From Brevibacterium yomogidense (GTDB lineage: Bacteria > Actinomycetota > Actinomycetes > Actinomycetales > Brevibacteriaceae), in contig NZ_JABASY010000006.1 of the NCBI RefSeq assembly GCF_016107685.1, positions 62,001 to 126,000 on the forward strand: a DNA stretch of 64,000 nucleotides, in the 5' to 3' direction. The position numbers and the translations under genes were made by a program. The notes beneath the pieces were generated by a model. It saw nothing but the letters and a program-made list of their open reading frames with translations. It had not been told where the DNA came from and searched no databases. Shown here one piece after another: positions 1 to 64,000 of this stretch. The stretch's first letter is position 1; every line of letters starts with the position of its first letter.

Positions 1-2058
1 TCGTACGCGCGCATCGACCGCACCGTCGCTCGGGAGCTCTTCCTCCGTCACGCCCTGGTCGAGGGGGACTGGCGGGAGACGCACGCGTTCCTGCAGACGA
101 ACGCGAACACCCTGGCGGAGGCGGAGGAGCTCGCCTCCCGCACCCGCGACCGCCGAGTGCTCTCCGGTGAGGACGACCTCTACGCCTTCTACGACGACCG
201 CGTGCCGGAGGACGTGCTGACCGCCTCCGATTTCACCGGCTGGTGGCGGAAGAAGCGTCGCGAGGACCCCGCGTTCCTCGATGTGCCGCTCGAGACGCTG
301 CTGGCCGAGGACGCCGCGGACCGCACCGCCGACCTCGCCCACGAATACCCCACCCACTGGGTGCTGCCGGCCCGCAACGACGAGGAGTCGGAGGCCCGCG
401 CGGAGCTGCGCTACTCGTTCGAACCGGGCACCGAGGGCGACGGGGTGACGGCGGAGATCCAGGTGGGCGACCTGGACCAGGCCGACCCCCACGCGTTCTC
501 GTGGCAGGTGCCGGGGCTGCGGATCGAGTTCATGGCGGCGCTCATCCGGTCGCTGCCCAAGGCGAAGCGGACCTACTTCGTGCCGGCCCCCGATGTCGCC
601 CGCGACATCCTCGCCCACCTGCGTGCGGCCGGTGAGGAGGGGCTCGGCAGTCTGCCCGAGGTGCTCGCCGTCGAACTCACCGCCCGCGGCGGCGGGGGGC
701 GGCTCGAGGACCGCAATCCGATCACCGTGACGCCCGCGGACTTCGACTGGTCCCGCGTGCCCGCCCATCTGCGGCTGCGCTTCCGGCTCATGCGGGGGCG
801 CCGCGTCCTCACCGAGGGCTTCGACCTTGCCGCGATGCAGGCCGACCAGCGCAAGCGGCAGGCCGCGAAGGCGGCGAAGGCGCTCGCCCGGGCGCAGGGG
901 TCGGCCGCCGAGGCCGCAGCGGCCGGGCGAGGCGGCTCGGCTCCGCAGGCGGCCGGGGCGCAGACCACCGCCGCCGAGGCCGCAGCTGGCACTCGTGGAC
1001 CCCGCACCGCAGGCGCGGGGCAGGCAGGTGCGGGTGTGGGGCCGGCGGGTGCAGGTGCGTCACGCGCTGGCGGTGCGGGTCGCAGCGGCGAGCGTGGCAG
1101 CGGTGGGCGGACCAGTGCGCCGGTGCCCACCCGCGAACAGCTGGTCGACCGGGTGGTGGCGGGCGCCTCGGCAGTGCTGTCGTATGCGAAGGAGCACCTG
1201 AGCACGCAGGAGAAGCTGGTGCTCGCCGGTCACCAGAAGACGTCCGACGCGCTGCTGGAAGCCGTGCTCCGTGTCGCAGCCCGCGGTGAGATCGCGGCAG
1301 CAGGGATGGGCGCGGACGGACGGTACGCGGACATGACCGGGACCGCGGACGTGGCCGCGACCTCGGGAACGGCCGGGGTCTCGGACATGACCGGGACCTC
1401 GCGAGGGGCCGGGGCCTCGGGAACGGCTGGGGCTTCCGGGGCGTCGGGTGCGGACCGCGCACCCGGTGCCGCTCCGGATCCGGACGTGCTCTCGCGCGCG
1501 GCGCAGGGCGGGCTCACCACGCGGATGGACCAGCTGCTGCCCGCCCTCATCGCTGCACTCACCGCGATGACGACGCTGGAGAAGAAGGTGTCGAAGGCGT
1601 CGTCGCTGGTGATCCTCGCGAACCTGGCGGACGTGAAGGAGTGGCGGGAGCAGATGGGAACGGCGGAGGCGATCGCGGGGCTCAGCGAGGCGGCGCTGCT
1701 GCGACTGCCGCGCTGGGTGGAGGCCGCGAACGTGCGGATCGACGCGATGGTCGACCAGCCGCCTCGGGACCGGCAGCTCATGGATCGGATGCTCGCGTCG
1801 GAGGCGGCGGTGTCGAAGAAGCTCGCCACGACGCGGCCGGACGTCGCAGCCCTGGGGCGGGCCGCCCGCTTCGGTGAGGTCGTCGACCCTGGTGCTCCCT
1901 CGAGCGGCCCCGGCAGACCCGCATCGGGGCCGGGGGAGGGGTGGCACGCGCTGCTCTTCCAGCAGGAGGAGCTGCGGCTGAGCCTCTTCGCACCGTCACT
2001 GGGGGCGATCGGCAAGGTGTCGGAGCAGCGGATCGCGAAGTCGCTCACGAAGATGTGA
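1..2058 (+). CDS. hrpA: ATP-dependent RNA helicase HrpA, C-terminal part (5' truncated by window)
   Basis: The frame is open from base 1, so the gene begins upstream; 685 residues are visible. They match the C-terminal DUF3418 region that follows the DEAH-box helicase core of HrpA, with conserved stretches such as RELFLRHALVEGDW and DLYAFYDDRVP; the helicase motifs themselves lie outside the window. HrpA-type helicases act on RNA and ribosomes in the cytoplasm. A GTG at 157 is in frame, but family similarity extends to its left, so it is not the true start. Two Ala/Gly/Thr-rich low-complexity segments (about visible residues 280-373 and 437-490) interrupt the domain, and the second contains repeated GTSG/GTAG-like units. 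Directly after the stop lies a 15-bp tandem array. Family assignment is firm; the effect of the inserts is unknown. Confidence 0.88.
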   Translation, partial: SYARIDRTVARELFLRHALVEGDWRETHAFLQTNANTLAEAEELASRTRDRRVLSGEDDLYAFYDDRVPEDVLTASDFTGWWRKKRREDPAFLDVPLETLLAEDAADRTADLAHEYPTHWVLPARNDEESEARAELRYSFEPGTEGDGVTAEIQVGDLDQADPHAFSWQVPGLRIEFMAALIRSLPKAKRTYFVPAPDVARDILAHLRAAGEEGLGSLPEVLAVELTARGGGGRLEDRNPITVTPADFDWSRVPAHLRLRFRLMRGRRVLTEGFDLAAMQADQRKRQAAKAAKALARAQGSAAEAAAAGRGGSAPQAAGAQTTAAEAAAGTRGPRTAGAGQAGAGVGPAGAGASRAGGAGRSGERGSGGRTSAPVPTREQLVDRVVAGASAVLSYAKEHLSTQEKLVLAGHQKTSDALLEAVLRVAARGEIAAAGMGADGRYADMTGTADVAATSGTAGVSDMTGTSRGAGASGTAGASGASGADRAPGAAPDPDVLSRAAQGGLTTRMDQLLPALIAALTAMTTLEKKVSKASSLVILANLADVKEWREQMGTAEAIAGLSEAALLRLPRWVEAANVRIDAMVDQPPRDRQLMDRMLASEAAVSKKLATTRPDVAALGRAARFGEVVDPGAPSSGPGRPASGPGEGWHALLFQQEELRLSLFAPSLGAIGKVSEQRIAKSLTKM

Positions 2059-2175
2059 GGACCACGACGGCCCGGACCACGACGGCCCGGACCACGACGG
2101 CCCGGACCACGACGGCCCGGACCACGACGGCCCGGACCACGACGGCCCGGACCACGACGGCCCGGACCACGACGA
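2059..2175. repeat. 15-bp tandem array directly after the hrpA stop
   Basis: Seven perfect copies of GGACCACGACGGCCC run head to tail from the base after the hrpA stop, followed by a degenerate eighth copy; another partial copy lies near 2190. No spacers are present, so it is not CRISPR. The array is not part of a convincing gene on either strand. Confidence 0.95.
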
Positions 2176-2240
2176 GGTGGGGGCGGTCCGGACCACGACG
2201 ATGTGGGGCGGGACCGTGCCCGCTAGGCGGTCTGAGTCCG

Positions 2241-2693
2241 CTACCCCCAGAAGACACCCGTGACGATCCCCATGAGCGGCATGAAACCGGCAGCGAGCAC
2301 GGTGGCACCGGCCCAGCTCCACCGCCACCGCCACGTGTCGCGCCGCCAGCCGATGAAGAGGCACACGAGCGCGGCGACGAGGCAGATGAACCCGCCCACG
2401 GACATGAGGATGACGCCGAACTGCGTCCACCCGCCGGCCCCCAGCTGCATGATGTACACCGCGACCTGTGACATCTCGAGGGAGAACGCGATCGCCAGCC
2501 ACAGCAGCGGGGCGCTCGCCAGCGCGGCCAGCACGAGGGGCAGGACGCGGAGCAGGCGGCCAGTCCGGTGCGGGTCCCGTGCGACGGTCGTGACCTCGTC
2601 CGGGTGGTCGTCGTGCTGATCGTCCCACCGGTCGTCGTGTCCGTCGTCCCACTGGTCGTCCCGGGGGCTCGATGATCTGCGGTTGCTGCTCAC
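2241..2693 (-). CDS. small membrane protein with Asp/Trp-rich N-terminus, unknown function
   Basis: A 150-residue protein that I do not recognise. The first 45 residues are hydrophilic, with repeated WDD/HDD units (DDQWDDGHDDRWDD) and a Pro/Asp tail. About three hydrophobic membrane segments follow, the last near the C-terminus (GATVLAAGFMPLMGIVTGVF). The start at 2693 (GTG) is preferred because a TAGGCT hexamer on the minus strand (2701-2706) lies 7 nt upstream, the leaderless arrangement used throughout this window; an in-frame GTG at 2699 would add two residues. It is transcribed divergently from prfC, whose own promoter is only about 30 bp away. Acidic cytoplasmic tails joined to short membrane bundles are common in actinobacteria but give no function. 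Confidence 0.72.
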   Translation of the reverse strand: MSSNRRSSSPRDDQWDDGHDDRWDDQHDDHPDEVTTVARDPHRTGRLLRVLPLVLAALASAPLLWLAIAFSLEMSQVAVYIMQLGAGGWTQFGVILMSVGGFICLVAALVCLFIGWRRDTWRWRWSWAGATVLAAGFMPLMGIVTGVFWG

Positions 2694-2700
2694 GGACACC

Positions 2701-2706
2701 AGCCTA
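2701..2706 (-). promoter_or_regulatory. leaderless -10 (TAGGCT) for the small membrane protein gene
   Basis: TAGGCT on the minus strand with 7 nt to the GTG at 2693, placing the transcription start at or next to the start codon. Confidence 0.5.
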
Positions 2707-2732
2707 GATGTCCCCGCTGGAGAACACCTGCC

Positions 2733-2738
2733 TACACT
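2733..2738 (+). promoter_or_regulatory. leaderless -10 (TACACT) for prfC
   Basis: TACACT followed by 6 nt and the GTG start of prfC. No ribosome binding site is present, so the transcript probably begins at the GTG. Confidence 0.6.
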
Positions 2739-2744
2739 GGAGCG

Positions 2745-4349
2745 GTGAACTCCGGCCCCTCATCCTCCTCAGCCCCAACCGCCGACATCCGCAAGCAGGC
2801 GAAGCGGCGGCGGACCTTCGCTGTCATCTCCCACCCCGACTCCGGCAAGTCGACGCTCACAGAGGCGCTCGCCCTCCACGCCCGCGCGATCGGCACCGCC
2901 GGCGCCGTCCACGGCAAGGCGGGACGCCGCTCGACCGTCTCCGACTGGATGACGATGGAGCAGGACCGCGGCATCTCCATCACGTCCGCGGCCCTCCAGT
3001 TCGAGTACGAGGATGTCGTCTTCAACCTCCTCGACACCCCCGGCCACGCGGACTTCTCCGAGGACACCTACCGCGTGCTGTCCGCCGTGGACAGCGCCGT
3101 CATGCTCGTCGACGCGGCGAAGGGCCTCGAGGTCCAGACGATGAAGCTCTTCGAGGTGTGCGCCCACCGCGGCATCCCCATCGTCACCGTCATCAACAAG
3201 TGGGACCGTGCAGGGCTCGACCCCCTGGCGCTCATGGACGAGATCCACGAGCGCACCGGTATGCTGCCCACCCCGCTCACATGGCCGGTGGGCCAGTCCG
3301 GTGACTTCCGCGGCGTCCTCGACCGGCAGACCGGCGACTACACGAAGTACACGCGGGCGAGCGGCGGCGCGAGCATCGCAGGCGAGGAGTCCTACGAGCC
3401 GGCAGCCGCGGAAGAGCTCGAGGGCGATGCGTGGACGACCGCCGTTGACGAATCGGAGCTGCTGGAGCTCGAAGAGCAGAACCACGACCAGGAGGCGTAC
3501 CTCGCAGGAAGCACCACCCCCGTGCTGTTCGCCTCCGCCGTCCTCAACTTCGGTGTGCACAAGCTGCTGGACACGCTCGTGGACATCGCACCGGCCGCGG
3601 AACCGCGTCCTGACGTCAAGGATGAGCCGCGTCCCGTCGACGCACCGTTCTCCGGTTTCGTATTCAAGGTGCAGGCGGGCATGGACGCGAACCACCGCGA
3701 CCGCCTGGCCTACGTCCGCGTGTGCTCCGGCGTGTTCGAGCGGGGCATGGTCGTCACCCACGCGAGCACGGGCAAGCCGTTCGCCACGAAGTACGCGCAG
3801 CAGGTCTTCGGTCGCGACCGCGAATCCGTCGACGAGGCGTTCCCCGGCGACGTCGTGGGGCTCGTGAACGCCTCCGCTCTGCGCGTGGGCGATTCCCTGT
3901 ACCTCGACCGCAAGGTCGTGTTCCCCGGCATCCCCACCTTCTCGCCCGAGCACTTCATGGTCATCCGGGCGAAGGACTCGTCGAAGTACAAGCAGTTCCG
4001 GCGCGGCATCGAGCAGCTCGACCACGAAGGCGTCATCCAGGTGCTGCGCAGCGACTTGCGCGGCGACCAGGCGCCCGTGCTGGGTGCAGTGGGCCCCATG
4101 CAGTTCGAGGTGGCCGAGGACCGGATGGTCAACGAATTCAACGCACCGTGCGAACTGGAGCGGCTCAACTTCTCCATCGCACGGCGCACCGTGCCCGAGG
4201 ACGTGCCGACGCTGTCCCGTGAGCGCAACGTCGAGGTCCTGTCGCGATCAGACGGGGAGCTGCTGGCGCTGTTCTCCGACCGCTGGCGCCTGCAGGGCGT
4301 GGAGCGGACGCATCCGGACGTGGTGCTGGAGCCGCTCGTCGTGAGCTGA
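2745..4349 (+). CDS. prfC: peptide chain release factor 3
   Basis: A 534-residue translational GTPase, close to the E. coli RF3 length. RF3 removes RF1/RF2 from the ribosome after peptide release. Visible G-domain motifs are the P-loop SHPDSGKST (residues 29-37), the switch I region MEQDRGISITSAA, DTPGHADFSED (about 97) and INKWDR (about 149). An EF-Tu-like domain 2 and the RF3 C-terminal domain follow, including GAVGPMQFEVAEDR. RGISITSAA separates RF3 from EF-G. A Ser/Glu-rich stretch at about residues 205-245 is longer than in E. coli. The GTG start is set by the leaderless promoter; the gene appears monocistronic. No clear terminator is visible in the 200 bp before ino1. Confidence 0.95.
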   Translation: MNSGPSSSSAPTADIRKQAKRRRTFAVISHPDSGKSTLTEALALHARAIGTAGAVHGKAGRRSTVSDWMTMEQDRGISITSAALQFEYEDVVFNLLDTPGHADFSEDTYRVLSAVDSAVMLVDAAKGLEVQTMKLFEVCAHRGIPIVTVINKWDRAGLDPLALMDEIHERTGMLPTPLTWPVGQSGDFRGVLDRQTGDYTKYTRASGGASIAGEESYEPAAAEELEGDAWTTAVDESELLELEEQNHDQEAYLAGSTTPVLFASAVLNFGVHKLLDTLVDIAPAAEPRPDVKDEPRPVDAPFSGFVFKVQAGMDANHRDRLAYVRVCSGVFERGMVVTHASTGKPFATKYAQQVFGRDRESVDEAFPGDVVGLVNASALRVGDSLYLDRKVVFPGIPTFSPEHFMVIRAKDSSKYKQFRRGIEQLDHEGVIQVLRSDLRGDQAPVLGAVGPMQFEVAEDRMVNEFNAPCELERLNFSIARRTVPEDVPTLSRERNVEVLSRSDGELLALFSDRWRLQGVERTHPDVVLEPLVVS

Positions 4350-4421
4350 CGATCCGGGGTGCTGCGCAGCGGACCGCGCGAGTGCAGCGAGGCGTGTGAT
4401 TCAGCGCACGGGGTGGTGGGT

Positions 4422-4451
4422 TCGCTCAGCAGGTTCACGGAGGACTAAGAT
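4422..4451 (+). promoter_or_regulatory. candidate ino1 promoter (TTCGCT-18-TAAGAT)
   Basis: TTCGCT (4422-4427) and TAAGAT (4446-4451) with an 18-bp spacer. The predicted start would give ino1 a leader of about 90 nt. Confidence 0.4.
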
Positions 4452-4548
4452 GGGTTGGCGCCCGTACGGACATCCGTTGACCACCGCATCTCATCGCGCG
4501 TGCACGCACCCCCGGGCATTCTGAAGACGTTGAGGAGAGTACGAGACT

Positions 4549-5634
4549 GTGGCTGAGAATCCGATTCGGGTCGCCATCGCTGGCCTGGGCAACTGTGCGA
4601 GTTCCCTGATCCAGGGAGTGGAATACTACCGCGATGCGGATCCGGCACAGAAGGTGCCGGGCCTCATGCACGTCCAGTTCGGCGACTACCACGTGAGCGA
4701 TCTCGAATTCGTCGCCGCGTTCGATGTCGACGGCAAGAAGGTCGGCCAGGACATCGCGGAAGCGATCCACGTGAGCGAGAACAACACGCTCAAGCTCGCG
4801 GACGTCCCGCCCACCGGTGTGACGGTGCAGCGCGGACCCACGCTCGACGGCATGGGCGTGTACTACCGCGACACCATCATCGAATCGGATGAAGAGCCCG
4901 TCAACGTCGCACAGGCGCTGCGTGACGCTCGCGTCGACGTGCTCGTCTGCTACCTGCCGGTCGGTTCTCAGCAGGCCACGGAGTACTACGCGCAGGCCGC
5001 GATCGACGCGAAGGTCGCCTTCGTGAACGCGCTGCCGGTCTTCATTGCGGGCACCAAGTCGTGGGACGACAAGTTCAGGGCCGCGGGTGTCCCCATCGTC
5101 GGCGACGACATCAAGAGCCAGATGGGCGCCACCATCACCCACCGCGTCATGGCGAAGCTGTTCGAGGACCGGGGCGTGGTGCTCGACCGCACGTATCAGC
5201 TGAACGTGGGCGGCAACATGGACTTCAAGAACATGCTCGAACGGGAGCGACTCGAGTCGAAGAAGATCTCGAAGACGCAGGCCGTCACGTCGAACACGAG
5301 CGTCGACCTCGCGGACCGCGACGTCCACATCGGGCCGTCCGACTACGTCGAATGGCTGGACGACCGCAAGTGGGCGTACGTGCGCCTCGAAGGCCGCAAC
5401 TTCGGTGACGCGCCCGTCTCGCTGGAGTACAAGCTCGAGGTGTGGGACTCGCCCAACAGCGCCGGTGTCATCATCGACGCCGTCCGGGCCGCGAAGATCG
5501 GCCTGGACCGCGGCATCGGGGGAGCACTCCTGAGCGCGTCGTCCTACTTCATGAAGTCGCCACCGCACCAGCAGGGCGACGACGCGGCGCACGCCGCGAT
5601 AGAAGCCTTCATCCGGGGAGACATCGACTCCTGA
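4549..5634 (+). CDS. ino1: inositol-3-phosphate synthase
   Basis: A 361-residue NAD-dependent cyclase that turns glucose 6-phosphate into L-myo-inositol 1-phosphate, the entry to phosphatidylinositol and mycothiol in actinobacteria. The length is typical of the short bacterial/archaeal form. The N-terminus carries the dinucleotide-binding turn [19 protein letters not shown]. Further family signatures are [24 protein letters not shown] and the C-terminal [13 protein letters not shown]. The GTG start has a purine-rich site GAGGAGAG about 9 nt upstream. A strong intrinsic terminator follows at 5766, so this is a single-gene transcript. The manA gene further right in the window supplies a different hexose-phosphate branch. 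Confidence 0.96.
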
Positions 5635-5765
5635 CCGCCTGGCGCCGTCCGTCGCCGCTGCGGCCGCGGACGAGTCCTCGAGGTGGGGGTCCAGTCCCCG
5701 TCGCAGTGGTCGAATCCTCGCCGCGGCAACCGGGTCTTCCTCGCCGGTAGCCGACGCGGCTTCGA

Positions 5766-5815
5766 CGCGGCCTGTCCGACACACCACAAGGTGTCGGGCA
5801 GGCCGCGTTGTTTTT
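5766..5815 (+). terminator. intrinsic terminator of ino1
   Basis: A 17-bp stem (5766-5782 with 5791-5807, one wobble mismatch) closed by an 8-nt loop and followed by TTGTTTTT. It is the best rho-independent terminator in the window. The rest of 5635-5960 holds no gene that I can support. Confidence 0.85.
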
Positions 5816-5960
5816 CGATAGTGGTGCGCGACTCGGGGTTCTCCGAGTACTCTGGCACCCGTCGCACAGTCGCGGAGCGCGGTGCACTGTTCTCCCCGGC
5901 CTGCGCGGCGGCGTCGCTGTCCGTGCAGAGGCGTCCCTGCCCCGCGTTCGAGGAGTACTC

Positions 5961-7547
5961 GTGTCCACTGCCAAGAACCCGCCGCCGGCCTCACAGGTGC
6001 ACTCCGAGGAGCACCTCGGCGTGCTCATGCGGAGCCTCATCGTCATCGAGAGGGCGGGCAACAAGCTGCCCCACCCCTTCTGGCTGTTCCTGGGCCTCGC
6101 GCTCATCGTCATGATCCTGTCCGCGGTCGCCTCTGCGATGGGAGCCTCCGCGGTCAATCCCGCGACAGGCGAGGACGTCGTCGCGGTCAACCAGTTCGGT
6201 GCCGAGTCGCTGAGGGAACTCGTCGCGAACTCGGTCACCAACTACGTCACCTTCCCCGCGCTGGGTCTGGTCCTCGTCGTCCTGTTCGGCGTCGCGGTCG
6301 CGGAGCAGTCGGGGCTCATCCCGGCCCTCATGAAGGCGGCGCTGCGGTCGGCGTCGCCCCGCTGGGTGACACTCATCGTCGCGCTCGTCGGGTCTGCTGC
6401 GTCGATGGCCTCCGACGCGGCGTACATGATCGTCATCCCGTTGGGCGGCATCGCGTTCAAAGCGGTGGGCCGCAACCCGATCATCGGCTGCGCCGTCGCC
6501 TACGCCGCGACGTCCGGCGGGTACTCCGCCGCACCGTTCGTGAACTCTCTCGACGCGATCCTGGGCGGGCTCTCCACGTCCGCGGCACAGATCGTCGACG
6601 GCTCCTACGTCGTCACACCGGTCGCCAACCTGTACTTCAACTTCATGTCGATGTTCGTCGTCGCGTTCGCGGTCACGCTCGTGACGGAGCTCCTCCTCAA
6701 CAAGCGCGGTGAGCAGCTGACCGTCGACGAGGACTCCGACGACGGCGTCGAGGACCACGAGGACTTCGCGCGCGGAGCCTCGGCCACGGAGAAGCGCGGC
6801 ATGATCGCCGCGCTCATCGCGATGGTGCTGGGGATCATCCTCGTCATCGTGCTGGCGCTTCCGCAGGAGTCGTTCCTCCGCGACGTCGACGGCGGCTTCG
6901 GGCCGGAGTCCGGTCTCATGGCCGGGATCGCCGCGATCGTCGGAGTGGGCTTCTTCGTCTTGGGCATCGCCTACGGTGTCGTCACCGGATCGATCCGGAC
7001 GTGGGAGACAGTGCCCAACATGATGGCCGAGGGTGTCCGCCCGTTCGTCCAGGTGATGGTCCTGTTCTTCGCCGCCTCGCAGTTCCTCGCCGTCTTCAAG
7101 GCGTCGTCGCTGGGTGAGATCTTCGCGATCAAGGGGGCGGAGTTCTTCCAGAGCGTCGAAGCGGGACCGTTCCTCATCCTGCTGGGCGGCTCCGTGCTCG
7201 TGGGGATGGGCGCGCTCCTCATCACCTCCGGCACGGGGCTGTGGACGCTGCTGAGCGTCATCCTCGTGCCGATGTTCATGCTGCTGGGGATCTCACCGGA
7301 GACCACGCAGGCGATGTACCGCATCGGTGACTCGACGTTCAACATCGTGTCGCCCATGAGCCCGTACTTCATCATGATCCTGGGCTTCGTGCAGCGGTAC
7401 AAGAAGGACGCGGGGATCGGCACGCTCCTGTCGCTCACCATCCCGCTGAGCATCGCGATGTGGATCTGCTGGACCGCGTTCTTCTTCGCCTGGTGGGCAC
7501 TGGGCATCCCGTGGGGCCCCGGTTCGCCGATCGACTACGCTCCCTGA
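5961..7547 (+). CDS. AbgT-family transporter
   Basis: A 528-residue polytopic membrane protein with roughly a dozen hydrophobic segments. It resembles the AbgT (p-aminobenzoyl-glutamate/antimetabolite efflux) family: an N-terminal ERAGNKLPHPFWLF segment, the signature GSAASMASDAAYMIVIP and a C-terminal GDSTFNIVSPMSPYFIMIL. Members import p-aminobenzoyl-glutamate or export sulfonamide-like drugs; which applies here cannot be told. The start at GTG 5961 is chosen because AGGAG lies just upstream and family similarity begins after it; an upstream in-frame ATG at 5808 falls inside the ino1 terminator. The acidic loop DEDSDDGVEDHED lies near residue 260. A pair of 20-bp direct repeats follows the gene. 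Confidence 0.88.
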   Translation: MSTAKNPPPASQVHSEEHLGVLMRSLIVIERAGNKLPHPFWLFLGLALIVMILSAVASAMGASAVNPATGEDVVAVNQFGAESLRELVANSVTNYVTFPALGLVLVVLFGVAVAEQSGLIPALMKAALRSASPRWVTLIVALVGSAASMASDAAYMIVIPLGGIAFKAVGRNPIIGCAVAYAATSGGYSAAPFVNSLDAILGGLSTSAAQIVDGSYVVTPVANLYFNFMSMFVVAFAVTLVTELLLNKRGEQLTVDEDSDDGVEDHEDFARGASATEKRGMIAALIAMVLGIILVIVLALPQESFLRDVDGGFGPESGLMAGIAAIVGVGFFVLGIAYGVVTGSIRTWETVPNMMAEGVRPFVQVMVLFFAASQFLAVFKASSLGEIFAIKGAEFFQSVEAGPFLILLGGSVLVGMGALLITSGTGLWTLLSVILVPMFMLLGISPETTQAMYRIGDSTFNIVSPMSPYFIMILGFVQRYKKDAGIGTLLSLTIPLSIAMWICWTAFFFAWWALGIPWGPGSPIDYAP

Positions 7548-7586
7548 TTCGGAGTCCGGCGACTGAGCCCCGCATTCGGAGGTCTG

Positions 7587-7626
7587 TGTCGGGTGGCCGA
7601 GTCCTCTGTCGGGTGGCCGACTCCTG
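7587..7626. repeat. two 20-bp direct repeats after the AbgT-family gene
   Basis: Two adjacent near-identical copies beginning TGTCGGGTGGCCGA start 40 bp past the stop. This is one of several local 3'-end duplications in the window. Confidence 0.85.
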
Positions 7627-7685
7627 CCGCGGCATCGGATACCCGGTGTGCCGGCCCGACGCTCTGAGACTGATGCGGTTCTCGA

Positions 7686-7722
7686 TGACAGCGATGTGAT
7701 CTTCCTGGTCACATCGCTGTCA
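7686..7722 (+). terminator. 14-bp inverted repeat, probable terminator
   Basis: Perfect arms TGACAGCGATGTGA and TCACATCGCTGTCA separated by 9 nt. No T-run follows, so it may terminate weakly or serve as a protein-binding site. It lies between the AbgT-family gene and the BI-1 gene. Confidence 0.5.
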
Positions 7723-7771
7723 CGATCGTCCTGTGAACGGGAATTCTGTGAAGTGATACAGGGTTCATCCA

Positions 7772-7777
7772 TAGAAT
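7772..7777 (+). promoter_or_regulatory. candidate -10 (TAGAAT) of the BI-1 family gene
   Basis: TAGAAT lies about 40 nt upstream of the start at 7819, leaving room for the ribosome binding site seen there. No convincing -35 was found. Confidence 0.4.
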
Positions 7778-7818
7778 GGTGTCGGTAGATACCACGACCA
7801 CCGATGGGAAGGATCCCG

Positions 7819-8628
7819 ATGAGCAATCCGCTCGTGCGCCGCGGCATCAACGACGGAATCCGAGCTGGGCAGGAGCAGAACCGCATCCCCGCCCCCTCTG
7901 ATGCGCAGCTGCAGCAGATGTACGACGCTCCGTCGTACCAGGCGCAGCCCGTCGCCGAACGGTCGATGACCTACGACGACGTCCTCATGAAGACTGCCAT
8001 CTGCTTCGCCGTGCTGCTCGCCGGCGCGGTCGTCGGGTGGATCATGCCGATGCTGGCGCTGCCGTCGATGCTCGTCGCGCTGGTGATCGGCCTGATCATC
8101 GCGTTCAAGAAGGAACCCAGCAAGGGCCTCATCCTCGCGTACTCCGCGATCGAGGGCGTGTTCCTGGGCGGCATCTCGAGCATGTTCGAGACGATGTACG
8201 ACGGCATCGTCATGCAGGCGGTGCTGGGCACTGTCAGCGTGTTCCTGGTGATGTTCGGGCTGTTCAAGTTCAAGATCGTCCGCATGAGCTCCGGCTTCAT
8301 GAAGTTCCTCATGCTCGCAGTGGGCGGCTATGCGGTGTTCTCACTCGTGAACTTCGGCTTCGCGATGTTCTCCGGCGGTGAGATGAACGCCCGAACCATG
8401 GAGATCACGATCATGGGCATCACGATGCCGCTGGGTGTCCTCATCTCCGGTGTCGCCGTGATCCTCGCGGCGCTCACGCTCGTCGCGGACTTCCAGATGA
8501 TCGAAGAGGGCGTGCGCCACCGGATCCCGGAGAAGTACTCGTGGATCTGCGCGTTCTCGCTCATGGTCACCCTCATCTGGCTGTACATCGAGATCCTGCG
8601 CCTGCTGTCCTACTTCCGGTCGAACTGA
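7819..8628 (+). CDS. Bax inhibitor-1/YccA family membrane protein
   Basis: A 269-residue protein. A hydrophilic N-terminus of about 60 residues (MSNPLVRRGINDG) is followed by about seven membrane segments. The length, the opening MSNP motif and the segment ILAYSAIEGVFLGGISSMFE identify the bacterial Bax inhibitor-1 (YccA-like) family typical of actinobacteria. The bacterial role is unclear; relatives act as pH-sensitive calcium leak channels or modulate FtsH. The start at ATG 7819 has GGAAGG 6 nt upstream; the in-frame ATG at 7804 overlaps that site and is unlikely. A small unknown gene follows 19 bp later on the same strand and may be co-transcribed. Confidence 0.9.
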   Translation: MSNPLVRRGINDGIRAGQEQNRIPAPSDAQLQQMYDAPSYQAQPVAERSMTYDDVLMKTAICFAVLLAGAVVGWIMPMLALPSMLVALVIGLIIAFKKEPSKGLILAYSAIEGVFLGGISSMFETMYDGIVMQAVLGTVSVFLVMFGLFKFKIVRMSSGFMKFLMLAVGGYAVFSLVNFGFAMFSGGEMNARTMEITIMGITMPLGVLISGVAVILAALTLVADFQMIEEGVRHRIPEKYSWICAFSLMVTLIWLYIEILRLLSYFRSN

Positions 8629-8647
8629 CGGGTCATCGGGACAGATC

Positions 8648-8947
8648 ATGACGGCTGAGGCGAAGGCGGCGGCTCTCCTGGAGGAGGTCGGCCGCCTTCG
8701 CCTTCGTGTGACGTCTCTGACGACTCGCCAGCTGGACGACGGTCGGCGGGCCGTGATCCGTGAAGCGCTCGCGCACCTGTCGGATCTGTGCGCGGAAGGT
8801 CGGGCCGTACCGGAGCTGGAGGACAGGGTTCTCGCGGATCAGGTGGTGGTGCTCCTCACCGACTGCCTGCCGGAGTACGGGGCGACGGACGACCAGACGG
8901 CCCGCGCGCTTGTGATCGCGCAGGATCTGAGGCACGCCCTCGCGTAG
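8648..8947 (+). CDS. small helical protein, unknown function
   Basis: A 99-residue acidic protein predicted to be almost entirely helical (EAKAAALLEEVGRLRLRV, DQTARALVIAQDLRHALA). There is no recognisable motif, signal or membrane segment. It starts 19 bp after the BI-1 gene. No good ribosome binding site precedes the ATG, so expression may depend on the upstream gene. Codon usage resembles its neighbours (G/C at most third positions), which supports a real gene, but I could not assign a family. Confidence 0.55.
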   Translation: MTAEAKAAALLEEVGRLRLRVTSLTTRQLDDGRRAVIREALAHLSDLCAEGRAVPELEDRVLADQVVVLLTDCLPEYGATDDQTARALVIAQDLRHALA

Positions 8948-9045
8948 CCGTCACTCTTCCGGGATGCCCCGCACTGCGGGGACGACACACATGGGCGACA
9001 GAGATGACAAGCACAGACGGCAGACAGGAAGGAGACTCCTCCACA

Positions 9046-9519
9046 ATGACTGATGCAGAGCCGATCCAGGGTCCTCGCGGCGAAGACCTCTTCGACGCGA
9101 TGAACTTCCACACACGGAAGTGGGTGCGGCCGGAGGACCTCAATGCGAACGGCACGCTGTTCGGCGGCAGCCTGCTGCGGTGGATCGATGACGAGGCGGT
9201 CGTCTACGCCATGATCCAGTTGGGCAACCAGCGCATCGTCACGAAATACATCTCAGAGATCAACTTCGTGTCGTCGGCGACGCAGGGCGACATCCTCGAG
9301 ATCGGTCTGCAGGCCGTGCACTTCGGCCGCACATCGCTCACGATGCGTTGCGAGGTGCGCAACATCATCACCGGCGACACGATCCTCTCGATCGACAAGA
9401 TCGTCTTCGTGGGACTCGACGAGCACGGTGAGCCGAAGCCCCACGGCTACACCGCGATCACGTACTCGCGCGACCGCTTCCCGGAAGATCTCACGCGCCG
9501 GAAGCGTTCCATCACCTGA
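9046..9519 (+). CDS. acyl-CoA thioesterase (hotdog fold, YciA/BFIT type)
   Basis: A 157-residue single-hotdog protein. Residues 28-60 hold the signature DLNANGTLFGGSLLRWIDDEA, with the Asn/Gly/Asp residues used by YciA/acyl-CoA thioester hydrolases; the strand NFVSSATQGDILEIG follows. It would hydrolyse acyl-CoA to free acid and CoA in the cytoplasm. The start at ATG 9046 is preferred for the upstream GGAAGGAG (about 12 nt away); an in-frame ATG at 9004 would add 14 residues with a weaker site. A 9-bp direct repeat (CCTGAGGCG) overlaps the stop codon. It stands alone between the small unknown gene and the VOC gene. Confidence 0.9.
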   Translation: MTDAEPIQGPRGEDLFDAMNFHTRKWVRPEDLNANGTLFGGSLLRWIDDEAVVYAMIQLGNQRIVTKYISEINFVSSATQGDILEIGLQAVHFGRTSLTMRCEVRNIITGDTILSIDKIVFVGLDEHGEPKPHGYTAITYSRDRFPEDLTRRKRSIT

Positions 9520-9609
9520 GGCGTTGCCCTGCCTGAGGCGGCCAGGGCGGACACGCGCGAAGCGATATCAGGAGAAGCGCACCGCAAGACCTCGGCTCGC
9601 AAAGCTCTG

Positions 9610-9615
9610 TAATAT
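9610..9615 (+). promoter_or_regulatory. leaderless -10 (TAATAT) of the VOC gene
   Basis: TAATAT followed by 7 nt and the ATG at 9623; no ribosome binding site. Confidence 0.6.
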
Positions 9616-9622
9616 AGCTCAC

Positions 9623-10060
9623 ATGCCGATCGAGCTGGAGAACGTGGCCATCGCTGTCCGAGACCTCGAGGAGGCGATCGCCTTCTTCACCGACCTGGGT
9701 CTCACCGTTGCCGGTCGTGACACCGTCAAGGGTGAGTGGGCCGACGTCGCGGTGGGCCTCGACGGCAACCATGTGCACCTCGCACTGCTCGAGACACCGG
9801 ACGGCCACGGTCGTCTCGAGCTCTTCGAGTACATCCATCCTCACGCGATCGAGACGGCACCCACACAGCCGCACGAGATCGGCATGCATCGCGTCGCGTT
9901 CTCCGTCGATGACCTCGACGAAGCACTCGAGATCGCCGCGAAGCACGGCTGCCATCCGGTGCGCGGAGTCGCGAACTACGAGGATGTCTACAGGCTCACG
10001 TATGTCCGCGGTCCCAGTGGCATCCTCGTGATGCTCGCCGAGGACCTCCGCCAGCGGTGA
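9623..10060 (+). CDS. VOC (glyoxalase/bleomycin-resistance-like) protein
   Basis: A 145-residue protein with two beta-alpha-beta-beta-beta halves. The first (IELENVAIAVRDLEEAIAFF, DLGLTVAGRD) and the second (IGMHRVAFSVDDLDEALEI, followed by YVRGPSGILVMLAEDL) are typical of vicinal-oxygen-chelate enzymes. VOC proteins bind a divalent metal; candidate ligands are the His in HVHLALLE, the Glu in LELFEYIHP and the His in GMHRVAF. The reaction is not predictable: glyoxalase, dioxygenase, epimerase and drug-binding proteins share the fold. It has a leaderless start and lies 28 bp upstream of the reductase gene on the same strand, so the two may share a transcript. Confidence 0.85.
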   Translation: MPIELENVAIAVRDLEEAIAFFTDLGLTVAGRDTVKGEWADVAVGLDGNHVHLALLETPDGHGRLELFEYIHPHAIETAPTQPHEIGMHRVAFSVDDLDEALEIAAKHGCHPVRGVANYEDVYRLTYVRGPSGILVMLAEDLRQR

Positions 10061-10088
10061 CGAGGGCGAACGGAGCGAACGGGGGACG

Positions 10089-10658
10089 ATGACAGACACG
10101 CAGGGCGGCAGGTTCGTCTACGAGACGGCGACGAGCATCGACGGTTGGATCGCGGACGGGGACAACTCCTTGTCGTGGCTCTTCGCGGTGCCCGTCGAGG
10201 ACGAGGATCAGGCGAGGCTCGCACCGCTGGCTGCGCCTGTCCAGGTGATGGGGTCGACGACGTATCTCTGGGTGCTGGAGGAGATGGGTGCACTCGAGGA
10301 TCCGACGAACTGGTCGCGGGCGTTCGCTCCTGCCGAGGTCTTCGTCTTCACCTCGCGTGAACTGCCCGTTCCCGACGGAGCGAGGATCACTTTCCTCTCG
10401 GGTGACGTCGCGTCCCACCTCGGCGCACTGCGTCGCGCGGCAGACGGTGGTGACGTGTGGGTCATCGGTGGGGGAGACCTCGCTGCGCAGTTCATGGAAG
10501 CGGGCGTCCTCGACGAGGTCGTCCTGTCGGTCGCCCCCGTCATGCTGGGGTCCGGTGCTCCGCTCTTCCCGCGCCGACTCGACGCGGACCGCCTCAGCCT
10601 CGTGAGCGCGACGCGGGTGGGCGAGTTCGCCCGCCTCACCTATCGCGTCTCACCCTGA
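10089..10658 (+). CDS. RibD C-terminal/dihydrofolate reductase-like protein
   Basis: A 189-residue protein of the RibD-C (DHFR-like) family. The N-terminal strand FVYETATSIDGWIADGDNSL matches the SLDG motif of the family. GSTTYLWV (nucleotide-binding turn) and GDVWVIGGGDLAAQFMEAG, the GGG motif that contacts NADPH, follow. The C-terminus has VVLSVAPVMLGSGAPLFP. It probably reduces a pterin or flavin-like substrate with NADPH, but single-domain members are mostly uncharacterised and it is not the riboflavin enzyme itself. GGGGGA just upstream of the ATG supports the start. The gap to the next gene (10659-10789) holds nothing I recognise. Confidence 0.88.
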   Translation: MTDTQGGRFVYETATSIDGWIADGDNSLSWLFAVPVEDEDQARLAPLAAPVQVMGSTTYLWVLEEMGALEDPTNWSRAFAPAEVFVFTSRELPVPDGARITFLSGDVASHLGALRRAADGGDVWVIGGGDLAAQFMEAGVLDEVVLSVAPVMLGSGAPLFPRRLDADRLSLVSATRVGEFARLTYRVSP

Positions 10659-10789
10659 GCTGCTGCGAACCGGCTGAGAAGCCCGTTCCGCAGCGAACCC
10701 GTCCTGTCGACCGTCTCGCACAGTACGCTCCGCGCCTCTTGCCATACGGTCAGCGCTTCTTGCAGGACGCACCCGCGCCTCTAACGGCG

Positions 10790-12070
10790 TCAGCTGGGGC
10801 GGTGCTCCATCATGGTCTCTTCCAACAGCGCCTCCGCGATGGGGCGGTAGTCGATGCTGTCGTCGTACCACTCGTCGAAGTCCGCGAAGTCGCCGTCCTC
10901 CTCATAGCCGAGCTCGTCGAGCTTCGCCGTCCACGTGGCGCGGGAGTCTTCGAGCCGGTCGACGATGTCGTCGCCGATGACCCCTGATTCCACGACCTCT
11001 TCGCGCCGGTCCTCTGCGAACGCGCGGATCTCGTCCTGCAGTTCGGCGGAGGCCTCGTCGATGTCACCTCCGGACTCGTTCGCCAGCGCGATCGCGTCCA
11101 CCTTGCTGCCCACCGTCGACTCCATGCCACCGTGGAAATACGCGTCGAACGAGTCGAAGATGATCTGCTGGTACGCCAGGGGGAGCGCGTCGACGCCGGA
11201 GCCGGTGAGGATGGCGCCGCTCACGCGCGGGAAGCTGGTCTCCGTGGGGTAGCCGAGGTTCGGGGCGACCTCGAAGAAGCCGCCCTGGACGACATCGGAC
11301 AGCACCGCGAGCGTGCAGTCGATCGTCCCGCGCTGCAGCGCTTCATAGGCTTCGACTCCGGCGATCGACACGGGGGTTCCGCCCACATGGTCGACCATGT
11401 CGTTCGCCGCAGGGGACCCGACGCGCACCTGGAGTCCCTGCCAGTCGTCGAGCTCCGGTGCCGGGTCCGTGCAGACCGAGTAGTAGTTGCCGGAGGCCAT
11501 CACGGGAACCAGCGGGGTGACGCCGATGTCCTCGTACTCCGCGAGGATCTCCGGGGTGTTCCACGCGACGTCCGCTGCGACGATGTTCACGAGGACCTCA
11601 CCCAGCATGGGGGAGGAGGGGTCGCCACCCAGCAGGTCGTTGAAGGCGTTGAATGCCGGGAAACGTGCGGGATCGTACGACGGGAGGGTGAAGGCCATGT
11701 CGACGCGCCCGTCGGCCAGAGCGTCGTGGAGCTCGTCGTAGCCGGCGATCGACTGGTTCCACGCGAGGTCGACGGTGAGTTTCCCACCGGAGCGCTCCTC
11801 GACGGCCTCCTTGAAGTGGGTGCCCAGGGGTGCCTGTGGGGAATCCGGCGAGGTCGCGGGGATCTGGAAGCTGATCGTCGCCGGGTCGAGGTCCTCGACT
11901 GCCGCCGCGATCTGTTCCTCCGACGCCCCGTACTCGTATCCGTCGCCCGCTTCTCCTGCTGCGGTCTTACCGCCCGCGGTTCCCGCGCATGCGGTCACCG
12001 TGAGGCTCAGTGCCGCGAGTGCAGCGATGCCGCTGATGCGCGAAGCCGTGATCCGTCGTGCCCTTTTCAT
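10790..12070 (-). CDS. TRAP transporter substrate-binding lipoprotein (DctP-like), orphan
   Basis: A 426-residue protein with a lipoprotein signal: basic N-terminus, hydrophobic core and lipobox ending at Cys28 (LSLTVTAC). The mature part fits the TRAP DctP family: SPQAPLGTHFKEAVEERSGG, LHDALADGRVDMAFTLP, a ligand-site region DDWQGLQVRVGSP and GVEAYEALQRGTIDCTL. TRAP systems import organic acids using a sodium gradient and need DctQ and DctM membrane subunits, but neither is in the window. AAAGGTGA upstream of the ATG at 12070 supports the start. It is divergent from an acyl-CoA synthetase gene, suggesting a carboxylic acid ligand; this is inference from position only. It is long for the family, with an extended acidic C-terminus. 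Confidence 0.88.
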   Translation of the reverse strand: MKRARRITASRISGIAALAALSLTVTACAGTAGGKTAAGEAGDGYEYGASEEQIAAAVEDLDPATISFQIPATSPDSPQAPLGTHFKEAVEERSGGKLTVDLAWNQSIAGYDELHDALADGRVDMAFTLPSYDPARFPAFNAFNDLLGGDPSSPMLGEVLVNIVAADVAWNTPEILAEYEDIGVTPLVPVMASGNYYSVCTDPAPELDDWQGLQVRVGSPAANDMVDHVGGTPVSIAGVEAYEALQRGTIDCTLAVLSDVVQGGFFEVAPNLGYPTETSFPRVSGAILTGSGVDALPLAYQQIIFDSFDAYFHGGMESTVGSKVDAIALANESGGDIDEASAELQDEIRAFAEDRREEVVESGVIGDDIVDRLEDSRATWTAKLDELGYEEDGDFADFDEWYDDSIDYRPIAEALLEETMMEHRPS

Positions 12071-12159
12071 GTGTTCACCTTTGAAGAGAGTGGAAAGGGA
12101 GGGGCCGCACAAAAATGATGCGCGCCTCAGAAATGAGCCTATCAAACGATCGAATGGTC

Positions 12160-12189
12160 TTGACCGTCGTCCCACCGCGCACCTAATCT
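12160..12189 (+). promoter_or_regulatory. promoter of the acyl-CoA synthetase gene (TTGACC-18-TAATCT)
   Basis: TTGACC (12160-12165) and TAATCT (12184-12189), 18 bp apart, about 75 nt upstream of the GTG at 12268. An imperfect palindrome centred on CGATCG (about 12141-12158) lies just upstream, between the two divergent genes, and could be an operator. Confidence 0.5.
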
Positions 12190-12267
12190 GCAGGTGAGAG
12201 GCACACCGGGGTGTCAGCGCCGTGGCAACAGACCCGCAGACTCCGTGTGCCGGGGAGGCTCCGCATC

Positions 12268-13785
12268 GTGACCCAGCAATCCGTGCCCGCGCAGGAATCC
12301 GTGCCCGCAGAGGATGCACCCGCACTCGACGTGGAGGTCCGTCCGACCTTCCACGAGCAGTTCGCGCTCCTCGCGGAGACCCGTGGCGACGTCGACGCGC
12401 TCATCGATGCGACGGGGACGGTCACGTTCGCGGAGCTCGACGCGCACACGAACCGGCTCGCCCGGCTGTTCCAGGATCGCGGGGTCGCACAGGGGGACTT
12501 CGTCCTCATGTCCACGCCTGTCGGTTCGCTCATGATCCAGGCCGCGATCGCGGCCTGGAAGGTCGGTGCGGTGCCGATGCCGGTGTCCGACCGACTCGTG
12601 CAGAGCGAACTCGACGCGATCATCGAGGTGGGTGCTCCCGCTCTGGCGATCGACACGACCGATCGGACGATGGACGTCCCGCGCATCACGCATGTGCAGG
12701 ACGCGCAGGGCCTGTCCGCCGATCCTCTTCCCGCCGTCGTGTCTCCCCAGCTCAAGTCGCCCACGTCCGGTGGCAGCACGGGACGGCCGAAGCTCATTGT
12801 GTCCGGCGCCGAGGGCGACCCGACGGCGATCGCGCTGCTGGGCAGGGTGATGGGTGTGCCGGAGAACGACGTGTGCCTCATCACCGCAGCGCTCTACCAC
12901 AACGCGTCCTTCAGCAACGCGCTGGCGGCACTCACCCTGGGCAACACGACGGTGCTCATGGAGCGCTTCGACCCGGAGACGACTCTGCGCATGATCGAGC
13001 AGCACCGCGCCGGCTGGGTGTACGCGGTCCCGGCGATGATGCAGCGCATCTGGAAGCTGCCGGACGACGTGAAGTTCCGCTACGACCTGTCGTCCGTCAC
13101 GACCTTCTTCCATGTCGCGGCACCCTGCCCGCAGTGGCTGAAGAGGGCGTGGATCGACTGGCTGGGCCCGGAGGTGATCTACGAGCTGTACGGCCCGACG
13201 GAGGGCCAGGCGGCCACCGCGCTGACGGGGACGGAGTGGCTCGAGCACCCCGGTTCCGTCGGGACGGCGAAGGTGGGTGAGGTGAGCATCCGGGACGAGG
13301 CGGGTGCTCCACTGCCCGCTGGTGAGACCGGTGTGGTGTGGCTGCGTCGCGGTGTCGACGAGCCGCCGTCGTACTTCTACCTGGGTTCGGAGGCGGAGGC
13401 CGCTGAGGATCAGTGGGAGACGGTCGGTGACATCGGCTGGATGGATGCCGACGGGTACCTCTACCTGACCGACAGGCGCGGCGACATGCTGCTGGTGGGT
13501 GGCGTGAACGTGTACCCGGCGGAGGTGGAGGCGGTGAGCGACATGCATCCGGCGGTGCTCGCCTCGTGCTGTGCGGGGATCCCGGATGCGGACCTCGGAA
13601 CAGTACCCGCGCTCGTCGTGGAGACCGCGACCGGGGAGATGCCCGCCGATCTGGAGGAGCACCTCGCGGAGCACCTGTCGAAGGTGAAGCGGCCGCGGCA
13701 CATCGTGGCGACGTCCAGCCCCCTGCGTGACGCAGCGGGCAAGATCCGCAAGCGGGACATCAAGGACGAGTTCCTCACCACCTGA
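12268..13785 (+). CDS. AMP-forming acyl/aryl acid-CoA ligase family enzyme
   Basis: A 505-residue class I adenylate-forming enzyme. It carries the phosphate-binding loop TSGGSTGRPK (166-175), the A5 motif YGPTEGQ (308), the A7/A8 region GDIGWMDADGYLYLTDRRGD with hinge (about 386) and the catalytic C-terminal lysine in GKIRK (491). It would activate a carboxylic acid to its adenylate and then CoA thioester; SGGSTG in place of the commoner SSGTTG is characteristic of a subset of acid-CoA ligases. The GTG at 12268 has GGGGAGG 10 nt upstream and is preferred to the in-frame GTG at 12211. It is divergent from the TRAP-binding protein, so uptake and activation of the same acid is plausible. The substrate is unknown. 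Confidence 0.87.
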   Translation: MTQQSVPAQESVPAEDAPALDVEVRPTFHEQFALLAETRGDVDALIDATGTVTFAELDAHTNRLARLFQDRGVAQGDFVLMSTPVGSLMIQAAIAAWKVGAVPMPVSDRLVQSELDAIIEVGAPALAIDTTDRTMDVPRITHVQDAQGLSADPLPAVVSPQLKSPTSGGSTGRPKLIVSGAEGDPTAIALLGRVMGVPENDVCLITAALYHNASFSNALAALTLGNTTVLMERFDPETTLRMIEQHRAGWVYAVPAMMQRIWKLPDDVKFRYDLSSVTTFFHVAAPCPQWLKRAWIDWLGPEVIYELYGPTEGQAATALTGTEWLEHPGSVGTAKVGEVSIRDEAGAPLPAGETGVVWLRRGVDEPPSYFYLGSEAEAAEDQWETVGDIGWMDADGYLYLTDRRGDMLLVGGVNVYPAEVEAVSDMHPAVLASCCAGIPDADLGTVPALVVETATGEMPADLEEHLAEHLSKVKRPRHIVATSSPLRDAAGKIRKRDIKDEFLTT

Positions 13786-13873
13786 TGACGCCTGCTCGTC
13801 GTCACTCGCATCCTGCGGTTGCGACCCTGACGCCCCTGTCCCGCCACCCCTCGACCCCCACACGGAACCGGTC

Positions 13874-13879
13874 TAGCGT
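13874..13879 (+). promoter_or_regulatory. leaderless -10 (TAGCGT) of the MoxR-like ATPase gene
   Basis: TAGCGT, then 6 nt, then the GTG at 13886. The GGAGG immediately before the GTG is too close to act as a normal ribosome binding site. Confidence 0.6.
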
Positions 13880-13885
13880 GGAGGT

Positions 13886-15439
13886 GTGACCACCTTCGAT
13901 GAGAGCCAGGACCCAGCCGCCACCACCGCAACCGCTGCCTCTGCCGCGGACCTCACCACTGTGACCACCGCGAAGCCCACGAGCGCGACGCTGGGCGAGC
14001 TGCGCGCCGCCGGGTACGGAACCCGCACACTGCGCGAGGAGCTGCGCGACAACCTCCTCGCGAAGCTCGCCGACGGCACGGACCCCTGGCCGGGTCTCCA
14101 CGGCTTCGAGTCCACGGTGCTGCCGCAAGTGGAGCGGGCGCTGATCGCCGGTCACGACATCGTGCTCCTGGGGGAGCGCGGTCAGGGCAAGTCGCGGCTG
14201 CTGCGCGCCCTCACCGGCCTGCTGGACGAGTGGTCGCCGGCGATCGCGGACACGGACCTCTCCGAGGATCCTTTCCACCCCGTCACCGGAGGCGCCCGGG
14301 CCCGGGCGGAGCGCGAGGGCGACGCCCTCCCCGTCGTGTGGCGGCATCGTGCGGAGCGGTTCGTCGAGAAGCTCGCGACACCGGACACGTCCGTCGCGGA
14401 TGTGATCGGGGACGTCGATCCCATGCGGGTCGCGGAGGGCCGCAGCCTGGGCGACCCGGAGACCATCCACTTCGGCCTGGTGCCGCGTGCGCATCGCGGC
14501 ATCGTCGCGATCAACGAGCTGCCGGACCTCGCCGAACGCATCCAGGTGGCGCTGCTCAACGTCATGGAGGAGCGCGACGTGCAGATCCGCGGCTACGTGC
14601 TGCGGCTGCCGCTGGACGTGCTCGTCGTCGCGTCCGCGAACCCGGAGGACTACACCAACCGCGGCCGCATCATCACACCGCTCAAGGACCGGTTCGGTGC
14701 GGAGATCCGCACCCACTACCCCCTGGATCTGACCGACGAGGTGGCGGTCGTCCGCCAGGAGGCCCACCTCACCGCGGAGGTCCCGGACCACCTCATCGAG
14801 ATCCTCGCCCGGTTCACCCGCGGCCTGCGGGAATCGCCGGCGATCGACCAGTCCTCCGGTGTCTCCGCCCGCTTCACGATCGCGGCCGCGGAGACGGTCG
14901 CCGCGGCCGCTCGCCACCGTGCCACCGTCACGCACCGCAGACTGTCCGTGAGCCCCACCGCCGAGGCGTCGGCCACCTCCACAGAGCGACCCGCCGAGGA
15001 ATCGGCGGGCTCAGTGGACCCCGCCGCCGAGGCCGTGGCCCGCCCCGTGGACCTCGTCACCATCCTCGACGTGCTGCGGGGCAAGGTCGAGTTCGAGCCC
15101 GGTGAGGAGGGCCGGGAGCGGGACGTCCTCGAGTACGGCCTGCGGGTCGCGACCGCGGAAGCGGCGCGGGAACGGCTGGCCGGCATCGACCTCGGGCCCC
15201 TTGTCCTCGCCTTCGACGGCGACCGCACCCTGGTGACGGGGGAGCATGTGAGTGCGCGGGAGTTCCTCGACGAACTGCCAGAGCTGGACGACGCGGATCT
15301 CTACGACGAGATCGCGGGGCGATTGGATGCGGAGTCCGCCGGAGAGCGGGCTGCGGCGATCGAACTGGCCCTCGAGGGCCTCTACCTGTCGCGGAAGCTG
15401 TCGAAGGTGACGGGGGAAGGGCAGGCCGTCTATGGATGA
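13886..15439 (+). CDS. MoxR/ChlI-like AAA+ ATPase
   Basis: A 517-residue AAA+ protein. Walker A is GERGQGKS (96-103), Walker B and the following region GIVAINELPDLAERIQVALLN (about 205-225), and a helix-2-insert-like hairpin VQIRGYVLRLP precedes the sensor-1 segment VVASANPEDYTNRGRI. This matches the magnesium-chelatase/MoxR branch, which works as a chaperone with VWA-domain partners. An Ala/Ser/Glu/Pro-rich insert sits near residues 350-385. Its stop overlaps the start of the VWA gene by 8 bp, so the two are translationally coupled. The client and process are unknown; Mg-chelatase activity is unlikely without a BchH/CobN-type subunit nearby. Confidence 0.85.
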   Translation: MTTFDESQDPAATTATAASAADLTTVTTAKPTSATLGELRAAGYGTRTLREELRDNLLAKLADGTDPWPGLHGFESTVLPQVERALIAGHDIVLLGERGQGKSRLLRALTGLLDEWSPAIADTDLSEDPFHPVTGGARARAEREGDALPVVWRHRAERFVEKLATPDTSVADVIGDVDPMRVAEGRSLGDPETIHFGLVPRAHRGIVAINELPDLAERIQVALLNVMEERDVQIRGYVLRLPLDVLVVASANPEDYTNRGRIITPLKDRFGAEIRTHYPLDLTDEVAVVRQEAHLTAEVPDHLIEILARFTRGLRESPAIDQSSGVSARFTIAAAETVAAAARHRATVTHRRLSVSPTAEASATSTERPAEESAGSVDPAAEAVARPVDLVTILDVLRGKVEFEPGEEGRERDVLEYGLRVATAEAARERLAGIDLGPLVLAFDGDRTLVTGEHVSAREFLDELPELDDADLYDEIAGRLDAESAGERAAAIELALEGLYLSRKLSKVTGEGQAVYG

Positions 15440-17555
15440 CGAGCGTCCGGCCGGCGAGCATCCGGCCGGCGACGGATCAGCTGACGGCAGGTCAGCCGAC
15501 GACAGGTCGGTTGACGACGGGCCGGTGGGCGGCGGACCGCACGGTGCTGGTCGCGGACCACGCCGGAGCGGTGGGGGCGAGACGCGGTACGGCCGTTTCG
15601 CGGGCGGCCCGGACCCTCTCGCGCCCCCGGTGGACCTCGCGGAAGCGCTCGCATCGATGGCCGACGACGTCATGGCGGGCTACGGCCCCGACCAGGCCCT
15701 TCGGGAGTACCTGCGACGTGGCGGGGAGAACACGCGGGGGCTCGACGACCTCGCCGGCGACATCCAGCGCAAGCGCCGTTCCCTGCTGGAACGGCACGGG
15801 ATGGGCGGCACGATCGACGAGGTGAAGCGTCTCCTCGACGAGGCGGTGCTCGCTGAACGGGGACAGCTCGCCCGCGACATCACGATGGACGAGACGGACC
15901 GGACCTTCCGCGAGATGCAGATGGAGAACCTGCCGGAGTCACCTGCGGCCGCCGTGTCGGAGCTGCGCGGCTACGACTGGCAGTCCCCGCAGGCACGGGA
16001 GGCCTTCGGGCAGATCGAGGACCTGCTGGGCCGCGACATGCTCGACGCCCGGTTCCAGGGCATGAAGCAGGCGCTCGAGAACGCGACGGACGAGGACCGG
16101 GAACGGGTGCGGGACATGCTGAGCGACCTCGGCGACCTCCTGGAGAAGCGGGAGCGCGGCGAGGACACGGACGACGACTTCGCCCGCTTCATGGACGAGC
16201 ACGGGGACCTCCTGCCGGAGGGCGCCGACAACCTCGACCAGCTGGTCGACATGCTGGCGCGCAGGTCCGCCGCCGCACAGCGGATGCTCGCCTCGATGAC
16301 GGAGGAGCAGCGGGCGGAGCTCGCGGCGCTGTCGGAGCAGGCGTTCGGCTCACCGGACCTGCAGGAGCAGCTCGACCGGGTCGATCGCGGCCTGCAGGGC
16401 CTGCGCCCCGACCTCGACTGGAGCGGTGGGGAGCAGTTCGAAGGGGACGACGGCCTCGGGCTCGGTGAGGGTGCCGGCGTCCTCGAGGAACTCGCGGAGC
16501 TCGACCGGCTCGCCCACCAGCTGAGCCAGGCGTACCCGGGCGCGTCGCTCACCGACCTCGACGTCGACGGGCTGGACCGCCACCTGGGCCGCGACGCCGG
16601 CGTGGACGCGCGGACGCTGCAGGAGATCGAGGACCGGATGCGGGAGTCCGGCTTCATGCGGCGCACTGCCGACGGCGACTTGCGTCTGTCCCCGGCGGCA
16701 CTGCGGCGACTCGGCAAGACCCTGCTGCGGGACGCGGCGACGCGCCTGTCCGGGCGTGCGGGGCAGCGCGATGCGCGGCTGGCCGGGGTCGCGGGTGAGC
16801 AGACCGGGGCGACCCGTTCGTGGGAGTTCGGGGACACGGAACCGTGGGATGTGGGACGCACCGTCGGCAACGCGATCATGCGCACCGCAGCAGAGGGCGG
16901 CGACCCCACCCAGGGGGTGCGGATCCGCGTCGACGACGTCGAGGTCCGCCAGACGGAGGCGCGCACGCGAGCGGCTGTGGCCCTGCTGGTCGACGTGTCG
17001 TTCTCCATGGCGATGGAGGGGTGGTGGCTGCCGATGAAGCGGACCGCGCTCGCCCTCCACCACCTGGTGCGCACTAGGTTCCGCGGCGACGCGCTCACGC
17101 TCATCACGTTCGGGAAGCTGGCGCGGACGACGGACCTCGACGGGCTCGTGGGGCTGGGCGCGGAGTACGAGCCGGGCACCAACCTGCATCACGGGCTCAT
17201 GCTCGCCGGCGAGTTCTTCCGGAAGCACCCCACGGCGCAGCCAGTCCTGCTCATCGTCACCGACGGGGAGCCGACCGCGTACTTGACCCCGCGGGGCGAG
17301 GGCGCGTTCTCCTACCCGCCGGACTCCATCACGGTGCGGAAGACGATCGCGGAGCTCGACCGTGTGGGGAGGACGGGCGCGACGGTGACGTTCTTCCGGC
17401 TGGGCGACGACCGGGGCCTCGAGCGTTTCGTCGCCGCGATGGCCCGCCGCGTCCGCGGCACGGTCGTCGCCCCCGACCAGGACGACCTGGGATCCGCCGT
17501 GGTGGGCGAATTCATGCGGACCCGACGGCAGGGCGGAGACCAGCGGGCGGGGTGA
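15432..17555 (+). CDS. VWA-domain protein, partner of the MoxR-like ATPase
   Basis: A 707-residue protein. A disordered Gly/Asp-rich N-terminus (about 50 residues) is followed by a long, charged, mostly helical middle (about 60-470) rich in Glu/Arg/Leu. A C-terminal von Willebrand A domain begins near residue 515, with the MIDAS motif DVSFSM (Asp521), a Thr in GTNLHHG and the Asp in IVTDGEPTAYL. In MoxR-VWA pairs the VWA protein delivers clients to the ATPase for metal insertion or complex assembly. There is no signal peptide or membrane segment, so it is cytoplasmic. It overlaps the ATPase gene by 8 bp. Three 18-bp repeats straddle its stop codon. Confidence 0.85.
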   Translation: MDDERPAGEHPAGDGSADGRSADDRSVDDGPVGGGPHGAGRGPRRSGGGETRYGRFAGGPDPLAPPVDLAEALASMADDVMAGYGPDQALREYLRRGGENTRGLDDLAGDIQRKRRSLLERHGMGGTIDEVKRLLDEAVLAERGQLARDITMDETDRTFREMQMENLPESPAAAVSELRGYDWQSPQAREAFGQIEDLLGRDMLDARFQGMKQALENATDEDRERVRDMLSDLGDLLEKRERGEDTDDDFARFMDEHGDLLPEGADNLDQLVDMLARRSAAAQRMLASMTEEQRAELAALSEQAFGSPDLQEQLDRVDRGLQGLRPDLDWSGGEQFEGDDGLGLGEGAGVLEELAELDRLAHQLSQAYPGASLTDLDVDGLDRHLGRDAGVDARTLQEIEDRMRESGFMRRTADGDLRLSPAALRRLGKTLLRDAATRLSGRAGQRDARLAGVAGEQTGATRSWEFGDTEPWDVGRTVGNAIMRTAAEGGDPTQGVRIRVDDVEVRQTEARTRAAVALLVDVSFSMAMEGWWLPMKRTALALHHLVRTRFRGDALTLITFGKLARTTDLDGLVGLGAEYEPGTNLHHGLMLAGEFFRKHPTAQPVLLIVTDGEPTAYLTPRGEGAFSYPPDSITVRKTIAELDRVGRTGATVTFFRLGDDRGLERFVAAMARRVRGTVVAPDQDDLGSAVVGEFMRTRRQGGDQRAG

Positions 17556-17599
17556 GAACCAACGGCGGGGTGAGAGCCAAGGGCGGGGTGAGAGCCAGC
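17546..17599. repeat. three 18-bp repeats straddling the VWA-gene stop
   Basis: Units beginning GGCGGGGTGAGA at 17546, 17564 and 17582. The first contains the TGA at 17553-17555, and the second and third repeat the same TGA-containing sequence. Confidence 0.92.
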
Positions 17600-17611
17600 C
17601 TCACCCCGCCC
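17581..17611. terminator. bidirectional hairpin between the VWA gene and acn
   Basis: Perfect 12-bp arms GGGCGGGGTGAG and CTCACCCCGCCC with a 7-nt loop. The left arm is part of the 18-bp repeat array. It separates convergent genes; no T-run follows on either strand. Confidence 0.6.
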
Positions 17612-17733
17612 CCTGGCACCACCACTCAGGCCAGACCTTCACCATTCGGACCGGCCCGGACTGCTCGGGCCCGATAGAGGTCCTCACCTTTTCGACGGAG
17701 CCTCCTCACCCTTTTGCCGGGGTGAGACTCACG

Positions 17734-17771
17734 CTCACCCTTCCGGGTGAGCCAGTGCCTCACCCTTCCGG
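17734..17771. repeat. direct repeats straddling the acn stop
   Basis: CTCACCCTTCCGG occurs at 17734-17746 and 17759-17771, the second copy containing the acn stop (17760-17762 on the minus strand). Further imperfect CTCACC copies lie near 17690 and 17705. Confidence 0.85.
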
Positions 17772-19730
17772 TGCGACGGGTTTCGCGTCGATGTGACGGT
17801 TCTCCCCGGCGGCGCGGTGGGGGATGCGGCCGCCTGCCAGCACCATGTCGACCTGGCGGTCGGACATGCGGTGGCGCAACTCGATCTCCGTGTCGCCCAC
17901 CCGTGCGCGGACCGTAGTGGAGTCCTTCAACGTGTCGCGCAGCCCCGTGAAGCTCACGACGTCATCCTGGGAGATCCGCTCCGCGTCCGAGGGATCCGCG
18001 AACTCGAGGGGCAGGACGCCGAAGTTCGCGAGGTTCTGCCAGTGGATGCGCGCGAACGACTTCGCGATGACCACGCGCAGACCCAAGTAGCGGGGTGCGA
18101 TGACCGCGTGCTCACGGGAGGACCCCTGACCGTAGTTCTCCCCGCCGACGATCGCGTGCCCGCCGTCCGTCTCCGCCGCTCGTGACGAGTAGGTGTCGTC
18201 GACCTGCGTGTAGACGAACTCCGCGATCTTGGGGATGTTGCTGCGGTACGGCAGGACCCGCGACCCGGCGGGCAGGATCTCGTCGGTCGACACGTTGTCG
18301 CCCACCGTCAGCAGGACCGGCACCTCCAGGTCGTCGGGCAGCGGGTCGAACTCCGGGAGGGACACGATGTTGGAGCCCTTGACCAGCTCGACCTGCTTCG
18401 CCTCGGCCTCGTCCAGCGGAGCCAGCAGCATGCGGGTGTTGACGCTGTACTTCTCCGGCAGCTTCGGTGGCGGGTAGCTCATGTCGAGGTCGCGGGGATC
18501 GGTGATCTTCCCGGTGAGTGCGGCAGCGGCAGCGGTCTCCGGGGAGCACAACCAGACGGAGTCCTCATCCGTGCCGGAACGGCCGGGGAAGTTCCGCGGC
18601 ATGGTCCGCAGACTGTTGCGGCCCACGGCGGGGGCCTGTCCCATGCCGATGCAGCCCATGCAGCCGGACTGGTGGATCCGTCCGCCTGCCCGGATGAGTT
18701 CGAACGTCCAGCCGCCCTTCGTGAGGTCCTCGAGGATCTCACGGGAGGTCGGGTTGATGTCGAGGGACACCTGGTCGCTCGTCTGCTGGTCGCGGACGAT
18801 CTCCGCGACGACCGCGAAGTCGCGCAGCCCCGGGTTCGCGGACGAGCCCACGACCACCTGGAACACCTCTTCGCCGGCGACTTCCCGCACGGGGACGACG
18901 TTGCCGGGGGAGGACGGCTTCGCGATGAGAGGTTCCAGCGTCGACAGGTCGATGTGCTCCTCGACGTCGTAGGTCGCGCCCTCGTCGGCCAGCAGCTCCG
19001 TGTAGTCGTCCGGTCGTCCCACAGCGCGGAGGTAGTCGCGCACCGCGTCGTCGGCGGGGAAGACGCTCGTCGTCGCACCCAGTTCTGCGCCCATGTTCGC
19101 GATGACGTGACGGTCCATGGCGGTGAGGTTCGCAAGCCCTTCGCCGTGGTACTCGATGATCCGCCCGACACCGCCCTTGACGCCGTGCCTGCGGAGCATC
19201 TCGAGGATGACGTCCTTCGCGGACACCCAGTCGGGCAGGTCCCCGGTGAGTTCGACACCCCAGATCTCAGGCATCCCGACGTAGAGCGGGTCACCGGCCA
19301 TGGCCATCGCGATCTCGAGACCGCCCACGCCGATCGCCAGCATGCCCAGGGCGCCGGCAGCGCACGTGTGGGAGTCGGAGCCGATCATCGTGACGCCGGG
19401 ACGTCCGAACCGCGCCTGGTGGACCGGGTGGGAGACGCCGTTGCCCGCCTTGGAGAACCACAGGCCGTAGCGCTGGGCCGCCGACTGGAGGAACAGGTGG
19501 TCCTCCGGGTTCTTCTCATCCGTCTGGAGGAGGTTGTGGTCGACGTACTGGACGGACAGCTCCGTGCGGACGCGGTCCAATCCCAGCGCTTCGAGTTCGA
19601 GCATCACCATGGTACCCGTGGCGTCCTGGGTGAGGGTCTGGTCGATCGACAGACCGATCTCGTGCCCCGGTTCCGGCGTCCCTTCGACCAGGTGCGAATG
19701 GATGAGCTTCTGAGCGACATTGTGTGCCAT
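17760..19730 (-). CDS. acn: aconitate hydratase, short (about 650-residue) form
   Basis: A 656-residue iron-sulfur hydro-lyase interconverting citrate and isocitrate. The three cluster cysteines are visible: Cys123 in GSDSHTCAAG and the pair in GCMGCIGMG near residues 356-359. The swivel-domain motif GGENYGQGSSREHA follows. At about 650 residues with a short linker it belongs to the putative Aquifex-type aconitase group rather than the 900-residue AcnA usual in actinobacteria. AAGGAGGG upstream of the ATG supports the start. It is convergent with the VWA gene, and repeats overlap its stop. Homoaconitase or a related dehydratase remains possible, but the full cysteine set and swivel motif favour aconitase. 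Confidence 0.9.
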   Translation of the reverse strand: MAHNVAQKLIHSHLVEGTPEPGHEIGLSIDQTLTQDATGTMVMLELEALGLDRVRTELSVQYVDHNLLQTDEKNPEDHLFLQSAAQRYGLWFSKAGNGVSHPVHQARFGRPGVTMIGSDSHTCAAGALGMLAIGVGGLEIAMAMAGDPLYVGMPEIWGVELTGDLPDWVSAKDVILEMLRRHGVKGGVGRIIEYHGEGLANLTAMDRHVIANMGAELGATTSVFPADDAVRDYLRAVGRPDDYTELLADEGATYDVEEHIDLSTLEPLIAKPSSPGNVVPVREVAGEEVFQVVVGSSANPGLRDFAVVAEIVRDQQTSDQVSLDINPTSREILEDLTKGGWTFELIRAGGRIHQSGCMGCIGMGQAPAVGRNSLRTMPRNFPGRSGTDEDSVWLCSPETAAAAALTGKITDPRDLDMSYPPPKLPEKYSVNTRMLLAPLDEAEAKQVELVKGSNIVSLPEFDPLPDDLEVPVLLTVGDNVSTDEILPAGSRVLPYRSNIPKIAEFVYTQVDDTYSSRAAETDGGHAIVGGENYGQGSSREHAVIAPRYLGLRVVIAKSFARIHWQNLANFGVLPLEFADPSDAERISQDDVVSFTGLRDTLKDSTTVRARVGDTEIELRHRMSDRQVDMVLAGGRIPHRAAGENRHIDAKPVAPEG

Positions 19731-19895
19731 CGTGGCCCTCCTTTTCGTCGATTCCTCCGCGGCTGCGGGATATGACGAGGTGGGGCCAGTCTAGGACCTT
19801 CCTCCGCGCCTGAACAGGGGAGGTTGCTGGTGAGAGGGTCGGCTGGGCCTGGAGCCCGCCTAGCAGAACCAGAACAGAACCCGTCTAGCAGCACC

Positions 19896-19943
19896 CGCCC
19901 AGCAGGTCCAGCACCCGCCCAGTAGACCTAGAATCCGCCCAGC
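19896..19943. repeat. 20-bp-period repeats straddling the DUF885-gene stop
   Basis: CCGCCCAG recurs at 19896, 19916 and 19936 within longer similar 20-bp units; a more degenerate copy lies near 19876. The DUF885 stop (19928-19930, minus strand) falls inside the array. Confidence 0.8.
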
Positions 19944-21667
19944 AGCGCCTTCTGCATCGTCGACAGTCCCACGGAGCCCAGCGCGAGTGCTCGTGAGTGG
20001 AAGTCGCGGAGCGAGAACTCGCGGCCTGCGGCCTCTTCCTGCGCCTTCACCGCCAGCCGCAGGTCCTGCCAGATCCGCTGGCCCACCGAGTACGACGGCG
20101 CCTGACCCGGCCAGCCCAGGTAGCGGGTGAGCTCGAATTCGAGGAAGCTGCGCTCCATCGCGACGTTGTCGGTGAGGAACTGCCAGGCCTTCTCCTTGTC
20201 CCACACGCCGCCGCCCAGCGATTCGGGGGCGCGCTTGCGGCAGTGCACGCCGATGTCCAGGCACACGCGGGCAGCGCGCAGACGCTGCGAGTCGAGCATT
20301 CCGAACCGGTCGCCCGGGTCCTTGAGGAAGCCCAGCTCGTCCATGAGCCTCTCCGCGTACAGCGCCCAGCCCTCCCCGTGGCCGGACACCCACACACCCT
20401 GCTTCCGCCACGCGTTCAGCACATCGTCCTGCATGACGGCCGCACCGAACTGCAGGTGATGGCCGGGAACGCCCTCGTGGTAGACCGTCGTCTTCTCCTG
20501 CCACGTCGAGAACGTCTCCACGCCCGCCGGCACCGACCACCACATGCGGCCGGGCCGTGAGAAGTCCGAGGTGGGAGGCGTGTAGTAGATGCCTCCCGTC
20601 CCGTCTTCGAGCACCATGCACTCGATCGTCTTCACCGGGTCGCTGATGTCGAAGTGCGTTCCGGCCATCGCCGCGGTCGCCTCGTCCGCGGTCACCTGCA
20701 TCCATTCCCGCAGGGCGTCGAGTCCGTGCAGCTGCCTGGCCGGATCCTCGTCGAGCCGCTTCATCGTCTCCGTCACGGACGCACCCGGGTACAGCGATTC
20801 CGCGATCTGGCGCTGCTCCGCATCGATCGAGGCGAGCAGCTCCAGCCCCCACTCGTACGTCTCGTCGAGGTCGACCTCCGCGCCCAAGAACATCCGTGAG
20901 TGCAGCGAGTACTCCTCCGGCCCCACGGCGTCGTCCTCGCGAGCGTCGGCCAGCAGCTGGTCCTGCAGGAATTCGGCGAACCGGCCGGCTGCAGTGCGTG
21001 CGGTCCCCGCCGCGTCCTCCAACTCCCGCCGAAGCCCGTCGGAGATCGCCTCGCCGTCGGCGACCGAGCCACCCGCAGTGGCGACGAACTTGTCGAAGTG
21101 GCCCCCGGCCTCGGCGAGGGTGCGTGCCTGTTCGAGCACCGCGGCGACCTGGGTGCGGGCGGCGACCCGACCGTCGGCGCGGGCTTCCAGCAGCGATTCG
21201 CGGTGCCCGGCGAGCGCCTGGCCGACGGCCCGCAGGCGGGAGGCGTTGGCCTCCCAGTCGTCCGCCGAGGCGGTGGGCACCAGATCGAAGAACTCCCGGA
21301 CCGTCTGCAGCGGGGAGGCGATGACGTTGAGTTCGGACAGGTCCGCTCCCAGCGTGTGCAGCTCCCGCTCGAGACCGAGCCGCTCCCGCAGCGCGTCCGC
21401 CGTCACCGCGTCGACGTCGTCGAAGGTGCCGGCGGCGCGGGAGGCGGCTTCCGCCTCGGCGAGCGAGTCGAGGGTGCGGGCACCCAGGGCGTCCCAGGCA
21501 GCGTGGCCGCCGGGGGAGAAGTCGTCGAGTTCGTCGTCGCGACCGTCCGCACCCACTTCGATCCGCAGCGAGGGGGAGAGGCCGAGCATCCCGCGGAAGT
21601 GGTCGTCGGCGACCTGGTCGACGGGGGTGGGCACGCGCGACGGTGTCGGGGCAGTCGATTCGCTCAT
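19928..21667 (-). CDS. DUF885 protein (putative metallopeptidase-like)
   Basis: A 579-residue protein of the DUF885 family. The hallmark VYHEGVPGHHLQ (about residues 392-403) looks like a zinc-peptidase site (His-Glu and His-His). A mostly helical N-terminal half precedes it, and VWDKEKAWQFL and RYLGWPGQAPSYSVG are C-terminal family segments. There is no signal peptide or membrane segment. A few DUF885 proteins are implicated in peptide cleavage, but most are uncharacterised. It lies 31 bp after the HAD-GH65 gene on the same strand and has its own leaderless -10 (TAGTCT) in that gap, so it can be expressed separately. Confidence 0.85.
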   Translation of the reverse strand: MSESTAPTPSRVPTPVDQVADDHFRGMLGLSPSLRIEVGADGRDDELDDFSPGGHAAWDALGARTLDSLAEAEAASRAAGTFDDVDAVTADALRERLGLERELHTLGADLSELNVIASPLQTVREFFDLVPTASADDWEANASRLRAVGQALAGHRESLLEARADGRVAARTQVAAVLEQARTLAEAGGHFDKFVATAGGSVADGEAISDGLRRELEDAAGTARTAAGRFAEFLQDQLLADAREDDAVGPEEYSLHSRMFLGAEVDLDETYEWGLELLASIDAEQRQIAESLYPGASVTETMKRLDEDPARQLHGLDALREWMQVTADEATAAMAGTHFDISDPVKTIECMVLEDGTGGIYYTPPTSDFSRPGRMWWSVPAGVETFSTWQEKTTVYHEGVPGHHLQFGAAVMQDDVLNAWRKQGVWVSGHGEGWALYAERLMDELGFLKDPGDRFGMLDSQRLRAARVCLDIGVHCRKRAPESLGGGVWDKEKAWQFLTDNVAMERSFLEFELTRYLGWPGQAPSYSVGQRIWQDLRLAVKAQEEAAGREFSLRDFHSRALALGSVGLSTMQKALLGGF

Positions 21668-21673
21668 GAGCTC

Positions 21674-21679
21674 AGACTA
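21674..21679 (-). promoter_or_regulatory. leaderless -10 (TAGTCT) of the DUF885 gene
   Basis: Minus-strand TAGTCT with 6 nt to the ATG at 21667, inside the 31-bp gap after the HAD-GH65 gene. Confidence 0.58.
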
Positions 21680-21698
21680 CGTGCTGGTGGTGGGCTCT

Positions 21699-24600
21699 TC
21701 ACAGGGGGAAGCGCAGCCGGGCGCCACCCTCCAGCCGGCGGTCGCTGCCGGCGACGCGGACCTGGATGCTGCGCGTCTCGTGCGAGCGGGAGACGAGGAC
21801 GAGTTCCGTGTGGCTCAGCTGAACGTCGACCACTTGCCCCTGGAAGAGGACGCGGAAGCGCACGTCTTCCAGCTGCCGGGGCAGGCGGGGGTGGAACTCG
21901 ATCCGGTCGTAGCGGATGACGACGCCCGCGAACGCGCGGACCACCACTTCGACGGTGCCGGCCATCGCACCCAGGTGGATGCCCTCCGCCGTCGACCCCC
22001 ACTGGGTGTCGTCGAGGTCGATCCGCAGCGCCTGCTGCCAGTGGTCCCACGCGTCCGGATGCCCGATCATCGCGAGCACACCCGCGTTGACGACGCGGGA
22101 CAGACTGGAGCCGTCGGTGGAGCGGGCCACGTAGTAGTCGATGGTCTGCTCGACCTGCGCGAACGTGTAGGCGTAGCCCATCCGGTGCAGCTCCCGCACG
22201 ACCCCTTCGGTGCCCAGCAGGAAGAACAGCATCGTGACGTCCGCCTGTTTGGACAGCTTGTAGCGGTTGGTCGTGTCGTCCTCGGATTCGAGGATGAGGT
22301 CCATCCGTCCGATGTTCCCGTAGCGGCGGCGATACGCCTCCCAGTCGAGTTCGGTCAGCTCGTCGTATCCGGCGAACTGGCTGATGAGCCCGTTGTCCCC
22401 GAATGGCACGAACAGGCGTGCGGCAAGGTGCTCCCATTGCGCCGGCTCCTCAGGCCGGATGCCCAGCCGGAAGACCAGCTCGTCCGCCTCGTGGCTGGAG
22501 AGGACCTCGAAGATCCGCACCGCGTGACGTGCCGCCCAGGCGACCATGACGTTCGTGTACGCGTTGTCGTCGACCCCGGTGCCGGGTGCGTCCGGGTACC
22601 CGTCGTGGAACTCGTCCGGGCCCATGACGCCCCGAATGTGGTAGCGGTCCTCGGCCGCGTCGTAATCGGCCATCGACGCGAACAGGCGGACGATCTCGAT
22701 GAGGAGCTCACCGCCCTGCTCCGCGAGCCACGTCGTCTCTGCCGTCGACCGGTAGTGCTGCCACGCGTTGAACGCGATCGCGAGTCCCACATGGAACTGG
22801 AGCCGGGAATGGTCCGGCATCCAGCGGGAGGACCGGGGGTTCCACAGTTCGATGGGGGTCTCCTCGCGCCCGTCGGACCCGGATTGCCAGGGGAACCGCG
22901 CACCGGCGAACCCGGCTTCCCGGGCGATCTGACGCGCCGCGTCGAGCCTGCGCCAGCGGTAGAGGAGGAGCGCTTCGGAGATCTCCGGCAGGCGGAGGAT
23001 CAGCAGCGGCAGGACGAACACCTCATCCCAGAACACGTGCCCGCGGTACCCCTCACCGGTGAGGCCCCGCGCGGTCGTACCCGCATCGATGAACGTCGTG
23101 TGGTGGGACATTGCCTGCATCAAGTGGAAGGTGTGGAGATCCACCATGAGCTGCGTCTGGGTGTCCCGCGAGGGCTCTGAGGCTCTTGTCGACTTCGAGG
23201 CTCCCGGCGGTTCTGTGTCGCTTGACCACGTTGTGGTTCCCGACGGTCCGTCGTCTCCCGCCGGTGCCGTGTCTCTTGGCGGTGCGATGTCTCCCGACGG
23301 TGCCGTGTCTCCCGCCGGCTCAGCATCTGCGGCCCGCACCGTCACGCGGACGCCGAAGCGGTCCCACAGCCGGGACAGTGCTGCGCGGTGTCCCGGCAGG
23401 AGGTCGGCAAACCCTCTCTCCTCGATCCAGTCGAGCTGTTGTATCGCACCGCCGCGCACGGAGCTGAGTGCCGGGTCGCGCGAATTCACCGCCGCCGTGA
23501 GGGTGTCGATGTCGACGGGGGTGCCGGGGTCCAGACCGATCGTGTGGTCGAGCAGGACCGCCTGCCTGCCGGCATGGTCATCGACGATGTGCGGCGTCGC
23601 GCGGGTTGGTTCCGTGACGGTCGTCCGCTGGGCGAATCCGATGCGCACGCGACTCTGTGTCGTCGCGACTTCGCACAGGACGGTCCCGTCGTCGAGGACA
23701 CGCGCATGCCGGGTGTCCACGTGTCGGTTGGCGAGCTGCTCGTACTCCGCCACATTGTCGTTGACGACCCGTGCGTCGATCCCCGTCCGGACGATGATCG
23801 TTGGGCTCGCCCCCGCGCTTGCCCCGGAGTCCACCCCCGCGCTTGCCCCTGAGCCCTCCTCTGAGCGTGCCCCGGAGTCCGCCCCGGCCCCGGAGCCCGC
23901 CCCCGCACTCTTCGCGGGTCCCGCGCGATCGACTCGCTCGCCTTCGATCTCCACGCGGGTGAGCAGCGCGGCGACGTGCTGCCTGTCCATCGACACGAGC
24001 CGCTTCTGACGGATCCGCAGTGCGCGTCCCTCGCCGTCGATGAGGCGGGCCGTGCGGGTGAGGACGCCGGCATCCATGTCGAGAATGCGCTCTTCCGCGT
24101 CGAGGGTGAGACCGCCGGCGGACCACCATTCCCCGTCGTCGAACCGCACGTCCAGGAGGCACCAGTGGGGCAGGTTGACCATCGATTCGTGTTCGAGGGT
24201 GCGCCCCTGCACCGTGCTGGTGAGCCGGTTGACGACGCCGGCCATATACGAGCCGGGGGAGGCGCGGGTGCCGGTGGGGGCCTCGGGCGCGGTTCCCCGG
24301 ACCGACAGGTAGCCGTTCGCCACCGTCGTGAGGGCGGCGCGCCTGCCTTCGTGGGCGTCGTCCGTCCCGATGTACCGGAGAGTGCGGGGCAGGTCGCGGC
24401 GGTCGCCCAGGTCGAGCTCGTGCACGTCGCCCACGACCACGTGGGCTCCGGCGGCGGCGAGCCGGTCGCGCTCCCCGCTGCGGTCGATGCCGACCACGTG
24501 GCCGAAGCCCCCCGCCGAGGCCGCCCGGACTCCTGAGATCGCATCCTCCAGCACCGCACACCGGTCGGGTGCGACGCCGAGGCGCCGTGCCGCTTCCAGG

Positions 24601-25349
24601 AACGTGTCCGGTTCCGGCTTCCCCGGCAGCTCGAGGCTCCGGGTCGTCTCTCCGTCGACGATGACGTCGAAGAGGTCGAGGATCCCCGCGGTGTTCAGGA
24701 GGGTTCTGCCGTTGCGGCTGGCCGTCACGAGACCTGTGGCGATTCCCCCGGCACGCAGCCGGTGCAGCAGATCGACGGTGCCGCCGAACAGGGTGAGACC
24801 GGCCGCATCGAGTTCACGGGCGAACGCGGCGTTCTTCGCAGCCGCCAATCCGGTGACAGTGGGGGTGCCGGCCGGATCGTCCTCCGAGCCCTCCGGAAGG
24901 ACGATCCCGCGCGCGGCGAGGAAGGTGCGCACCCCGTCCTCGCGGGGCCGCCCGTCCAGATACGCGCGATAGTCCGCGACGGCGTCGAACGGAGAGGTGT
25001 CGAAGAGTGAGGCGTCGGAAGGTGCTGCGTCGGAAGGAGCGGCCTCGGACGGTGCTGCCTCGGACGGTGCGGCGCCGGAAGGTGCGGCTTCGGATAGTGC
25101 TGTGTCGGAGGGCGCGGTTCGCGCGGCGGCCGAGGGGGCCTCGGCGAGACGGGCTGCTTCGGCGCCCTCGTGGCCTGCGGGAGGAACGGGGGCTTCGGCG
25201 GCGTGGTGGCGGGCTGCCTCGAGGACGGCGGGGTCGGTGAGGGCCGTGTCGAACAGTGTCTTCCAGGAGGCGGCGTGGAGGGAGGCGGTGTCGGTGACGA
25301 CACCGTCCATGTCGAAGATGACTGCATCGAACGGGGGCGTTGTGCGCAT
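21699..25349 (-). CDS. fused beta-phosphoglucomutase-like HAD + GH65 disaccharide phosphorylase
   Basis: A 1216-residue, two-enzyme protein. Residues 1-310 are a HAD phosphatase/mutase, with nucleophile motif FDMDGVVTD (Asp13, Asp15), the substrate-binding VTASRNG and PGKPEPDTFLEA. Residues 318-1216 are a glycoside hydrolase family 65 phosphorylase, with the beta-sandwich N-domain, GYRGHVFWDEVF and the probable catalytic acid Glu in MGPDEFHDGY (near 913). GH65 enzymes phosphorolyse maltose, trehalose or kojibiose to beta-glucose 1-phosphate, which beta-phosphoglucomutase converts to glucose 6-phosphate, so the fusion couples both steps. Three low-complexity inserts (about 77-117, 477-513, 673-720) are built from 15-18-bp DNA repeats. 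The exact disaccharide cannot be assigned. Confidence 0.9.
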   Translation of the reverse strand: MRTTPPFDAVIFDMDGVVTDTASLHAASWKTLFDTALTDPAVLEAARHHAAEAPVPPAGHEGAEAARLAEAPSAAARTAPSDTALSEAAPSGAAPSEAAPSEAAPSDAAPSDASLFDTSPFDAVADYRAYLDGRPREDGVRTFLAARGIVLPEGSEDDPAGTPTVTGLAAAKNAAFARELDAAGLTLFGGTVDLLHRLRAGGIATGLVTASRNGRTLLNTAGILDLFDVIVDGETTRSLELPGKPEPDTFLEAARRLGVAPDRCAVLEDAISGVRAASAGGFGHVVGIDRSGERDRLAAAGAHVVVGDVHELDLGDRRDLPRTLRYIGTDDAHEGRRAALTTVANGYLSVRGTAPEAPTGTRASPGSYMAGVVNRLTSTVQGRTLEHESMVNLPHWCLLDVRFDDGEWWSAGGLTLDAEERILDMDAGVLTRTARLIDGEGRALRIRQKRLVSMDRQHVAALLTRVEIEGERVDRAGPAKSAGAGSGAGADSGARSEEGSGASAGVDSGASAGASPTIIVRTGIDARVVNDNVAEYEQLANRHVDTRHARVLDDGTVLCEVATTQSRVRIGFAQRTTVTEPTRATPHIVDDHAGRQAVLLDHTIGLDPGTPVDIDTLTAAVNSRDPALSSVRGGAIQQLDWIEERGFADLLPGHRAALSRLWDRFGVRVTVRAADAEPAGDTAPSGDIAPPRDTAPAGDDGPSGTTTWSSDTEPPGASKSTRASEPSRDTQTQLMVDLHTFHLMQAMSHHTTFIDAGTTARGLTGEGYRGHVFWDEVFVLPLLILRLPEISEALLLYRWRRLDAARQIAREAGFAGARFPWQSGSDGREETPIELWNPRSSRWMPDHSRLQFHVGLAIAFNAWQHYRSTAETTWLAEQGGELLIEIVRLFASMADYDAAEDRYHIRGVMGPDEFHDGYPDAPGTGVDDNAYTNVMVAWAARHAVRIFEVLSSHEADELVFRLGIRPEEPAQWEHLAARLFVPFGDNGLISQFAGYDELTELDWEAYRRRYGNIGRMDLILESEDDTTNRYKLSKQADVTMLFFLLGTEGVVRELHRMGYAYTFAQVEQTIDYYVARSTDGSSLSRVVNAGVLAMIGHPDAWDHWQQALRIDLDDTQWGSTAEGIHLGAMAGTVEVVVRAFAGVVIRYDRIEFHPRLPRQLEDVRFRVLFQGQVVDVQLSHTELVLVSRSHETRSIQVRVAGSDRRLEGGARLRFPL
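23212..23323. repeat. in-frame 18-bp repeats inside the GH65 domain
   Basis: About six imperfect 18-bp units (forward strand pattern GGTGCCGTGTCTCCCGCC) encode a Pro/Ser/Gly/Asp-rich insert (APSGD-like) in the GH65 part. Confidence 0.8.
25009..25118. repeat. in-frame 15-bp repeats inside the HAD domain
   Basis: About seven 15-bp units encoding SEAAP/SDAAP pentapeptides form an insert of about 40 residues between the HAD nucleophile motif and the cap region. Confidence 0.85.
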
Positions 25350-25427
25350 GGGACCATCACATCATCCGCGGGTGACTCACGCCACGGGTCCGTGACGGAC
25401 AGGCGCGCAGCGGCGACCATAGGGGTT

Positions 25428-26087
25428 ATGCCGTCATCGTCGCTGTCACAGCCGGAGCCACAGCCACAGCCGGGGCTGCAGCCACGGTCTGAGCCTGAGC
25501 CGCAGCCGGAGCCCGCGCCACAGTCGCAGGGTTCAGCGGCCGCGCCATCACTGTCGTGGCCGGAGCATCCGCTCACGGGCGAGCGTGTGCACCTGCGGCG
25601 GGCGGACGAACGCGACATCCGCTTGGCTCAGATCCTGTCCGGGGACCCGTACATTCCCCGTATCGGATCGCTGCCGCCCAACGCGACGGACGCCCAGGCC
25701 CGTGAATGGGTCGACCACCAGCGCAGCAGCGTGGAACGGGGAGCCGGGTTCTCTTTCACCATCGTCGACACGGGGTCGGACACACCTGTCGGCAACTGCG
25801 GAGTGTGGTTGCGGGAGCTGTCGAACGGTCGTGCCAGCGCCGGCTACGCCGTCGCGCCGCCGTACCGCGGGCGGGGGCTGGCCGCGGATGCCCTGTCTGT
25901 CCTCACCGGATTCGCAGCTGAGCTTCCCGGCCTGCACCGGATCGAACTCTGCATCGAACCGTGGAACAGCGCGTCGGCGCGAACAGCCGAGGCTGCCGGC
26001 TATGTGAGGGAGGGCCTCATGCGCAGCCACCAGTGGATTGGCGGTCAGCGGCGGGACATGCTCCTCTACGCGCGTGTGGTCCGCTGA
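25428..26087 (+). CDS. GNAT acetyltransferase (RimJ/RimL type)
   Basis: A 219-residue protein. Residues 4-35 are a Pro/Gln/Glu-rich repeat (QPEPQPQPG-like). The rest is a GNAT domain: LTGERVHLRRADERDI, acetyl-CoA-binding YAVAPPYRGRGLAADAL with RGRGLA, and HRIELCIEPWNSASARTAEA, which closely resembles RimJ/RimL-like protein N-terminal acetyltransferases. The true substrate could equally be an amino acid, antibiotic or small molecule. The ATG is followed by a low-complexity region, so the exact start is uncertain. The last seven codons, including the stop, are duplicated directly downstream. It is divergent from the HAD-GH65 gene. Confidence 0.85.
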   Translation: MPSSSLSQPEPQPQPGLQPRSEPEPQPEPAPQSQGSAAAPSLSWPEHPLTGERVHLRRADERDIRLAQILSGDPYIPRIGSLPPNATDAQAREWVDHQRSSVERGAGFSFTIVDTGSDTPVGNCGVWLRELSNGRASAGYAVAPPYRGRGLAADALSVLTGFAAELPGLHRIELCIEPWNSASARTAEAAGYVREGLMRSHQWIGGQRRDMLLYARVVR

Positions 26088-26108
26088 TACGCGCGTGTGG
26101 TCCGATGA
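26067..26108. repeat. 21-bp duplication of the end of the GNAT gene, including its stop
   Basis: Positions 26067-26087 (last six codons plus TGA) recur at 26088-26108 with one substitution. It is the cleanest of the stop-codon duplications. Confidence 0.95.
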
Positions 26109-26256
26109 CGTGGGATAGCATCACTCCAACAGCACTGATCGTCCGTTCAGTAATGTTCTGGGTCGGTGCCGCGCCCGTCACGTGACGCTCGGTCGGCACC
26201 CGACGCCCCGCCCGGCGTCCGATCCTCACGCGTTCATCCGATTCCCAAGGAGGAGC

Positions 26257-27471
26257 ATGTCGCAGCGGCGACTGTGGAACAAGGACTTCATCGTCGCTCT
26301 CAGCATCAGCGTCTTCCTGGCGTTCGTCTTCTACCTGCTCGTCACATCGATGGTCGGCTATGCCGTGCTGCGCTTCGCCGCGGGAGAGACCGCTGCGGGA
26401 TTTGCGTCGACCGCGTTCGTCCTGGGGTCCGTCCTCACACGCCCGATGGCGGGCAAACTGCTGGACGTCGTGGGACGACGTCGACTCCTGACGGTCAGCC
26501 TGGTGCTGGCCGTCGTGGTGTCCATCGCCTACTTCTTCGTCGATTCCCTGTCCCTCTTCATCCTGTCGCGGTTGGCGCACGGGATGATGTTCGGCGCGGG
26601 CCATACGACGTTGAACGCCGCGGCGCAGGACCTCATCCCGTCGGCGCGCAGGTCGGAGGGCAGCGGGTACTTCGCCGCGTCGATGACGCTCGCGTCCGCG
26701 TTCGGCCCGCTCATCGCGGTGACCACCGTTGAGGAATGGGGCTACGGCGTCCTCTTCGGGGTGTCCCTGGCCTTCTCCCTCATCGCGCTGATCGGACTGC
26801 CCTTCCTCCGGCTGCCCGAGCACAGGCTCACCGCAGCGCAGCTGCGCAACGCCCTGTCGTTGAGCCCCCGCACTTTCGTCGATGCGGAAGGCTTCCGCAT
26901 GGGCGTCGTCATCTTCTTGACGGGGGCCGCGTATTCGGCGGTCCTCGCATTCCTTGCCACTCATGTCGCTCTCGCCACCGAGGCCGTCGGCGCCTCTTCG
27001 TCCGCGTCACCCCTGTACTTCCTGGGCTTCGCGGTGTCGTCTCTCACCGCACGCCTGACGATCGGCCGGGTGCAGGACCACCACGGCGACAATGTCGTCC
27101 TCTACCCCCTGTTCATCACGTTCGCACTGTCGTGTGTGATCGTCGCGGTCTGGCCGACGGTGTGGGGCCTGGCGATCGCAGGGCTGCTCGCCGGCTTCGG
27201 GTATGGGTCCCTCATCACCTGCGCGATGGCGATCGCAGTGCGGACGGCTGGTCTGTCACGGGTGGGGCTCGTCACGTCGACGTATCTGCTGAGCATGGAC
27301 CTGGGGCTGGGACTCGGGGCGATCGTGCTGGGCGCCGCCGCAGGAGCGTGGGGGTTCGAAGCGCTCTACCTTCTGTGTGCGGTACTCATCGCGCTCGCCG
27401 GCGGGTGGTATGCGCTGGTGCACGGGCGTTTCCCGCGCGCGGGCCGCGAAGGTGCGCCCGGCAGACGGTGA
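26257..27471 (+). CDS. MFS transporter, first of a tandem pair
   Basis: A 404-residue major facilitator with twelve predicted membrane segments. It opens RLWNKDFIVALSISVFLAF and carries the loop 2-3 motif GKLLDVVGRRRLL (a form of MFS motif A) and RLAHGMMFGAGHTTLNA. The second half includes LTIGRVQDHHGDNVVLYP. It is paralogous to the next gene. Such proteins in Firmicutes and actinobacteria are mostly proton-driven exporters; no substrate can be predicted. The start has an excellent AAGGAGG 2-3 nt before the ATG, so an earlier in-frame start at 26182 is unlikely. The last eight codons and stop are duplicated as a 34-bp repeat. Confidence 0.88.
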   Translation: MSQRRLWNKDFIVALSISVFLAFVFYLLVTSMVGYAVLRFAAGETAAGFASTAFVLGSVLTRPMAGKLLDVVGRRRLLTVSLVLAVVVSIAYFFVDSLSLFILSRLAHGMMFGAGHTTLNAAAQDLIPSARRSEGSGYFAASMTLASAFGPLIAVTTVEEWGYGVLFGVSLAFSLIALIGLPFLRLPEHRLTAAQLRNALSLSPRTFVDAEGFRMGVVIFLTGAAYSAVLAFLATHVALATEAVGASSSASPLYFLGFAVSSLTARLTIGRVQDHHGDNVVLYPLFITFALSCVIVAVWPTVWGLAIAGLLAGFGYGSLITCAMAIAVRTAGLSRVGLVTSTYLLSMDLGLGLGAIVLGAAAGAWGFEALYLLCAVLIALAGGWYALVHGRFPRAGREGAPGRR

Positions 27472-27513
27472 GGGTCGTTGCGAAGGTGCGCCCGCCATAC
27501 GGTGAGGGTCGCC
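27446..27513. repeat. two 34-bp repeats straddling the first MFS-gene stop
   Basis: 27446-27479 and 27480-27513 are near identical. The first holds the TGA at 27469-27471, and the same TGA is repeated in the second. Confidence 0.92.
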
Positions 27514-27585
27514 GCGACGGGGTACCACGACTCCGCGACCCCCGCCGAGCCCAGAGCCGACCGATGATGACCGCGAGCAGCCCCA

Positions 27586-27591
27586 TACACT
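27586..27591 (+). promoter_or_regulatory. leaderless -10 (TACACT) of the second MFS gene
   Basis: TACACT followed by 7 nt and the GTG at 27599. It shows that the second transporter has its own promoter. Confidence 0.6.
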
Positions 27592-27598
27592 GTTCCGA

Positions 27599-28783
27599 GT
27601 GACTGATCAGCGACTGTGGACGAAGACCTTCGTCGTCGGAATCATCGTCAACCTCTTCATGTCGACGGTGTTCTACCTCCTCATGACGACCATGGCGATG
27701 TACGCCGTCGACCGGTTCGCCGCATCGGAGACCGGCGCGGGGCTCGCCTCCTCGAGCTTCATCATCGGTGCTGTGGTCGGAAGGATCCTTGCGGGGAAGT
27801 TCCTCGACGTGGTGGGCCGGCGGCGAATGCTGGTCGCGAGCATGGCGGTCTTCGTCCTCGCGGGCGCCGCCTACATCCCGATCGACGGTTTCGCCCTCCT
27901 CATCGCTCTGCGACTTGTCCACGGCTTCGCGTTCGGTATGGGGAACACCTCGCTCGTCGCGTCCATCCAGTCCGTCATACCGCCCTGGCGGCGTGCGGAG
28001 GGCAACGGCTACTTCGGCACCGCGACGACTCTGGCGACGGCGGTCGGGCCGCTGCTGGGAGTGTGGCTGAGCGTCGAGTTCGGTTTCGCGTTCCTGTTCT
28101 GGGCTGCATCCGTGTGCGGCTTCGTCGCGATGGTGGCGGCTCTGCTTTTCGCGGTGCCGGAACGCACGCTGAGTGCTGACGAGAGGACTGCACTCCGGTC
28201 GTTCCACCCGGCGAGCTTCGTCGACCCGGGCGCACTGAAGCCCGGTGCTGTCATGGGGCTCGGCGGGATGGCGTATTCGGCGGTGCTCGCATACCTCGCT
28301 GTCTACACGACATCCGTCGGGGTGCCGGGTGCTGCGGGCACCTATTTCGTCTTCTTCGCCATCGGGTCGCTCGCTGCTCGTCTCTTCGCGGGGCGCATCC
28401 AGGACCGGTGGGGCGACAACGTCGTCCTCGTCCCGGTCTTCGTCGTCTTCTTCGCGGGTATGGCGGTCGTCGCCGAGGCCCAGACCCACTGGGCCTTCTG
28501 GCTCGCGGGTGTGCTCACCGGGCTGGGGTTCGGCTGTCTCCTGCCGTCCCTGCAAGCGATCCTCATCTCACGCACCCCGAGTGCCCGAGTGGGTGTCGCA
28601 ACCTCGACGTTCTTCCTGATGCTCGACGTGGGCACGGGGATCGGCCCGGTCGTGTTGGGCGTCATCGCGGGGAGGGTCGGGTACTCGCCGATGTTCTGGA
28701 CCTGTTCCGGCCTGGTCGTGCTATCCGCGATGCTCTACTTCGCAGTCCACGGCCGTCACGCGGGGAGACGCGGGACAGTCTGA
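27599..28783 (+). CDS. MFS transporter, second of a tandem pair
   Basis: A 394-residue twelve-segment transporter clearly related to its upstream neighbour: RLWTKTFVVGIIVNLFMS against RLWNKDF, GKFLDVVGRRRML against GKLLDVVGRRRLL, and FAGRIQDRWGDNVVLVP against IGRVQDHHGDNVVLYP. The pair arose by duplication. Unlike the first gene it is leaderless, with TACACT 7 nt upstream of the GTG, so the two copies use different translation initiation and probably different control. No substrate can be inferred. Imperfect 29-bp repeats begin at its stop codon. Confidence 0.88.
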   Translation: MTDQRLWTKTFVVGIIVNLFMSTVFYLLMTTMAMYAVDRFAASETGAGLASSSFIIGAVVGRILAGKFLDVVGRRRMLVASMAVFVLAGAAYIPIDGFALLIALRLVHGFAFGMGNTSLVASIQSVIPPWRRAEGNGYFGTATTLATAVGPLLGVWLSVEFGFAFLFWAASVCGFVAMVAALLFAVPERTLSADERTALRSFHPASFVDPGALKPGAVMGLGGMAYSAVLAYLAVYTTSVGVPGAAGTYFVFFAIGSLAARLFAGRIQDRWGDNVVLVPVFVVFFAGMAVVAEAQTHWAFWLAGVLTGLGFGCLLPSLQAILISRTPSARVGVATSTFFLMLDVGTGIGPVVLGVIAGRVGYSPMFWTCSGLVVLSAMLYFAVHGRHAGRRGTV

Positions 28784-28892
28784 CTGGTCTGGCGAGGACC
28801 TCACCGGTCTGACTGGTCCGGCGGGGCCTCACCGGTCTGTCCGGTCTGGCGAGGACCTCACCGGTCTGACTCGGTTCGACGGGGACTGCGCC
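28777..28892. repeat. four 28-30-bp repeats starting at the second MFS-gene stop
   Basis: Units beginning at 28777, 28806, 28834 and 28863 share GGTCTGACTGGTCTGGCGA-like sequence. The first contains the TGA at 28781-28783. They fill most of the convergent gap to the HNH gene. Confidence 0.85.
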
Positions 28893-28948
28893 GATCAAGC
28901 TCGGCCCGGTGAGGACCGTGCCGAGCTGACGTGGTTCGGGGGCCATCG

Positions 28949-30991
28949 TCAGAACGGCGGTGCCTCATCGGAGTCGTCTTCCGACTCGACCACGGTGGAG
29001 AACAGATCGGGTCCTTCGTACACGTCGTCGACCGGCAGGTCGGACAGCGTCTGCGCACGGTGGAGCAGCTCACCGGTCGTGTGAGTGTCCGTGCCACGTG
29101 CAAGCGGTGGCGGTGAGGTCGTCGCGGCGACTCCCATCGGCAGAACCCATGCGACGTCGTCTCTGCTCAACCGTTTGAGCCGAATGACGCCCATCGTCTT
29201 CAGCTGGTGGTGGTGCTTGCACATGGGATGCAGGTTCTCCATCACGGTTTGACCACCTGTGCGAGGATCCCGTTTCGAGAAGCTGCAGCAGTGCTCGATC
29301 TCGCACCATTCGGCCGGTTGGCTGCAGCCGGGCACTGTGCAGGTTCGCCATTTCTGGCGGATGGTTCTGCGCATCGCCGCTGTGGGTTCATAGGTCTGCG
29401 CGATGTGGTCGGTGACGATACTGGTCGCGGGATCGGTGAGGACCCGGTACCAGGACGTCGAATGCGAGGCTGCTTCCCTGCACCGCGGCGCGGAGAGTGG
29501 AACGTCGCCGTTGATGCGGCCGGGGTGCTCATCCAATCCCATGACAGTGGTGAGGGGCACGGTGATCGTCACCGCGGCCTGCTTGCGCAGCCACGAGCCG
29601 TCGGTGGGGCACAGGACATCCACGACAGCGTCATCGGGCAGCGGGCCTGTGCTGGTGTGGTCAGCGGCCGAAGCACCGACCAGTTCGCGTTCAACCGGGC
29701 CGTTCACCGCCGGGTCGAGGTCTGTGAGGTCACGCTTCGCAGGCGCACTTTCCGCAGAGTCGCAGTCTGCGAGGCCGCGCTTCGAGGAGTCGGAACCTGC
29801 AGCGGTGCCACCTGCGCGGCCAAGATCAGTGGTGTCTGTGGTGTCTGTGGTGCGGCGTGACCTCACGCGCACCTGTGTCTGAGGTCGTGCCGCCGCCAGC
29901 AGATCGAACATCAATTCTGCGATGCGTCGGTCTTCGACGAGCCTGCCGGACAGATCATCGGCGTCCACGGGCACGCCGTCCCTGCTCAGCCCGAGTGCTC
30001 CCAGTTCGTGGCGCCGGATGGCCCGCGCCATGGCGCGAAGCCGCTGGAAGAGTGCCTCGATCACGTCGACCGGGCCGATCATCGTGAGGATCGCGGAGTC
30101 GTCGTCACAGCGTTCGAGACGCACGCACCGCTTCTTGCGCGGTGCATCAGGGTCCTGGGGCAGCGGGTCCAGCATCCGGATGTGCATCCGTGCCTGCTTC
30201 TCGTACTGGTCCATGGAGATATCAGGGCTGAGGGCATCGAGGTGCCGGTCGAGTGCCTGCACCTCCGACAAGGGGAGGAACGCATCATCGATCCGGAAAC
30301 TCAGGCGTGTCACACGTTCCATCGCGACGCGGCCCTGAACAGCGGAGGCCAGCAGATTGTGCAGGCCGAGAAAGGCCACGACCGCGGCGGCCGTCACGCG
30401 CCGCGCCGTCTCCAGTCGGGACTTCTTCAGCTTCACGGCGATCACGATCGCGTCTTCGGGGGCGATGAGTTCGCGTGCACGGGCCGAGATCCGTGGGTCG
30501 GTGCACCGCCCGTCCACTCCCTGGGCGGCACCGGGGGAGTTCTGCGACGGTTCGTTGAACGCATCCCGCGCGGTGAGGAACTCTTCGAGCTCCTGCTCGC
30601 CGCCTCGCCGGTTCAGTACTCGCGAGAGGGCGAATGCGGCAAGCCGAGCCGTCTCGTGCGCACGGAGGCGGTCCAATTGTTCGGCGCAGGTGGCCCACTG
30701 CTCCAGCAGTCCGGCTGAGGTGAACGAATCGTCCGCGTCACGTGGGGGAACGGGGTGGGCAGAAGCTCTGGGCTCCCCGAAATCTCCACTCGAACCGGAA
30801 CCTCCGGAAGCCTGGGAAACTGGAGAAGACTCGGAATCCCAGAAATCCCGGGCGGGCTCCACCGCCCCGAACGCTCCCGAAGCGACGTGGGCAATCGCGG
30901 CACGCACTTCTGTGACAGTGAGCAGCTGCCGGACAGGGCGAGAGGGACGAGCATCCTCGTTCGGAGTGCTTCCACTGACCGTGTCTGTCAT
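28949..30991 (-). CDS. DUF222/HNH endonuclease-domain protein (13E12 type)
   Basis: A 680-residue protein. The long helical DUF222 region (with LITA-like TARRVTAAAVVAFLGLHNL) occupies the first 350 residues. A low-complexity segment near 380-430 follows, and a C-terminal HNH nuclease motif is formed by EIEHCCSFSKRDPRTGG and LHPMCKHHHQLKT. Such genes occur in multiple copies in many actinobacterial genomes and are suspected selfish or repeat elements; the natural function is unknown. GGGAGG upstream of the ATG at 30991 supports the start. The local intergenic regions on both sides are rich in tandem repeats. Confidence 0.88.
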   Translation of the reverse strand: MTDTVSGSTPNEDARPSRPVRQLLTVTEVRAAIAHVASGAFGAVEPARDFWDSESSPVSQASGGSGSSGDFGEPRASAHPVPPRDADDSFTSAGLLEQWATCAEQLDRLRAHETARLAAFALSRVLNRRGGEQELEEFLTARDAFNEPSQNSPGAAQGVDGRCTDPRISARARELIAPEDAIVIAVKLKKSRLETARRVTAAAVVAFLGLHNLLASAVQGRVAMERVTRLSFRIDDAFLPLSEVQALDRHLDALSPDISMDQYEKQARMHIRMLDPLPQDPDAPRKKRCVRLERCDDDSAILTMIGPVDVIEALFQRLRAMARAIRRHELGALGLSRDGVPVDADDLSGRLVEDRRIAELMFDLLAAARPQTQVRVRSRRTTDTTDTTDLGRAGGTAAGSDSSKRGLADCDSAESAPAKRDLTDLDPAVNGPVERELVGASAADHTSTGPLPDDAVVDVLCPTDGSWLRKQAAVTITVPLTTVMGLDEHPGRINGDVPLSAPRCREAASHSTSWYRVLTDPATSIVTDHIAQTYEPTAAMRRTIRQKWRTCTVPGCSQPAEWCEIEHCCSFSKRDPRTGGQTVMENLHPMCKHHHQLKTMGVIRLKRLSRDDVAWVLPMGVAATTSPPPLARGTDTHTTGELLHRAQTLSDLPVDDVYEGPDLFSTVVESEDDSDEAPPF

Positions 30992-31188
30992 CGTCCCTCC
31001 CTCGCAGAACGTTCGACGTGGCCCTTCACGTTCCAGATGAGGCATTCCCCATCGATGTTCTACACGCTATTAGGAGGCACGGACATAACTACGAGAAACG
31101 GCTTACTGAAAGTGTCGTCCCAGGTGGGCCTCGTGCTTCCATGCAGCGGCGGGTGCGCGACCATCCCGAGAAGGCCATTCGGAGGGTG
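30992..31188. other. intergenic region upstream of the DUF222/HNH gene
   Basis: No gene is supported here. It is notably less GC-rich than its surroundings around 31050-31130. A minus-strand TAGAAC near 31054 could be a -10 for the HNH gene. Confidence 0.4.
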
Positions 31189-31370
31189 GCTCAGACGCGT
31201 GGCCAGCCGGGCAGACTCAGACGCATGGCCAACCGGGCAGGCTCAGACGCGTGGCCAGCCGGGCAGGCTCAGACGCGTGGCCAGCCGGGCAGGCTCAGGC
31301 GCAAGGCCAACCGGACGGGGCCAGCCGCATAGCCAACCGGGCAAGCTCGGGCGCGTGGCTGACCGGGCAG
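31189..31370. repeat. seven 26-bp tandem repeats downstream of accE
   Basis: Units of 26 bp (for example GCTCAGACGCGTGGCC plus 10 bp) begin at 31189, 31215, 31241, 31267, 31293, 31319 and 31345. Units 1, 3 and 4 are identical and the rest diverge. Part of the unit (GGCAGGCTCAG) matches the accE stop region at about 31419-31429. There are no spacers. Confidence 0.95.
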
Positions 31371-31425
31371 GTCGGGGGGCGGGGGTTACCCGGGCCGGGT
31401 CAGGTGTTCTAGCGTCCAGGCAGGC

Positions 31426-31746
31426 TCAGCCGCGCGCGGCCCAGCTCCCGCGGACACTGCGTCGCAGGGCGCGCGCGGGGGAGGCGAACCCCACGGGTCG
31501 CCCGATCCGACTGTCGGATGCGGCGCCAGCACCACCACTGGAGCCGACCCCACCACTGGAGCCGACCCCGCCTCCGGAGCCGTCCCCGTCTCCGGCGCCG
31601 ACCGCACCGCTGGGACCGGCTTCGGCCTCGGCGGCGGTGTGGAACTGACCGACCGCGGTGAGCGCGGCGACGGCGGCCTGCCGAGCGAGGGCGCGTTCCG
31701 TCTCCGGGGTGAGGAGCTCGCGGCCCTGTGCGTCCGACGGGCTCAC
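31426..31746 (-). CDS. accE: putative acyl-CoA carboxylase epsilon subunit
   Basis: A 106-residue protein whose ATG overlaps the accD stop by 4 bp (31743-31746), the usual place of accE in actinobacteria. The N-terminal helix ([20 protein letters not shown]) and the C-terminal [20 protein letters not shown] resemble the two conserved ends of epsilon subunits, where an N-terminal helix binds the beta subunit and a Trp-containing tail closes the protein. The middle (about 45-75) is Gly/Ser low-complexity. Epsilon stabilises the alpha-beta complex and raises its activity. Sequence similarity is weak, so the call rests largely on position. The 26-bp repeat array follows the gene. Confidence 0.6.
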
Positions 31747-33353
31747 AGCGGGATGTTCCCGTGCTTGCGGGCAGGCTGGTCGACGTGCTTGTTCGCGAGC
31801 GCGCGCAACGACCGGATGATGCGGGAGCGGGTCTCCGAGGGGCGGATGACGGCGTCGATGTAGCCCTCTTCCGCGGCGAGGTAGGGGTTCAGCAGTTCGT
31901 CCTCGTACTCCTGGATGAGCTCCGCGCGGCGGGCATCGACGTCACCGCCGGACTCCTCCACCGACTTGAGCTCGCGCCGGTAGACGATGTTCGCGGCCCC
32001 CTGCGCGCCCATCACAGCGATCTGCGCGGACGGCCACGCGAGGTTGATGTCCGCGCCCAGCTGCTTCGAGCCCATCACGCAGTAGGCGCCGCCGTACGCC
32101 TTGCGGGTGATGAGGGTGACGAGCGGGACGGTCGCCTCTCCGTACGCGTAGATGAGCTTGGCGCCGCGGCGGATGATGCCGCCGAACTCCTGGTCGGTGC
32201 CCGGCAGGAACCCCGGGACGTCGACGAACGTGAGGATCGGGAGGTTGAACGCGTCGCACAGCCGGACGAAGCGGGCCGCCTTCTCCGACGCGTCGATGTC
32301 GAGCGTGCCCGCCAGCTGCATCGGCTGGTTCGCGATGATGCCGACACTGCGGCCCTCTACGCGTCCGAAAGCGGTGACGACGTTCGGGGCGAACAGCTCC
32401 GACACCTGCAGGAGGGTGTCCGGATCGAGCACCGTCTCCACGACGGACAGGATGTCGTACGGCTGCGACGCGGAATCCGGGACGAGGGTGTCCAGCGCGC
32501 GGTCGTCGTCGGACTCGTCGAGGTTCGCCGGGTCCTCATAGCGCGGCACCGGGTCCATGCTGTTCTGCGGCAGGTACGACAGCAGGTCGCGGACGTAGTC
32601 GATCGCGTCCGATTCGTCCTCCGCGAGGTAGTGAGCGTTGCCGGTGACCGTATTGTTGGTGCGCCCGCCGCCCAGCTCCTCATGACCCACGTTCTCGCCG
32701 GTCACGGTCTTGATGACGTCCGGGCCGGTGATGTACATGTGCGACGTCCCGTCGACCATGATCGTCACATCCGTGAGCGCGGGGGAGTACACCGCGCCGC
32801 CGGCCGACGGGCCCATGATGAGCGAGATCTGCGGGATGACGCCGGAGGACGCGACGTTGAGGCGGAAGATCTCCGCGAACAGGGCGATCGAGCCCACGCC
32901 CTCCTGGATGCGCGCGCCGCCCGAGTCGTTGATGCCGATGATCGGGCAGCCCAGCTTGAGCGCGAGCTCCTGCACCTTGACGATCTTCCGACCGTTCGCC
33001 TCCGCCAGGGAACCGCCCAGCACCGTGAAGTCGTGTGCGAAGACCGCGACCGTGCGCCCCTCGATCGTGCCGAGGCCGCACACCACGCCGTCGCCGTCCG
33101 GGCGGTTCTTCATCATCCCGAAGTGCGTGTTGTGGTGGCGGACGAATTCGTCGACCTCCTGGAACGACCCTTCGTCCAGCAGCTGGTCGATGCGTTCGCG
33201 TGCAGTCTGCTTGCCCTTCTTCCGCTGGTTCGCGACGCTGCGCTCGTTGCCGGTGTGCGCGGCGGCGCGACGCTCCTCGAACGCGGCGATGCGTTCCGCG
33301 GTGGTGCGCGGGACACGGCTGTCGGGGGACTGCGATTCCGTGGTCTGGCTCAT
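31743..33353 (-). CDS. accD: acyl-CoA carboxylase beta (carboxyltransferase) subunit, propionyl-CoA type
   Basis: A 536-residue carboxyltransferase that moves CO2 from carboxybiotin to acetyl- or propionyl-CoA. It shows the N-terminal [18 protein letters not shown], crotonase-like oxyanion sites [15 protein letters not shown] and [14 protein letters not shown], and [14 protein letters not shown]. These match the AccD5/PccB group of actinobacteria. It pairs with a biotinylated alpha subunit (not in the window) and with the epsilon-like protein encoded next, which overlaps it by 4 bp. The ATG at 33353 has a minus-strand TAGGGT 7 nt upstream and no ribosome binding site, so it is leaderless. It is divergent from birA, the enzyme that attaches the biotin it uses. 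Confidence 0.95.
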
Positions 33354-33360
33354 GGCCCAC

Positions 33361-33366
33361 ACCCTA
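33361..33366 (-). promoter_or_regulatory. leaderless -10 (TAGGGT) of accD
   Basis: Minus-strand TAGGGT with 7 nt to the accD ATG. Confidence 0.6.
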
Positions 33367-33438
33367 CGATGCCCGGACGCCGCCTGACGATGACCGCAGT
33401 GCCCGTGGTCGGTCGTTGTAAGGAGTCGCCAAAGGTCA

Positions 33439-33444
33439 TAGGGT
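33439..33444 (+). promoter_or_regulatory. leaderless -10 (TAGGGT) of birA
   Basis: TAGGGT followed by 6 nt and a GTG at 33451. The same hexamer serves divergent accD, about 75 bp away. Confidence 0.58.
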
Positions 33445-33450
33445 GATGTG

Positions 33451-34377
33451 GTGCACAGTGACGGGCCGGTACGCGCTTCGTCCACGGGCCCTCTCGAATC
33501 GTGGGAGGGTGCCCGTGGCGCGCCGTCGAACCCGTACGCGGGCGAGCCGAAGGACGCGAGCGCAGCGCTACGGGCCGGTACAAATCTGCACCCGGCGCCG
33601 GTGATCCACGAGTGGACCTCTGAGACCTCGTCGACGAACGACCGCCTGGTCGCACTCCTCGAATCCGGCGTGGACGTCCCCGACTTCGCCGTCGTGGGCA
33701 CCGACCATCAGACCGCAGGCCGCGGCCGTCTGGATCGCACGTGGACCGTCCCGCCCGGCCGTGCCCTCACCTGCTCCGTCCCCGTCCGCGTCCCGGTCGG
33801 CACCCCCGCTTCCGCGCTGGGCTGGCTCCCCGTCGTCACCGGTTTGGCCGTTCGGGCAGCGCTCGCCGAGGCCGGGGTCGACTCCCAGCTCAAATGGCCG
33901 AACGACGTCCTGGTCGACGGGCGGAAGATCTGCGGGATCCTCGCCCGCGTCGTCGCCCACGACGGCGGGATGACGGTGGTCGTCGGCACCGGTGTGAACG
34001 TGGCACTCACGGCGGAGGACCTGAGTGAGGGTGGGGTGCCGGAGGGCGCCGCGACCTCGGTCCTCCTCGAAGATGGACAGGTCGACCGGAGCGCGCTGCT
34101 GGGTTCACTGGTCGGCCACCTCCGCAGGACCGTCACCGCGGTCTTTGCAGAAGGCTCCGCCTTCACAGACGGGACGACCGCCGCCGAGGCCCGGGCCGCC
34201 ATAGTCACTCTGGGCGCCGCCGTCCGCGTGCACCTCCCCGGTGGGGACGAACTGGTCGGCACGGCCGTGGATCTCGATGAGCACGCGAACCTCCTTGTGC
34301 GCCCCGACGGTGTGACGGACCCGCAGGACACGGTCCGTGTGGCCGCCGGCGACGTCGTCCACGTGAGGCCCGTATGA
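33451..34377 (+). CDS. birA: biotin-[acetyl-CoA-carboxylase] ligase
   Basis: A 308-residue class I biotin protein ligase. It has the biotin/ATP loop GRGRLDR (about residue 90), the catalytic [17 protein letters not shown] (about 148) and GTGVNVAL, with a small C-terminal SH3-like domain ([14 protein letters not shown]). There is no N-terminal helix-turn-helix, so it is not a repressor. It attaches biotin to the carboxylase alpha subunits that work with the divergently encoded AccD. A 45-residue extension precedes the catalytic domain. The GTG at 33451 fits the leaderless promoter; another GTG at 33448 is in frame. The stop overlaps the cyclase start by 4 bp (ATGA). Confidence 0.93.
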
Positions 34378-36332
34378 GCGCGGATGAGAACCGCGCAGAA
34401 GACCACCGAACCACTCAGAGAAGGACACCGCCTGTGAAGGCCGACAGACCTGCGACGTGGACGGGGTCGGTGCGCTGGGCGGACGCGGCGGACCCTGCCG
34501 CATGGAAGCGGGACGGGAGTCCGGCGGAACCCGGCGGTTCGGATGTGCAGAGCACGCAGCAGCTGCCACCGGTCGTCGCTGAAGCCGGATCACCACCGGT
34601 CACGGCGCTGCCGATCATCCCGGAACACACTGCGACAGATGATGAGCCGACGGCGGAGAAGGGCGCGGGCGCAGGACAGGGCGCGGGCGCCGGACCGGGT
34701 GCCGTCGCCGGAGCAGGTGCCGTCGCCGGACCGGGTGCTGGCACAGGAGCAGGCGCGGCCTCGGGGGCAGGCTCGATCTCAGGAACAAGCGCGGCCTCGA
34801 GTGCCGGTGCTGCTGCGGGGACAGCTGCTGCTGCGGGGACAGGTGCTGCTGCGAGACGCGGTGCTTCCGGAGGACGAGACGCTGCCGGAGGACGAGATGC
34901 TGTTCCGGGGGCTCGCGGTGCCACGGGGCAGGAACAGGCGGCGGGCGAGGACCGGGCGAGGGGCACGGAGCCGGCTGCGACCTCGGCGGCAGATGCAGAC
35001 GCGGGCGAGCCGTGGGCGGGCGGGGGAGATGACTTCTCCGACATCGACCCACCGGACGACGACCCGGGCACCGTCGCGGACGCCACCTCGACAGAAGCAG
35101 CCACGGCGGAAGCGGACGCTGCCTCCGCCGAGGCCGCCACAGAGGAAGCGGACGGCGCTCCACTGTCGGATGCGGCACGCAGTGAGTTCTCCCTGCGGCT
35201 GTCTGACGACCCCCGGACGGGGCCGATGCCGGAGATCGACCTCCACGCTGCTCTGTCGGAGAAGGAATCCACGGCCGCGGAGAACACGATCTACGAGCTG
35301 CGGACCGCCGCGCAGCACCTCGAGGAGGTGCTGATCGGCGGCAAGCGGGTGCTCACCCGCAAGGAGGTCGCCCAGCTGGCAGAGGTGTCCACCCTGTCCG
35401 CCCGGAAGCTGTGGCGTGCGCTGGGCCAGCCTCTCATCCCCGAAGGCGAAGCGGCCTTCACCGTCAGCGATGCGGCACCGCTGCGCAGGGTCGCGGATCT
35501 GGTGTCGAGTGGGCTCGTCGATGAGGAAACCGCGCTCCAGATGTCGCGTGCGATCGGACAGATGACCGACAGGCTGGTCGTCTGGCAGATGGAGGCGATG
35601 GTCGAGTACCTCATCGAGGAGAAGGGGCTGAGCGACAGCGAGGCGCGGCGTGCCTCCCTCGACGTCTTCGAGGACATCATCGATCCGCTGCAGGACCTCA
35701 TGGTCTACGCGTGGCGCCGCAACCTCGCCGGTGCGCTGGGGCGTCTCAACGTGAACGTGGAGGAGACCCTGGAGATCGGCGGCGCATCGCGCGGACAGGA
35801 CCCGACGATGCCGCTGGCCCGCGGGATCGGGTTCATCGACCTGGTCTCGTATACCCGCCTGTCGCAGCAGCTGGACTCGCGTGAGCTCAGCCGGCTGGTG
35901 AAGCGCTTCCAGTTCCTCGCCTACAACATCGTTGCCGCGGGCGGCGGGAAGGTCATCAAGACCGTCGGCGACGAAGTGTTCTTCGCCGCGGAGACACCGC
36001 TGGCCGGTGCGGAGATCGCGATGACGCTGCTGGAGCAGGTGAAGAAGGACGGGTCGCTGCCCCGCTGCCGCGTGGGCTATTCGTGGGGGCGGGTGCTGTC
36101 GCGGATGGGCGACATCTTCGGGACCACCGTGAACCTGGCGGCGCGTCTCACTGCGGTCGCGGACCCAGGCACCGTGGTGACGGACACCGAGACCGCACGC
36201 ATCATCGAGCGCGACGACATGTTCGGGTTCGACAACCGGCGTGACCTCAACCTGCAGGGTCTGGGAGAGATCGGGGTCGTGGAGATGCACCGGCTCACCG
36301 CACCGACGATCACGTCCGAAGACATCACCTGA
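34374..36332 (+). CDS. class III adenylate cyclase with autoregulatory domain
   Basis: A 652-residue protein. Residues 1-250 are low-complexity (Ala/Gly/Arg/Glu/Asp). Residues 290-460 are a helical domain like the adenylate cyclase regulatory domain of pH-sensing mycobacterial Rv1264 (RKEVAQLAEVSTLSARKLWRA). The catalytic domain begins near 483 and has the metal Asp in FIDLVSYTRL, the substrate Lys in VIKTVGDEVFF with the second metal Asp, and the transition-state Asn/Arg in VNLAARL. All key residues are present, so it should make cAMP as a homodimer. The ATG overlaps the birA stop; an in-frame GTG at 34434 with AGAGAAGGA upstream is an alternative start. Three 18-bp repeats straddle its stop. 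Confidence 0.9.
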   Translation: MSADENRAEDHRTTQRRTPPVKADRPATWTGSVRWADAADPAAWKRDGSPAEPGGSDVQSTQQLPPVVAEAGSPPVTALPIIPEHTATDDEPTAEKGAGAGQGAGAGPGAVAGAGAVAGPGAGTGAGAASGAGSISGTSAASSAGAAAGTAAAAGTGAAARRGASGGRDAAGGRDAVPGARGATGQEQAAGEDRARGTEPAATSAADADAGEPWAGGGDDFSDIDPPDDDPGTVADATSTEAATAEADAASAEAATEEADGAPLSDAARSEFSLRLSDDPRTGPMPEIDLHAALSEKESTAAENTIYELRTAAQHLEEVLIGGKRVLTRKEVAQLAEVSTLSARKLWRALGQPLIPEGEAAFTVSDAAPLRRVADLVSSGLVDEETALQMSRAIGQMTDRLVVWQMEAMVEYLIEEKGLSDSEARRASLDVFEDIIDPLQDLMVYAWRRNLAGALGRLNVNVEETLEIGGASRGQDPTMPLARGIGFIDLVSYTRLSQQLDSRELSRLVKRFQFLAYNIVAAGGGKVIKTVGDEVFFAAETPLAGAEIAMTLLEQVKKDGSLPRCRVGYSWGRVLSRMGDIFGTTVNLAARLTAVADPGTVVTDTETARIIERDDMFGFDNRRDLNLQGLGEIGVVEMHRLTAPTITSEDIT

Positions 36333-36381
36333 GAGGGAGGGCTCGCCTGGGAGGCAGGGCCCACCTGACAACCAGGGCCCG
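36328..36381. repeat. three 18-bp repeats straddling the cyclase stop
   Basis: Units at 36328, 36346 and 36364 share CCTG-N6-AGGGC. The first contains the TGA at 36330-36332 and the third carries a TGA at the same place. Confidence 0.8.
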
Positions 36382-36427
36382 ACGGAGGGCGGCCTGCTCC
36401 GACACCGCGCCCACAGGGTCGCTCGGC

Positions 36428-39211
36428 TCAGAACAGCGCGGCGCCGTCGTCATCCTCGTCGTCGTGGGACACGATGACTGCGGCATCGTCGTCCTTCGGA
36501 CGTGTGCGGGCGATCTCCTCGCGCAGCGCCTCCCGGGCGGCTTCGTCTGCCGCGCTCGAGGCGGCATCGCCTTCCATGCCGGGCAGGGTTCCGGACGCGA
36601 GACCGGCCACCGCTGCTTCCGAGGCGCCTGCACGGCCGGAGCCCTGAGCGTCCGCGGCACTGGCGTCGCCCGTACCGCCCGGACCGGCGTCGCCCCCGTT
36701 GCCTGGACCAGCACTCCCGGCGCTGCCCGGACTGGCCGCGCCCCCGGTCGCGTCTGTGGCCTCGGCGTCCGTGGTCACGTACGGCAGGGTGCCGATCGCG
36801 TCGATCTTCGCGTCGAGGGGAACACCGGAGGCGTCCCGCTTCGACAGGGTCTCAGGCAGACTCCGGGCGCCGCCTCCTGCGGAGGCGGCCTGGGGCGTGG
36901 GCCCGACGAAGCCCAGTGCGAGCTCCGCCTCCCCGGTGAGGAAGCGGTGCGCGCGGACACCGCCGGTCGCCCGCCCCTTCGCCGGGAAGTCCGTGAAATC
37001 GGACATCTTGATCGACGACACCGGGTCGCCGTAGAAGTTCTCGCCCTTCGCGATCGTCACGACACGGTTTTCGCCCTGGGGGTCGACGAGTGAGAACGCG
37101 ATGACGTGCGCATCATCGGAGAGCCGCACGCCGGCGACACCGCCGGCAGCCCACCCCTGCGCACGCAGGATCGACACGGGGAAGTGGAGCAGCTGTGCGT
37201 TCGACGTGATGAAGGCGGCGTCCAGCGTGTCGAGGTCCGTTCCCGCGGGTGCCTGCGCGGCGCCCACGACGACGTCCTTGCCCTTGAGCGTCACGGCCTC
37301 CCATTCGGTGCGCCCGTTCGGTGCGCCCTGACCGGACACCCGCTTGACGATGCCGCCCCGTGTGCCCAGGAGGATGTCACGGTCCGGATCGATGAGTGCG
37401 AGCGCCTTCTCGCCCTTCTCCAGGTCGATGAGGTCCTTCACCGGTGTGCCGCCCGCAAGAGCGGGTCGTGTGGCCTGCGGGGGCAGGTGGGGGAGGTGGA
37501 CGACGTCGAGGGCGACCATCCGACCCTTGTCCGTGAGCACCGCGAGGCGACCCAGGGCGGTCGACGGGAGCTGCGACACGATCGCGTCGTGGCTGGCGCG
37601 GCGCCCTTCGACGGACAGGGGCGAACGGTCCGTCGTCCGGGCTGCACGTCCGGAGGTCGACAGCAGCACCCAGCACGGGTCGTCCGTCACTGTGAGCGCC
37701 TTCTGCGCCTTGCGACCCTTCGCGGACAGCTCCTTGAGGGAGCCTTCGACGAGGACGGTGCGGCGGGGGTCGGTCAGGGAATCCGCGAAATCACCCAGCT
37801 CCTTCGCGACGAGTTCGCGCAGCTCCGCCTCATCGGCCAGCAGGCGCTCCAACTCGTCGATGAGGGCGCGCAGCTCGTCGCGCTCCGCTTCGAGTTCGAT
37901 GCGGGAGAACTTCGTGAGCCTGCGCAGCTGGAGGTCCAGGATGTACGTCGCCTGGATCTCCGACAGATCGAACACGTCCATGAGGCGGGTGCGGGCGGAC
38001 GCCGCGTCATCGGAGGTCCGGATGAGCTGGATGACCTCGTCGATGTCGAGGATCGCGATGAGCAGACCTTCGACGAGGTGGAGTCGGTCCTTCGCCTTCC
38101 CCAGCCGGAACTGGGTGCGCCTGCGGACGACCTCGATGCGGTGGTCGATGTAGACCTGGAGGAGGTCCATCAGCCCCAGGGTGCGCGGCTGGCCGTCGAC
38201 CAGGCACACGTTGTTGATGCCGAAGCTGTCCTCCATCGGGGTCAGTCGGTAGAGCTCCTCCAGGACGGCCTGCGGGTCGAAGCCCGTCTTGACCCCGATG
38301 ACCAGGCGCATGCCGTGCTTGCGGTCGGAGAAGTCGTCGATGGATGCGATCCCGGTGAGGCGCTTCGCCTGCACCTGATCCTTGACGCGTTCGATGATCT
38401 TCTCCGGGCCCACCAGGTAGGGGAGTTCGGTGACGATGATCCCACGGCGGCGCGCGGTGATGTTCTCGAACGCGACGGTGGCGCGGGTGCGGAACGTGCC
38501 GCGGCCCGTCTCATACGCCTCACGGACTCCGTCGAGTCCGATGATGCGGCCACCGGACGGGAGGTCCGGGCCGGGGATGAACCGCATGATCTCGTCGAGG
38601 GTGGCGTCCGGGTGGCGGATGAGGTGCTGCGCGGCGGAGATCACCTCACCCGGGTTGTGGGGCGCCATGTTCGTGGCCATGCCGACCGCGATGCCGGAGG
38701 TGCCGTTGATGAGCAGGTTGGGGAACGCGGAGGGGAGGACCGACGGCTGCGTGAGCGTGCTGTCGTAGTTGGGGACGAAGTCCACGACGTTCTCGTCGAG
38801 TCCCGCGATCATTCCCATGGAGGCGGTGTCCAGACGCGCTTCCGTGTAGCGCGGGGCGGCGGGCCCGTCGTCGAGGCTGCCGAAGTTCCCGTGGCCGTCG
38901 ACCAGGGGGAGACGGAGGTTGAAGCCCTGTGCCAGACGCACCAGCGCATCGTAGATCGCGGTGTCTCCGTGCGGGTGGAGCTTGCCCATCACGTCGCCGA
39001 CGATGCGCGACGACTTCACGTGCCCGCGGTCGGGGCGCAGCCCCATCTCGCCCATCTGGTAGATGATGCGCCGCTGGACGGGTTTGAGCCCGTCGCGGGC
39101 GTCCGGCAGGGCGCGCGCATAGATGACGGAGTACGCGTACTCGAGGAACGACGTCTCCATCTCCTGGGAGACGTCGATGTCTGCGATCTGACCTGCCGTG
39201 CCGATTGTCAT
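36428..39211 (-). CDS. parC: DNA topoisomerase IV subunit A (ParC/GyrA family)
   Basis: A 927-residue type IIA topoisomerase A subunit. The active-site Tyr122 lies in [10 protein letters not shown], and the gate helix [17 protein letters not shown] has Thr84 and Asp88 at the positions altered in quinolone resistance. The tower, coiled coil and C-terminal beta-propeller blades follow; the last 130 residues are Gly/Ala/Asp-rich with an acidic end. [11 protein letters not shown]-type wording ([16 protein letters not shown]) and the absence of a clear GyrA box suggest ParC rather than GyrA; the other pair of subunits should lie elsewhere. The ATG overlaps the stop of the upstream transporter gene (ATGA), and a TAACAT hexamer at 39248 offers an internal promoter. 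Confidence 0.85.
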
Positions 39212-40113
39212 GGGTGTGCTGGAACTCCTTCTCCGCGAGCGCCCTCCATGTTATCGGCAGGAGCGGACATAACGGGGGACGTGGGGGTCGGACGGGTGCC
39301 GGGTCGGCTCTCTGCCAGGAGCGTCACGCCCCACAGGGCTCCTGCTCCGCTCAGCGCGAGGAGTGCGAGCGCACCCGGTGGGACGGTCCCGAATTCGCCC
39401 AGCACCATCCCGCCGATCAGCACTGCGGTGATCGGGTCGACGACGGTGAGTCCCGCAAGCACCGACGCCGCGGAACCGCGGGCGTACGCGGTCTGGACGA
39501 GCCAGACACCCACCGCCGAGGCCGGGGCCAGTCCCGTGCCGACCGCCCAGGCCGCAGGTGGGAGACCGTCACCGGCGAGGAGCAGCACGCCGACCACGTG
39601 TGTGCCGGAGGCGACACCGCCGAACAGGACGCCGGCGGCGAGGACACGCGGCGTGTGCCCGAGGCGGCTGCGGGCGACGAGGGCTCCGACCGCGGACAGC
39701 GCGATCAGGCCTCCGGCCAGGACGGCAGCCGCCCGATCCGAGGCGGGGGATGCCTCCATGTGCTGTGAGGCCGCGACGACGAACACCGTGACGGAGGCGA
39801 CGACGAGGGTGACGGCGAGCAGTAACCTGCGGGTGACGGGTCCTGGGCTCGTCGCAGAGGTGTCGGGCGAGGGCGACTGTCGCGCCGAGAGGGCGGTGAG
39901 GAGCACCGCGATGACGAGTGACACCGTCCCGAGGGACTGGACGATGGCGACGGGTGCCAGCACCAATGCCACGACGTTGAAGACGGTCTCGAGGACGATG
40001 AGCGCGCCGCCCACCAGCCAGAGGGGGCTGACGAGCAGGCCTTGCAGAGACTGGGTCGGCGGTGGAAACCTCCGGAAACGGGATCCGTTCGTCAGGCTGC
40101 TGGGGTGGTGCAC
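39208..40113 (-). CDS. DMT-family (EamA-like) transporter, possibly N-terminally short
   Basis: A 301-residue membrane protein with about eight hydrophobic segments, beginning [20 protein letters not shown]. It resembles the actinobacterial DMT proteins that open with a membrane helix before the PLWLLG-like second helix. Here that first helix is missing and replaced by a basic, proline-rich 27-residue leader ([15 protein letters not shown]). The GTG at 40113 overlaps the end of the ferric reductase gene by 22 bp and has no ribosome binding site, so either the start is wrong or the gene has lost its 5' end. The substrate is unknown. The stop overlaps the parC start. Confidence 0.7.
39248..39253 (-). 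promoter_or_regulatory. candidate internal -10 (TAACAT) for parC
   Basis: Minus-strand TAACAT inside the 3' end of the transporter gene; AAGGAG follows about 13 nt before the parC ATG. Confidence 0.4.
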
Positions 40114-41036
40114 TGCGGGCAGGCACGCCCGCGCAGTGTGCGGTCGAACGCCGCTTCGCCACGGCGCCAGTAGCCGTCGACCGTCCAGTTGTCACGCGTG
40201 AGGCGCGTGCGGAAGGTGAGGTAGCAGCGCAGCGACTTGATGGACATCGCTTCACCGGCGGCCCAGACGTAGCCGTTGGGGTTCGTGAAGTCGTACTCCA
40301 TCACCGCGTCGGCCAGCAGCGTCGTCGTGCCCGGCTGCGCGTCGCCCCGGTACAGCCAGTGGACCGTCAGGTCCGCGCGAGTGGGCAGCGGGATCTGCGA
40401 GGCGGGGGAGGCGACTTCGATGAACGCGGTCGCGGCAGTGCCCTTCGGAAGCGTCTCTGCCCAGCGGGCCAGCGCCGGCAGGGCCGTGTCGTCCGCCGCC
40501 AGCACATACCAGTCGAACGTGTCCTTCACGAGGTAGGTGCTGCGAGGCCCCATCGACCCCAGGCGGTCGCCGGGGGCGGCGGTGGCGGCCCAGTGGCCGG
40601 CCACACCGTGCGTGTGCAGGACGAAATCGATGTCCAGGGTGCGGTTCGCGGAGTCGAACCAGCGGATCGTGAAGTCACGATGGGTGAGCCCGCGGATCGC
40701 GAAGCGGCCGTCGACGATTGTCGGCAGGACAGGCATGCCGTCCTCGTCCATGTCGAAGAAGAGCTTCAGGTGCTCGTCCGGGCTGATGCTGGGGAAGCCG
40801 GCGAAATCGTCGTCCGCGCGGAAACGGATCCGCATGAGCGCTTCAGACAGGCGGAGGGTCGAGACCACGGTGAGGACGCGAGGACTGGTGTCGAAGCGGA
40901 ACGTCGCATTCCGCGTGTTCTCACGCAGCGGTGCGTGCTCGGTGCGGACTGCGGGCCGCGGGATCGCCGGAGCCAGGGCGCGATCAGCCTCCGTCGGCGC
41001 AGTCCCCGTCAACGGGTGCATGGCGAGCGTGCTCAT
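40092..41036 (-). CDS. siderophore-interacting protein (NAD(P)H-dependent ferric-chelate reductase)
   Basis: A 314-residue protein of the SIP/ViuB family. The FAD-binding barrel contains IRFRADDDFAGFPSISPDEHLKLFF (first half of the motif) and LTHRDFTIRWFD, close to the family pattern RxYTxR. The C-terminal lobe includes YVLAADDTALPALARW and GYVWAAGEAMSIKSLR, typical of SIPs that reduce ferric siderophores to release iron in the cytoplasm. It ends in a short tail with two Cys ([11 protein letters not shown]). AAGGAGGA upstream of the ATG at 41036 sets the start. Two DtxR/IdeR-like boxes lie in its promoter, so iron repression is expected. The DMT and parC genes follow without gaps. Confidence 0.9.
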   Translation of the reverse strand: MSTLAMHPLTGTAPTEADRALAPAIPRPAVRTEHAPLRENTRNATFRFDTSPRVLTVVSTLRLSEALMRIRFRADDDFAGFPSISPDEHLKLFFDMDEDGMPVLPTIVDGRFAIRGLTHRDFTIRWFDSANRTLDIDFVLHTHGVAGHWAATAAPGDRLGSMGPRSTYLVKDTFDWYVLAADDTALPALARWAETLPKGTAATAFIEVASPASQIPLPTRADLTVHWLYRGDAQPGTTTLLADAVMEYDFTNPNGYVWAAGEAMSIKSLRCYLTFRTRLTRDNWTVDGYWRRGEAAFDRTLRGRACPQCTTPAA

Positions 41037-41072
41037 CGGTCCTCCTTCGGCGATACGAGAACCGGCGACCCG

Positions 41073-41091
41073 GTAGGGAAGCCTCACCTGT
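41073..41091 (-). promoter_or_regulatory. DtxR/IdeR-like iron box 1
   Basis: GTAGGGAAGCCTCACCTGT matches the 19-bp DtxR/IdeR consensus at about 12 positions. It lies between the promoter and the ferric reductase start. Confidence 0.5.
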
Positions 41092-41108
41092 TCTCATTCG
41101 GTCACTCA

Positions 41109-41138
41109 AACGTACGCTAAAGAAGTGTGATGAGGCAA
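41109..41138 (-). promoter_or_regulatory. promoter of the ferric reductase gene
   Basis: Minus-strand TTGCCT (41133-41138) and TACGTT (41109-41114) with an 18-bp spacer. The -35 sits inside the second iron box. Confidence 0.5.
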
Positions 41139-41149
41139 GCCTAACGCTA
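41131..41149 (-). promoter_or_regulatory. DtxR/IdeR-like iron box 2
   Basis: TGAGGCAAGCCTAACGCTA matches the DtxR/IdeR consensus at about 12 of 19 positions with an intact AGGCAAGCCTAA core. It overlaps the -35, as expected for repression. Confidence 0.6.
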
Positions 41150-41150
41150 C

Positions 41151-41178
41151 TGTTCTGAGACGCAGAACACAGGTGTTC
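41151..41178. other. overlapping inverted repeats downstream of the GNAT/acyl-CoA synthetase gene
   Basis: TGTTCTG-N5-CAGAACA (41151-41169) overlaps GAACAC-AG-GTGTTC (41165-41178). This may be a terminator hairpin for the gene to the right or an operator; no T-run is present. Confidence 0.45.
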
Positions 41179-41240
41179 ACGGGCCTCGCAGCCCGGATCG
41201 CCCTCAGGCCACCCTCAGGTCGGCATGGCACTCACGGCGC

Positions 41241-43922
41241 TCACGCGAGTCGGCGCCGCGCGGAGTCGATCCGGTCGACGGACGACCGCAGGACCACGCG
41301 GATGCTCAGCACGTGCGCCTTCGTCTGAGTCGCGACGACAGGGTGGATGGCGATGTCCGCGACGGCGGGGAAGTCATCGACCAGCTGGGAGACCCGCAGG
41401 AGGAGCTCCTCGATGGGGGCGACGTTCATGACGGGCAGCCCCTTGTAGCCGAACAGGCGGGGTGCGGCCTTCACGGAACGGATCATCTCCGCAGCGTCGA
41501 CGTCGGTGAGTGGTGCGACGCGGTGGGCGATGTCGCCCACCAGTTCCGTCGTGTCACCGGACAGGGAGAAGGACACGACCGGGCCCAGGAGCGGGTCCTC
41601 CCCGCCGCGCACCACGCACGCCGTGCCCGGGGGCGCCATCCGCTGGACGTCGATCTCGTAGGGCCCCTCCGTCGTGAACTCGTCGATGACGTCCCGGATC
41701 TGCGCGTAGTCGTCCCGCAGCTCCTCCGGCGATTCGATGTTGAGCCGCACACCGCCCAATTCCATGCGGTGCCGCAGGCGGGTGTGGACCGCTTTGAGCG
41801 CCACCGGGTAGCCCAGCTCCTCGGCCGCAGCGAGCGCCTCATCGACGGACGACGTCGTGATGTGAGGGAGGACGGAGATGCCGTACGCCTCCAGGAGCTT
41901 CCGTGTGCGCGACGGGGTGAGCACGACAGCTTCGCCGTCGCCGATCGCGTCGAGCGATTCGTCGATGACCTCCCGCGCCGCACGCCGGTCGATGTTCCCG
42001 AGCTCCGGGTAGTTGCCGTGGTCCTCACCGCGCCACATCGCGTAGTCCGTCGTCCGCGCCAGAGCGGTGACGGCGTCCTCGGGCCCGAAGTAGCTGGGGA
42101 CGGTGCGGGACTCCGGGGTGCCCTCCGCGCCGGGCACGAACGCCGTCAGCTCGTCGCGCACACCCTGGACTCCGGAGAAGCAGGCGATGGTCGTCTGCCG
42201 GGCCTGCGCGGCCTGCTCGGACAGCGCCTCGGCGATCTCCTGCTCCGACGCACCGGCGGACGGGGTGAAGCTCACGATGACGGAGTCGACGTCGTCGTGG
42301 CCGAACATCTCCTCGAGGGCCTCCCCGAACTCGCCCGCCCGCACCTCCGGGTGGAGTGACACCGGGTCGCGGCTCACGACGAGCCCTTCCGCACGCGCCG
42401 CCTGGACGAGGAGCGTGCCCATCGCCGCGGAATTGCCGACGATCCCCACCCTGCGGCCCGTCGGGAGGGGTTGGCTCGCGAGGACCTGGGCGATGTCGAA
42501 CAGCTGACGGATCGAATCGGCGCGGATGATGCCGGACTGGGCGAGGACCTCGTCGAGGGCGCCGCCGGCACGCTCCTCCAGCCCGGACAGGCGGACCTCG
42601 TGGCCCGGGGGCAGCTCCTGCCCTGTGAGGTCGGACTTCACGACGACGACCGGCTTGACGCGGCTCACCCTGCGGGCGATGCGCGAGAACTTGCGGGGGT
42701 TGCCGATCGACTCGAGGTAGAGGCCCACCGCCTTCGTCGCCGGGTCCTCCTCCCAGTACTGGAGGAGGTCGTTGCCGGACAGGTCCGCACGGTTCCCCGC
42801 GGACACGAAGGTGGAGATCCCCAGGCCCAGGCGGGTCGCCCGTGCCAGCAGTGCGGTGCCCAGCGCACCCGACTGGCTGAAGAGGCCCAGGCTGCCCGGC
42901 TCCGGCAGGAAGGGGGACAGGGACGAGTTCAGGGCGACGTCCTCGGCGGTGTTCGCGATGCCGAAGCTGTTGGGACCCACGACCCGCATGCCGTGCGAAC
43001 GGGCGGTGGCGACGACCTCGCGCTGCAGCACGGTGCCCTCCGGGCCGGCTTCGGCGAAGCCGGAGGAGATGACGACGACTGCCTTGACACCGTGGGCGGC
43101 ACAGTCGCGGACGACGCCGCTCACGGAAGCTGCGGGCACCGCGATGACGGCAAGGTCCGCGGGCTCCGTGAGCTCGTCGAGGCTGCGGACGGTCTGCACC
43201 CCGGCGATCGCCTCGGCCTCGGGGTGGACGACGGTGAGGGTGCCCTGGAAGCCCGCGGACGTGAGGTTGCGGACCAGCAGGTTACCGGTGGAGTGCCGCT
43301 TGCGGGAGGCCCCGATGACGACGACGGACGACGGGTGGAGGACCGACCGGACGCTCAGCGCCTCCGCACGGTGCTCCCGGGACGCGATGACCTGCATCGC
43401 GCGGTCCGTCGGATCGATCTCGAAGCGGACGGCGACGACGCCGTCCTCGAACTCGCGGGACACCTCGTACCCCGCGGCGGCGAACACCTGCAGCATCGAG
43501 CGGTTCTGGGGCAGCACCTCGGCGGTGAAGATGCTGATCCCGACTTCGCGGGCGGCGACGGCCAGGTGCTCCAGGAGGATCGAACCGACGCCACGGCCCT
43601 GGTGCGAATCGGAGATGTTGAAGGCGACCTCGGCGGATTCCGGGTCGATCCGGTCGAAGCGACCCACCCCGATGACCTCGTCGCCCACGACGAGGACGAA
43701 GGCGACGCGGTCCCGGTAGTCGACGGTGACGAACCGGTCCAGGTCCTTCTTGGGGATCTGCGGCATGGGGGCGAAGAAGCGGAGGTACACGGACTCCGGC
43801 GACTGGCTCATGTGCATCCGCTGCAGGGCGTCGGAGTCGGACGGGACGATCGGTCGCAGGTGGGCGGTGCCGCCATCGCGGAGGACGACATCGGCCTCCC
43901 AGTGTGAGGGGTAGTGCGTCAT
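41241..43922 (-). CDS. GNAT acetyltransferase fused to NDP-forming acyl-CoA synthetase
   Basis: An 893-residue protein. Residues 1-170 form a GNAT domain (acetyl-CoA loop DSHQGRGVGSILLEHLA). A CoA-binding domain (about 185-310, PSSVVVIGASRKRHSTGN), a succinyl-CoA-ligase-like domain with the phosphohistidine-loop region, and an ATP-grasp domain (about 660-893, LLEAYGISVLPHITT, EAMSY-like ALKAVHTRLRHRMELGGVRL) follow. This is the architecture of actinobacterial protein lysine acetyltransferases related to PatZ, with the GNAT domain at the N-terminus. Such enzymes acetylate acyl-CoA synthetases in response to metabolites; the synthetase half is often sensory rather than catalytic. The leaderless start (TATGCT, 7 nt) is shared in mirror image with the divergent DUF5998 gene. 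Confidence 0.9.
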   Translation of the reverse strand: MTHYPSHWEADVVLRDGGTAHLRPIVPSDSDALQRMHMSQSPESVYLRFFAPMPQIPKKDLDRFVTVDYRDRVAFVLVVGDEVIGVGRFDRIDPESAEVAFNISDSHQGRGVGSILLEHLAVAAREVGISIFTAEVLPQNRSMLQVFAAAGYEVSREFEDGVVAVRFEIDPTDRAMQVIASREHRAEALSVRSVLHPSSVVVIGASRKRHSTGNLLVRNLTSAGFQGTLTVVHPEAEAIAGVQTVRSLDELTEPADLAVIAVPAASVSGVVRDCAAHGVKAVVVISSGFAEAGPEGTVLQREVVATARSHGMRVVGPNSFGIANTAEDVALNSSLSPFLPEPGSLGLFSQSGALGTALLARATRLGLGISTFVSAGNRADLSGNDLLQYWEEDPATKAVGLYLESIGNPRKFSRIARRVSRVKPVVVVKSDLTGQELPPGHEVRLSGLEERAGGALDEVLAQSGIIRADSIRQLFDIAQVLASQPLPTGRRVGIVGNSAAMGTLLVQAARAEGLVVSRDPVSLHPEVRAGEFGEALEEMFGHDDVDSVIVSFTPSAGASEQEIAEALSEQAAQARQTTIACFSGVQGVRDELTAFVPGAEGTPESRTVPSYFGPEDAVTALARTTDYAMWRGEDHGNYPELGNIDRRAAREVIDESLDAIGDGEAVVLTPSRTRKLLEAYGISVLPHITTSSVDEALAAAEELGYPVALKAVHTRLRHRMELGGVRLNIESPEELRDDYAQIRDVIDEFTTEGPYEIDVQRMAPPGTACVVRGGEDPLLGPVVSFSLSGDTTELVGDIAHRVAPLTDVDAAEMIRSVKAAPRLFGYKGLPVMNVAPIEELLLRVSQLVDDFPAVADIAIHPVVATQTKAHVLSIRVVLRSSVDRIDSARRRLA

Positions 43923-43929
43923 GGTCACG

Positions 43930-43959
43930 AGCATATGCGCGATGGACGGCGCATATGCT
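43930..43959. promoter_or_regulatory. mirror-image divergent leaderless promoters in a perfect inverted repeat
   Basis: AGCATATGCGC (43930-43940) and GCGCATATGCT (43949-43959) are perfect inverted arms 8 bp apart. Each contains a TATGCT -10 reading outward, 7 nt from the ATG at 43922 (minus) and 6 nt from the ATG at 43966 (plus). Confidence 0.7.
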
Positions 43960-43965
43960 GTGCGC

Positions 43966-44553
43966 ATGGCCATTCCCCATGAACTCGTCACAGAACTCCA
44001 GGCCGCCGGGTATTATCCGCAGCTCGCCGGGACCATGATCGTCGAAAGCCTGTTCGACGAGGACATCAAGTCGCACTTCGTCCATATCGACACGCATGTG
44101 GACCTCGACTCGATCCACCGCCACGTGACGGCCTTCGCGATCACGCCCACCCGCCTGCTCATCGCGCACGTCGACGACGATCCCGCCCCGCGCCCGCTGG
44201 GGCAGCCGCCGCGGGCGATAACGTCGTCGGAGGCGATCGAGCTGGGAGACATCCGCACCGTCCTCATCGGCCGCACCTACGAGAAGCCGGCACACTTCGA
44301 GCCGGGGCAGGAGCCCGTCGAGGTGTCGCTCACCCTGGGCTGGGGGTCGACGACACGGATCGACACATTCCCGGAAGCATGCACCGACCCGCAGTGCGAC
44401 GCGGACCACGGCTACGGCGGCAGCCTCCTGTCCGAGGACCTCACCCTGCGTGTGTCCGCGCTGGCTGAAGGGCCCGAGGCCGTGACGCGCGCCCAGACCT
44501 TCGCACTCGATCTTCGCAGGGCCACATTCGCCGCCACGCACGGACGGAGCTGA
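43966..44553 (+). CDS. DUF5998 protein, unknown function
   Basis: A 195-residue soluble protein of a conserved actinobacterial family (DUF5998): LVTELQAAGYYPQLAGTMIV at the start, HFVHIDTHVDLDSIHRHVTAF, and the centre LSLTLGWGSTTRIDTFPEAC with CTDPQCDADHGYGG, where two Cys, two His/Asp and a Gly-Tyr-Gly could bind metal. It has a beta-rich middle and a single helical C-terminus. There is no known function. The leaderless ATG (TATGCT, 6 nt) is divergent from the lysine acetyltransferase gene. The next gene starts 7 bp after its stop, so the two form an operon. Confidence 0.82.
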   Translation: MAIPHELVTELQAAGYYPQLAGTMIVESLFDEDIKSHFVHIDTHVDLDSIHRHVTAFAITPTRLLIAHVDDDPAPRPLGQPPRAITSSEAIELGDIRTVLIGRTYEKPAHFEPGQEPVEVSLTLGWGSTTRIDTFPEACTDPQCDADHGYGGSLLSEDLTLRVSALAEGPEAVTRAQTFALDLRRATFAATHGRS

Positions 44554-44560
44554 GCCGCCG

Positions 44561-45784
44561 ATGGTGGAGAGCTCAGATCCTGTCGAGGCTGCAGGCCCGG
44601 CCGTCGACGGCGCGGGTCGTGGGGCGGCGGGAGCACTGCGCGTGCCCACCCCCGACTACGCGGGGCCGCTGCTGTCGGACGTGATCCCGGCCGCCGCGCT
44701 CGCGGTGGGCGGGGAGGACATCCTGTCGCCCGAGGCCGCAGCCCGCGCCCGGCGCATCAGCCCGGACTCTGAGGCCCGGACCGCGGTCGTCGTCCTCATC
44801 GACGGGCTGGGGTCCCGGCTGCTTCGCCGCCGGGCGGCGCACGCGCCGTTCCTCCGGTCGCTGCTGCCGGACGAGACGCTGCTGAGCGCGGGATTCCCGT
44901 CCACCACGGCGAACTCCCTGTCGTCGCTGGCGACCGGCCTGCTGCCGGGAGCTCACGGGGTGATGGGGTACACGCTGCTGGACCCGGAGCGGGACGAGGT
45001 CTTCAACCAGCTCACCGGTTCCGAACACGTCGACGGGCGCCTGTGGGTGCCGGACGCCACCCTGTTCGACCGGCTCATCGCCGGTGGGATCGACGCCGTG
45101 AACCTGGGGGAGCCCAAGTTCGACGGCCGCGGACTCAACCGGGGCTCGATGCGGGGGGCGCGGTTCCGCGGCTCTCGCACGCTCGACGAGAGGGTCGACC
45201 ACGCACTCGAGGAACTCCGTTCCCCCGGCCGGCATGTCGTCTACCTGTACTGGGGCGCGCTCGACAAGAACGGGCACGTCCACGGCGTCGACGCGTGGGA
45301 GTGGCTGGAGGAGCTCGAAGCGATCGACGGGAGCATGAGACGGCTCGCCTCCTCCCTGCCGCGTGACGCGGTCATGACGGTGACGGCCGACCACGGGATG
45401 ATCGACGTGCCGCACGAATCCCGCCTCGACCTCGCGGAACACACCCCGCAGCGCGACCTCCTGCGGGCGGTCGGCGGGGAACCGCGGGCCACCCACCTCT
45501 ACGCCCGCGCCGGGGCGGAGGCGGACGCGCTCGCCGCGTTCCGCGACCTCGTCGGCGCGCGGGGGACGGTCCTCACCCGCGCCGAAGCCGTCGCCGCCGG
45601 TCTCTTCGGTCCGGTCCGCGAGAAGAACCTGCCGCGGATCGGCGACCTCGTCGTCATCGGGGAGCCCGGATTCGGGATCGTCGATTCGGAGAACGACTCA
45701 CCCGCGGCACTGGCACTCGTGGGCCACCACGGGGGAGTGACCGCGGACGAACTCGAGATCCCGCTGCTCACCATCACGGGGTGA
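44561..45784 (+). CDS. alkaline phosphatase-superfamily phosphodiesterase/nucleotide pyrophosphatase
   Basis: A 407-residue protein of the type I phosphodiesterase/nucleotide pyrophosphatase group. The metal site starts with VVVLIDGLGSRLL (Asp near residue 79). The nucleophile is in FPSTTANSLSSLATG, where a Thr takes the usual position. GALDKNGHVHG and VTADHGMIDVPHE supply the remaining Asp/His ligands, and a final LVGHHGGVTADEL completes the set. There is no signal peptide, so it acts in the cytoplasm. The substrate could be a nucleotide sugar, a phosphodiester or a lipid-linked phosphate. It is co-transcribed with DUF5998. The DNA after the stop is repeat-rich because of the 14-bp units at the gtrA end. 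Confidence 0.88.
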   Translation: MVESSDPVEAAGPAVDGAGRGAAGALRVPTPDYAGPLLSDVIPAAALAVGGEDILSPEAAARARRISPDSEARTAVVVLIDGLGSRLLRRRAAHAPFLRSLLPDETLLSAGFPSTTANSLSSLATGLLPGAHGVMGYTLLDPERDEVFNQLTGSEHVDGRLWVPDATLFDRLIAGGIDAVNLGEPKFDGRGLNRGSMRGARFRGSRTLDERVDHALEELRSPGRHVVYLYWGALDKNGHVHGVDAWEWLEELEAIDGSMRRLASSLPRDAVMTVTADHGMIDVPHESRLDLAEHTPQRDLLRAVGGEPRATHLYARAGAEADALAAFRDLVGARGTVLTRAEAVAAGLFGPVREKNLPRIGDLVVIGEPGFGIVDSENDSPAALALVGHHGGVTADELEIPLLTITG

Positions 45785-45816
45785 GCGCGGCGGACGCCGA
45801 CCCTCAGACGTCGTCT

Positions 45817-45844
45817 GCCGAGGCGCCTCAGCCGAGGTGCCTCA
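45817..45844. repeat. two 14-bp repeats straddling the gtrA-family stop
   Basis: GCCGAGGCGCCTCA and GCCGAGGTGCCTCA are adjacent; the second ends with the stop of the minus-strand gene (45842-45844). Confidence 0.9.
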
Positions 45845-46315
45845 GCCGTCTGCGGGGTCCTCGAGGTCGACCGTCGCGCGCCTCGGTGTGGGCGGTGTGC
45901 CCTTCTTCGGGCGGTACAGGACGTGGCGGTACATGAGATAGCGGAAGACGTTGCCCAGCAGGACGCCGACCACGTTGCCGGAGACGTTGTCCGCGAACGC
46001 GGACGTGAGCCCCAGGACGTGGTGGGAGAACCACAGGCAGAGCAGCGCGATGAGCAGGCCCACGGCGTTGACGGCGAAGAATCCCACCGCCTCGCGCACG
46101 GGGGTGTTCGTCCGCCCGTCCCGGAACGTCCAGTAGCGGGACCCCACCCACGACACCGCCGTCGCGGCCGTGACGGACAGGACCTTCGCCCACATGGGGC
46201 CCATGCCCACCGGATCCAGGCGCAGCAGATTGAAGAGACCGATGTCGACGAGGAAGGCGACGCCGCCGACGGCGGAGAACTTGCCGACCCGCCGCAGCTC
46301 CTTCACCAATCCCAT
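45842..46315 (-). CDS. GtrA-family membrane protein
   Basis: A 157-residue protein with four predicted membrane segments. The opening KFSAVGGVAFLVDIGLFNLL, the central SRYWTFRDGR and the late GNVFRYLMYRHVLY are signatures of the GtrA family, which assists transfer of lipid-linked sugars across the membrane or modifies cell wall polysaccharides. The start at ATG 46315 is chosen because the minus-strand TATTCT lies 7 nt upstream; an in-frame ATG at 46360 would add 15 residues and overlap the purK promoter. It is divergent from purKE with 71 bp between starts. Two 14-bp repeats cover its stop. Confidence 0.88.
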   Translation of the reverse strand: MGLVKELRRVGKFSAVGGVAFLVDIGLFNLLRLDPVGMGPMWAKVLSVTAATAVSWVGSRYWTFRDGRTNTPVREAVGFFAVNAVGLLIALLCLWFSHHVLGLTSAFADNVSGNVVGVLLGNVFRYLMYRHVLYRPKKGTPPTPRRATVDLEDPADG

Positions 46316-46322
46316 GAGCGCC

Positions 46323-46328
46323 AGAATA
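46323..46328 (-). promoter_or_regulatory. leaderless -10 (TATTCT) of the GtrA-family gene
   Basis: Minus-strand TATTCT with 7 nt to the ATG at 46315. Confidence 0.58.
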
Positions 46329-46373
46329 CTGGCCGCTGAGCACGCCGCTGAACACGTCACCGTCCGGCGCGCA

Positions 46374-46379
46374 TAGACT
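46374..46379 (+). promoter_or_regulatory. leaderless -10 (TAGACT) of purKE
   Basis: TAGACT followed by 7 nt and the GTG at 46387; no ribosome binding site. Confidence 0.6.
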
Positions 46380-46386
46380 GGCTCCC

Positions 46387-48279
46387 GTGACTTTCCCGAA
46401 GATCGGCGTCGTGGGCGGCGGACAGCTCGCCAGGATGATGGCGCCAGCAGCGGAGGCGCTGGGCGTCTCCTTCCATGTCCTCAGCGAGGCCGACGGTGCC
46501 TCCGCCGCACAGGTGTCCGCGAACGTCACGGTGGGCGACTACCGCGATTGGGACACCCTCGAGGCGTTCGCGCGGACCGTCGACGTCCTCACCTTCGACC
46601 ACGAGCACGTGCCGCCGGAGCACCTGCGGGCACTCGGGGCCGCCGGACACAGCGTCCACCCCGGTCCGGACGCGCTCATCCACGCGCAGGACAAGCTGGT
46701 CATGCGCAAGAGGATCGACGAGCTGGGCCTGCCGAACCCCCGGTGGGCCGAAGTGGCCTCCGTCGCCGACCTGGAGGTCGCGGCGCAGGACCTGGGCCTG
46801 CCCCTCATCCTCAAGACTCCCCGCGGCGGCTACGACGGCCACGGTGTCCGGGTGATCCATGACCCCGCCGAGGCCGCGGACTGGTTCGCCGACGCCCCCG
46901 GCCCGCTGCTGGCGGAGGAGAAGGTCGACTTCACCCGTGAACTGGCGGTCATGGTCGGCCGCTCCCCGTCGGGTCAGACCGCAGTGTGGCCGGTCGTCGC
47001 GACCTACCAGCAGGACGGCGTGTGCAAGGAAGCGATCGCACCGGCCCCCGGCCTGGCGCCGGAGCTGTCCGCACGCATCCAGGGCGACGTCATCGCGCTC
47101 GCCACGAAGTTGGGCGTCACCGGCGTCATGGCGATGGAGATGTTCGAAGTCCCTGGTGGCTACCTCGTGAACGAACTCGCGATGCGCCCCCACAACACGG
47201 GCCACTGGACGCAGGACGGCTCTGTCACCAGCCAGTTCGAGCAGCACCTGCGGGCGGTGCTCGATCTGCCGCTGGGCGACCCGACCGCGACCGCGCCGCT
47301 CACCGCGATGGTGAACGTCCTGGGTGCCGACCGCGACGACCTCTACCACGCGTACCTCCACGTGCTCGCCCACGACCCCGCGGTCAAGGTGCACATGTAC
47401 GGCAAGGGGGTGCGGCCCGGCCGCAAGCTGGGGCACGTGAACCTGGCCGGGACGGACAGCGCGGAGCGGCTGCTCGCCCGAGCCCGCCACGCCGCCGACT
47501 TCATCGCAGGCGTCGACACGAACCCGCACCCGGACTTCGGCCCCGAAGGTGAGACGGACACGGGCGGCACTGCGAGTGCGGCTGCCGGAGCCGCAGCCTC
47601 GGCGGCGGGGACGTCGGTGAGTTCGACGGCAGCCGCGGGGACAGGATCCGTCTCGACCGCCTCGGCGGCGGGGTCCCAGGCGCAGCCGCGGGTCGGCATC
47701 GTCATGGGTTCGGATTCGGACTGGCCCACCATGTCCGCGGCCGCGGACTCGCTGCGGGAGTTCGGCATCCCGTTCACCGCGGAGGTCGTGTCCGCGCACC
47801 GCATGCCGGAGGAGATGGTGGAGTGGGGCCGCACGGCGGCCGACCGCGGCCTCGAGGTCATCATCGCCGGTGCCGGCGGTGCCGCCCACCTGCCCGGCAT
47901 GCTCGCCTCCCTCACGTCCCTGCCGGTCATCGGTGTGCCGGTGCCGCTGAAATACCTCGACGGGATGGACTCGCTGCTGTCGATCGTCCAGATGCCGTCC
48001 GGCGTCCCCGTCGCGACCGTGTCCGTAGGAGGCGCCGCGAACGCGGGACTGCTCGCGGTGCGGATCCTCGCGGCCGGCGGGACCGGAGATCGCGAGGCGC
48101 ACGCGAACGGTGCACAGGCCGGTGAGGACGACACCCCGGCTGGCGGGAACGATACTCCTGCAGCCGCGGACCTCCGTGCCGCTCTCGACGAGCACCGCGC
48201 CGCTCTGCGGGACACGGCACAGGCGAAGGGCCGGGCCCTCGCCGAACGCCTCGCAGCAGGAGACACTGCGCGCGACTGA
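46387..48279 (+). CDS. purK: fused N5-carboxyaminoimidazole ribonucleotide synthase-mutase (PurK-PurE)
   Basis: A 630-residue bifunctional purine enzyme. Residues 1-380 are PurK, an ATP-grasp enzyme ([51 protein letters not shown]). An Ala/Ser/Gly/Thr linker covers about 385-435. Residues 436-630 are PurE ([35 protein letters not shown]), with an inserted Gly/Asp/Ala segment near 565-595. Together they carry out the two-step conversion of AIR to CAIR in de novo purine synthesis. In most actinobacteria these are separate neighbouring genes; the order here (PurK first) differs from the fungal PurE-like/PurK arrangement. The leaderless GTG start is well supported. The acyl-CoA dehydrogenase gene follows. 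Confidence 0.94.
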
Positions 48280-48372
48280 GACCAAACCCCACGGCGGCTC
48301 CCACCACGGGAGACCGTCACCTCCACGAACAGGACAGCGTCGAGCCGTCGGGCCGACCAGAAGGAGCTGAGG

Positions 48373-49521
48373 ATGACTTTCGATCTCTACCGTCCCACTG
48401 AAGAGCACGACGAACTCCGGGCAGCGGTCCGTGACGTCGTCGACGCGAAGATCACCCCGTTCGCCGCGGAGGTCGACGCCGACTCCCGCTACCCGCAGGA
48501 GGCGCACGACGCGCTGCTCGCGACCGACTTCTTCGCACCCCACGTGCCGGAGCAGTACGGCGGCGTGGGTGCGGACGCGCTCGCGACCGCGATCGTCATC
48601 GAAGAGGTGGCGCGCGGGTGCGCATCGTCCTCGCTCATCCCGGCCGTCAACAAGCTGGGCTCGATGCCGGTGCAGCTGGGCGGCGGAGAGGCGATCAAGG
48701 AGAAGTACCTCACGCAGCTCGCGGAAGGGCGCGCGTTCTCTTACGGACTCTCCGAGCGCGAGGCCGGGTCCGACACCGCGTCGATGAAGACCCGTGCGGT
48801 GCGCGACGGCGACGGCTGGGTCCTCAACGGCGTGAAGACGTGGATCACGAACGCGGGGGAGTCCGACTTCTACACCGTCATGGCGGTCACCGACCCGGAC
48901 GGGCCGCGCGGACGCAACATCAGCGCGTTCGTCGTGGAGAAGGGCGACGAGGGCTTCACGTTCGGGGAGAAGGAGCGGAAGCTCGGCATCAAGGGCAGCC
49001 CCACGCGGGAGCTCTTCCTCGAGGACGTGCGCCTGCCCGCCGACCGCATCATCGGCGAGGAGGGCGAGGGACTCAAGATCGCCCTGCGCACGCTCGACCA
49101 CACGCGTGTGACGATCGCCGCGCAGGCCGTGGGCATCGCCCAGGGCGCCCTGGACTACGCGATCGGCTACATCAGGGAGCGCCAGCAGTTCGGCAAGGCG
49201 ATCGCTGACTTCCAGGCGATCCAGTTCATGGTCGCGGACATGGGCATGAAGCTCGAGGCCGCACGCCAGCTCACCTACGTCGCAGCGGCGAAGAGCGAGC
49301 GCGAGGACGCGGACCTTGGCTACTTCGGTGCCGCGGCCAAGGCCTACGCGTCCGACGTGGCGATGGAGGTCACGACCGACGCCGTGCAGCTGCTGGGCGG
49401 CGCCGGCTACGTCTCCGACCACCCGGTCGAGCGCATGATGCGCGACGCGAAGATCACCCAGATCTACGAGGGCACGAACCAGGTGCAGCGCCTCGTCATG
49501 GGACGCAAGCTGCTGGCGTGA
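48373..49521 (+). CDS. acyl-CoA dehydrogenase
   Basis: A 382-residue FAD enzyme that oxidises acyl-CoA to enoyl-CoA, passing electrons to ETF. Family landmarks: YGLSEREAGSDTASMKT (substrate/FAD region), GVKTWITNAGESDFY, FGKAIADFQAIQFMVADM, QLLGGAGYVSDHPVERMMRD and the catalytic Glu in IYEGTNQVQRLV (about 365). The Glu position and length fit short/medium-chain or branched-chain (isobutyryl/2-methylbutyryl) dehydrogenases; chain-length specificity is not determinable. GAAGGAG is upstream of the ATG. It follows purKE by 93 bp without an obvious terminator. A near-duplicate of its stop region and a hairpin lie downstream. Confidence 0.94.
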   Translation: MTFDLYRPTEEHDELRAAVRDVVDAKITPFAAEVDADSRYPQEAHDALLATDFFAPHVPEQYGGVGADALATAIVIEEVARGCASSSLIPAVNKLGSMPVQLGGGEAIKEKYLTQLAEGRAFSYGLSEREAGSDTASMKTRAVRDGDGWVLNGVKTWITNAGESDFYTVMAVTDPDGPRGRNISAFVVEKGDEGFTFGEKERKLGIKGSPTRELFLEDVRLPADRIIGEEGEGLKIALRTLDHTRVTIAAQAVGIAQGALDYAIGYIRERQQFGKAIADFQAIQFMVADMGMKLEAARQLTYVAAAKSEREDADLGYFGAAAKAYASDVAMEVTTDAVQLLGGAGYVSDHPVERMMRDAKITQIYEGTNQVQRLVMGRKLLA

Positions 49522-49568
49522 CATACGGAGGCGCGTCGCACAGCGGCGCGTGACACGGAGGCGCGTCG
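49516..49568. repeat. duplicated acyl-CoA dehydrogenase stop region
   Basis: GCGTGACATACGGAGGCG (from 49516, containing the stop at 49519) recurs from 49548 with a 2-bp deletion; both copies continue into GCGTCG. Confidence 0.85.
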
Positions 49569-49593
49569 TCGCGCAGCCATGCGACGACGCGCC
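49560..49593. terminator. bidirectional hairpin between the acyl-CoA dehydrogenase and patatin genes
   Basis: 13-bp arms GGCGCGTCGTCGC and GCGACGACGCGCC with an 8-nt loop, between convergent genes. The downstream sequence is TTCACTG, not a full T-run. Confidence 0.6.
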
Positions 49594-49626
49594 TTCACTG
49601 TGCCCTGTGGTGAGCTCGGGCGTCTG

Positions 49627-50616
49627 TCAGCTGCCCGGCCACAGTTCCGGCGCCTTGGTCGTCAGGAACTTGTTCGCGGCCTCGCGCCCGGACCGGATGA
49701 GCCGCTCCGACTGTGCGGGAGCCAGCTCGAAATCGAGCGCCGACGTTCCGGCCGTGTCGATGAACATCGTGCGGTCGATCGTCGACGGCTCGTCGATGTG
49801 TCGACGATCGATCCCGTGCAGAGCGGTCGAGACCAGCGCCTTCGTCACCCCGAACAGACCGCCCACAGGCTGAGAGATGGATGGTTCGTCCTCCCGCGCG
49901 GACAGCCGCATGCCGAATGTGGGCCAGCGGGCCGCCGTCCGGTCGGGCTGGTCGAACACCCCGATCGGGTAGTTCGACAGCAGCCCGCCGTCGACCAGGC
50001 TCACAGCACCCCGCGGAGGTGTGCGCAGCCGCACCGGCCGGAACATGAACGGGATGGCGGCGGACGCGCAGACGGCCTCCGCCACCGACTGCTCGTCGGG
50101 GTCGAGACCGTAGTGCTCGTAGTCCCACGGGAGCAGGGACATCCGGTGGTTCGACAGGTCGCTCGTGACGACGACGAGTGAGAACTCGCGCTCCGGGTGC
50201 AGCGCAGAGCCGGGGTCCGTCCGCCGCAGGTCGCCGAACGTGCGCACACCCAGGTCGGCCAGCACACCGGTCAGCCAGCGCTGCAGATAGCGGCCCTCGT
50301 GGAGGCCGCCCCGGGCGGCGAGGGACACGACGTCGGCGAGGACGTGCGCGGGACCCAGCGCACGTCCGATCCTGCTCGAATCGGGCACCCGTGAGTAGTC
50401 GAGGGTCGCGACGAGTTCCGACAGGCGATTCGGTGACTCGTCCGCGTGCTGCAGAGCGGCGACGAGGGACCCTGTGATCGCGCCCGCGGACGTTCCGGCG
50501 ATGCGCGGAAACGTATAGCCGACAGCGCTCAGGACGTCGAGCGCCCCGACGAACGCGGTCCCCTTCACACCGCCGCCCTCCATCACGAGGTCGGCTCGTC
50601 GTGCAGTTCTCGTCAT
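49627..50616 (-). CDS. patatin-like phospholipase
   Basis: A 329-residue patatin. It has the oxyanion motif MEGGGVKG (12-19), the nucleophile Ser43 in GTSAG and the catalytic Asp in VDGGLLSN (about 207), the full Ser-Asp dyad for acyl-ester hydrolysis. There is no signal peptide or membrane segment, so it is a cytoplasmic or peripherally bound lipase. The physiological lipid is unknown; bacterial patatins range from storage-lipid to membrane-lipid hydrolases. The ATG at 50616 has a minus-strand TAGGCT 6 nt upstream and no ribosome binding site, so it is leaderless. It is convergent with the acyl-CoA dehydrogenase gene. Confidence 0.9.
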   Translation of the reverse strand: MTRTARRADLVMEGGGVKGTAFVGALDVLSAVGYTFPRIAGTSAGAITGSLVAALQHADESPNRLSELVATLDYSRVPDSSRIGRALGPAHVLADVVSLAARGGLHEGRYLQRWLTGVLADLGVRTFGDLRRTDPGSALHPEREFSLVVVTSDLSNHRMSLLPWDYEHYGLDPDEQSVAEAVCASAAIPFMFRPVRLRTPPRGAVSLVDGGLLSNYPIGVFDQPDRTAARWPTFGMRLSAREDEPSISQPVGGLFGVTKALVSTALHGIDRRHIDEPSTIDRTMFIDTAGTSALDFELAPAQSERLIRSGREAANKFLTTKAPELWPGS

Positions 50617-50622
50617 AGCGCG

Positions 50623-50628
50623 AGCCTA
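50623..50628 (-). promoter_or_regulatory. leaderless -10 (TAGGCT) of the patatin gene
   Basis: Minus-strand TAGGCT with 6 nt to the ATG at 50616. Confidence 0.58.
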
Positions 50629-50731
50629 GAGCAGTACTGACGTCCGGCGGCTGAAGGTGCAGACTGGTGACGACAGGCCACTGCAGCCTGGCACAGAGGG
50701 CAACCGGTTGGAAGCGCGCGAGGAGACCGTC

Positions 50732-51928
50732 ATGAAGATCGCACACCGCATCGACGACTTGGGGACGGAGACCGCGTTCGCCGTCGCTCAGGCCGCAGCC
50801 GAATGGAAGGCGAAGGGCAATCGCATCTTCCCGTTCCACCTGGGAGACATCGACATCCCCACGGCACCGCACATCGTCGACGCGATGAACGCTGCGATCG
50901 CAGACGGGAAGACCGGCTACTGCCCGGGACCGGGGATCCCGGAGCTGAGAGCCGTACTCGCAGACGACATCGGCGGCCAGCGCGGCATGCCGGTGGACGC
51001 AGAGGACGTCGTCGTGACAACCGGCGGGAAGCCCGTCATCACGAAGTTCCTCCAGACGGTCATGAACCCGGGGGAGGGCGTGCTCTACCCGAACCCCGGC
51101 TTCCCGATCTACGAGTCCCAGATCGAGTACTTGGGCGGGGTGCCGCTGCCGTACAGGTACGTGCCCACGCCGGACGGCTTCGCGATCGACCTGGACCACC
51201 TGCGGTCGCTCATCACCCCGCAGACGACCGCCCTGATCTACAACGACCTGCAGAACCCCATCTCCGCGGAGTCGACGGACGCGGAACGTGAAGCGGTCGC
51301 GAAGATCGCTCAGGAGCACGACCTGTGGGTGCTGTCCGATGAGGCGTACTTCGAGATGCGCTATGAAGGCGAGTCGCGGTCGATCGCGGCGCTGCCCGGC
51401 ATGCAGGAGCGGACGGTCATCCTCTACACCTTCAGCAAGAAGTTTGCGATGACGGGTTCGCGGCTGGGCTGTGCGGTCGCGCCGCGGGAGGTCGCGAACA
51501 TCATCTCCACCCTCAACACGAACGACGAATCGTGCACGACGCACTTCGTCCAGTGGGCGGGCATCGCCGCGCTGCAGGGCACCCAGGAGCCCGTGCACCG
51601 CATGCTCGACGAGTTCCGGGGGCGCAGGGACGCCGTCTGCGACCTGGTGAACGGGATCCCGGGGATGAGCGTCGCGGTGCCCCAGTCGACGTTCTACGTA
51701 TTCCCCGACGTCACGGAGACCGTGCAGCGGATGGGGCTCACCGACGTCGGGGAGTTCGCACAGCAGGCGCTGCACGCGACAGGGGTGTCCTTCTGCACCC
51801 GCGAGCACTTCGGCAGACGGCAGCCGGGTGAGGACCGCGACTACATCCGGCTCGCCTACTCCGGAATCGGCCTGGACGACATCACGGAGGGGCTGGGCCT
51901 CCTGCGCGACTGGGTCGAATCCGTCTGA
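50732..51928 (+). CDS. class I/II pyridoxal-phosphate aminotransferase
   Basis: A 398-residue fold-type I aminotransferase. It has the N-terminal IFPFHLGDIDIPTAPHIVDA, KTGYCPGPGIPELR, PNPGFPIYESQIEYLGG and, in the lysine region, YTFSKKFAMTGSRLG (Lys near 235-236), with SDEAYFEMRYEG (Asp/Tyr contact PLP). The closest described groups are aspartate/aromatic/alanine-type aminotransferases; the donor and acceptor are not predictable. AGGAG is 7-8 nt before the ATG at 50732. An in-frame start at 50657 is possible but lacks a better site. Three 15-bp repeats straddle the stop. It is divergent from the patatin gene. Confidence 0.88.
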   Translation: MKIAHRIDDLGTETAFAVAQAAAEWKAKGNRIFPFHLGDIDIPTAPHIVDAMNAAIADGKTGYCPGPGIPELRAVLADDIGGQRGMPVDAEDVVVTTGGKPVITKFLQTVMNPGEGVLYPNPGFPIYESQIEYLGGVPLPYRYVPTPDGFAIDLDHLRSLITPQTTALIYNDLQNPISAESTDAEREAVAKIAQEHDLWVLSDEAYFEMRYEGESRSIAALPGMQERTVILYTFSKKFAMTGSRLGCAVAPREVANIISTLNTNDESCTTHFVQWAGIAALQGTQEPVHRMLDEFRGRRDAVCDLVNGIPGMSVAVPQSTFYVFPDVTETVQRMGLTDVGEFAQQALHATGVSFCTREHFGRRQPGEDRDYIRLAYSGIGLDDITEGLGLLRDWVESV

Positions 51929-51965
51929 GCCTCCTCCGTCTGAGCCTCCTCCGTGTGAGGCTCCG
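51921..51965. repeat. three 15-bp repeats straddling the aminotransferase stop
   Basis: CCGTCTGAGCCTCCT at 51921 and 51936 is identical; the third copy (51951) is diverged. The first contains the TGA at 51926-51928 and the second repeats it. Confidence 0.93.
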
Positions 51966-52133
51966 CACGGGAGCACGTCCCGCGTCTCTCTGAGCCGCCC
52001 CGGGCCACCTGGGGCCGTCCGACTCCTCCGGGTGCCCAGGGATCTTTCACCGACCTGCCGGGGCGTCTTACGTGAGAATGATCCTCTGATCATGCATTGT
52101 GGTGCTGTCAATCCGCTCCAGCCCCGAGGCACC

Positions 52134-53609
52134 GTGACAGACAAGCGCTCGCTCCAGTACGTGGACCCCATCCGTGAACCCCGGCACCTCGACGCACCGC
52201 GTCGTGACGTGCGCGGATGGGTGCTGCTCGCTGCGACGATGCTCCTGCCCGGCAGCGTGCAGTCGGTCTTCCGCGCGCGCCGCGCGCGGATCCCGCTCGT
52301 CATCACCCTCGTCACCTGGCTGGTCATCCTCGGCGCGATCATCATCGTGCTCATCCGACGGCAGTTCCTCTTCACCGTCGCGACGAACCCCTTCGTCCTC
52401 GTCTTCGTGCTCCTGCTGCTGGTCGTGGCGGGCGTGAACTGGGTCGTGTGCCTCTTCGACACCATCCGCCGCGTGCGCGTCCACACGCTGAGTCCCCGGG
52501 TCCGCACCCGCTTCCTCGCGGCCGCCGCCGTCGCCGTGCTCGTCGTCACCGGCGGCACGGCCTACGGGTCGATCATGGTGAACAGCCAGCGCGGACTCAT
52601 GTCCGACCTCTTCGCCGGCGGGCTGGGGGAGCGCCCCGTCGACGGCCGCTACAACATCCTCCTGCTGGGGTCCGACGCCGGGAAGGGCCGGGAGGGCATC
52701 CGCCCGGACAGCATCACCCTGGTGAGCGTCGACGCGAAGTCCGGCGCGGCCGTCATGATCGGCCTGCCCCGCAACATGCAGAACGTCCCCTTCGACGACG
52801 ACAGCCCGCTCGCCTCCCACTACCCGAACGGGTTCGACTGCGGCGACGAGTGCCTCCTCAACGCCGTCTACCAGCAGGGGGAGGAGCACGCGGACGAATA
52901 CCCCGACGACGTCACCCCCGGCGTCGAGGCGATGAAGGAGGCCGTCGGGGGCGTGACCGGGCTCGAGGTCCAGTACCACGCGATGATCGACCTGCAGGGC
53001 TTCGAGGACCTCATCGACGCGATGGGCGGCATCACGGTCGTCTCGGAGAAGCGCGTGCCGATCTCGTCGGCCATCGACCCGTCCACCGGCCAGCACGGCC
53101 CGGTGAAGGGCTGGATCGAGCCGGGTGAGCAGCACCTCGACGGCTACCACGCCCTCTGGTTCGCACGGTCGCGCGAATTCGCCTCCGATTACGAGCGGAT
53201 GACCAGGCAGCGCTGCGTCCAGGACGCGATGGTGCGCCAGCTGGACCCGGCGACCCTCCTGCTGCGCTTCCAGGACATCGCGAAGGCCGCTCCGGAGGTC
53301 GTGACGACGGACATCCCCCAGGTCCAGGTGGACCGCTTCGTCGACCTGGCGCTGCAGACGCGGTCTGCCGGGACGACGTCGCTCAACCTGACCCCTCCCG
53401 AGGTCAACCCCACCCACCCCGACTTCGTCGAGGTGCAGCAGCTGGTCTCCGACACGATCGAGACATCGTCGCAGGACGCCGAGGCCGCAGCACCCCAGTC
53501 TGCCGGCTCGGTGTCGCTGTGGGCGGCTCCTGCCGGGGGAGAGGCGACGGACGCGGGCGACGGCGAAGGATCAGACCCTGACGCGGAATCCATCTGCAGC
53601 GTCCCCTGA
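52134..53609 (+). CDS. LytR-CpsA-Psr (LCP) family cell wall ligase
   Basis: A 491-residue membrane-anchored protein. A cytoplasmic N-terminus is followed by four hydrophobic segments in the first 150 residues, more than the usual one. An extracellular LCP domain then runs from YNILLLGSDAGKGREGIRPD (phosphate-binding Arg/Asp) through MIGLPRNMQN to GYHALWFARSREFASDYERM. LCP proteins transfer teichoic acid, arabinogalactan or capsule-type polymers from lipid carriers to peptidoglycan. The C-terminal 60 residues are acidic and disordered. The GTG at 52134 has CGAGG 4 nt upstream; the in-frame ATG at 52092 would add 14 residues. It sits upstream of a peptidoglycan hydrolase gene, fitting an envelope role. 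Confidence 0.86.
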   Translation: MTDKRSLQYVDPIREPRHLDAPRRDVRGWVLLAATMLLPGSVQSVFRARRARIPLVITLVTWLVILGAIIIVLIRRQFLFTVATNPFVLVFVLLLLVVAGVNWVVCLFDTIRRVRVHTLSPRVRTRFLAAAAVAVLVVTGGTAYGSIMVNSQRGLMSDLFAGGLGERPVDGRYNILLLGSDAGKGREGIRPDSITLVSVDAKSGAAVMIGLPRNMQNVPFDDDSPLASHYPNGFDCGDECLLNAVYQQGEEHADEYPDDVTPGVEAMKEAVGGVTGLEVQYHAMIDLQGFEDLIDAMGGITVVSEKRVPISSAIDPSTGQHGPVKGWIEPGEQHLDGYHALWFARSREFASDYERMTRQRCVQDAMVRQLDPATLLLRFQDIAKAAPEVVTTDIPQVQVDRFVDLALQTRSAGTTSLNLTPPEVNPTHPDFVEVQQLVSDTIETSSQDAEAAAPQSAGSVSLWAAPAGGEATDAGDGEGSDPDAESICSVP

Positions 53610-53753
53610 CGTCTGCTGACAAGTCGCGACGGCTGTTGGCGACCGGGTACTCTGTCGTAGTCGAGAGTGCGAAGCCACTGCAGGAAGCCGCGTCGGCGCG
53701 GTCCGGTCACCGGTGTGACTCGCTCACTCGCTGCCAGAGAACCCACAGGGTCC

Positions 53754-53769
53754 TGTGAGCACTGTCACG
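53754..53769 (+). promoter_or_regulatory. CRP/GlxR-like binding site
   Basis: TGTGAGCACTGTCACG fits the TGTGA-N6-TCACA consensus at 9 of 10 arm positions. It is about 240 bp upstream of the hydrolase start. Confidence 0.5.
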
Positions 53770-53781
53770 TCGTATCGTGAC
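53764..53781. promoter_or_regulatory. inverted repeat GTCACG-N6-CGTGAC
   Basis: Perfect 6-bp arms around TCGTAT, overlapping the right half of the CRP-like site. It could be a second operator. Confidence 0.4.
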
Positions 53782-54006
53782 CGTTCAGCGGCCTGAAGGC
53801 CGATCTGCGAGAAACTTTTTCAGGCGCACAGTCCCGCGAGAACTCGCGGAACCACATCGATGTCATTTTGGTCAAACGCGAGATTTCAACTCAGACACGC
53901 CGAATTTATGTAACAATCTTGAGATGTTGAGGTGGTGCGCCGCATCCAGCGACGCCCCCACTTCGTAGAAGCCTCCTTCCCTGACTTCCTCACAAAGGCT
54001 GAAACG

Positions 54007-56757
54007 ATGAGAATTCTGGTCCCTTCTGTAGCCGCATGCGCGGCTGCGGTGATGGTGACGACGTTCGGACTGTCGAGCTCGACCGCCGCGATAGCGGTTC
54101 CGGTCAGCCCCGACATCAGCGCAACACCTCTCACCGACATCGACGCCGACGGCCTCGACGAGGCAGGCGCCCGCGCATCCTCTGAATCCACGTCCACGGC
54201 ATCGAACCGCGGGCTGGTCAACGTTCCCGGGCTGCTGCGTGCGGCTCAGGACACCACCGCGAAGAACGTGTCCGCTGCGCCGTTCGCACCTGACAGCGGT
54301 GCGTACGGGGCGACGAACACGTCGCTCACCGACTCCTCGGAGAACTCCGAGGACACCGACGCCCCGGCGCTGGGCGACTCCTCGGACTCCGCACCGGACG
54401 ATGACGCATCGTCTGACGCCGGCTCCTCCGACGACGGGTCCTCCGAGAACGCCGAATCGACGGAGCCCGCAGAGACGGACTCTCCCGTCGTCGGGTCGGT
54501 CAAGGAGGAGACTGAGGACGGCGTGACGATCGCCGCGATCTCCAACGCAGTCGACGTCCCCAGTGACAACCCGAGCGTCGTGGGCATCACCTACGAGGGC
54601 GATGCAGGCGTGTCGTTCGAGGTGCGCCTGAAGTCCGGCGGCGAATGGGGCGCCTGGGAAGACCTCGAGATCGAGAACACCGATGAGGGCGGCAACGGCA
54701 CGGAGCCGTTCATCGTCGCGGACTCCGAGAGCGTGCAGCTGCGCGTGCTCGGTGAAGCCGAGGCGCCGGAGAAGACCGAGCTCGTCCTCGTCGACCCGAA
54801 GACCTCCGCCGCAGATGCGGCGGCGGTGCAGGAGAACCAGCCGGTCCTCCCGCCGCAGGAAGACTCGGCCGATGACTCCGGTGCGGAGTCCGACGGTGCG
54901 GCCAGCGAGACGGCCGAGGCACCCGCAGCCGAGGCGCCCGCAGAAGGCGAGGCGGCAGCGGAAGCCGCCAACGCCTCGGCGACGGAGGGTGCGAGCGTGC
55001 AGAACGCCGCCTACGTGCCGGGCAGCTCGACCGTGCAGAACACCTCCGTCAAGAAGGTGAAGAAGCCGAAGATCGGCTCCCGCAAGTCGTGGGGCGCGAA
55101 CGAGAAGCTGCGCAAGGGCTCGCCGGATTACGCGGGCTCCGTCAAGGCAGCGGTCGTCCACCACACCGCCGGAGCCAACGGCTACAAGGCCGAGGACGTC
55201 CCCTCGATCCTGCGAGGCATCTACAGCTTCCACACGAACGGCCGCGGATGGTCCGACGTCGGCTACAACGTCCTCGCGGACAAGTACGGCCGTCTGTGGG
55301 AGGGCCGCGCCGGCGGAGTCGACAAGGCCGTGATCGGTGCACACGTCGCCGGGTACAACACCGGGACGTTCGGCATCTCCGTCATGGGCACGTTCGAGAA
55401 GTCCGCGCCACCCCAGAAGACGATCGACGCGGTCAACCACGCGATCGCCTGGAAGCTGTCGATGAACGGTGTCTCCGCGGATGCGAAGACCACCGTCGCG
55501 GGCAAGAAGATCCGCACGGTCGTCGGACACCGCGACCTCGGACAGACCTCCTGCCCCGGCGCCGCCTTCTACTCGAAGTTGGGTGGAATGCGCAGCGCGA
55601 TCACGAAGATGCAGAAGGGCGGTGACACCCCGGAGGACAAGAAGGACTCCGAGGAGAAGGAGAAGTCGAAGACTCCGATCGAGAAGAAGTACGACGGCAA
55701 CGAGAAGGCACTCGGCAAGCCTTCCGGCAAGGAGTTCGACATCGCCAGCGGCCGCGCGCAGAAGTACGAGAACGGCCACATCTACTGGACGAAGGACACC
55801 GGCGCACACATCGTCAAGGGTGCCTTCAACAAGCTGGTCGACGAGAAGCTGCTCAAGCAGATCGGCTTCCCGGTCGCGGATGAGAAGGGCGGCCTCAAGG
55901 ACGGCGGCTACTACCAGAAATTCAAGAAGGGCTCCGTCCACTACTCGAAGGACTCAGGCGCTCACGCGACGACCGGCATCCTCCAGAAGTACTGGAAGGA
56001 CAAGGGCACCGAGAACGGCCACCTGGGATACCCGACCAGCGAACTGACCGTCAAGGACGGCCGCGCTGAGCAGACGTTCCAGGGCGCACGCCTCGTGTGG
56101 GCCGAAGGGTACGGAACCACGGAGTTCTCACCCGAGGGCGACATCAACGCCGGCGTCGAAGACCTCAACCTGCGGGACGGAGGTGACACCGGCGAGCCCG
56201 GGGAAGGCCCGTCGGATGAACCCTCCGCCGAGCCGAGCGAGGAGCCGTCGGAGGAACCCTCGACGGAGCCTTCGGAAGAGCCGTCGCAGAAGCCCAGCGA
56301 ATCGGCCTCTCCGACACCGTCTGCCACGCCTTCGCCCACGCCTTCCAAGACGGCTGAACCGACGCCGTCGAAGAAGCCGGAGAAGACCCCGGAGCAGAAG
56401 GAGGAGGAGAAGCGCGCCTCGATCATCGCCGAGGCGAAGAAGCACCTGGGAGTGAAGTACCGCTGGGGCGGCACCTCACCCACCTCCGGATGGGACTGCT
56501 CGGGCTACACGCAGTACGTCTACAGCAAGAACGGGATCAAGCTCCCGCGCACCACGAGTGCGCAGCGCGGAGCAGGGGAAGTGATCTCGGCCAAGGAGGC
56601 GAAGCCCGGCGATCTCGTCTGGGTCCCCGGACACATCGGCATCGTGTCGGAGACGAAGGGCCAGATGTACGACGCGGGGTCCTCGCGCACGAACACCTCG
56701 AAGCGCAGCTACGACTGGATGGTCAAGCGCGGCGCAGTGTTCATCCGCGTGGTCTGA
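54007..56757 (+). CDS. secreted bifunctional peptidoglycan hydrolase (PGRP/amidase + LGFP repeats + NlpC/P60)
   Basis: A 916-residue secreted protein. Signal peptide residues 1-30 are MRILVPSVAACAAAVMVTTF plus a Ser/Thr/Ala region. A long Asp/Ser/Glu/Ala-rich region runs to 345. A PGRP-like N-acetylmuramoyl-L-alanine amidase (about 353-540) carries zinc ligands in AVVHHTAGA and GHRDLGQTSCPG. About three LGFP cell-wall-binding repeats (560-715) and a Pro/Ser/Glu stalk (726-790) follow. A C-terminal NlpC/P60 endopeptidase (803-916) has Cys830 (WDCSGY) and His in GHIGIV (about 876). The two domains cut different bonds: the glycan-peptide link and the stem peptide. Such enzymes act in daughter-cell separation. 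The CRP-like site upstream suggests cAMP control. Confidence 0.93.
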   Translation: MRILVPSVAACAAAVMVTTFGLSSSTAAIAVPVSPDISATPLTDIDADGLDEAGARASSESTSTASNRGLVNVPGLLRAAQDTTAKNVSAAPFAPDSGAYGATNTSLTDSSENSEDTDAPALGDSSDSAPDDDASSDAGSSDDGSSENAESTEPAETDSPVVGSVKEETEDGVTIAAISNAVDVPSDNPSVVGITYEGDAGVSFEVRLKSGGEWGAWEDLEIENTDEGGNGTEPFIVADSESVQLRVLGEAEAPEKTELVLVDPKTSAADAAAVQENQPVLPPQEDSADDSGAESDGAASETAEAPAAEAPAEGEAAAEAANASATEGASVQNAAYVPGSSTVQNTSVKKVKKPKIGSRKSWGANEKLRKGSPDYAGSVKAAVVHHTAGANGYKAEDVPSILRGIYSFHTNGRGWSDVGYNVLADKYGRLWEGRAGGVDKAVIGAHVAGYNTGTFGISVMGTFEKSAPPQKTIDAVNHAIAWKLSMNGVSADAKTTVAGKKIRTVVGHRDLGQTSCPGAAFYSKLGGMRSAITKMQKGGDTPEDKKDSEEKEKSKTPIEKKYDGNEKALGKPSGKEFDIASGRAQKYENGHIYWTKDTGAHIVKGAFNKLVDEKLLKQIGFPVADEKGGLKDGGYYQKFKKGSVHYSKDSGAHATTGILQKYWKDKGTENGHLGYPTSELTVKDGRAEQTFQGARLVWAEGYGTTEFSPEGDINAGVEDLNLRDGGDTGEPGEGPSDEPSAEPSEEPSEEPSTEPSEEPSQKPSESASPTPSATPSPTPSKTAEPTPSKKPEKTPEQKEEEKRASIIAEAKKHLGVKYRWGGTSPTSGWDCSGYTQYVYSKNGIKLPRTTSAQRGAGEVISAKEAKPGDLVWVPGHIGIVSETKGQMYDAGSSRTNTSKRSYDWMVKRGAVFIRVV

Positions 56758-56880
56758 GTCCCTCGGAGTGACCGGGGGCGACCGGAACGGTCTGGGGCGA
56801 CCAGGGTGACCTGAGTCGACCAGAGCGAACCGGGGCCTCGGGGCCGGCGGGTTGGGGAACCCGCCGGCGCACCCGTGAAC

Positions 56881-56916
56881 AGCGGTCCCGCATCCTTGCG
56901 AGGGTGCGGGACCGCT
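56881..56916 (+). terminator. 12-bp hairpin terminator after the peptidoglycan hydrolase
   Basis: Arms AGCGGTCCCGCA and TGCGGGACCGCT with a 12-nt loop that has its own small stem. A related TGCGGGACCGC copy recurs at 56941. The downstream sequence is GCTGTTCGTC. Confidence 0.65.
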
Positions 56917-56993
56917 GCTGTTCGTCTCCCCGTGTGCGCCTGCGGGACCGCCGCTGTTCGCCACGTGTTCGCCACGGCGTCGCCACGGCGTCG

Positions 56994-56999
56994 TAGACT
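56994..56999 (+). promoter_or_regulatory. -10 (TAGACT) of manA
   Basis: TAGACT about 37 nt before the GTG at 57036. It is the same hexamer as the purKE promoter, but here with a leader and a ribosome binding site. Confidence 0.5.
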
Positions 57000-57035
57000 T
57001 CACGAGATCCGTGGGTCCCTGATGTGAGGAGATCA

Positions 57036-58382
57036 GTGCAGCGTTTGACGAACACCGTGAAGGACTATGCGTGGGGCTCCCCGTCGGGCATCCCCGAGAT
57101 CCTCGGGAACGAGCCCGACGGACGTCCTGCGGCCGAACTGTGGGTGGGCGCCCACCCCGGGGCACCGTCGTTCGTCGACGGTCGCGGTCTCGACGATCTC
57201 ATCGCCTCGGACCCGTCCCGGTATCTGGGGGAGGCATCCGTCGCCCGCTTCGGTCCGCGGCTGCCGTTCCTCCTCAAGATCCTCTCCGCACGCACTGCGC
57301 TGTCCATCCAGAGCCACCCGTCCCGCGAACAGGCGATCGCCGGGTTCGCCGCCGAATCCGCCGCGGGAATCCCACTCGACGCGCCGCATCGCAACTACCG
57401 CGACGAGTGGCACAAGCCGGAGCTCCTCTACGCCCTGGGCGAGTTCCATGCCCTCTGCGGCTTCCGGCCCGTCCCCGCGATCCGCGCGACACTCGACCGA
57501 TTCGCGACCGCTCTGGACGCGGCGGAAGCAGCATCCGCGCACCGTGAGTCGCTCGCAGCGTGGCGCGACGCACTGGATGGAGAGGCGGAGGCTGGACTCG
57601 AAACAGCGTCCGACACTGGGCCCGAGGCCAAGACCGAGACCGAAGCCGAGACCGAGGCCGAGGCGGCGGTCCTGCGGCGAGCCGTGGAGGTGGTCCTGGG
57701 GGACCCCGACCGGTTCGGCGCTCTCGCGGACGCGCTCGCAACTGCCCTCTCCGCGCCATCGTTCCCGCACGTCGCAGCCGATGACCCGTCCCATGAGGGG
57801 ACGAGCGTGGACCCGGCACTCACCCTCCTGGAGACCCACGCGGACTTCCCGCGCGACGCGGGCTCACTGGTCGCCGTCATGCTCCGCCGCTTCCTCCTGC
57901 AGGCAGGGGAATCGCTCGCGTTCGATTCCGGGATCCTCCACGCATACTTGGGAGGCCTGGGGGCGGAGATCATGGCCTCGAGCGACAATGTGCTGCGCGG
58001 CGGCCTCACAGGGAAGCACATCGACGTGCCGGAACTGGTCCGGACAGTGCACTTCGATACGCAGCCGCCGCGCGTCCTCACCGCGGACGACGACACCGAA
58101 CTGCGGGGAGCGACCGACGACTTCATCCTCACTGTCGTCCACGATGCAGACGACCAGGTCCTGCCTCGCCCTGGGGCGCTCACCGCTCTCTGCATCGACG
58201 GGACGTTCATGCTCCGGTCGGGGGACGAGGAACTGGAGGCCGGCCGCGGTGACTCCGTCTTCATCGGCGCCGACGAACCCCGCCCCACTCTCACCGGGAA
58301 GGGCGCGCTCTTCGTGGCGAGTTCGGCACTGAGCGGCGCGAGAGATCGCACTGAGGGCCATGAGCGCCCCGTCGTGGCCTGA
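57036..58382 (+). CDS. manA: mannose-6-phosphate isomerase, class I
   Basis: A 448-residue zinc enzyme converting fructose 6-phosphate to mannose 6-phosphate for GDP-mannose and mannosylated envelope glycans. The class I hallmarks are KDYAWGSPSGIPEILG, LPFLLKILSARTALSIQSHP (zinc-binding His), KPELLYALGEFHALCGFRP (catalytic Glu/Glu) and a C-terminal cupin with AYLGGLGAEIMASSDNVLRGGLTGK. A Glu/Ala/Thr-rich insert (KTETEAETEAE) sits near 200, unlike standard sequences. The GTG at 57036 has AGGAGA upstream; an earlier GTG at 57024 is less likely. The downstream membrane glycosyltransferase probably uses related sugar precursors, but that is inference. Confidence 0.94.
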   Translation: MQRLTNTVKDYAWGSPSGIPEILGNEPDGRPAAELWVGAHPGAPSFVDGRGLDDLIASDPSRYLGEASVARFGPRLPFLLKILSARTALSIQSHPSREQAIAGFAAESAAGIPLDAPHRNYRDEWHKPELLYALGEFHALCGFRPVPAIRATLDRFATALDAAEAASAHRESLAAWRDALDGEAEAGLETASDTGPEAKTETEAETEAEAAVLRRAVEVVLGDPDRFGALADALATALSAPSFPHVAADDPSHEGTSVDPALTLLETHADFPRDAGSLVAVMLRRFLLQAGESLAFDSGILHAYLGGLGAEIMASSDNVLRGGLTGKHIDVPELVRTVHFDTQPPRVLTADDDTELRGATDDFILTVVHDADDQVLPRPGALTALCIDGTFMLRSGDEELEAGRGDSVFIGADEPRPTLTGKGALFVASSALSGARDRTEGHERPVVA

Positions 58383-58402
58383 GAGACGAGCACTCGGCAG
58401 CA

Positions 58403-58455
58403 ACACAGAAGCGGGCGGTGGACTCCGCATGGGAATCCACCGCCCGCTTCTGTGT
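58403..58455. terminator. 20-bp bidirectional hairpin between manA and scoB
   Basis: Perfect 20-bp arms (58403-58422 and 58436-58455) with a 13-nt loop, between convergent genes. There is no T-run on either side. It is the longest perfect stem seen in the window. Confidence 0.72.
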
Positions 58456-58472
58456 GCGAAGCGCTCCGCCTG

Positions 58473-59135
58473 TCACGCGGCCGGCGCGGCCTCCGGGACA
58501 TCACCGGTGACGGGCTCGAGGCCCTGTGTCTTCTCCTGGATCTCCTCGACACTCACCCCGGGCGCCCGCTCGATGAGCCGGAAGCCGGTGCCGGTGACGT
58601 CGAGCACCGCCAGGTCCGTGATGATGCGGGAGACGACCCGCTCACCCGTGAGCGGCAGGTCGCAGGTCTCCAACAGCTTGAGCGACCCGTCCTTCGCGGT
58701 GTGGTCCATGATGACGATGACCTTCTTCGCGCCGTGGACCAGGTCCATCGCGCCGCCCATGCCCTTGACCATCTTGCCGGGGATCATCCAGTTCGCGATG
58801 TCGCCGTTGCCCGCGACCTGCATCGCGCCGAGGATCGCCGCGTCGATCTTCCCGCCGCGGATCATGCCGAAGCTGGTCGCGGAGTCGAAGTAGGCGGAAC
58901 CCGGGTTCATCGTGACGATCTCCTTGCCCGCGTTGATGAGGTCGGGGTCGACCTCGTCCCTCCGCGGGTAGGGGCCGACGCCCAGCAGACCGTTCTCCGA
59001 CTGCAGGACGACGTTCACACCTTCGGGGATGTAGTTGGGCACCAGCGTGGGCATGCCGATACCCAGGTTGACGTACGAACCGTCGGGCAGTTCCTGGGCC
59101 GCGCGGGCGGCCATCTGATTGCGTGTGAGACCCAT
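58473..59135 (-). CDS. scoB: 3-oxoacid CoA-transferase, subunit B
   Basis: A 220-residue beta subunit. The catalytic Glu, which forms the CoA thioester, is in [11 protein letters not shown] (about 45-55). [17 protein letters not shown] precedes it, and [19 protein letters not shown] and [12 protein letters not shown] follow. With ScoA it transfers CoA from succinyl-CoA to acetoacetate or a related 3-oxoacid, allowing ketone-body or acyl-chain use. It is the second gene of an operon, 2 bp after scoA. The C-terminus (PEAAPAA) is a little longer than usual. Relatives with different 3-oxoacids (PcaIJ) share these motifs, so the acid is not certain. It is convergent with manA. Confidence 0.93.
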
Positions 59136-59137
59136 GG

Positions 59138-59908
59138 TCAGTCCTCCCTCACGGTCATCTTCTCGATGGGCTTGTCCGCGACCTGCTCCGGTGTGAGCTC
59201 CACGACGCGGGCGACGTAGATGCCGGGCAGGTGGACATCGTCCGGATCGATCTGACCGACCTCGACGAGCTCTTCGACCTCCGCGATCGTCGTCTTCGCG
59301 GACATCGCGGCGGGCGGGTTGAAGTTGCGGGCGGACGAGTGGAAGACGAGGTTGCCGGCGCGGTCGCCCTTCGCGGCGCGGACCAGCGCGAAGTCCGACG
59401 GGAGCGACTCCTCGAGGACGTAGTCGTGCTCCTCGCCGAACGTCGACAGTGTCTTCGTCTCCTTCTTCGGAGACTCCTTCACGACGTTGCCGTCGCTGTC
59501 GTACTTCCAGGGGATCCCGCCGTCGGCCACCTGGGTGCCCGAACCGGTGATCGTGTAGAAGGCGGGGATCCCCGCACCTGCTGCGCGCAGCTTCTCCGCC
59601 ATCGTGCCCTGCGGCGTCAGCTCGACCTCGAGCTCTCCGGACAGGTACTGGCGGGCGAATTCCTTGTTCTCACCGACGTAGGAGGCGATGATGCGGCTGA
59701 TCTGCCGCGTCTCCAGGAGCTTGCCCAGCCCCCGGCCGTCGACACCCGCGTTGTTCGAGATGACCTCGAGACCCTTCGCGCCCTGGTCGTGGAGTGCGTC
59801 GATGAGGACTTCGGGCACTCCGACGACCCCGAATCCGCCGACGGCGATGCGCACGCCGTCGGGGATGTCCTTCACCGCTTCTGCTGCTGAGGAAACCACT
59901 TTGTCCAT
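59138..59908 (-). CDS. scoA: 3-oxoacid CoA-transferase, subunit A
   Basis: A 256-residue alpha subunit. The glycine motif [17 protein letters not shown] is at the start. [38 protein letters not shown] and [21 protein letters not shown] are family signatures. The pair ScoA-ScoB forms the succinyl-CoA:3-oxoacid transferase heterotetramer. AATAAT lies 7 nt before the ATG at 59908 on the minus strand, fitting a leaderless start. TIGR03089 and cofE lie upstream on the same strand, separated by about 57 bp that contain repeated stop-like sequence, so scoAB probably begins its own transcript. Confidence 0.93.
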
Positions 59909-59941
59909 GCTCCGGATTATTGCATGTCACCTGAAAGCGGG

Positions 59942-59985
59942 CTTATGCGTCCACGGGGCACGACTTACGGGTCCACGGCGGGACG
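59942..59985. repeat. two 22-bp repeats straddling the TIGR03089-gene stop
   Basis: Units beginning CTTATGCGTCCACGG (59942) and CTTACGGGTCCACGG (59964). The second holds the TAA stop (59965-59967, minus strand) and the first repeats a TAA in the same position. Confidence 0.82.
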
Positions 59986-60711
59986 GAGGACGACGACCCC
60001 GTGGAGCAGCCCGTGCATGATCCGGCCCCAGTCGGAAGCGGTGCGGGGTGCGGAGGTGACGACGACCTCGGCGGCGGTGGACGGACTGTCACTGGGAGTG
60101 GCGGACGGGCCGTCCGCAGGGGCGGCGGACGCGGAAGCGTCACCGGGGGGCGCCGTCGACGACAGGACCTGTGCGGAGGGGGCCCCGCAGAGGGCTCGCA
60201 GGCCCTCGGTCTCCGTGTGCGCCGCATCGCCGAAGGTCACGCGGGCCGTCGTGCCGATCGGCGCCTCGTCCGGGTAGGCCCGCAGTGCAGTCGCGAAGTC
60301 GATCGTGTCCTGTGGGGCGTCGACGCCCAGGGCGAGGGGTGCGACGGGGTAGATGAAGACCTCGTCCGCGGAGTGGGTGACGGCGTCGTCGGCGCGGTGC
60401 TCGGACACGAGGGCGGCCCACGGGGCGTCCGGCTCCTCCTCGTCGATCACGCGCACGCACGCACCCAGCGACCACGCTGCCAGCGCCCCCGCCAGAGCCC
60501 GCCAGTGCACGCCGGGCTCCTCTGCTCCCGTCTCCTCCACGACGCCGAGGTCGAGGTCCGGTCCCACGTCGGAGTCCGCAAGCAGCCCGTGCGCCTTGTG
60601 CGCCCAGTTGGCGAGCACCGGGCCGGTGAGTTCGAGGGAGGCACCGGCACTGTCCTCCCAGCGCAGGACTGGGTGGCGGCGTTCGGCGAGTGCGGTGAGG
60701 AATGTGCGCAC
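59965..60711 (-). CDS. TIGR03089-family protein (truncated AMP-binding-like)
   Basis: A 248-residue protein of the actinobacterial TIGR03089 family, which resembles the N-terminal part of acyl-CoA synthetases but lacks the ATP-binding and catalytic motifs. Recognisable parts are FLTALAERRHPVLRW, VLANWAHKAHGLL and WRALAGALAAWSLGACVRVI; the family's conserved C-terminal MHGLLHGVVVL is present. A Pro/Ala/Ser/Asp insert (about 180-215) interrupts the protein. The function is unknown. The GTG start is 4 bp after the cofE stop, so the two are coupled, which matches the conserved position of this family beside F420 and mannose genes in actinobacteria. Confidence 0.85.
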   Translation of the reverse strand: MRTFLTALAERRHPVLRWEDSAGASLELTGPVLANWAHKAHGLLADSDVGPDLDLGVVEETGAEEPGVHWRALAGALAAWSLGACVRVIDEEEPDAPWAALVSEHRADDAVTHSADEVFIYPVAPLALGVDAPQDTIDFATALRAYPDEAPIGTTARVTFGDAAHTETEGLRALCGAPSAQVLSSTAPPGDASASAAPADGPSATPSDSPSTAAEVVVTSAPRTASDWGRIMHGLLHGVVVLRPAVDP

Positions 60712-60715
60712 GGAA

Positions 60716-61936
60716 TCAGCTCCTGGTCATGAGGTCGAGTTCGATCCGGATGTCCGCACCGCCAGGCGCCCCGGTGTCGTCCCACAGCCACGCGGTGTCG
60801 CAGCGCAGGTCTTCGGCGGCGAGGCTCGTCGCGATGCGCTCGACGAGCGCTCCCAGCCCCACCGCCGCTTCGACGAGAGGGTGCCCCGACACCTCGGACG
60901 GGGCGAAGCCGGGACGCGGTCGGATGCGGATGGACGAGCCCGAACCGGTGACGCTCAGCCGCCACCCCGCCTGGCCGGGGGTGCGCGGATCACCGGCGCG
61001 GGCGACCGCGAGCGCGCGGGTGGTGCGGGTGAGGATGTCGTCCGCGCCGTCGCCCGACGGTGGGGTGAGAGCCGGGTCCGCCGGATCGACGCCCAGTGCG
61101 TTCCAGGCCGCCTCGACATGCCCGGTGCGGAACCAGTCGTCCTCCAGCGGACGGGTGAGCGCCGCCGCGCCGGAGCCGGCCGCCGTGGCTGTGTCCCGGC
61201 GGGTGAGGACTTCGCCCACGCCGCGGACGATCGCGACGGGGCGACCGCGCGCGGCGCCCTTCACGAGGTCGGCGGCCTGCGTGATCGAGTCCGCGACGGC
61301 GCGGACGGTGATCTGCTGGGTGCGACCGGAGTCGTCCGGCAGGCCCCGCTGCGAGTCGAGCGGGTCGATGCCCGCGCAGCCCAGCGCGAAGTCGAAGACC
61401 CCGACCCGCCACGGCCGCGACGTGGAGTCCGACACGATGATGCCCAGTCGCACCTGGAACCGTTCGGTGAGGGAGGCGAGCAGGGCGGCCGCGGAGGCGT
61501 CCGGATCGCGAGGGTGCAGGATGACGTCGGTGTCCGCGTCGGTGTTCGACTGGTCCAGACCGGCAGCGGCCTGCACGGTCCCGGAGCGTGTGCGGACGAC
61601 GCTCACGGTGACGCCGGAGCCGTAGCGGCGCCTCGCGACCGTGTGGTGGGTGTGCGCGTCGACGAGCTGTTCGACGTCCGCACGTGTCCGCGCGGTGGCG
61701 ACGGAGCCCTCCGCCTTCGCGACGACCTTCGAAGCGACGACAAGCACGTCGCCGTCCTTGAGATCGAGGCCGCTCGCGGTGATCGCCCCGCCGATCTCCC
61801 GGCCCAGGTCCGTTCCGGGGCGCACTCGGCCGATCCCGGGGACCGCGAAGGCGGTCAGGAGGCGACTGGGTTCTGCGGGAGGGCGGCGATCCGCGTGGGG
61901 TCGGGGATCTGCGCGCGGGTGGGACGCGGGCGGCAT
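60716..61936 (-). CDS. cofE: coenzyme F420-0:L-glutamate ligase (CofE) with extra C-terminal domain
   Basis: A 406-residue protein. The CofE domain (about 25-255) has VPGIGRVRPGTDLGREI, LKDGDVLVVASKVVAKAEG (catalytic/phosphate site), LHPRDPDASAAALLASL, GIIVSDSTSRPWRVGV and AVADSITQAADLVKG. It adds glutamates to F420-0. The C-terminal 150 residues (about 260-406) are not the nitroreductase domain of mycobacterial FbiB; they hold a predicted beta-rich fold (GWRLSVTGSGSSIRIRPRPGF) of unknown role. No CofD or CofC gene is nearby. The start at 61936 has GGGAGA 9 nt upstream; an ATG at 61945 is closer to that site. It is divergent from whiB. Confidence 0.86.
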   Translation of the reverse strand: MPPASHPRADPRPHADRRPPAEPSRLLTAFAVPGIGRVRPGTDLGREIGGAITASGLDLKDGDVLVVASKVVAKAEGSVATARTRADVEQLVDAHTHHTVARRRYGSGVTVSVVRTRSGTVQAAAGLDQSNTDADTDVILHPRDPDASAAALLASLTERFQVRLGIIVSDSTSRPWRVGVFDFALGCAGIDPLDSQRGLPDDSGRTQQITVRAVADSITQAADLVKGAARGRPVAIVRGVGEVLTRRDTATAAGSGAAALTRPLEDDWFRTGHVEAAWNALGVDPADPALTPPSGDGADDILTRTTRALAVARAGDPRTPGQAGWRLSVTGSGSSIRIRPRPGFAPSEVSGHPLVEAAVGLGALVERIATSLAAEDLRCDTAWLWDDTGAPGGADIRIELDLMTRS

Positions 61937-62266
61937 GGCGGTCATTCTCCCATCGTGGCAGACCGGTGACAGACCAGAAGTGGGCCATGGGACGAGACTG
62001 CCCACCCGTTGGACGGAACAGTGCGAGATCCTCCGAATTCCCAGAGCATCACATCCATCCACAGGTTGTGGTCCGCGCGGGCCCTGTCCACCATATGTAG
62101 TGCCGTGGTGCAGCCGGTGACTGTGAAGCAGTCGAACAGCCGTTCTAATGCGGGGTTAGGATACATGCTGGCCGCTTGACGGGACGTAATGACACGCGTG
62201 TAATTCCACTATGAGTCGGACGCGTCGGGCACTCAGCCGACGCCAACGACGATAGGGGGAAGACAC
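61937..62266. other. intergenic region between cofE and whiB
   Basis: 330 bp without a supported gene. A 74-codon open frame on the minus strand has no family resemblance and no promoter. The right part contains the whiB promoter; the left part contains the cofE ribosome site. No clear repeats or long hairpins were seen. Confidence 0.5.
62176..62204 (+). promoter_or_regulatory. whiB promoter (TTGACG-17-TGTAAT)
   Basis: TTGACG (62176-62181) and TGTAAT (62199-62204) with a 17-bp spacer, close to the sigma-70 consensus. It gives a leader of about 55 nt before the GTG at 62267. Confidence 0.6.
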
Positions 62267-62737
62267 GTGACACCAGCACACAAGATGACGACGGCGAGTG
62301 CGGCACCGCAGACGGAGGCGCCGGTCGTACCGCTGCGCGAAAGCGTCACAGACAGAGCCGCGGTCGATTGGTTCGTGGATCCGGGAACAGGGGCGCCGTC
62401 CTATGTGGCGGACCCGCTCGACCTGGATCCCGTCTCTCTGTCGCCGCGCCCGGCAGGCGGTGACCGCGGGGAAGCGGTATCGCCCCTGTCGCTGCTGTTG
62501 GGCGGGTCCGGTGACGGGGACCTGGCCTGGCAGGACGAGGCGCTGTGCGCGCAGACGGACCCGGAGGCGTTCTTCCCTGAGAAGGGCGGATCGACGCGGG
62601 AGGCGAAGAAGGTCTGTGCGTCCTGCGACGTGAAGGCCGAATGCCTCGAGTACGCACTGTCGAACGATGAGCGGTTCGGCATCTGGGGAGGGCTCTCCGA
62701 GCGCGAAAGGCGACGCCTCAAGAAGCAGGCGGTGTGA
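62267..62737 (+). CDS. whiB: WhiB-family iron-sulfur transcription factor
   Basis: A 156-residue Wbl protein. The four [4Fe-4S] cysteines are Cys94 (EALCAQTD), Cys117 and Cys120 (VCASC) and Cys126 (KAEC). The conserved GIWGGLSERERRRLK follows. The first 85 residues are a long Pro/Ala/Asp-rich extension, longer than in WhiB1. The position next to a membrane glycosyltransferase, cofE and near manA matches the WhiB2/WhmD group, which controls septation and cell division in mycobacteria and streptomycetes. The GTG has GGGGGA 6 nt upstream. The glycosyltransferase GTG (62734) overlaps the stop by 4 bp, so the two are coupled. Confidence 0.92.
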   Translation: MTPAHKMTTASAAPQTEAPVVPLRESVTDRAAVDWFVDPGTGAPSYVADPLDLDPVSLSPRPAGGDRGEAVSPLSLLLGGSGDGDLAWQDEALCAQTDPEAFFPEKGGSTREAKKVCASCDVKAECLEYALSNDERFGIWGGLSERERRRLKKQAV

Positions 62738-64000
62738 GCTTACGCATCACCGCTGTCGTCGGTTCCGACGACGGCGCAGACCTCCGGGGTGCCCACGAGT
62801 CCGTGAGCGTCCCGGGGGTCTCTTCCGTCCTGCGCGCGAAGCGGGACGGGATGGATGACGCGATCGAGCGCGCCCTGGCGGCCGGTGCGGACTGGCTGTG
62901 GCTGCTGGGAGCGCGCGACGAGCCGACGGCGGGCGCACTGGCGCGTCTGCTCGACATCGCGGGTTCCGGTGACGCGGTGGGGCTCGTGGGTCCGCGGCTG
63001 CGCGTCTCCGATTCGGATCGGCTGGCGTCTGCCGGGGTGACGACGACCGCGCAGGGGCTGCGCCTCAACCCCGTGTCCCCGGGGGAGGTCGACCAGGGGC
63101 AGTTCGAGCGCACGGAGGACGTCTACGCCGTGGACCTGCCGGGTGCGCTCGTCTCCGCCGAGGTGGTCCGCGCCGTGGGCAGCCCCGCCGCCTCCCTGCC
63201 CACGTCGTATCGGGGGATCGAGTACTCCCGCCGTGTGCGGGCCGCTGGTTTCCGTGTGGTGCTGGCGCCCCGAGCCGAGGTGGTGGTCGCCGCCGCGACC
63301 GCCCGCGCCCTGCTGTCGTCGCCCCGACCGCCGCGTGCGGCTGCCGATGTGCGCGCCGAGCATCGCTATCGCCTGTCCCGCGTCCGTCCCGCAGCGGCGT
63401 GGCGCACGGCGATCCTGCTGTGGCTCGCCGCCGTGGGGGCGGCGTTCGGCCGTCTCCTGTCGAACGACCCGCGGGGTGCCGGCCGCTGGCTCACTGCCGC
63501 AGGGAAGGTCGGCGCGGACTCCCGTGCCGTCGCGCCGCTGCGCCGCCGTGCCCCGACGGCAGAACCTGCCCCCGGCCTGCTGGCGAGCCGGGCGCAGCTC
63601 GACACCGCACGGCGCGAGCTGCGGGAGACCGGTGCGGACGGCACCGCCGCCTGGTGGTTCGACCGGGGCCCCGGCGGCACCGACGGCGGACTCGCGGCCG
63701 GGGCGGACGAAGCGCTCAACACGGGGGAGGAGCTGCAGTCCTTCTCCGGCGTGGACGTGGGTCCGCGCCGCAGCGCACTGCTCCACCCCCTCACCGCGGT
63801 CGTCGCCCTCACCGTGGCGGCCGCCGGTCTCATCGGCTGGCGCCTGTTCGGTCCCGGCTCGCTCAGCGGGGGCGCGCTGCCCCGCCTGGACGTGGGCTTC
63901 GACGAGGCGCTGGCGCGGGCTCTGAGCCTCCGCGACGACGCGGGCCTGGGGTCGCGGTCGCCGGCCGATCCGCTGCTCACCGTCCTGCTCGTGTGGGCGC
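62734..64000 (+). CDS. large membrane glycosyltransferase (3' end outside window)
   Basis: The reading frame stays open to the last base, so only 422 residues are visible. The GTG at 62734 overlaps the whiB stop by 4 bp (GTGTGA). The first 200 residues look like a degenerate family 2 glycosyltransferase domain (ITAVVGSDDGADL, ADWLWLLGARDEPTAGAL, GLVGPRLRVSDSDRL, VYAVDLPGALVSAEVVRAVG). A first membrane helix (RTAILLWLAAVGAAFG, about 230) follows, and a second is near 360 (AVVALTVAAAGLIGWRLF). Actinobacterial proteins of this type are about 1000 residues with many membrane segments. They sit beside whiB2-type genes and are thought to build cell envelope glycans; the sugar is unknown. Missing the C-terminal half limits certainty. 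Confidence 0.78.
   Translation, partial: MSLRITAVVGSDDGADLRGAHESVSVPGVSSVLRAKRDGMDDAIERALAAGADWLWLLGARDEPTAGALARLLDIAGSGDAVGLVGPRLRVSDSDRLASAGVTTTAQGLRLNPVSPGEVDQGQFERTEDVYAVDLPGALVSAEVVRAVGSPAASLPTSYRGIEYSRRVRAAGFRVVLAPRAEVVVAAATARALLSSPRPPRAAADVRAEHRYRLSRVRPAAAWRTAILLWLAAVGAAFGRLLSNDPRGAGRWLTAAGKVGADSRAVAPLRRRAPTAEPAPGLLASRAQLDTARRELRETGADGTAAWWFDRGPGGTDGGLAAGADEALNTGEELQSFSGVDVGPRRSALLHPLTAVVALTVAAAGLIGWRLFGPGSLSGGALPRLDVGFDEALARALSLRDDAGLGSRSPADPLLTVLLVWA

What the first reader, a model, noticed from the sequence alone, without database searches (positions are those of the whole stretch)
2059..59985. Tandem duplications centred on or just after stop codons at about fourteen genes
Short tandem repeats overlap or directly follow the stop codons of many genes on both strands: hrpA (2059-2175, 15 bp x7), AbgT-family (7587-7626, 20 bp x2), VWA (17546-17599, 18 bp x3), acn (17734-17771), DUF885 (19896-19943, 20 bp x3), GNAT (26067-26108, 21 bp x2), both MFS genes (27446-27513, 34 bp x2; 28777-28892, about 29 bp x4), accE (31189-31370, 26 bp x7), cyclase (36328-36381, 18 bp x3), GtrA family (45817-45844, 14 bp x2), acyl-CoA dehydrogenase (49516-49568), aminotransferase (51921-51965, 15 bp x3) and TIGR03089 (59942-59985, 22 bp x2). 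Units differ between loci, so this is not a dispersed repeat family, and many copies duplicate the stop codon itself. Periods such as 14, 20, 22, 26 and 34 are not multiples of three, so the signal is not a coding repeat. I infer a recurrent slippage process, perhaps tolerated or selected at gene ends (fail-safe stops, transcript ends).
Basis: partly seen in the sequence, partly recalled or inferred. Interest (0 to 1): 0.8.

Follow-up and report, generated by a model that had tools for sequence, protein, structure and literature searches.

The report
Small duplications pile up at stops
In this bacterium (a Brevibacterium) short stretches of DNA are often copied in tandem at or just after the ends of genes, probably because such copies do least harm there, and the copies come and go so fast that a close relative has none of the same ones.

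Summary
Real pattern, mostly an ordinary cause, one unexplained residue. TRF supports 12 of the 14 listed arrays; 8 of the 12 overlap a stop codon. In 1.04 Mb of this Brevibacterium genome 100 arrays lie in gene gaps, against under 2 in shuffled gaps; in 864 kb 24 overlap stops and 1 a start. None of 27 array-bearing junctions is shared with the relative G030. Inside genes 102 of 116 clean duplications keep the frame. So duplications arise often and survive where the protein stays intact, as when a copy straddles the stop. Fail-safe stops are not supported (in-frame periods in 8 of 21 and 10 of 31 stop-overlapping arrays); no overall link to hairpins. Beyond tolerance, clean duplications are about threefold denser within 20 nt of stops than further downstream, the window's contig excluded (19 vs 30 arrays, p=0.00035), most in young arrays. 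This is not significant in relatives, and random placement within the same gaps predicts nearly as many stop overlaps in this genome (25 seen, 19.4 expected). Near stops the boundaries lack microhomology. Cause of the excess: open.

The parts
2059..2174 (+).
   Evidence: TRF score 232; G002 has a similar gene end and a 43-bp gap without the array
7587..7625 (+). 20 bp x 2 array 39 nt after the AbgT-family stop (7547)
   Evidence: TRF score 71; gap 271 bp against 133 (G030) and 123 (G002)
17546..17597 (+). 18 bp x 2.9 array over the VWA-gene stop (17555)
   Evidence: TRF score 90; convergent gap to acn is 204 bp here, 3 bp in G030, 7 bp in G002
17718..17765 (.). two further diverged copies of a 23-nt hairpin-like GGGTGAG...CTCACCC unit next to the acn stop; G030 has one such palindrome spanning both stops
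   Evidence: the repeat finder; sequences; no TRF call here
19889..19945 (-). 20 bp x 2.8 array over the DUF885-gene stop (19928)
   Evidence: TRF score 72; same C-terminal end as in B. jeotgali L051
26067..26108 (+). 21 bp x 2: last 21 bp of the GNAT gene including its stop, duplicated once
   Evidence: TRF score 77; a 20-bp duplication at the same stop in G002/B. yomogidense, none in B. jeotgali; of 28 best-hit loci in the genus, this one included, 2 show a clear duplication over the stop and 2 a weak signal
27446..27511 (+). 34 bp x 1.9 array over the first MFS stop (27471)
   Evidence: TRF score 118; gap 127 bp against 57 (G030) and 63 (G002)
28778..28886 (+). 29 bp x 3.8 array over the second MFS stop (28783)
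   Evidence: TRF score 146
31188..31371 (-).
   Evidence: TRF score 228; not at the stop itself; the gene has no Pfam match
36326..36380 (+). 18 bp x 3.1 diverged array over the cyclase stop (36332)
   Evidence: TRF score 61, 75% matches; gap 95 bp against 13 (G030) and 66 (G002); Guanylate_cyc domain
45817..45848 (-). 14 bp x 2.3 array over the GtrA-family stop (45842)
   Evidence: TRF score 57; gap 57 bp against 3 in G030; GtrA domain
49528..49568 (+). 15 bp x 2.7 diverged array 7 nt after the acyl-CoA dehydrogenase stop (49521); by eye it repeats the left arm of a long hairpin that follows
   Evidence: TRF score 54, 73% matches; sequence
51920..51964 (+). 15 bp x 3 array over the aminotransferase stop (51928)
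   Evidence: TRF score 76
   Evidence: seen by eye; not called by TRF at score 30 or by my detector; no Pfam match
   Evidence: TRF score 59; gap 131 bp against 61 in G030

Best explanation
This Brevibacterium lineage gains short tandem duplications (units mostly about 10-35 bp, any sequence) often and independently at each locus. Selection removes those that change a protein or sit at a gene start. A duplication that straddles the stop codon, or follows it, is invisible to the protein because the first copy still carries the end of the reading frame and the stop; the extra copy only lengthens the gap. So arrays collect at 3' gene ends, lengthen the gaps, decay and are replaced. Shown: no sharing with a relative, the frame rule inside genes, avoidance of starts, mostly intact C-termini, longer gaps. 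Inferred: that tolerance rather than benefit keeps them. Not resolved: why, in this genome, about three times more clean duplications have their first copy ending within 20 nt after the stop than further downstream (extra births there, or hidden constraint further downstream).
For: Far above shuffles. Density 1.18 per kb in convergent, 1.14 in co-directional, 0.31 in divergent gaps; array coverage is 2.3% in the last 20 nt of genes, 6.8% at 0-20 nt after stops, about 9-10% at 20-150 nt, and 0.8% in the 20 nt before starts, about what a protein-preserving rule predicts for ~18-bp units. Inside genes 130 of 136 TRF arrays and 102 of 116 clean duplications outside the window have periods divisible by three; stop-overlapping arrays do not prefer such periods (8 of 21; 10 of 31). 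Of 27 array-bearing junctions 22 have arrays in G000 only, 5 in G030 only, 0 in both; gaps with arrays in G000 are on average 91 bp (convergent, n=8) and 90 bp (co-directional, n=11) longer than the orthologous gap, against 40 (n=15) and 11 (n=70) without. Of 43 stop-overlapping arrays 14 could be compared with a relative; 11 of 14 proteins end at the same place. MutS has no match in 5 of 5 genomes, NucS matches in 10 of 10.
Against: Tolerance alone predicts an even spread downstream of stops, but clean duplications are 3.1 times denser within 20 nt (19 per 10.7 kb vs 30 per 52.1 kb, p=0.00035, window contig left out), and in convergent gaps arrays of 92% identity or more crowd to the stops (14 of 25 in the nearest fifth) while those under 85% do not (5 of 23). 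Random placement in the same gaps gave 25 seen vs 19.4 +- 3.5 in G000 but 21 vs 13.8 +- 2.7 in other Brevibacterium. Gaps without a called array are also longer in G000 than in G030. Three of the 27 junctions (window 15439-15629 and two in C15a) probably rest on a wrong start call. Non-overlapping co-directional arrays have periods divisible by three in 25 of 49, more than one third; wrong start calls may explain part.
Confidence: 0.6

Rival explanations
1. Mutational hotspot: the DNA around the stop codon is broken or nicked more often (for example where ribosomes leave the transcript and RNA-DNA hybrids form) and staggered ends are filled in and joined, giving tandem copies without microhomology.
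For: 3.1-fold excess within 20 nt of stops, seen in both separate samples of the genome (2.9-fold, p=0.007; 3.4-fold, p=0.015); young arrays most biased (in one search, pooled genomes, 39 of 81 young arrays have the first copy ending 0-20 nt past the stop); boundary homology near stops at chance (15 of 15 with 3 bp or less, pooled); Ku present in G000.
Against: No significant excess in other Brevibacterium (9 vs 25 arrays, ratio 1.7, p=0.18), Brachybacterium (3 vs 11, 1.25) or other actinobacteria (2 vs 13, 0.74) (low power). Placement within the same gaps: 25 vs 19.4 +- 3.5 in G000, convergent gaps 10 vs 10.3. At 0.95 identity, window left out, the excess is 2.1-fold with p=0.064. Array density does not differ significantly with Ku (0.72 per kb in 20 Ku-bearing genomes without G000, 0.50 in 6 Ku-less, p=0.17). 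No G/C skew of units. The step from breaks to stops is untested.
Confidence: 0.2
2. Fail-safe stop codons: extra copies are kept because they add in-frame stops behind the first.
For: Many units contain the stop codon.
Against: Periods divisible by three are about as common as one in three among stop-overlapping arrays: 8 of 21, 10 of 31 young ones, 11 of 25 in G000 and 3 of 21 in other Brevibacterium.
Confidence: 0.03
3. Tandem terminators: the arrays duplicate transcription-terminator hairpins and are kept, or form, because of them.
For: Some units hold or copy a hairpin arm (VWA/acn; acyl-CoA dehydrogenase). In gaps of 30-80 bp, genes with arrays fold somewhat better (-24.27, n=28, vs -21.82 kcal/mol, n=217; no test made).
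Against: Overall, genes with arrays, collapsed to one copy, fold no better than genes without (-23.75, n=93, vs -22.88 kcal/mol, n=604, p=0.19), the longer gap classes show no difference in that direction beyond 0.1 kcal/mol, and hairpin coverage is not higher.
Confidence: 0.08
4. Plain slippage between short direct repeats with even births, seen more at stops only because the coding copy decays more slowly.
For: 7 of 23 clean two-copy arrays away from stops have boundary homology of 4 bp or more (null 3.3%).
Against: The bias is strongest in the youngest arrays, and near-stop arrays show no homology beyond chance.
Confidence: 0.09

Closest known systems
Tandem repeats of Borg elements of Methanoperedens archaea (PMC9879509; abstract start, passages)
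   Same: Fast-evolving, independently arising arrays; inside genes always a multiple of three; about half intergenic or with the first unit within or partly within gene ends; only 14-38% of intergenic unit lengths divisible by three.
   Different: There perfect and A-enriched, on giant linear elements; here often diverged, in a chromosome sampled at 69% G+C, mostly 2-3 copies.
Bacterial VNTR / minisatellite loci (search listings only)
   Same: Short head-to-tail units, many in gaps.
   Different: The listings I saw treat them as typing markers and state no stop-codon concentration.
MIRU elements of mycobacteria (recalled, no call)
   Same: Repeats that can overlap stop codons of flanking genes.
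   Different: MIRUs are one dispersed homologous family; here units differ at each locus.
Patch-mediated tandem duplications from staggered breaks, reported in plants (recalled, no call)
   Same: Tandem copies of tens of bp with little boundary homology.
   Different: Not shown here; a link to Ku is not significant.

Membership tests
Bacterial VNTR / minisatellite | head-to-tail units of about 9-60 bp | tested here: met
Bacterial VNTR / minisatellite | copy number varies between strains of one species | not tested
   no second strain of the species was looked for; between species 0 of 27 array-bearing junctions shared
MIRU-like dispersed repeats | homologous unit at many loci | tested here: not met
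   of the window's gaps only that of GtrA has an off-locus match in the sampled 1.44 Mb
Fail-safe tandem stops | extra stop in frame more often than one in three | tested here: not met
   8 of 21, 10 of 31, 11 of 25 and 3 of 21
Tandem intrinsic terminators | stable hairpin at array-bearing gene ends more often than at others | tested here: not met
   overall p=0.19; a difference in the shortest gaps was not tested
Tandem intrinsic terminators | transcripts end in the array | not testable with these tools
   no RNA data
Borg-type gene-end tandem repeats | arrays within or partly within gene ends, in-frame when inside genes | tested here: met
   (14 of 116 in-gene duplications are out of frame)
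Borg-type gene-end tandem repeats | perfect, A-enriched units | tested here: not met
   median TRF match 84% in gap arrays; listed units are G+C rich
End-joining patch duplications | no boundary microhomology | tested here: inconclusive
   near stops 15 of 15 with 3 bp or less; away from stops 16 of 23 (pooled genomes)
End-joining patch duplications | depends on Ku | tested here: inconclusive
   0.72 vs 0.50 arrays per kb, p=0.17; arrays also occur without Ku

The most novel reading that the evidence does not exclude
Stop codons are a birth site for short, homology-independent tandem duplications in this lineage: DNA where translation ends is broken or nicked more often, the staggered ends are filled in and joined, and gene gaps grow outward from stop codons as new copies push older, decaying ones towards the middle.
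Probability: 0.15. Interest if true: 0.75.

Novelty: new variant of a known kind. Interest (0 to 1): 0.42.

Why it matters
It shows, with a clear frame rule, where a bacterial genome tolerates small duplications, and how a gap between genes can differ between relatives from 3 to 204 bp (VWA/acn). If the residual stop-proximal excess is a birth bias, it would link translation termination to a class of mutation and be testable in mutation-accumulation lines. It also warns that gap length and 3' sequence should not be read as conserved regulatory features here.

Tried and rejected
Detectability: a coding first copy decays more slowly, which could fake a bias; rejected because the youngest arrays are the most biased. 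Purging of gap centres by selection over time: would make old arrays the more biased; the opposite is seen, though hidden constraint is not excluded. Frameshift artefact (a duplication inside the gene creating a new stop): 11 of 14 testable genes keep the relatives' end; the 3 that differ were compared with G016 (two) or G003. Hairpins, unit G/C skew (p=0.80 and 0.44), dispersed family: no overall signal, save the shortest gaps. Loss of NucS: matches in 10 of 10 genomes; a review states NucS is unable to correct indels (PMC8228993, abstract sentence and passages). Ku: 39 of 57 genus genomes match, trend of array density not significant. GNAT recurrence: the first script read minus-strand loci the wrong way, corrected. 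Literature: ten searches listed no title or abstract start reporting stop-centred tandem duplications in bacterial chromosomes; of the listed papers I looked into only two, and the nearest was the Borg paper.

Limits: gene calls are from my own script, starts less certain than stops. L009 held 12 kb of N: counted, dropped whole, only its other 8 kb used from then on. Gaps over 600 bp (800) were left out. Arrays outside the allowed range were dropped: 20 in G000; they were left out uncounted. L049 was left out as it overlaps the G002 contig. Genome samples differ by call: 864 kb, 1.04 Mb, 1.44 Mb (on).
Full report
Setting. The window is G000:C15:62001-126000 of a 3.71-Mb genome in 18 contigs. 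It lies in Brevibacterium: its aconitase hits B. yomogidense at 85% and B. jeotgali at 84%, and same-genus genomes share contig lengths with those records (G002 with yomogidense, G044 with jeotgali). The closest genome with a full-length match, G030, has 94%. Genes were called with my own frame-aware script.

Observation. TRF at score 30 confirms 12 of the 14 listed arrays. Eight overlap the stop; hrpA's follows it directly; three lie 7, 39 and 55 nt downstream. The acn and TIGR03089 items are weak.

Chance. In 42 pieces (1.04 Mb) there are 28 arrays in convergent, 59 in co-directional and 13 in divergent gaps; three shuffles of the gaps gave means of 0.3, 1.0 and 0.3. By the same count arrays are also common in G020 and Brachybacterium and rarer in G030, Nocardia/Rhodococcus/Gordonia and Yaniella, most of these with small samples. 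G016 looked rich in 80 kb but has 0.59 per kb in 479 kb, against 1.14 in G000.

Position. In the first sample (41 pieces, 864 kb) 229 arrays of score 50 or more split into 136 inside genes, 68 wholly noncoding, 24 over stops, 1 over a start. Coverage rises over the stop and stays near 9-10% to 150 nt, then falls to 4.3% at 200-300 nt; next to starts it is 0.8%. The ramp is close to what follows if a duplication of about 18 bp is kept whenever its first copy contains the whole gene end. Dropping the arrays at random into the same gaps under that rule predicts 19.4 +- 3.5 stop overlaps in G000; 25 of 96 are seen; in other Brevibacterium 21 against 13.8 +- 2.7. Convergent gaps alone: 10 against 10.3 in G000 and 10 against 7.7 +- 1.8 in the others; co-directional 15 against 9.0 +- 2.5 and 11 against 6.2 +- 2.0, where avoidance of starts also pushes arrays to the stop side. 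By this test extra attraction to stops is weak.

Residue. A second test counts exposure over all gaps, not only those with arrays, and removes the inserted copies from gap length. Rates of array starts in G000 (62 pieces, 1.44 Mb) are 2.95 per kb over the stop, then 1.85, 1.72 and 1.08 in the next three 20-nt steps and 0 to 1.6 further out. With a separate detector of clean duplications, the first copy ends within 20 nt of the stop in 21 cases per 12.8 kb against 38 per 60.5 kb beyond, window left out (ratio 2.6, p=0.0008); without the whole contig, 19 per 10.7 kb against 30 per 52.1 kb (ratio 3.1, p=0.00035), and alike in the first (2.9) and the later (3.4) sample. With the identity limit at 0.85 or 0.95 the ratio, window left out, is 2.0 (p=0.0075) or 2.1 (p=0.064); the bin at 40-80 nt is also high (1.19 per kb), so the fall is not smooth. 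In convergent gaps, where no start interferes, 24 of 65 arrays lie in the fifth nearest a stop (p=0.003); of those with 92% identity or more 14 of 25 (p=2e-4); below 85% 5 of 23 (p=0.50). These convergent-gap counts include the window and pool eleven groups. In other Brevibacterium the clean-duplication excess is 1.7-fold (p=0.18), in Brachybacterium 1.25, in other actinobacteria 0.74; power is low.

Turnover. Between G000 and contig C5 of G030, 22 junctions carry an array only in G000 and 5 only in G030; none in both. Junctions with an array in G000 are on average about 90 bp longer than the orthologous ones. The VWA/acn gap is 204 bp here, 3 in G030 and 7 in G002; G030 shows one palindrome GGGGTGAGGCTCACCCC spanning both stops, and here three diverged copies of such a unit and an overlapping 18-bp array take up part of the gap. 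In 11 of 14 testable stop-overlapping genes the protein ends where the relative's does, so there the duplicated stop is most likely the old one. At the GNAT gene both this strain and B. yomogidense carry a duplication of the last 20-21 bp with the stop, B. jeotgali does not; among 28 best-hit loci the script flagged 4, two of them weak.

Frame rule. Inside genes 102 of 116 clean duplications outside the window have periods divisible by three. Over stops 8 of 21 do, 10 of 31 of the youngest, 11 of 25 in G000 and 3 of 21 elsewhere in the genus by TRF, so extra in-frame stops are not what is kept. Co-directional arrays clear of the stop show 25 of 49, a mild excess that wrong start calls may explain in part.

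Mechanism. Hairpins do not mark array-bearing gene ends overall (p=0.19), though in gaps of 30-80 bp such ends fold somewhat better (-24.27 vs -21.82 kcal/mol, untested). For 38 clean two-copy arrays, pooled from Brevibacterium and Brachybacterium, the homology at the boundaries was compared with random unit positions: near stops 0 of 15 reach 4 bp, elsewhere 7 of 23, null 3.3%. Slippage between direct repeats may therefore explain part of the arrays away from stops but finds no support at stops. Joining of filled-in staggered ends would fit; Ku matches in G000 and not in G030, G016 or G044, but the density difference by Ku is not significant without G000, and arrays occur in Ku-less genomes. 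MutS has no match in 5 of 5 and NucS matches in 10 of 10 genomes.

Judgement. The main pattern is duplication plus tolerance, a known kind of process with an unusually clear footprint; a precedent for arrays starting in gene ends exists in Borg elements. The threefold stop-proximal excess in this genome is the part worth a further test.

Noticed in passing
window 15440-15526: In-frame 15-bp repeats near the N-terminal end of the VWA gene (ORF from 15432, 707 aa; 660 aa in G030); my script's start at 15630 was probably wrong.
   Followed up: partly
window 28949-31045: ORF of up to 698 aa on the minus strand with weak coding score and no Pfam match; in G030 the accE-like gene follows the second MFS gene after 80 bp, so this is an insertion in G000, a loss in G030, or not a gene.
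   Followed up: partly
window 21699-25349: 1216-aa protein joining a HAD hydrolase and a glycosyl hydrolase 65, with several tandem repeats of periods divisible by three and no match in the G030 and G002 stretches compared.
   Followed up: partly
L210, L219 and C15 of G000; L044, L045, L217, L225: Two short dispersed intergenic sequence families (about 60 bp and about 90 bp, roughly 70-89% alike) apart from the tandem arrays.
   Followed up: no
57 Brevibacterium genomes: The end-joining protein Ku is patchy: matches in 39 of 57, in G052 in two short pieces and in G053 with a stop inside.
   Followed up: partly
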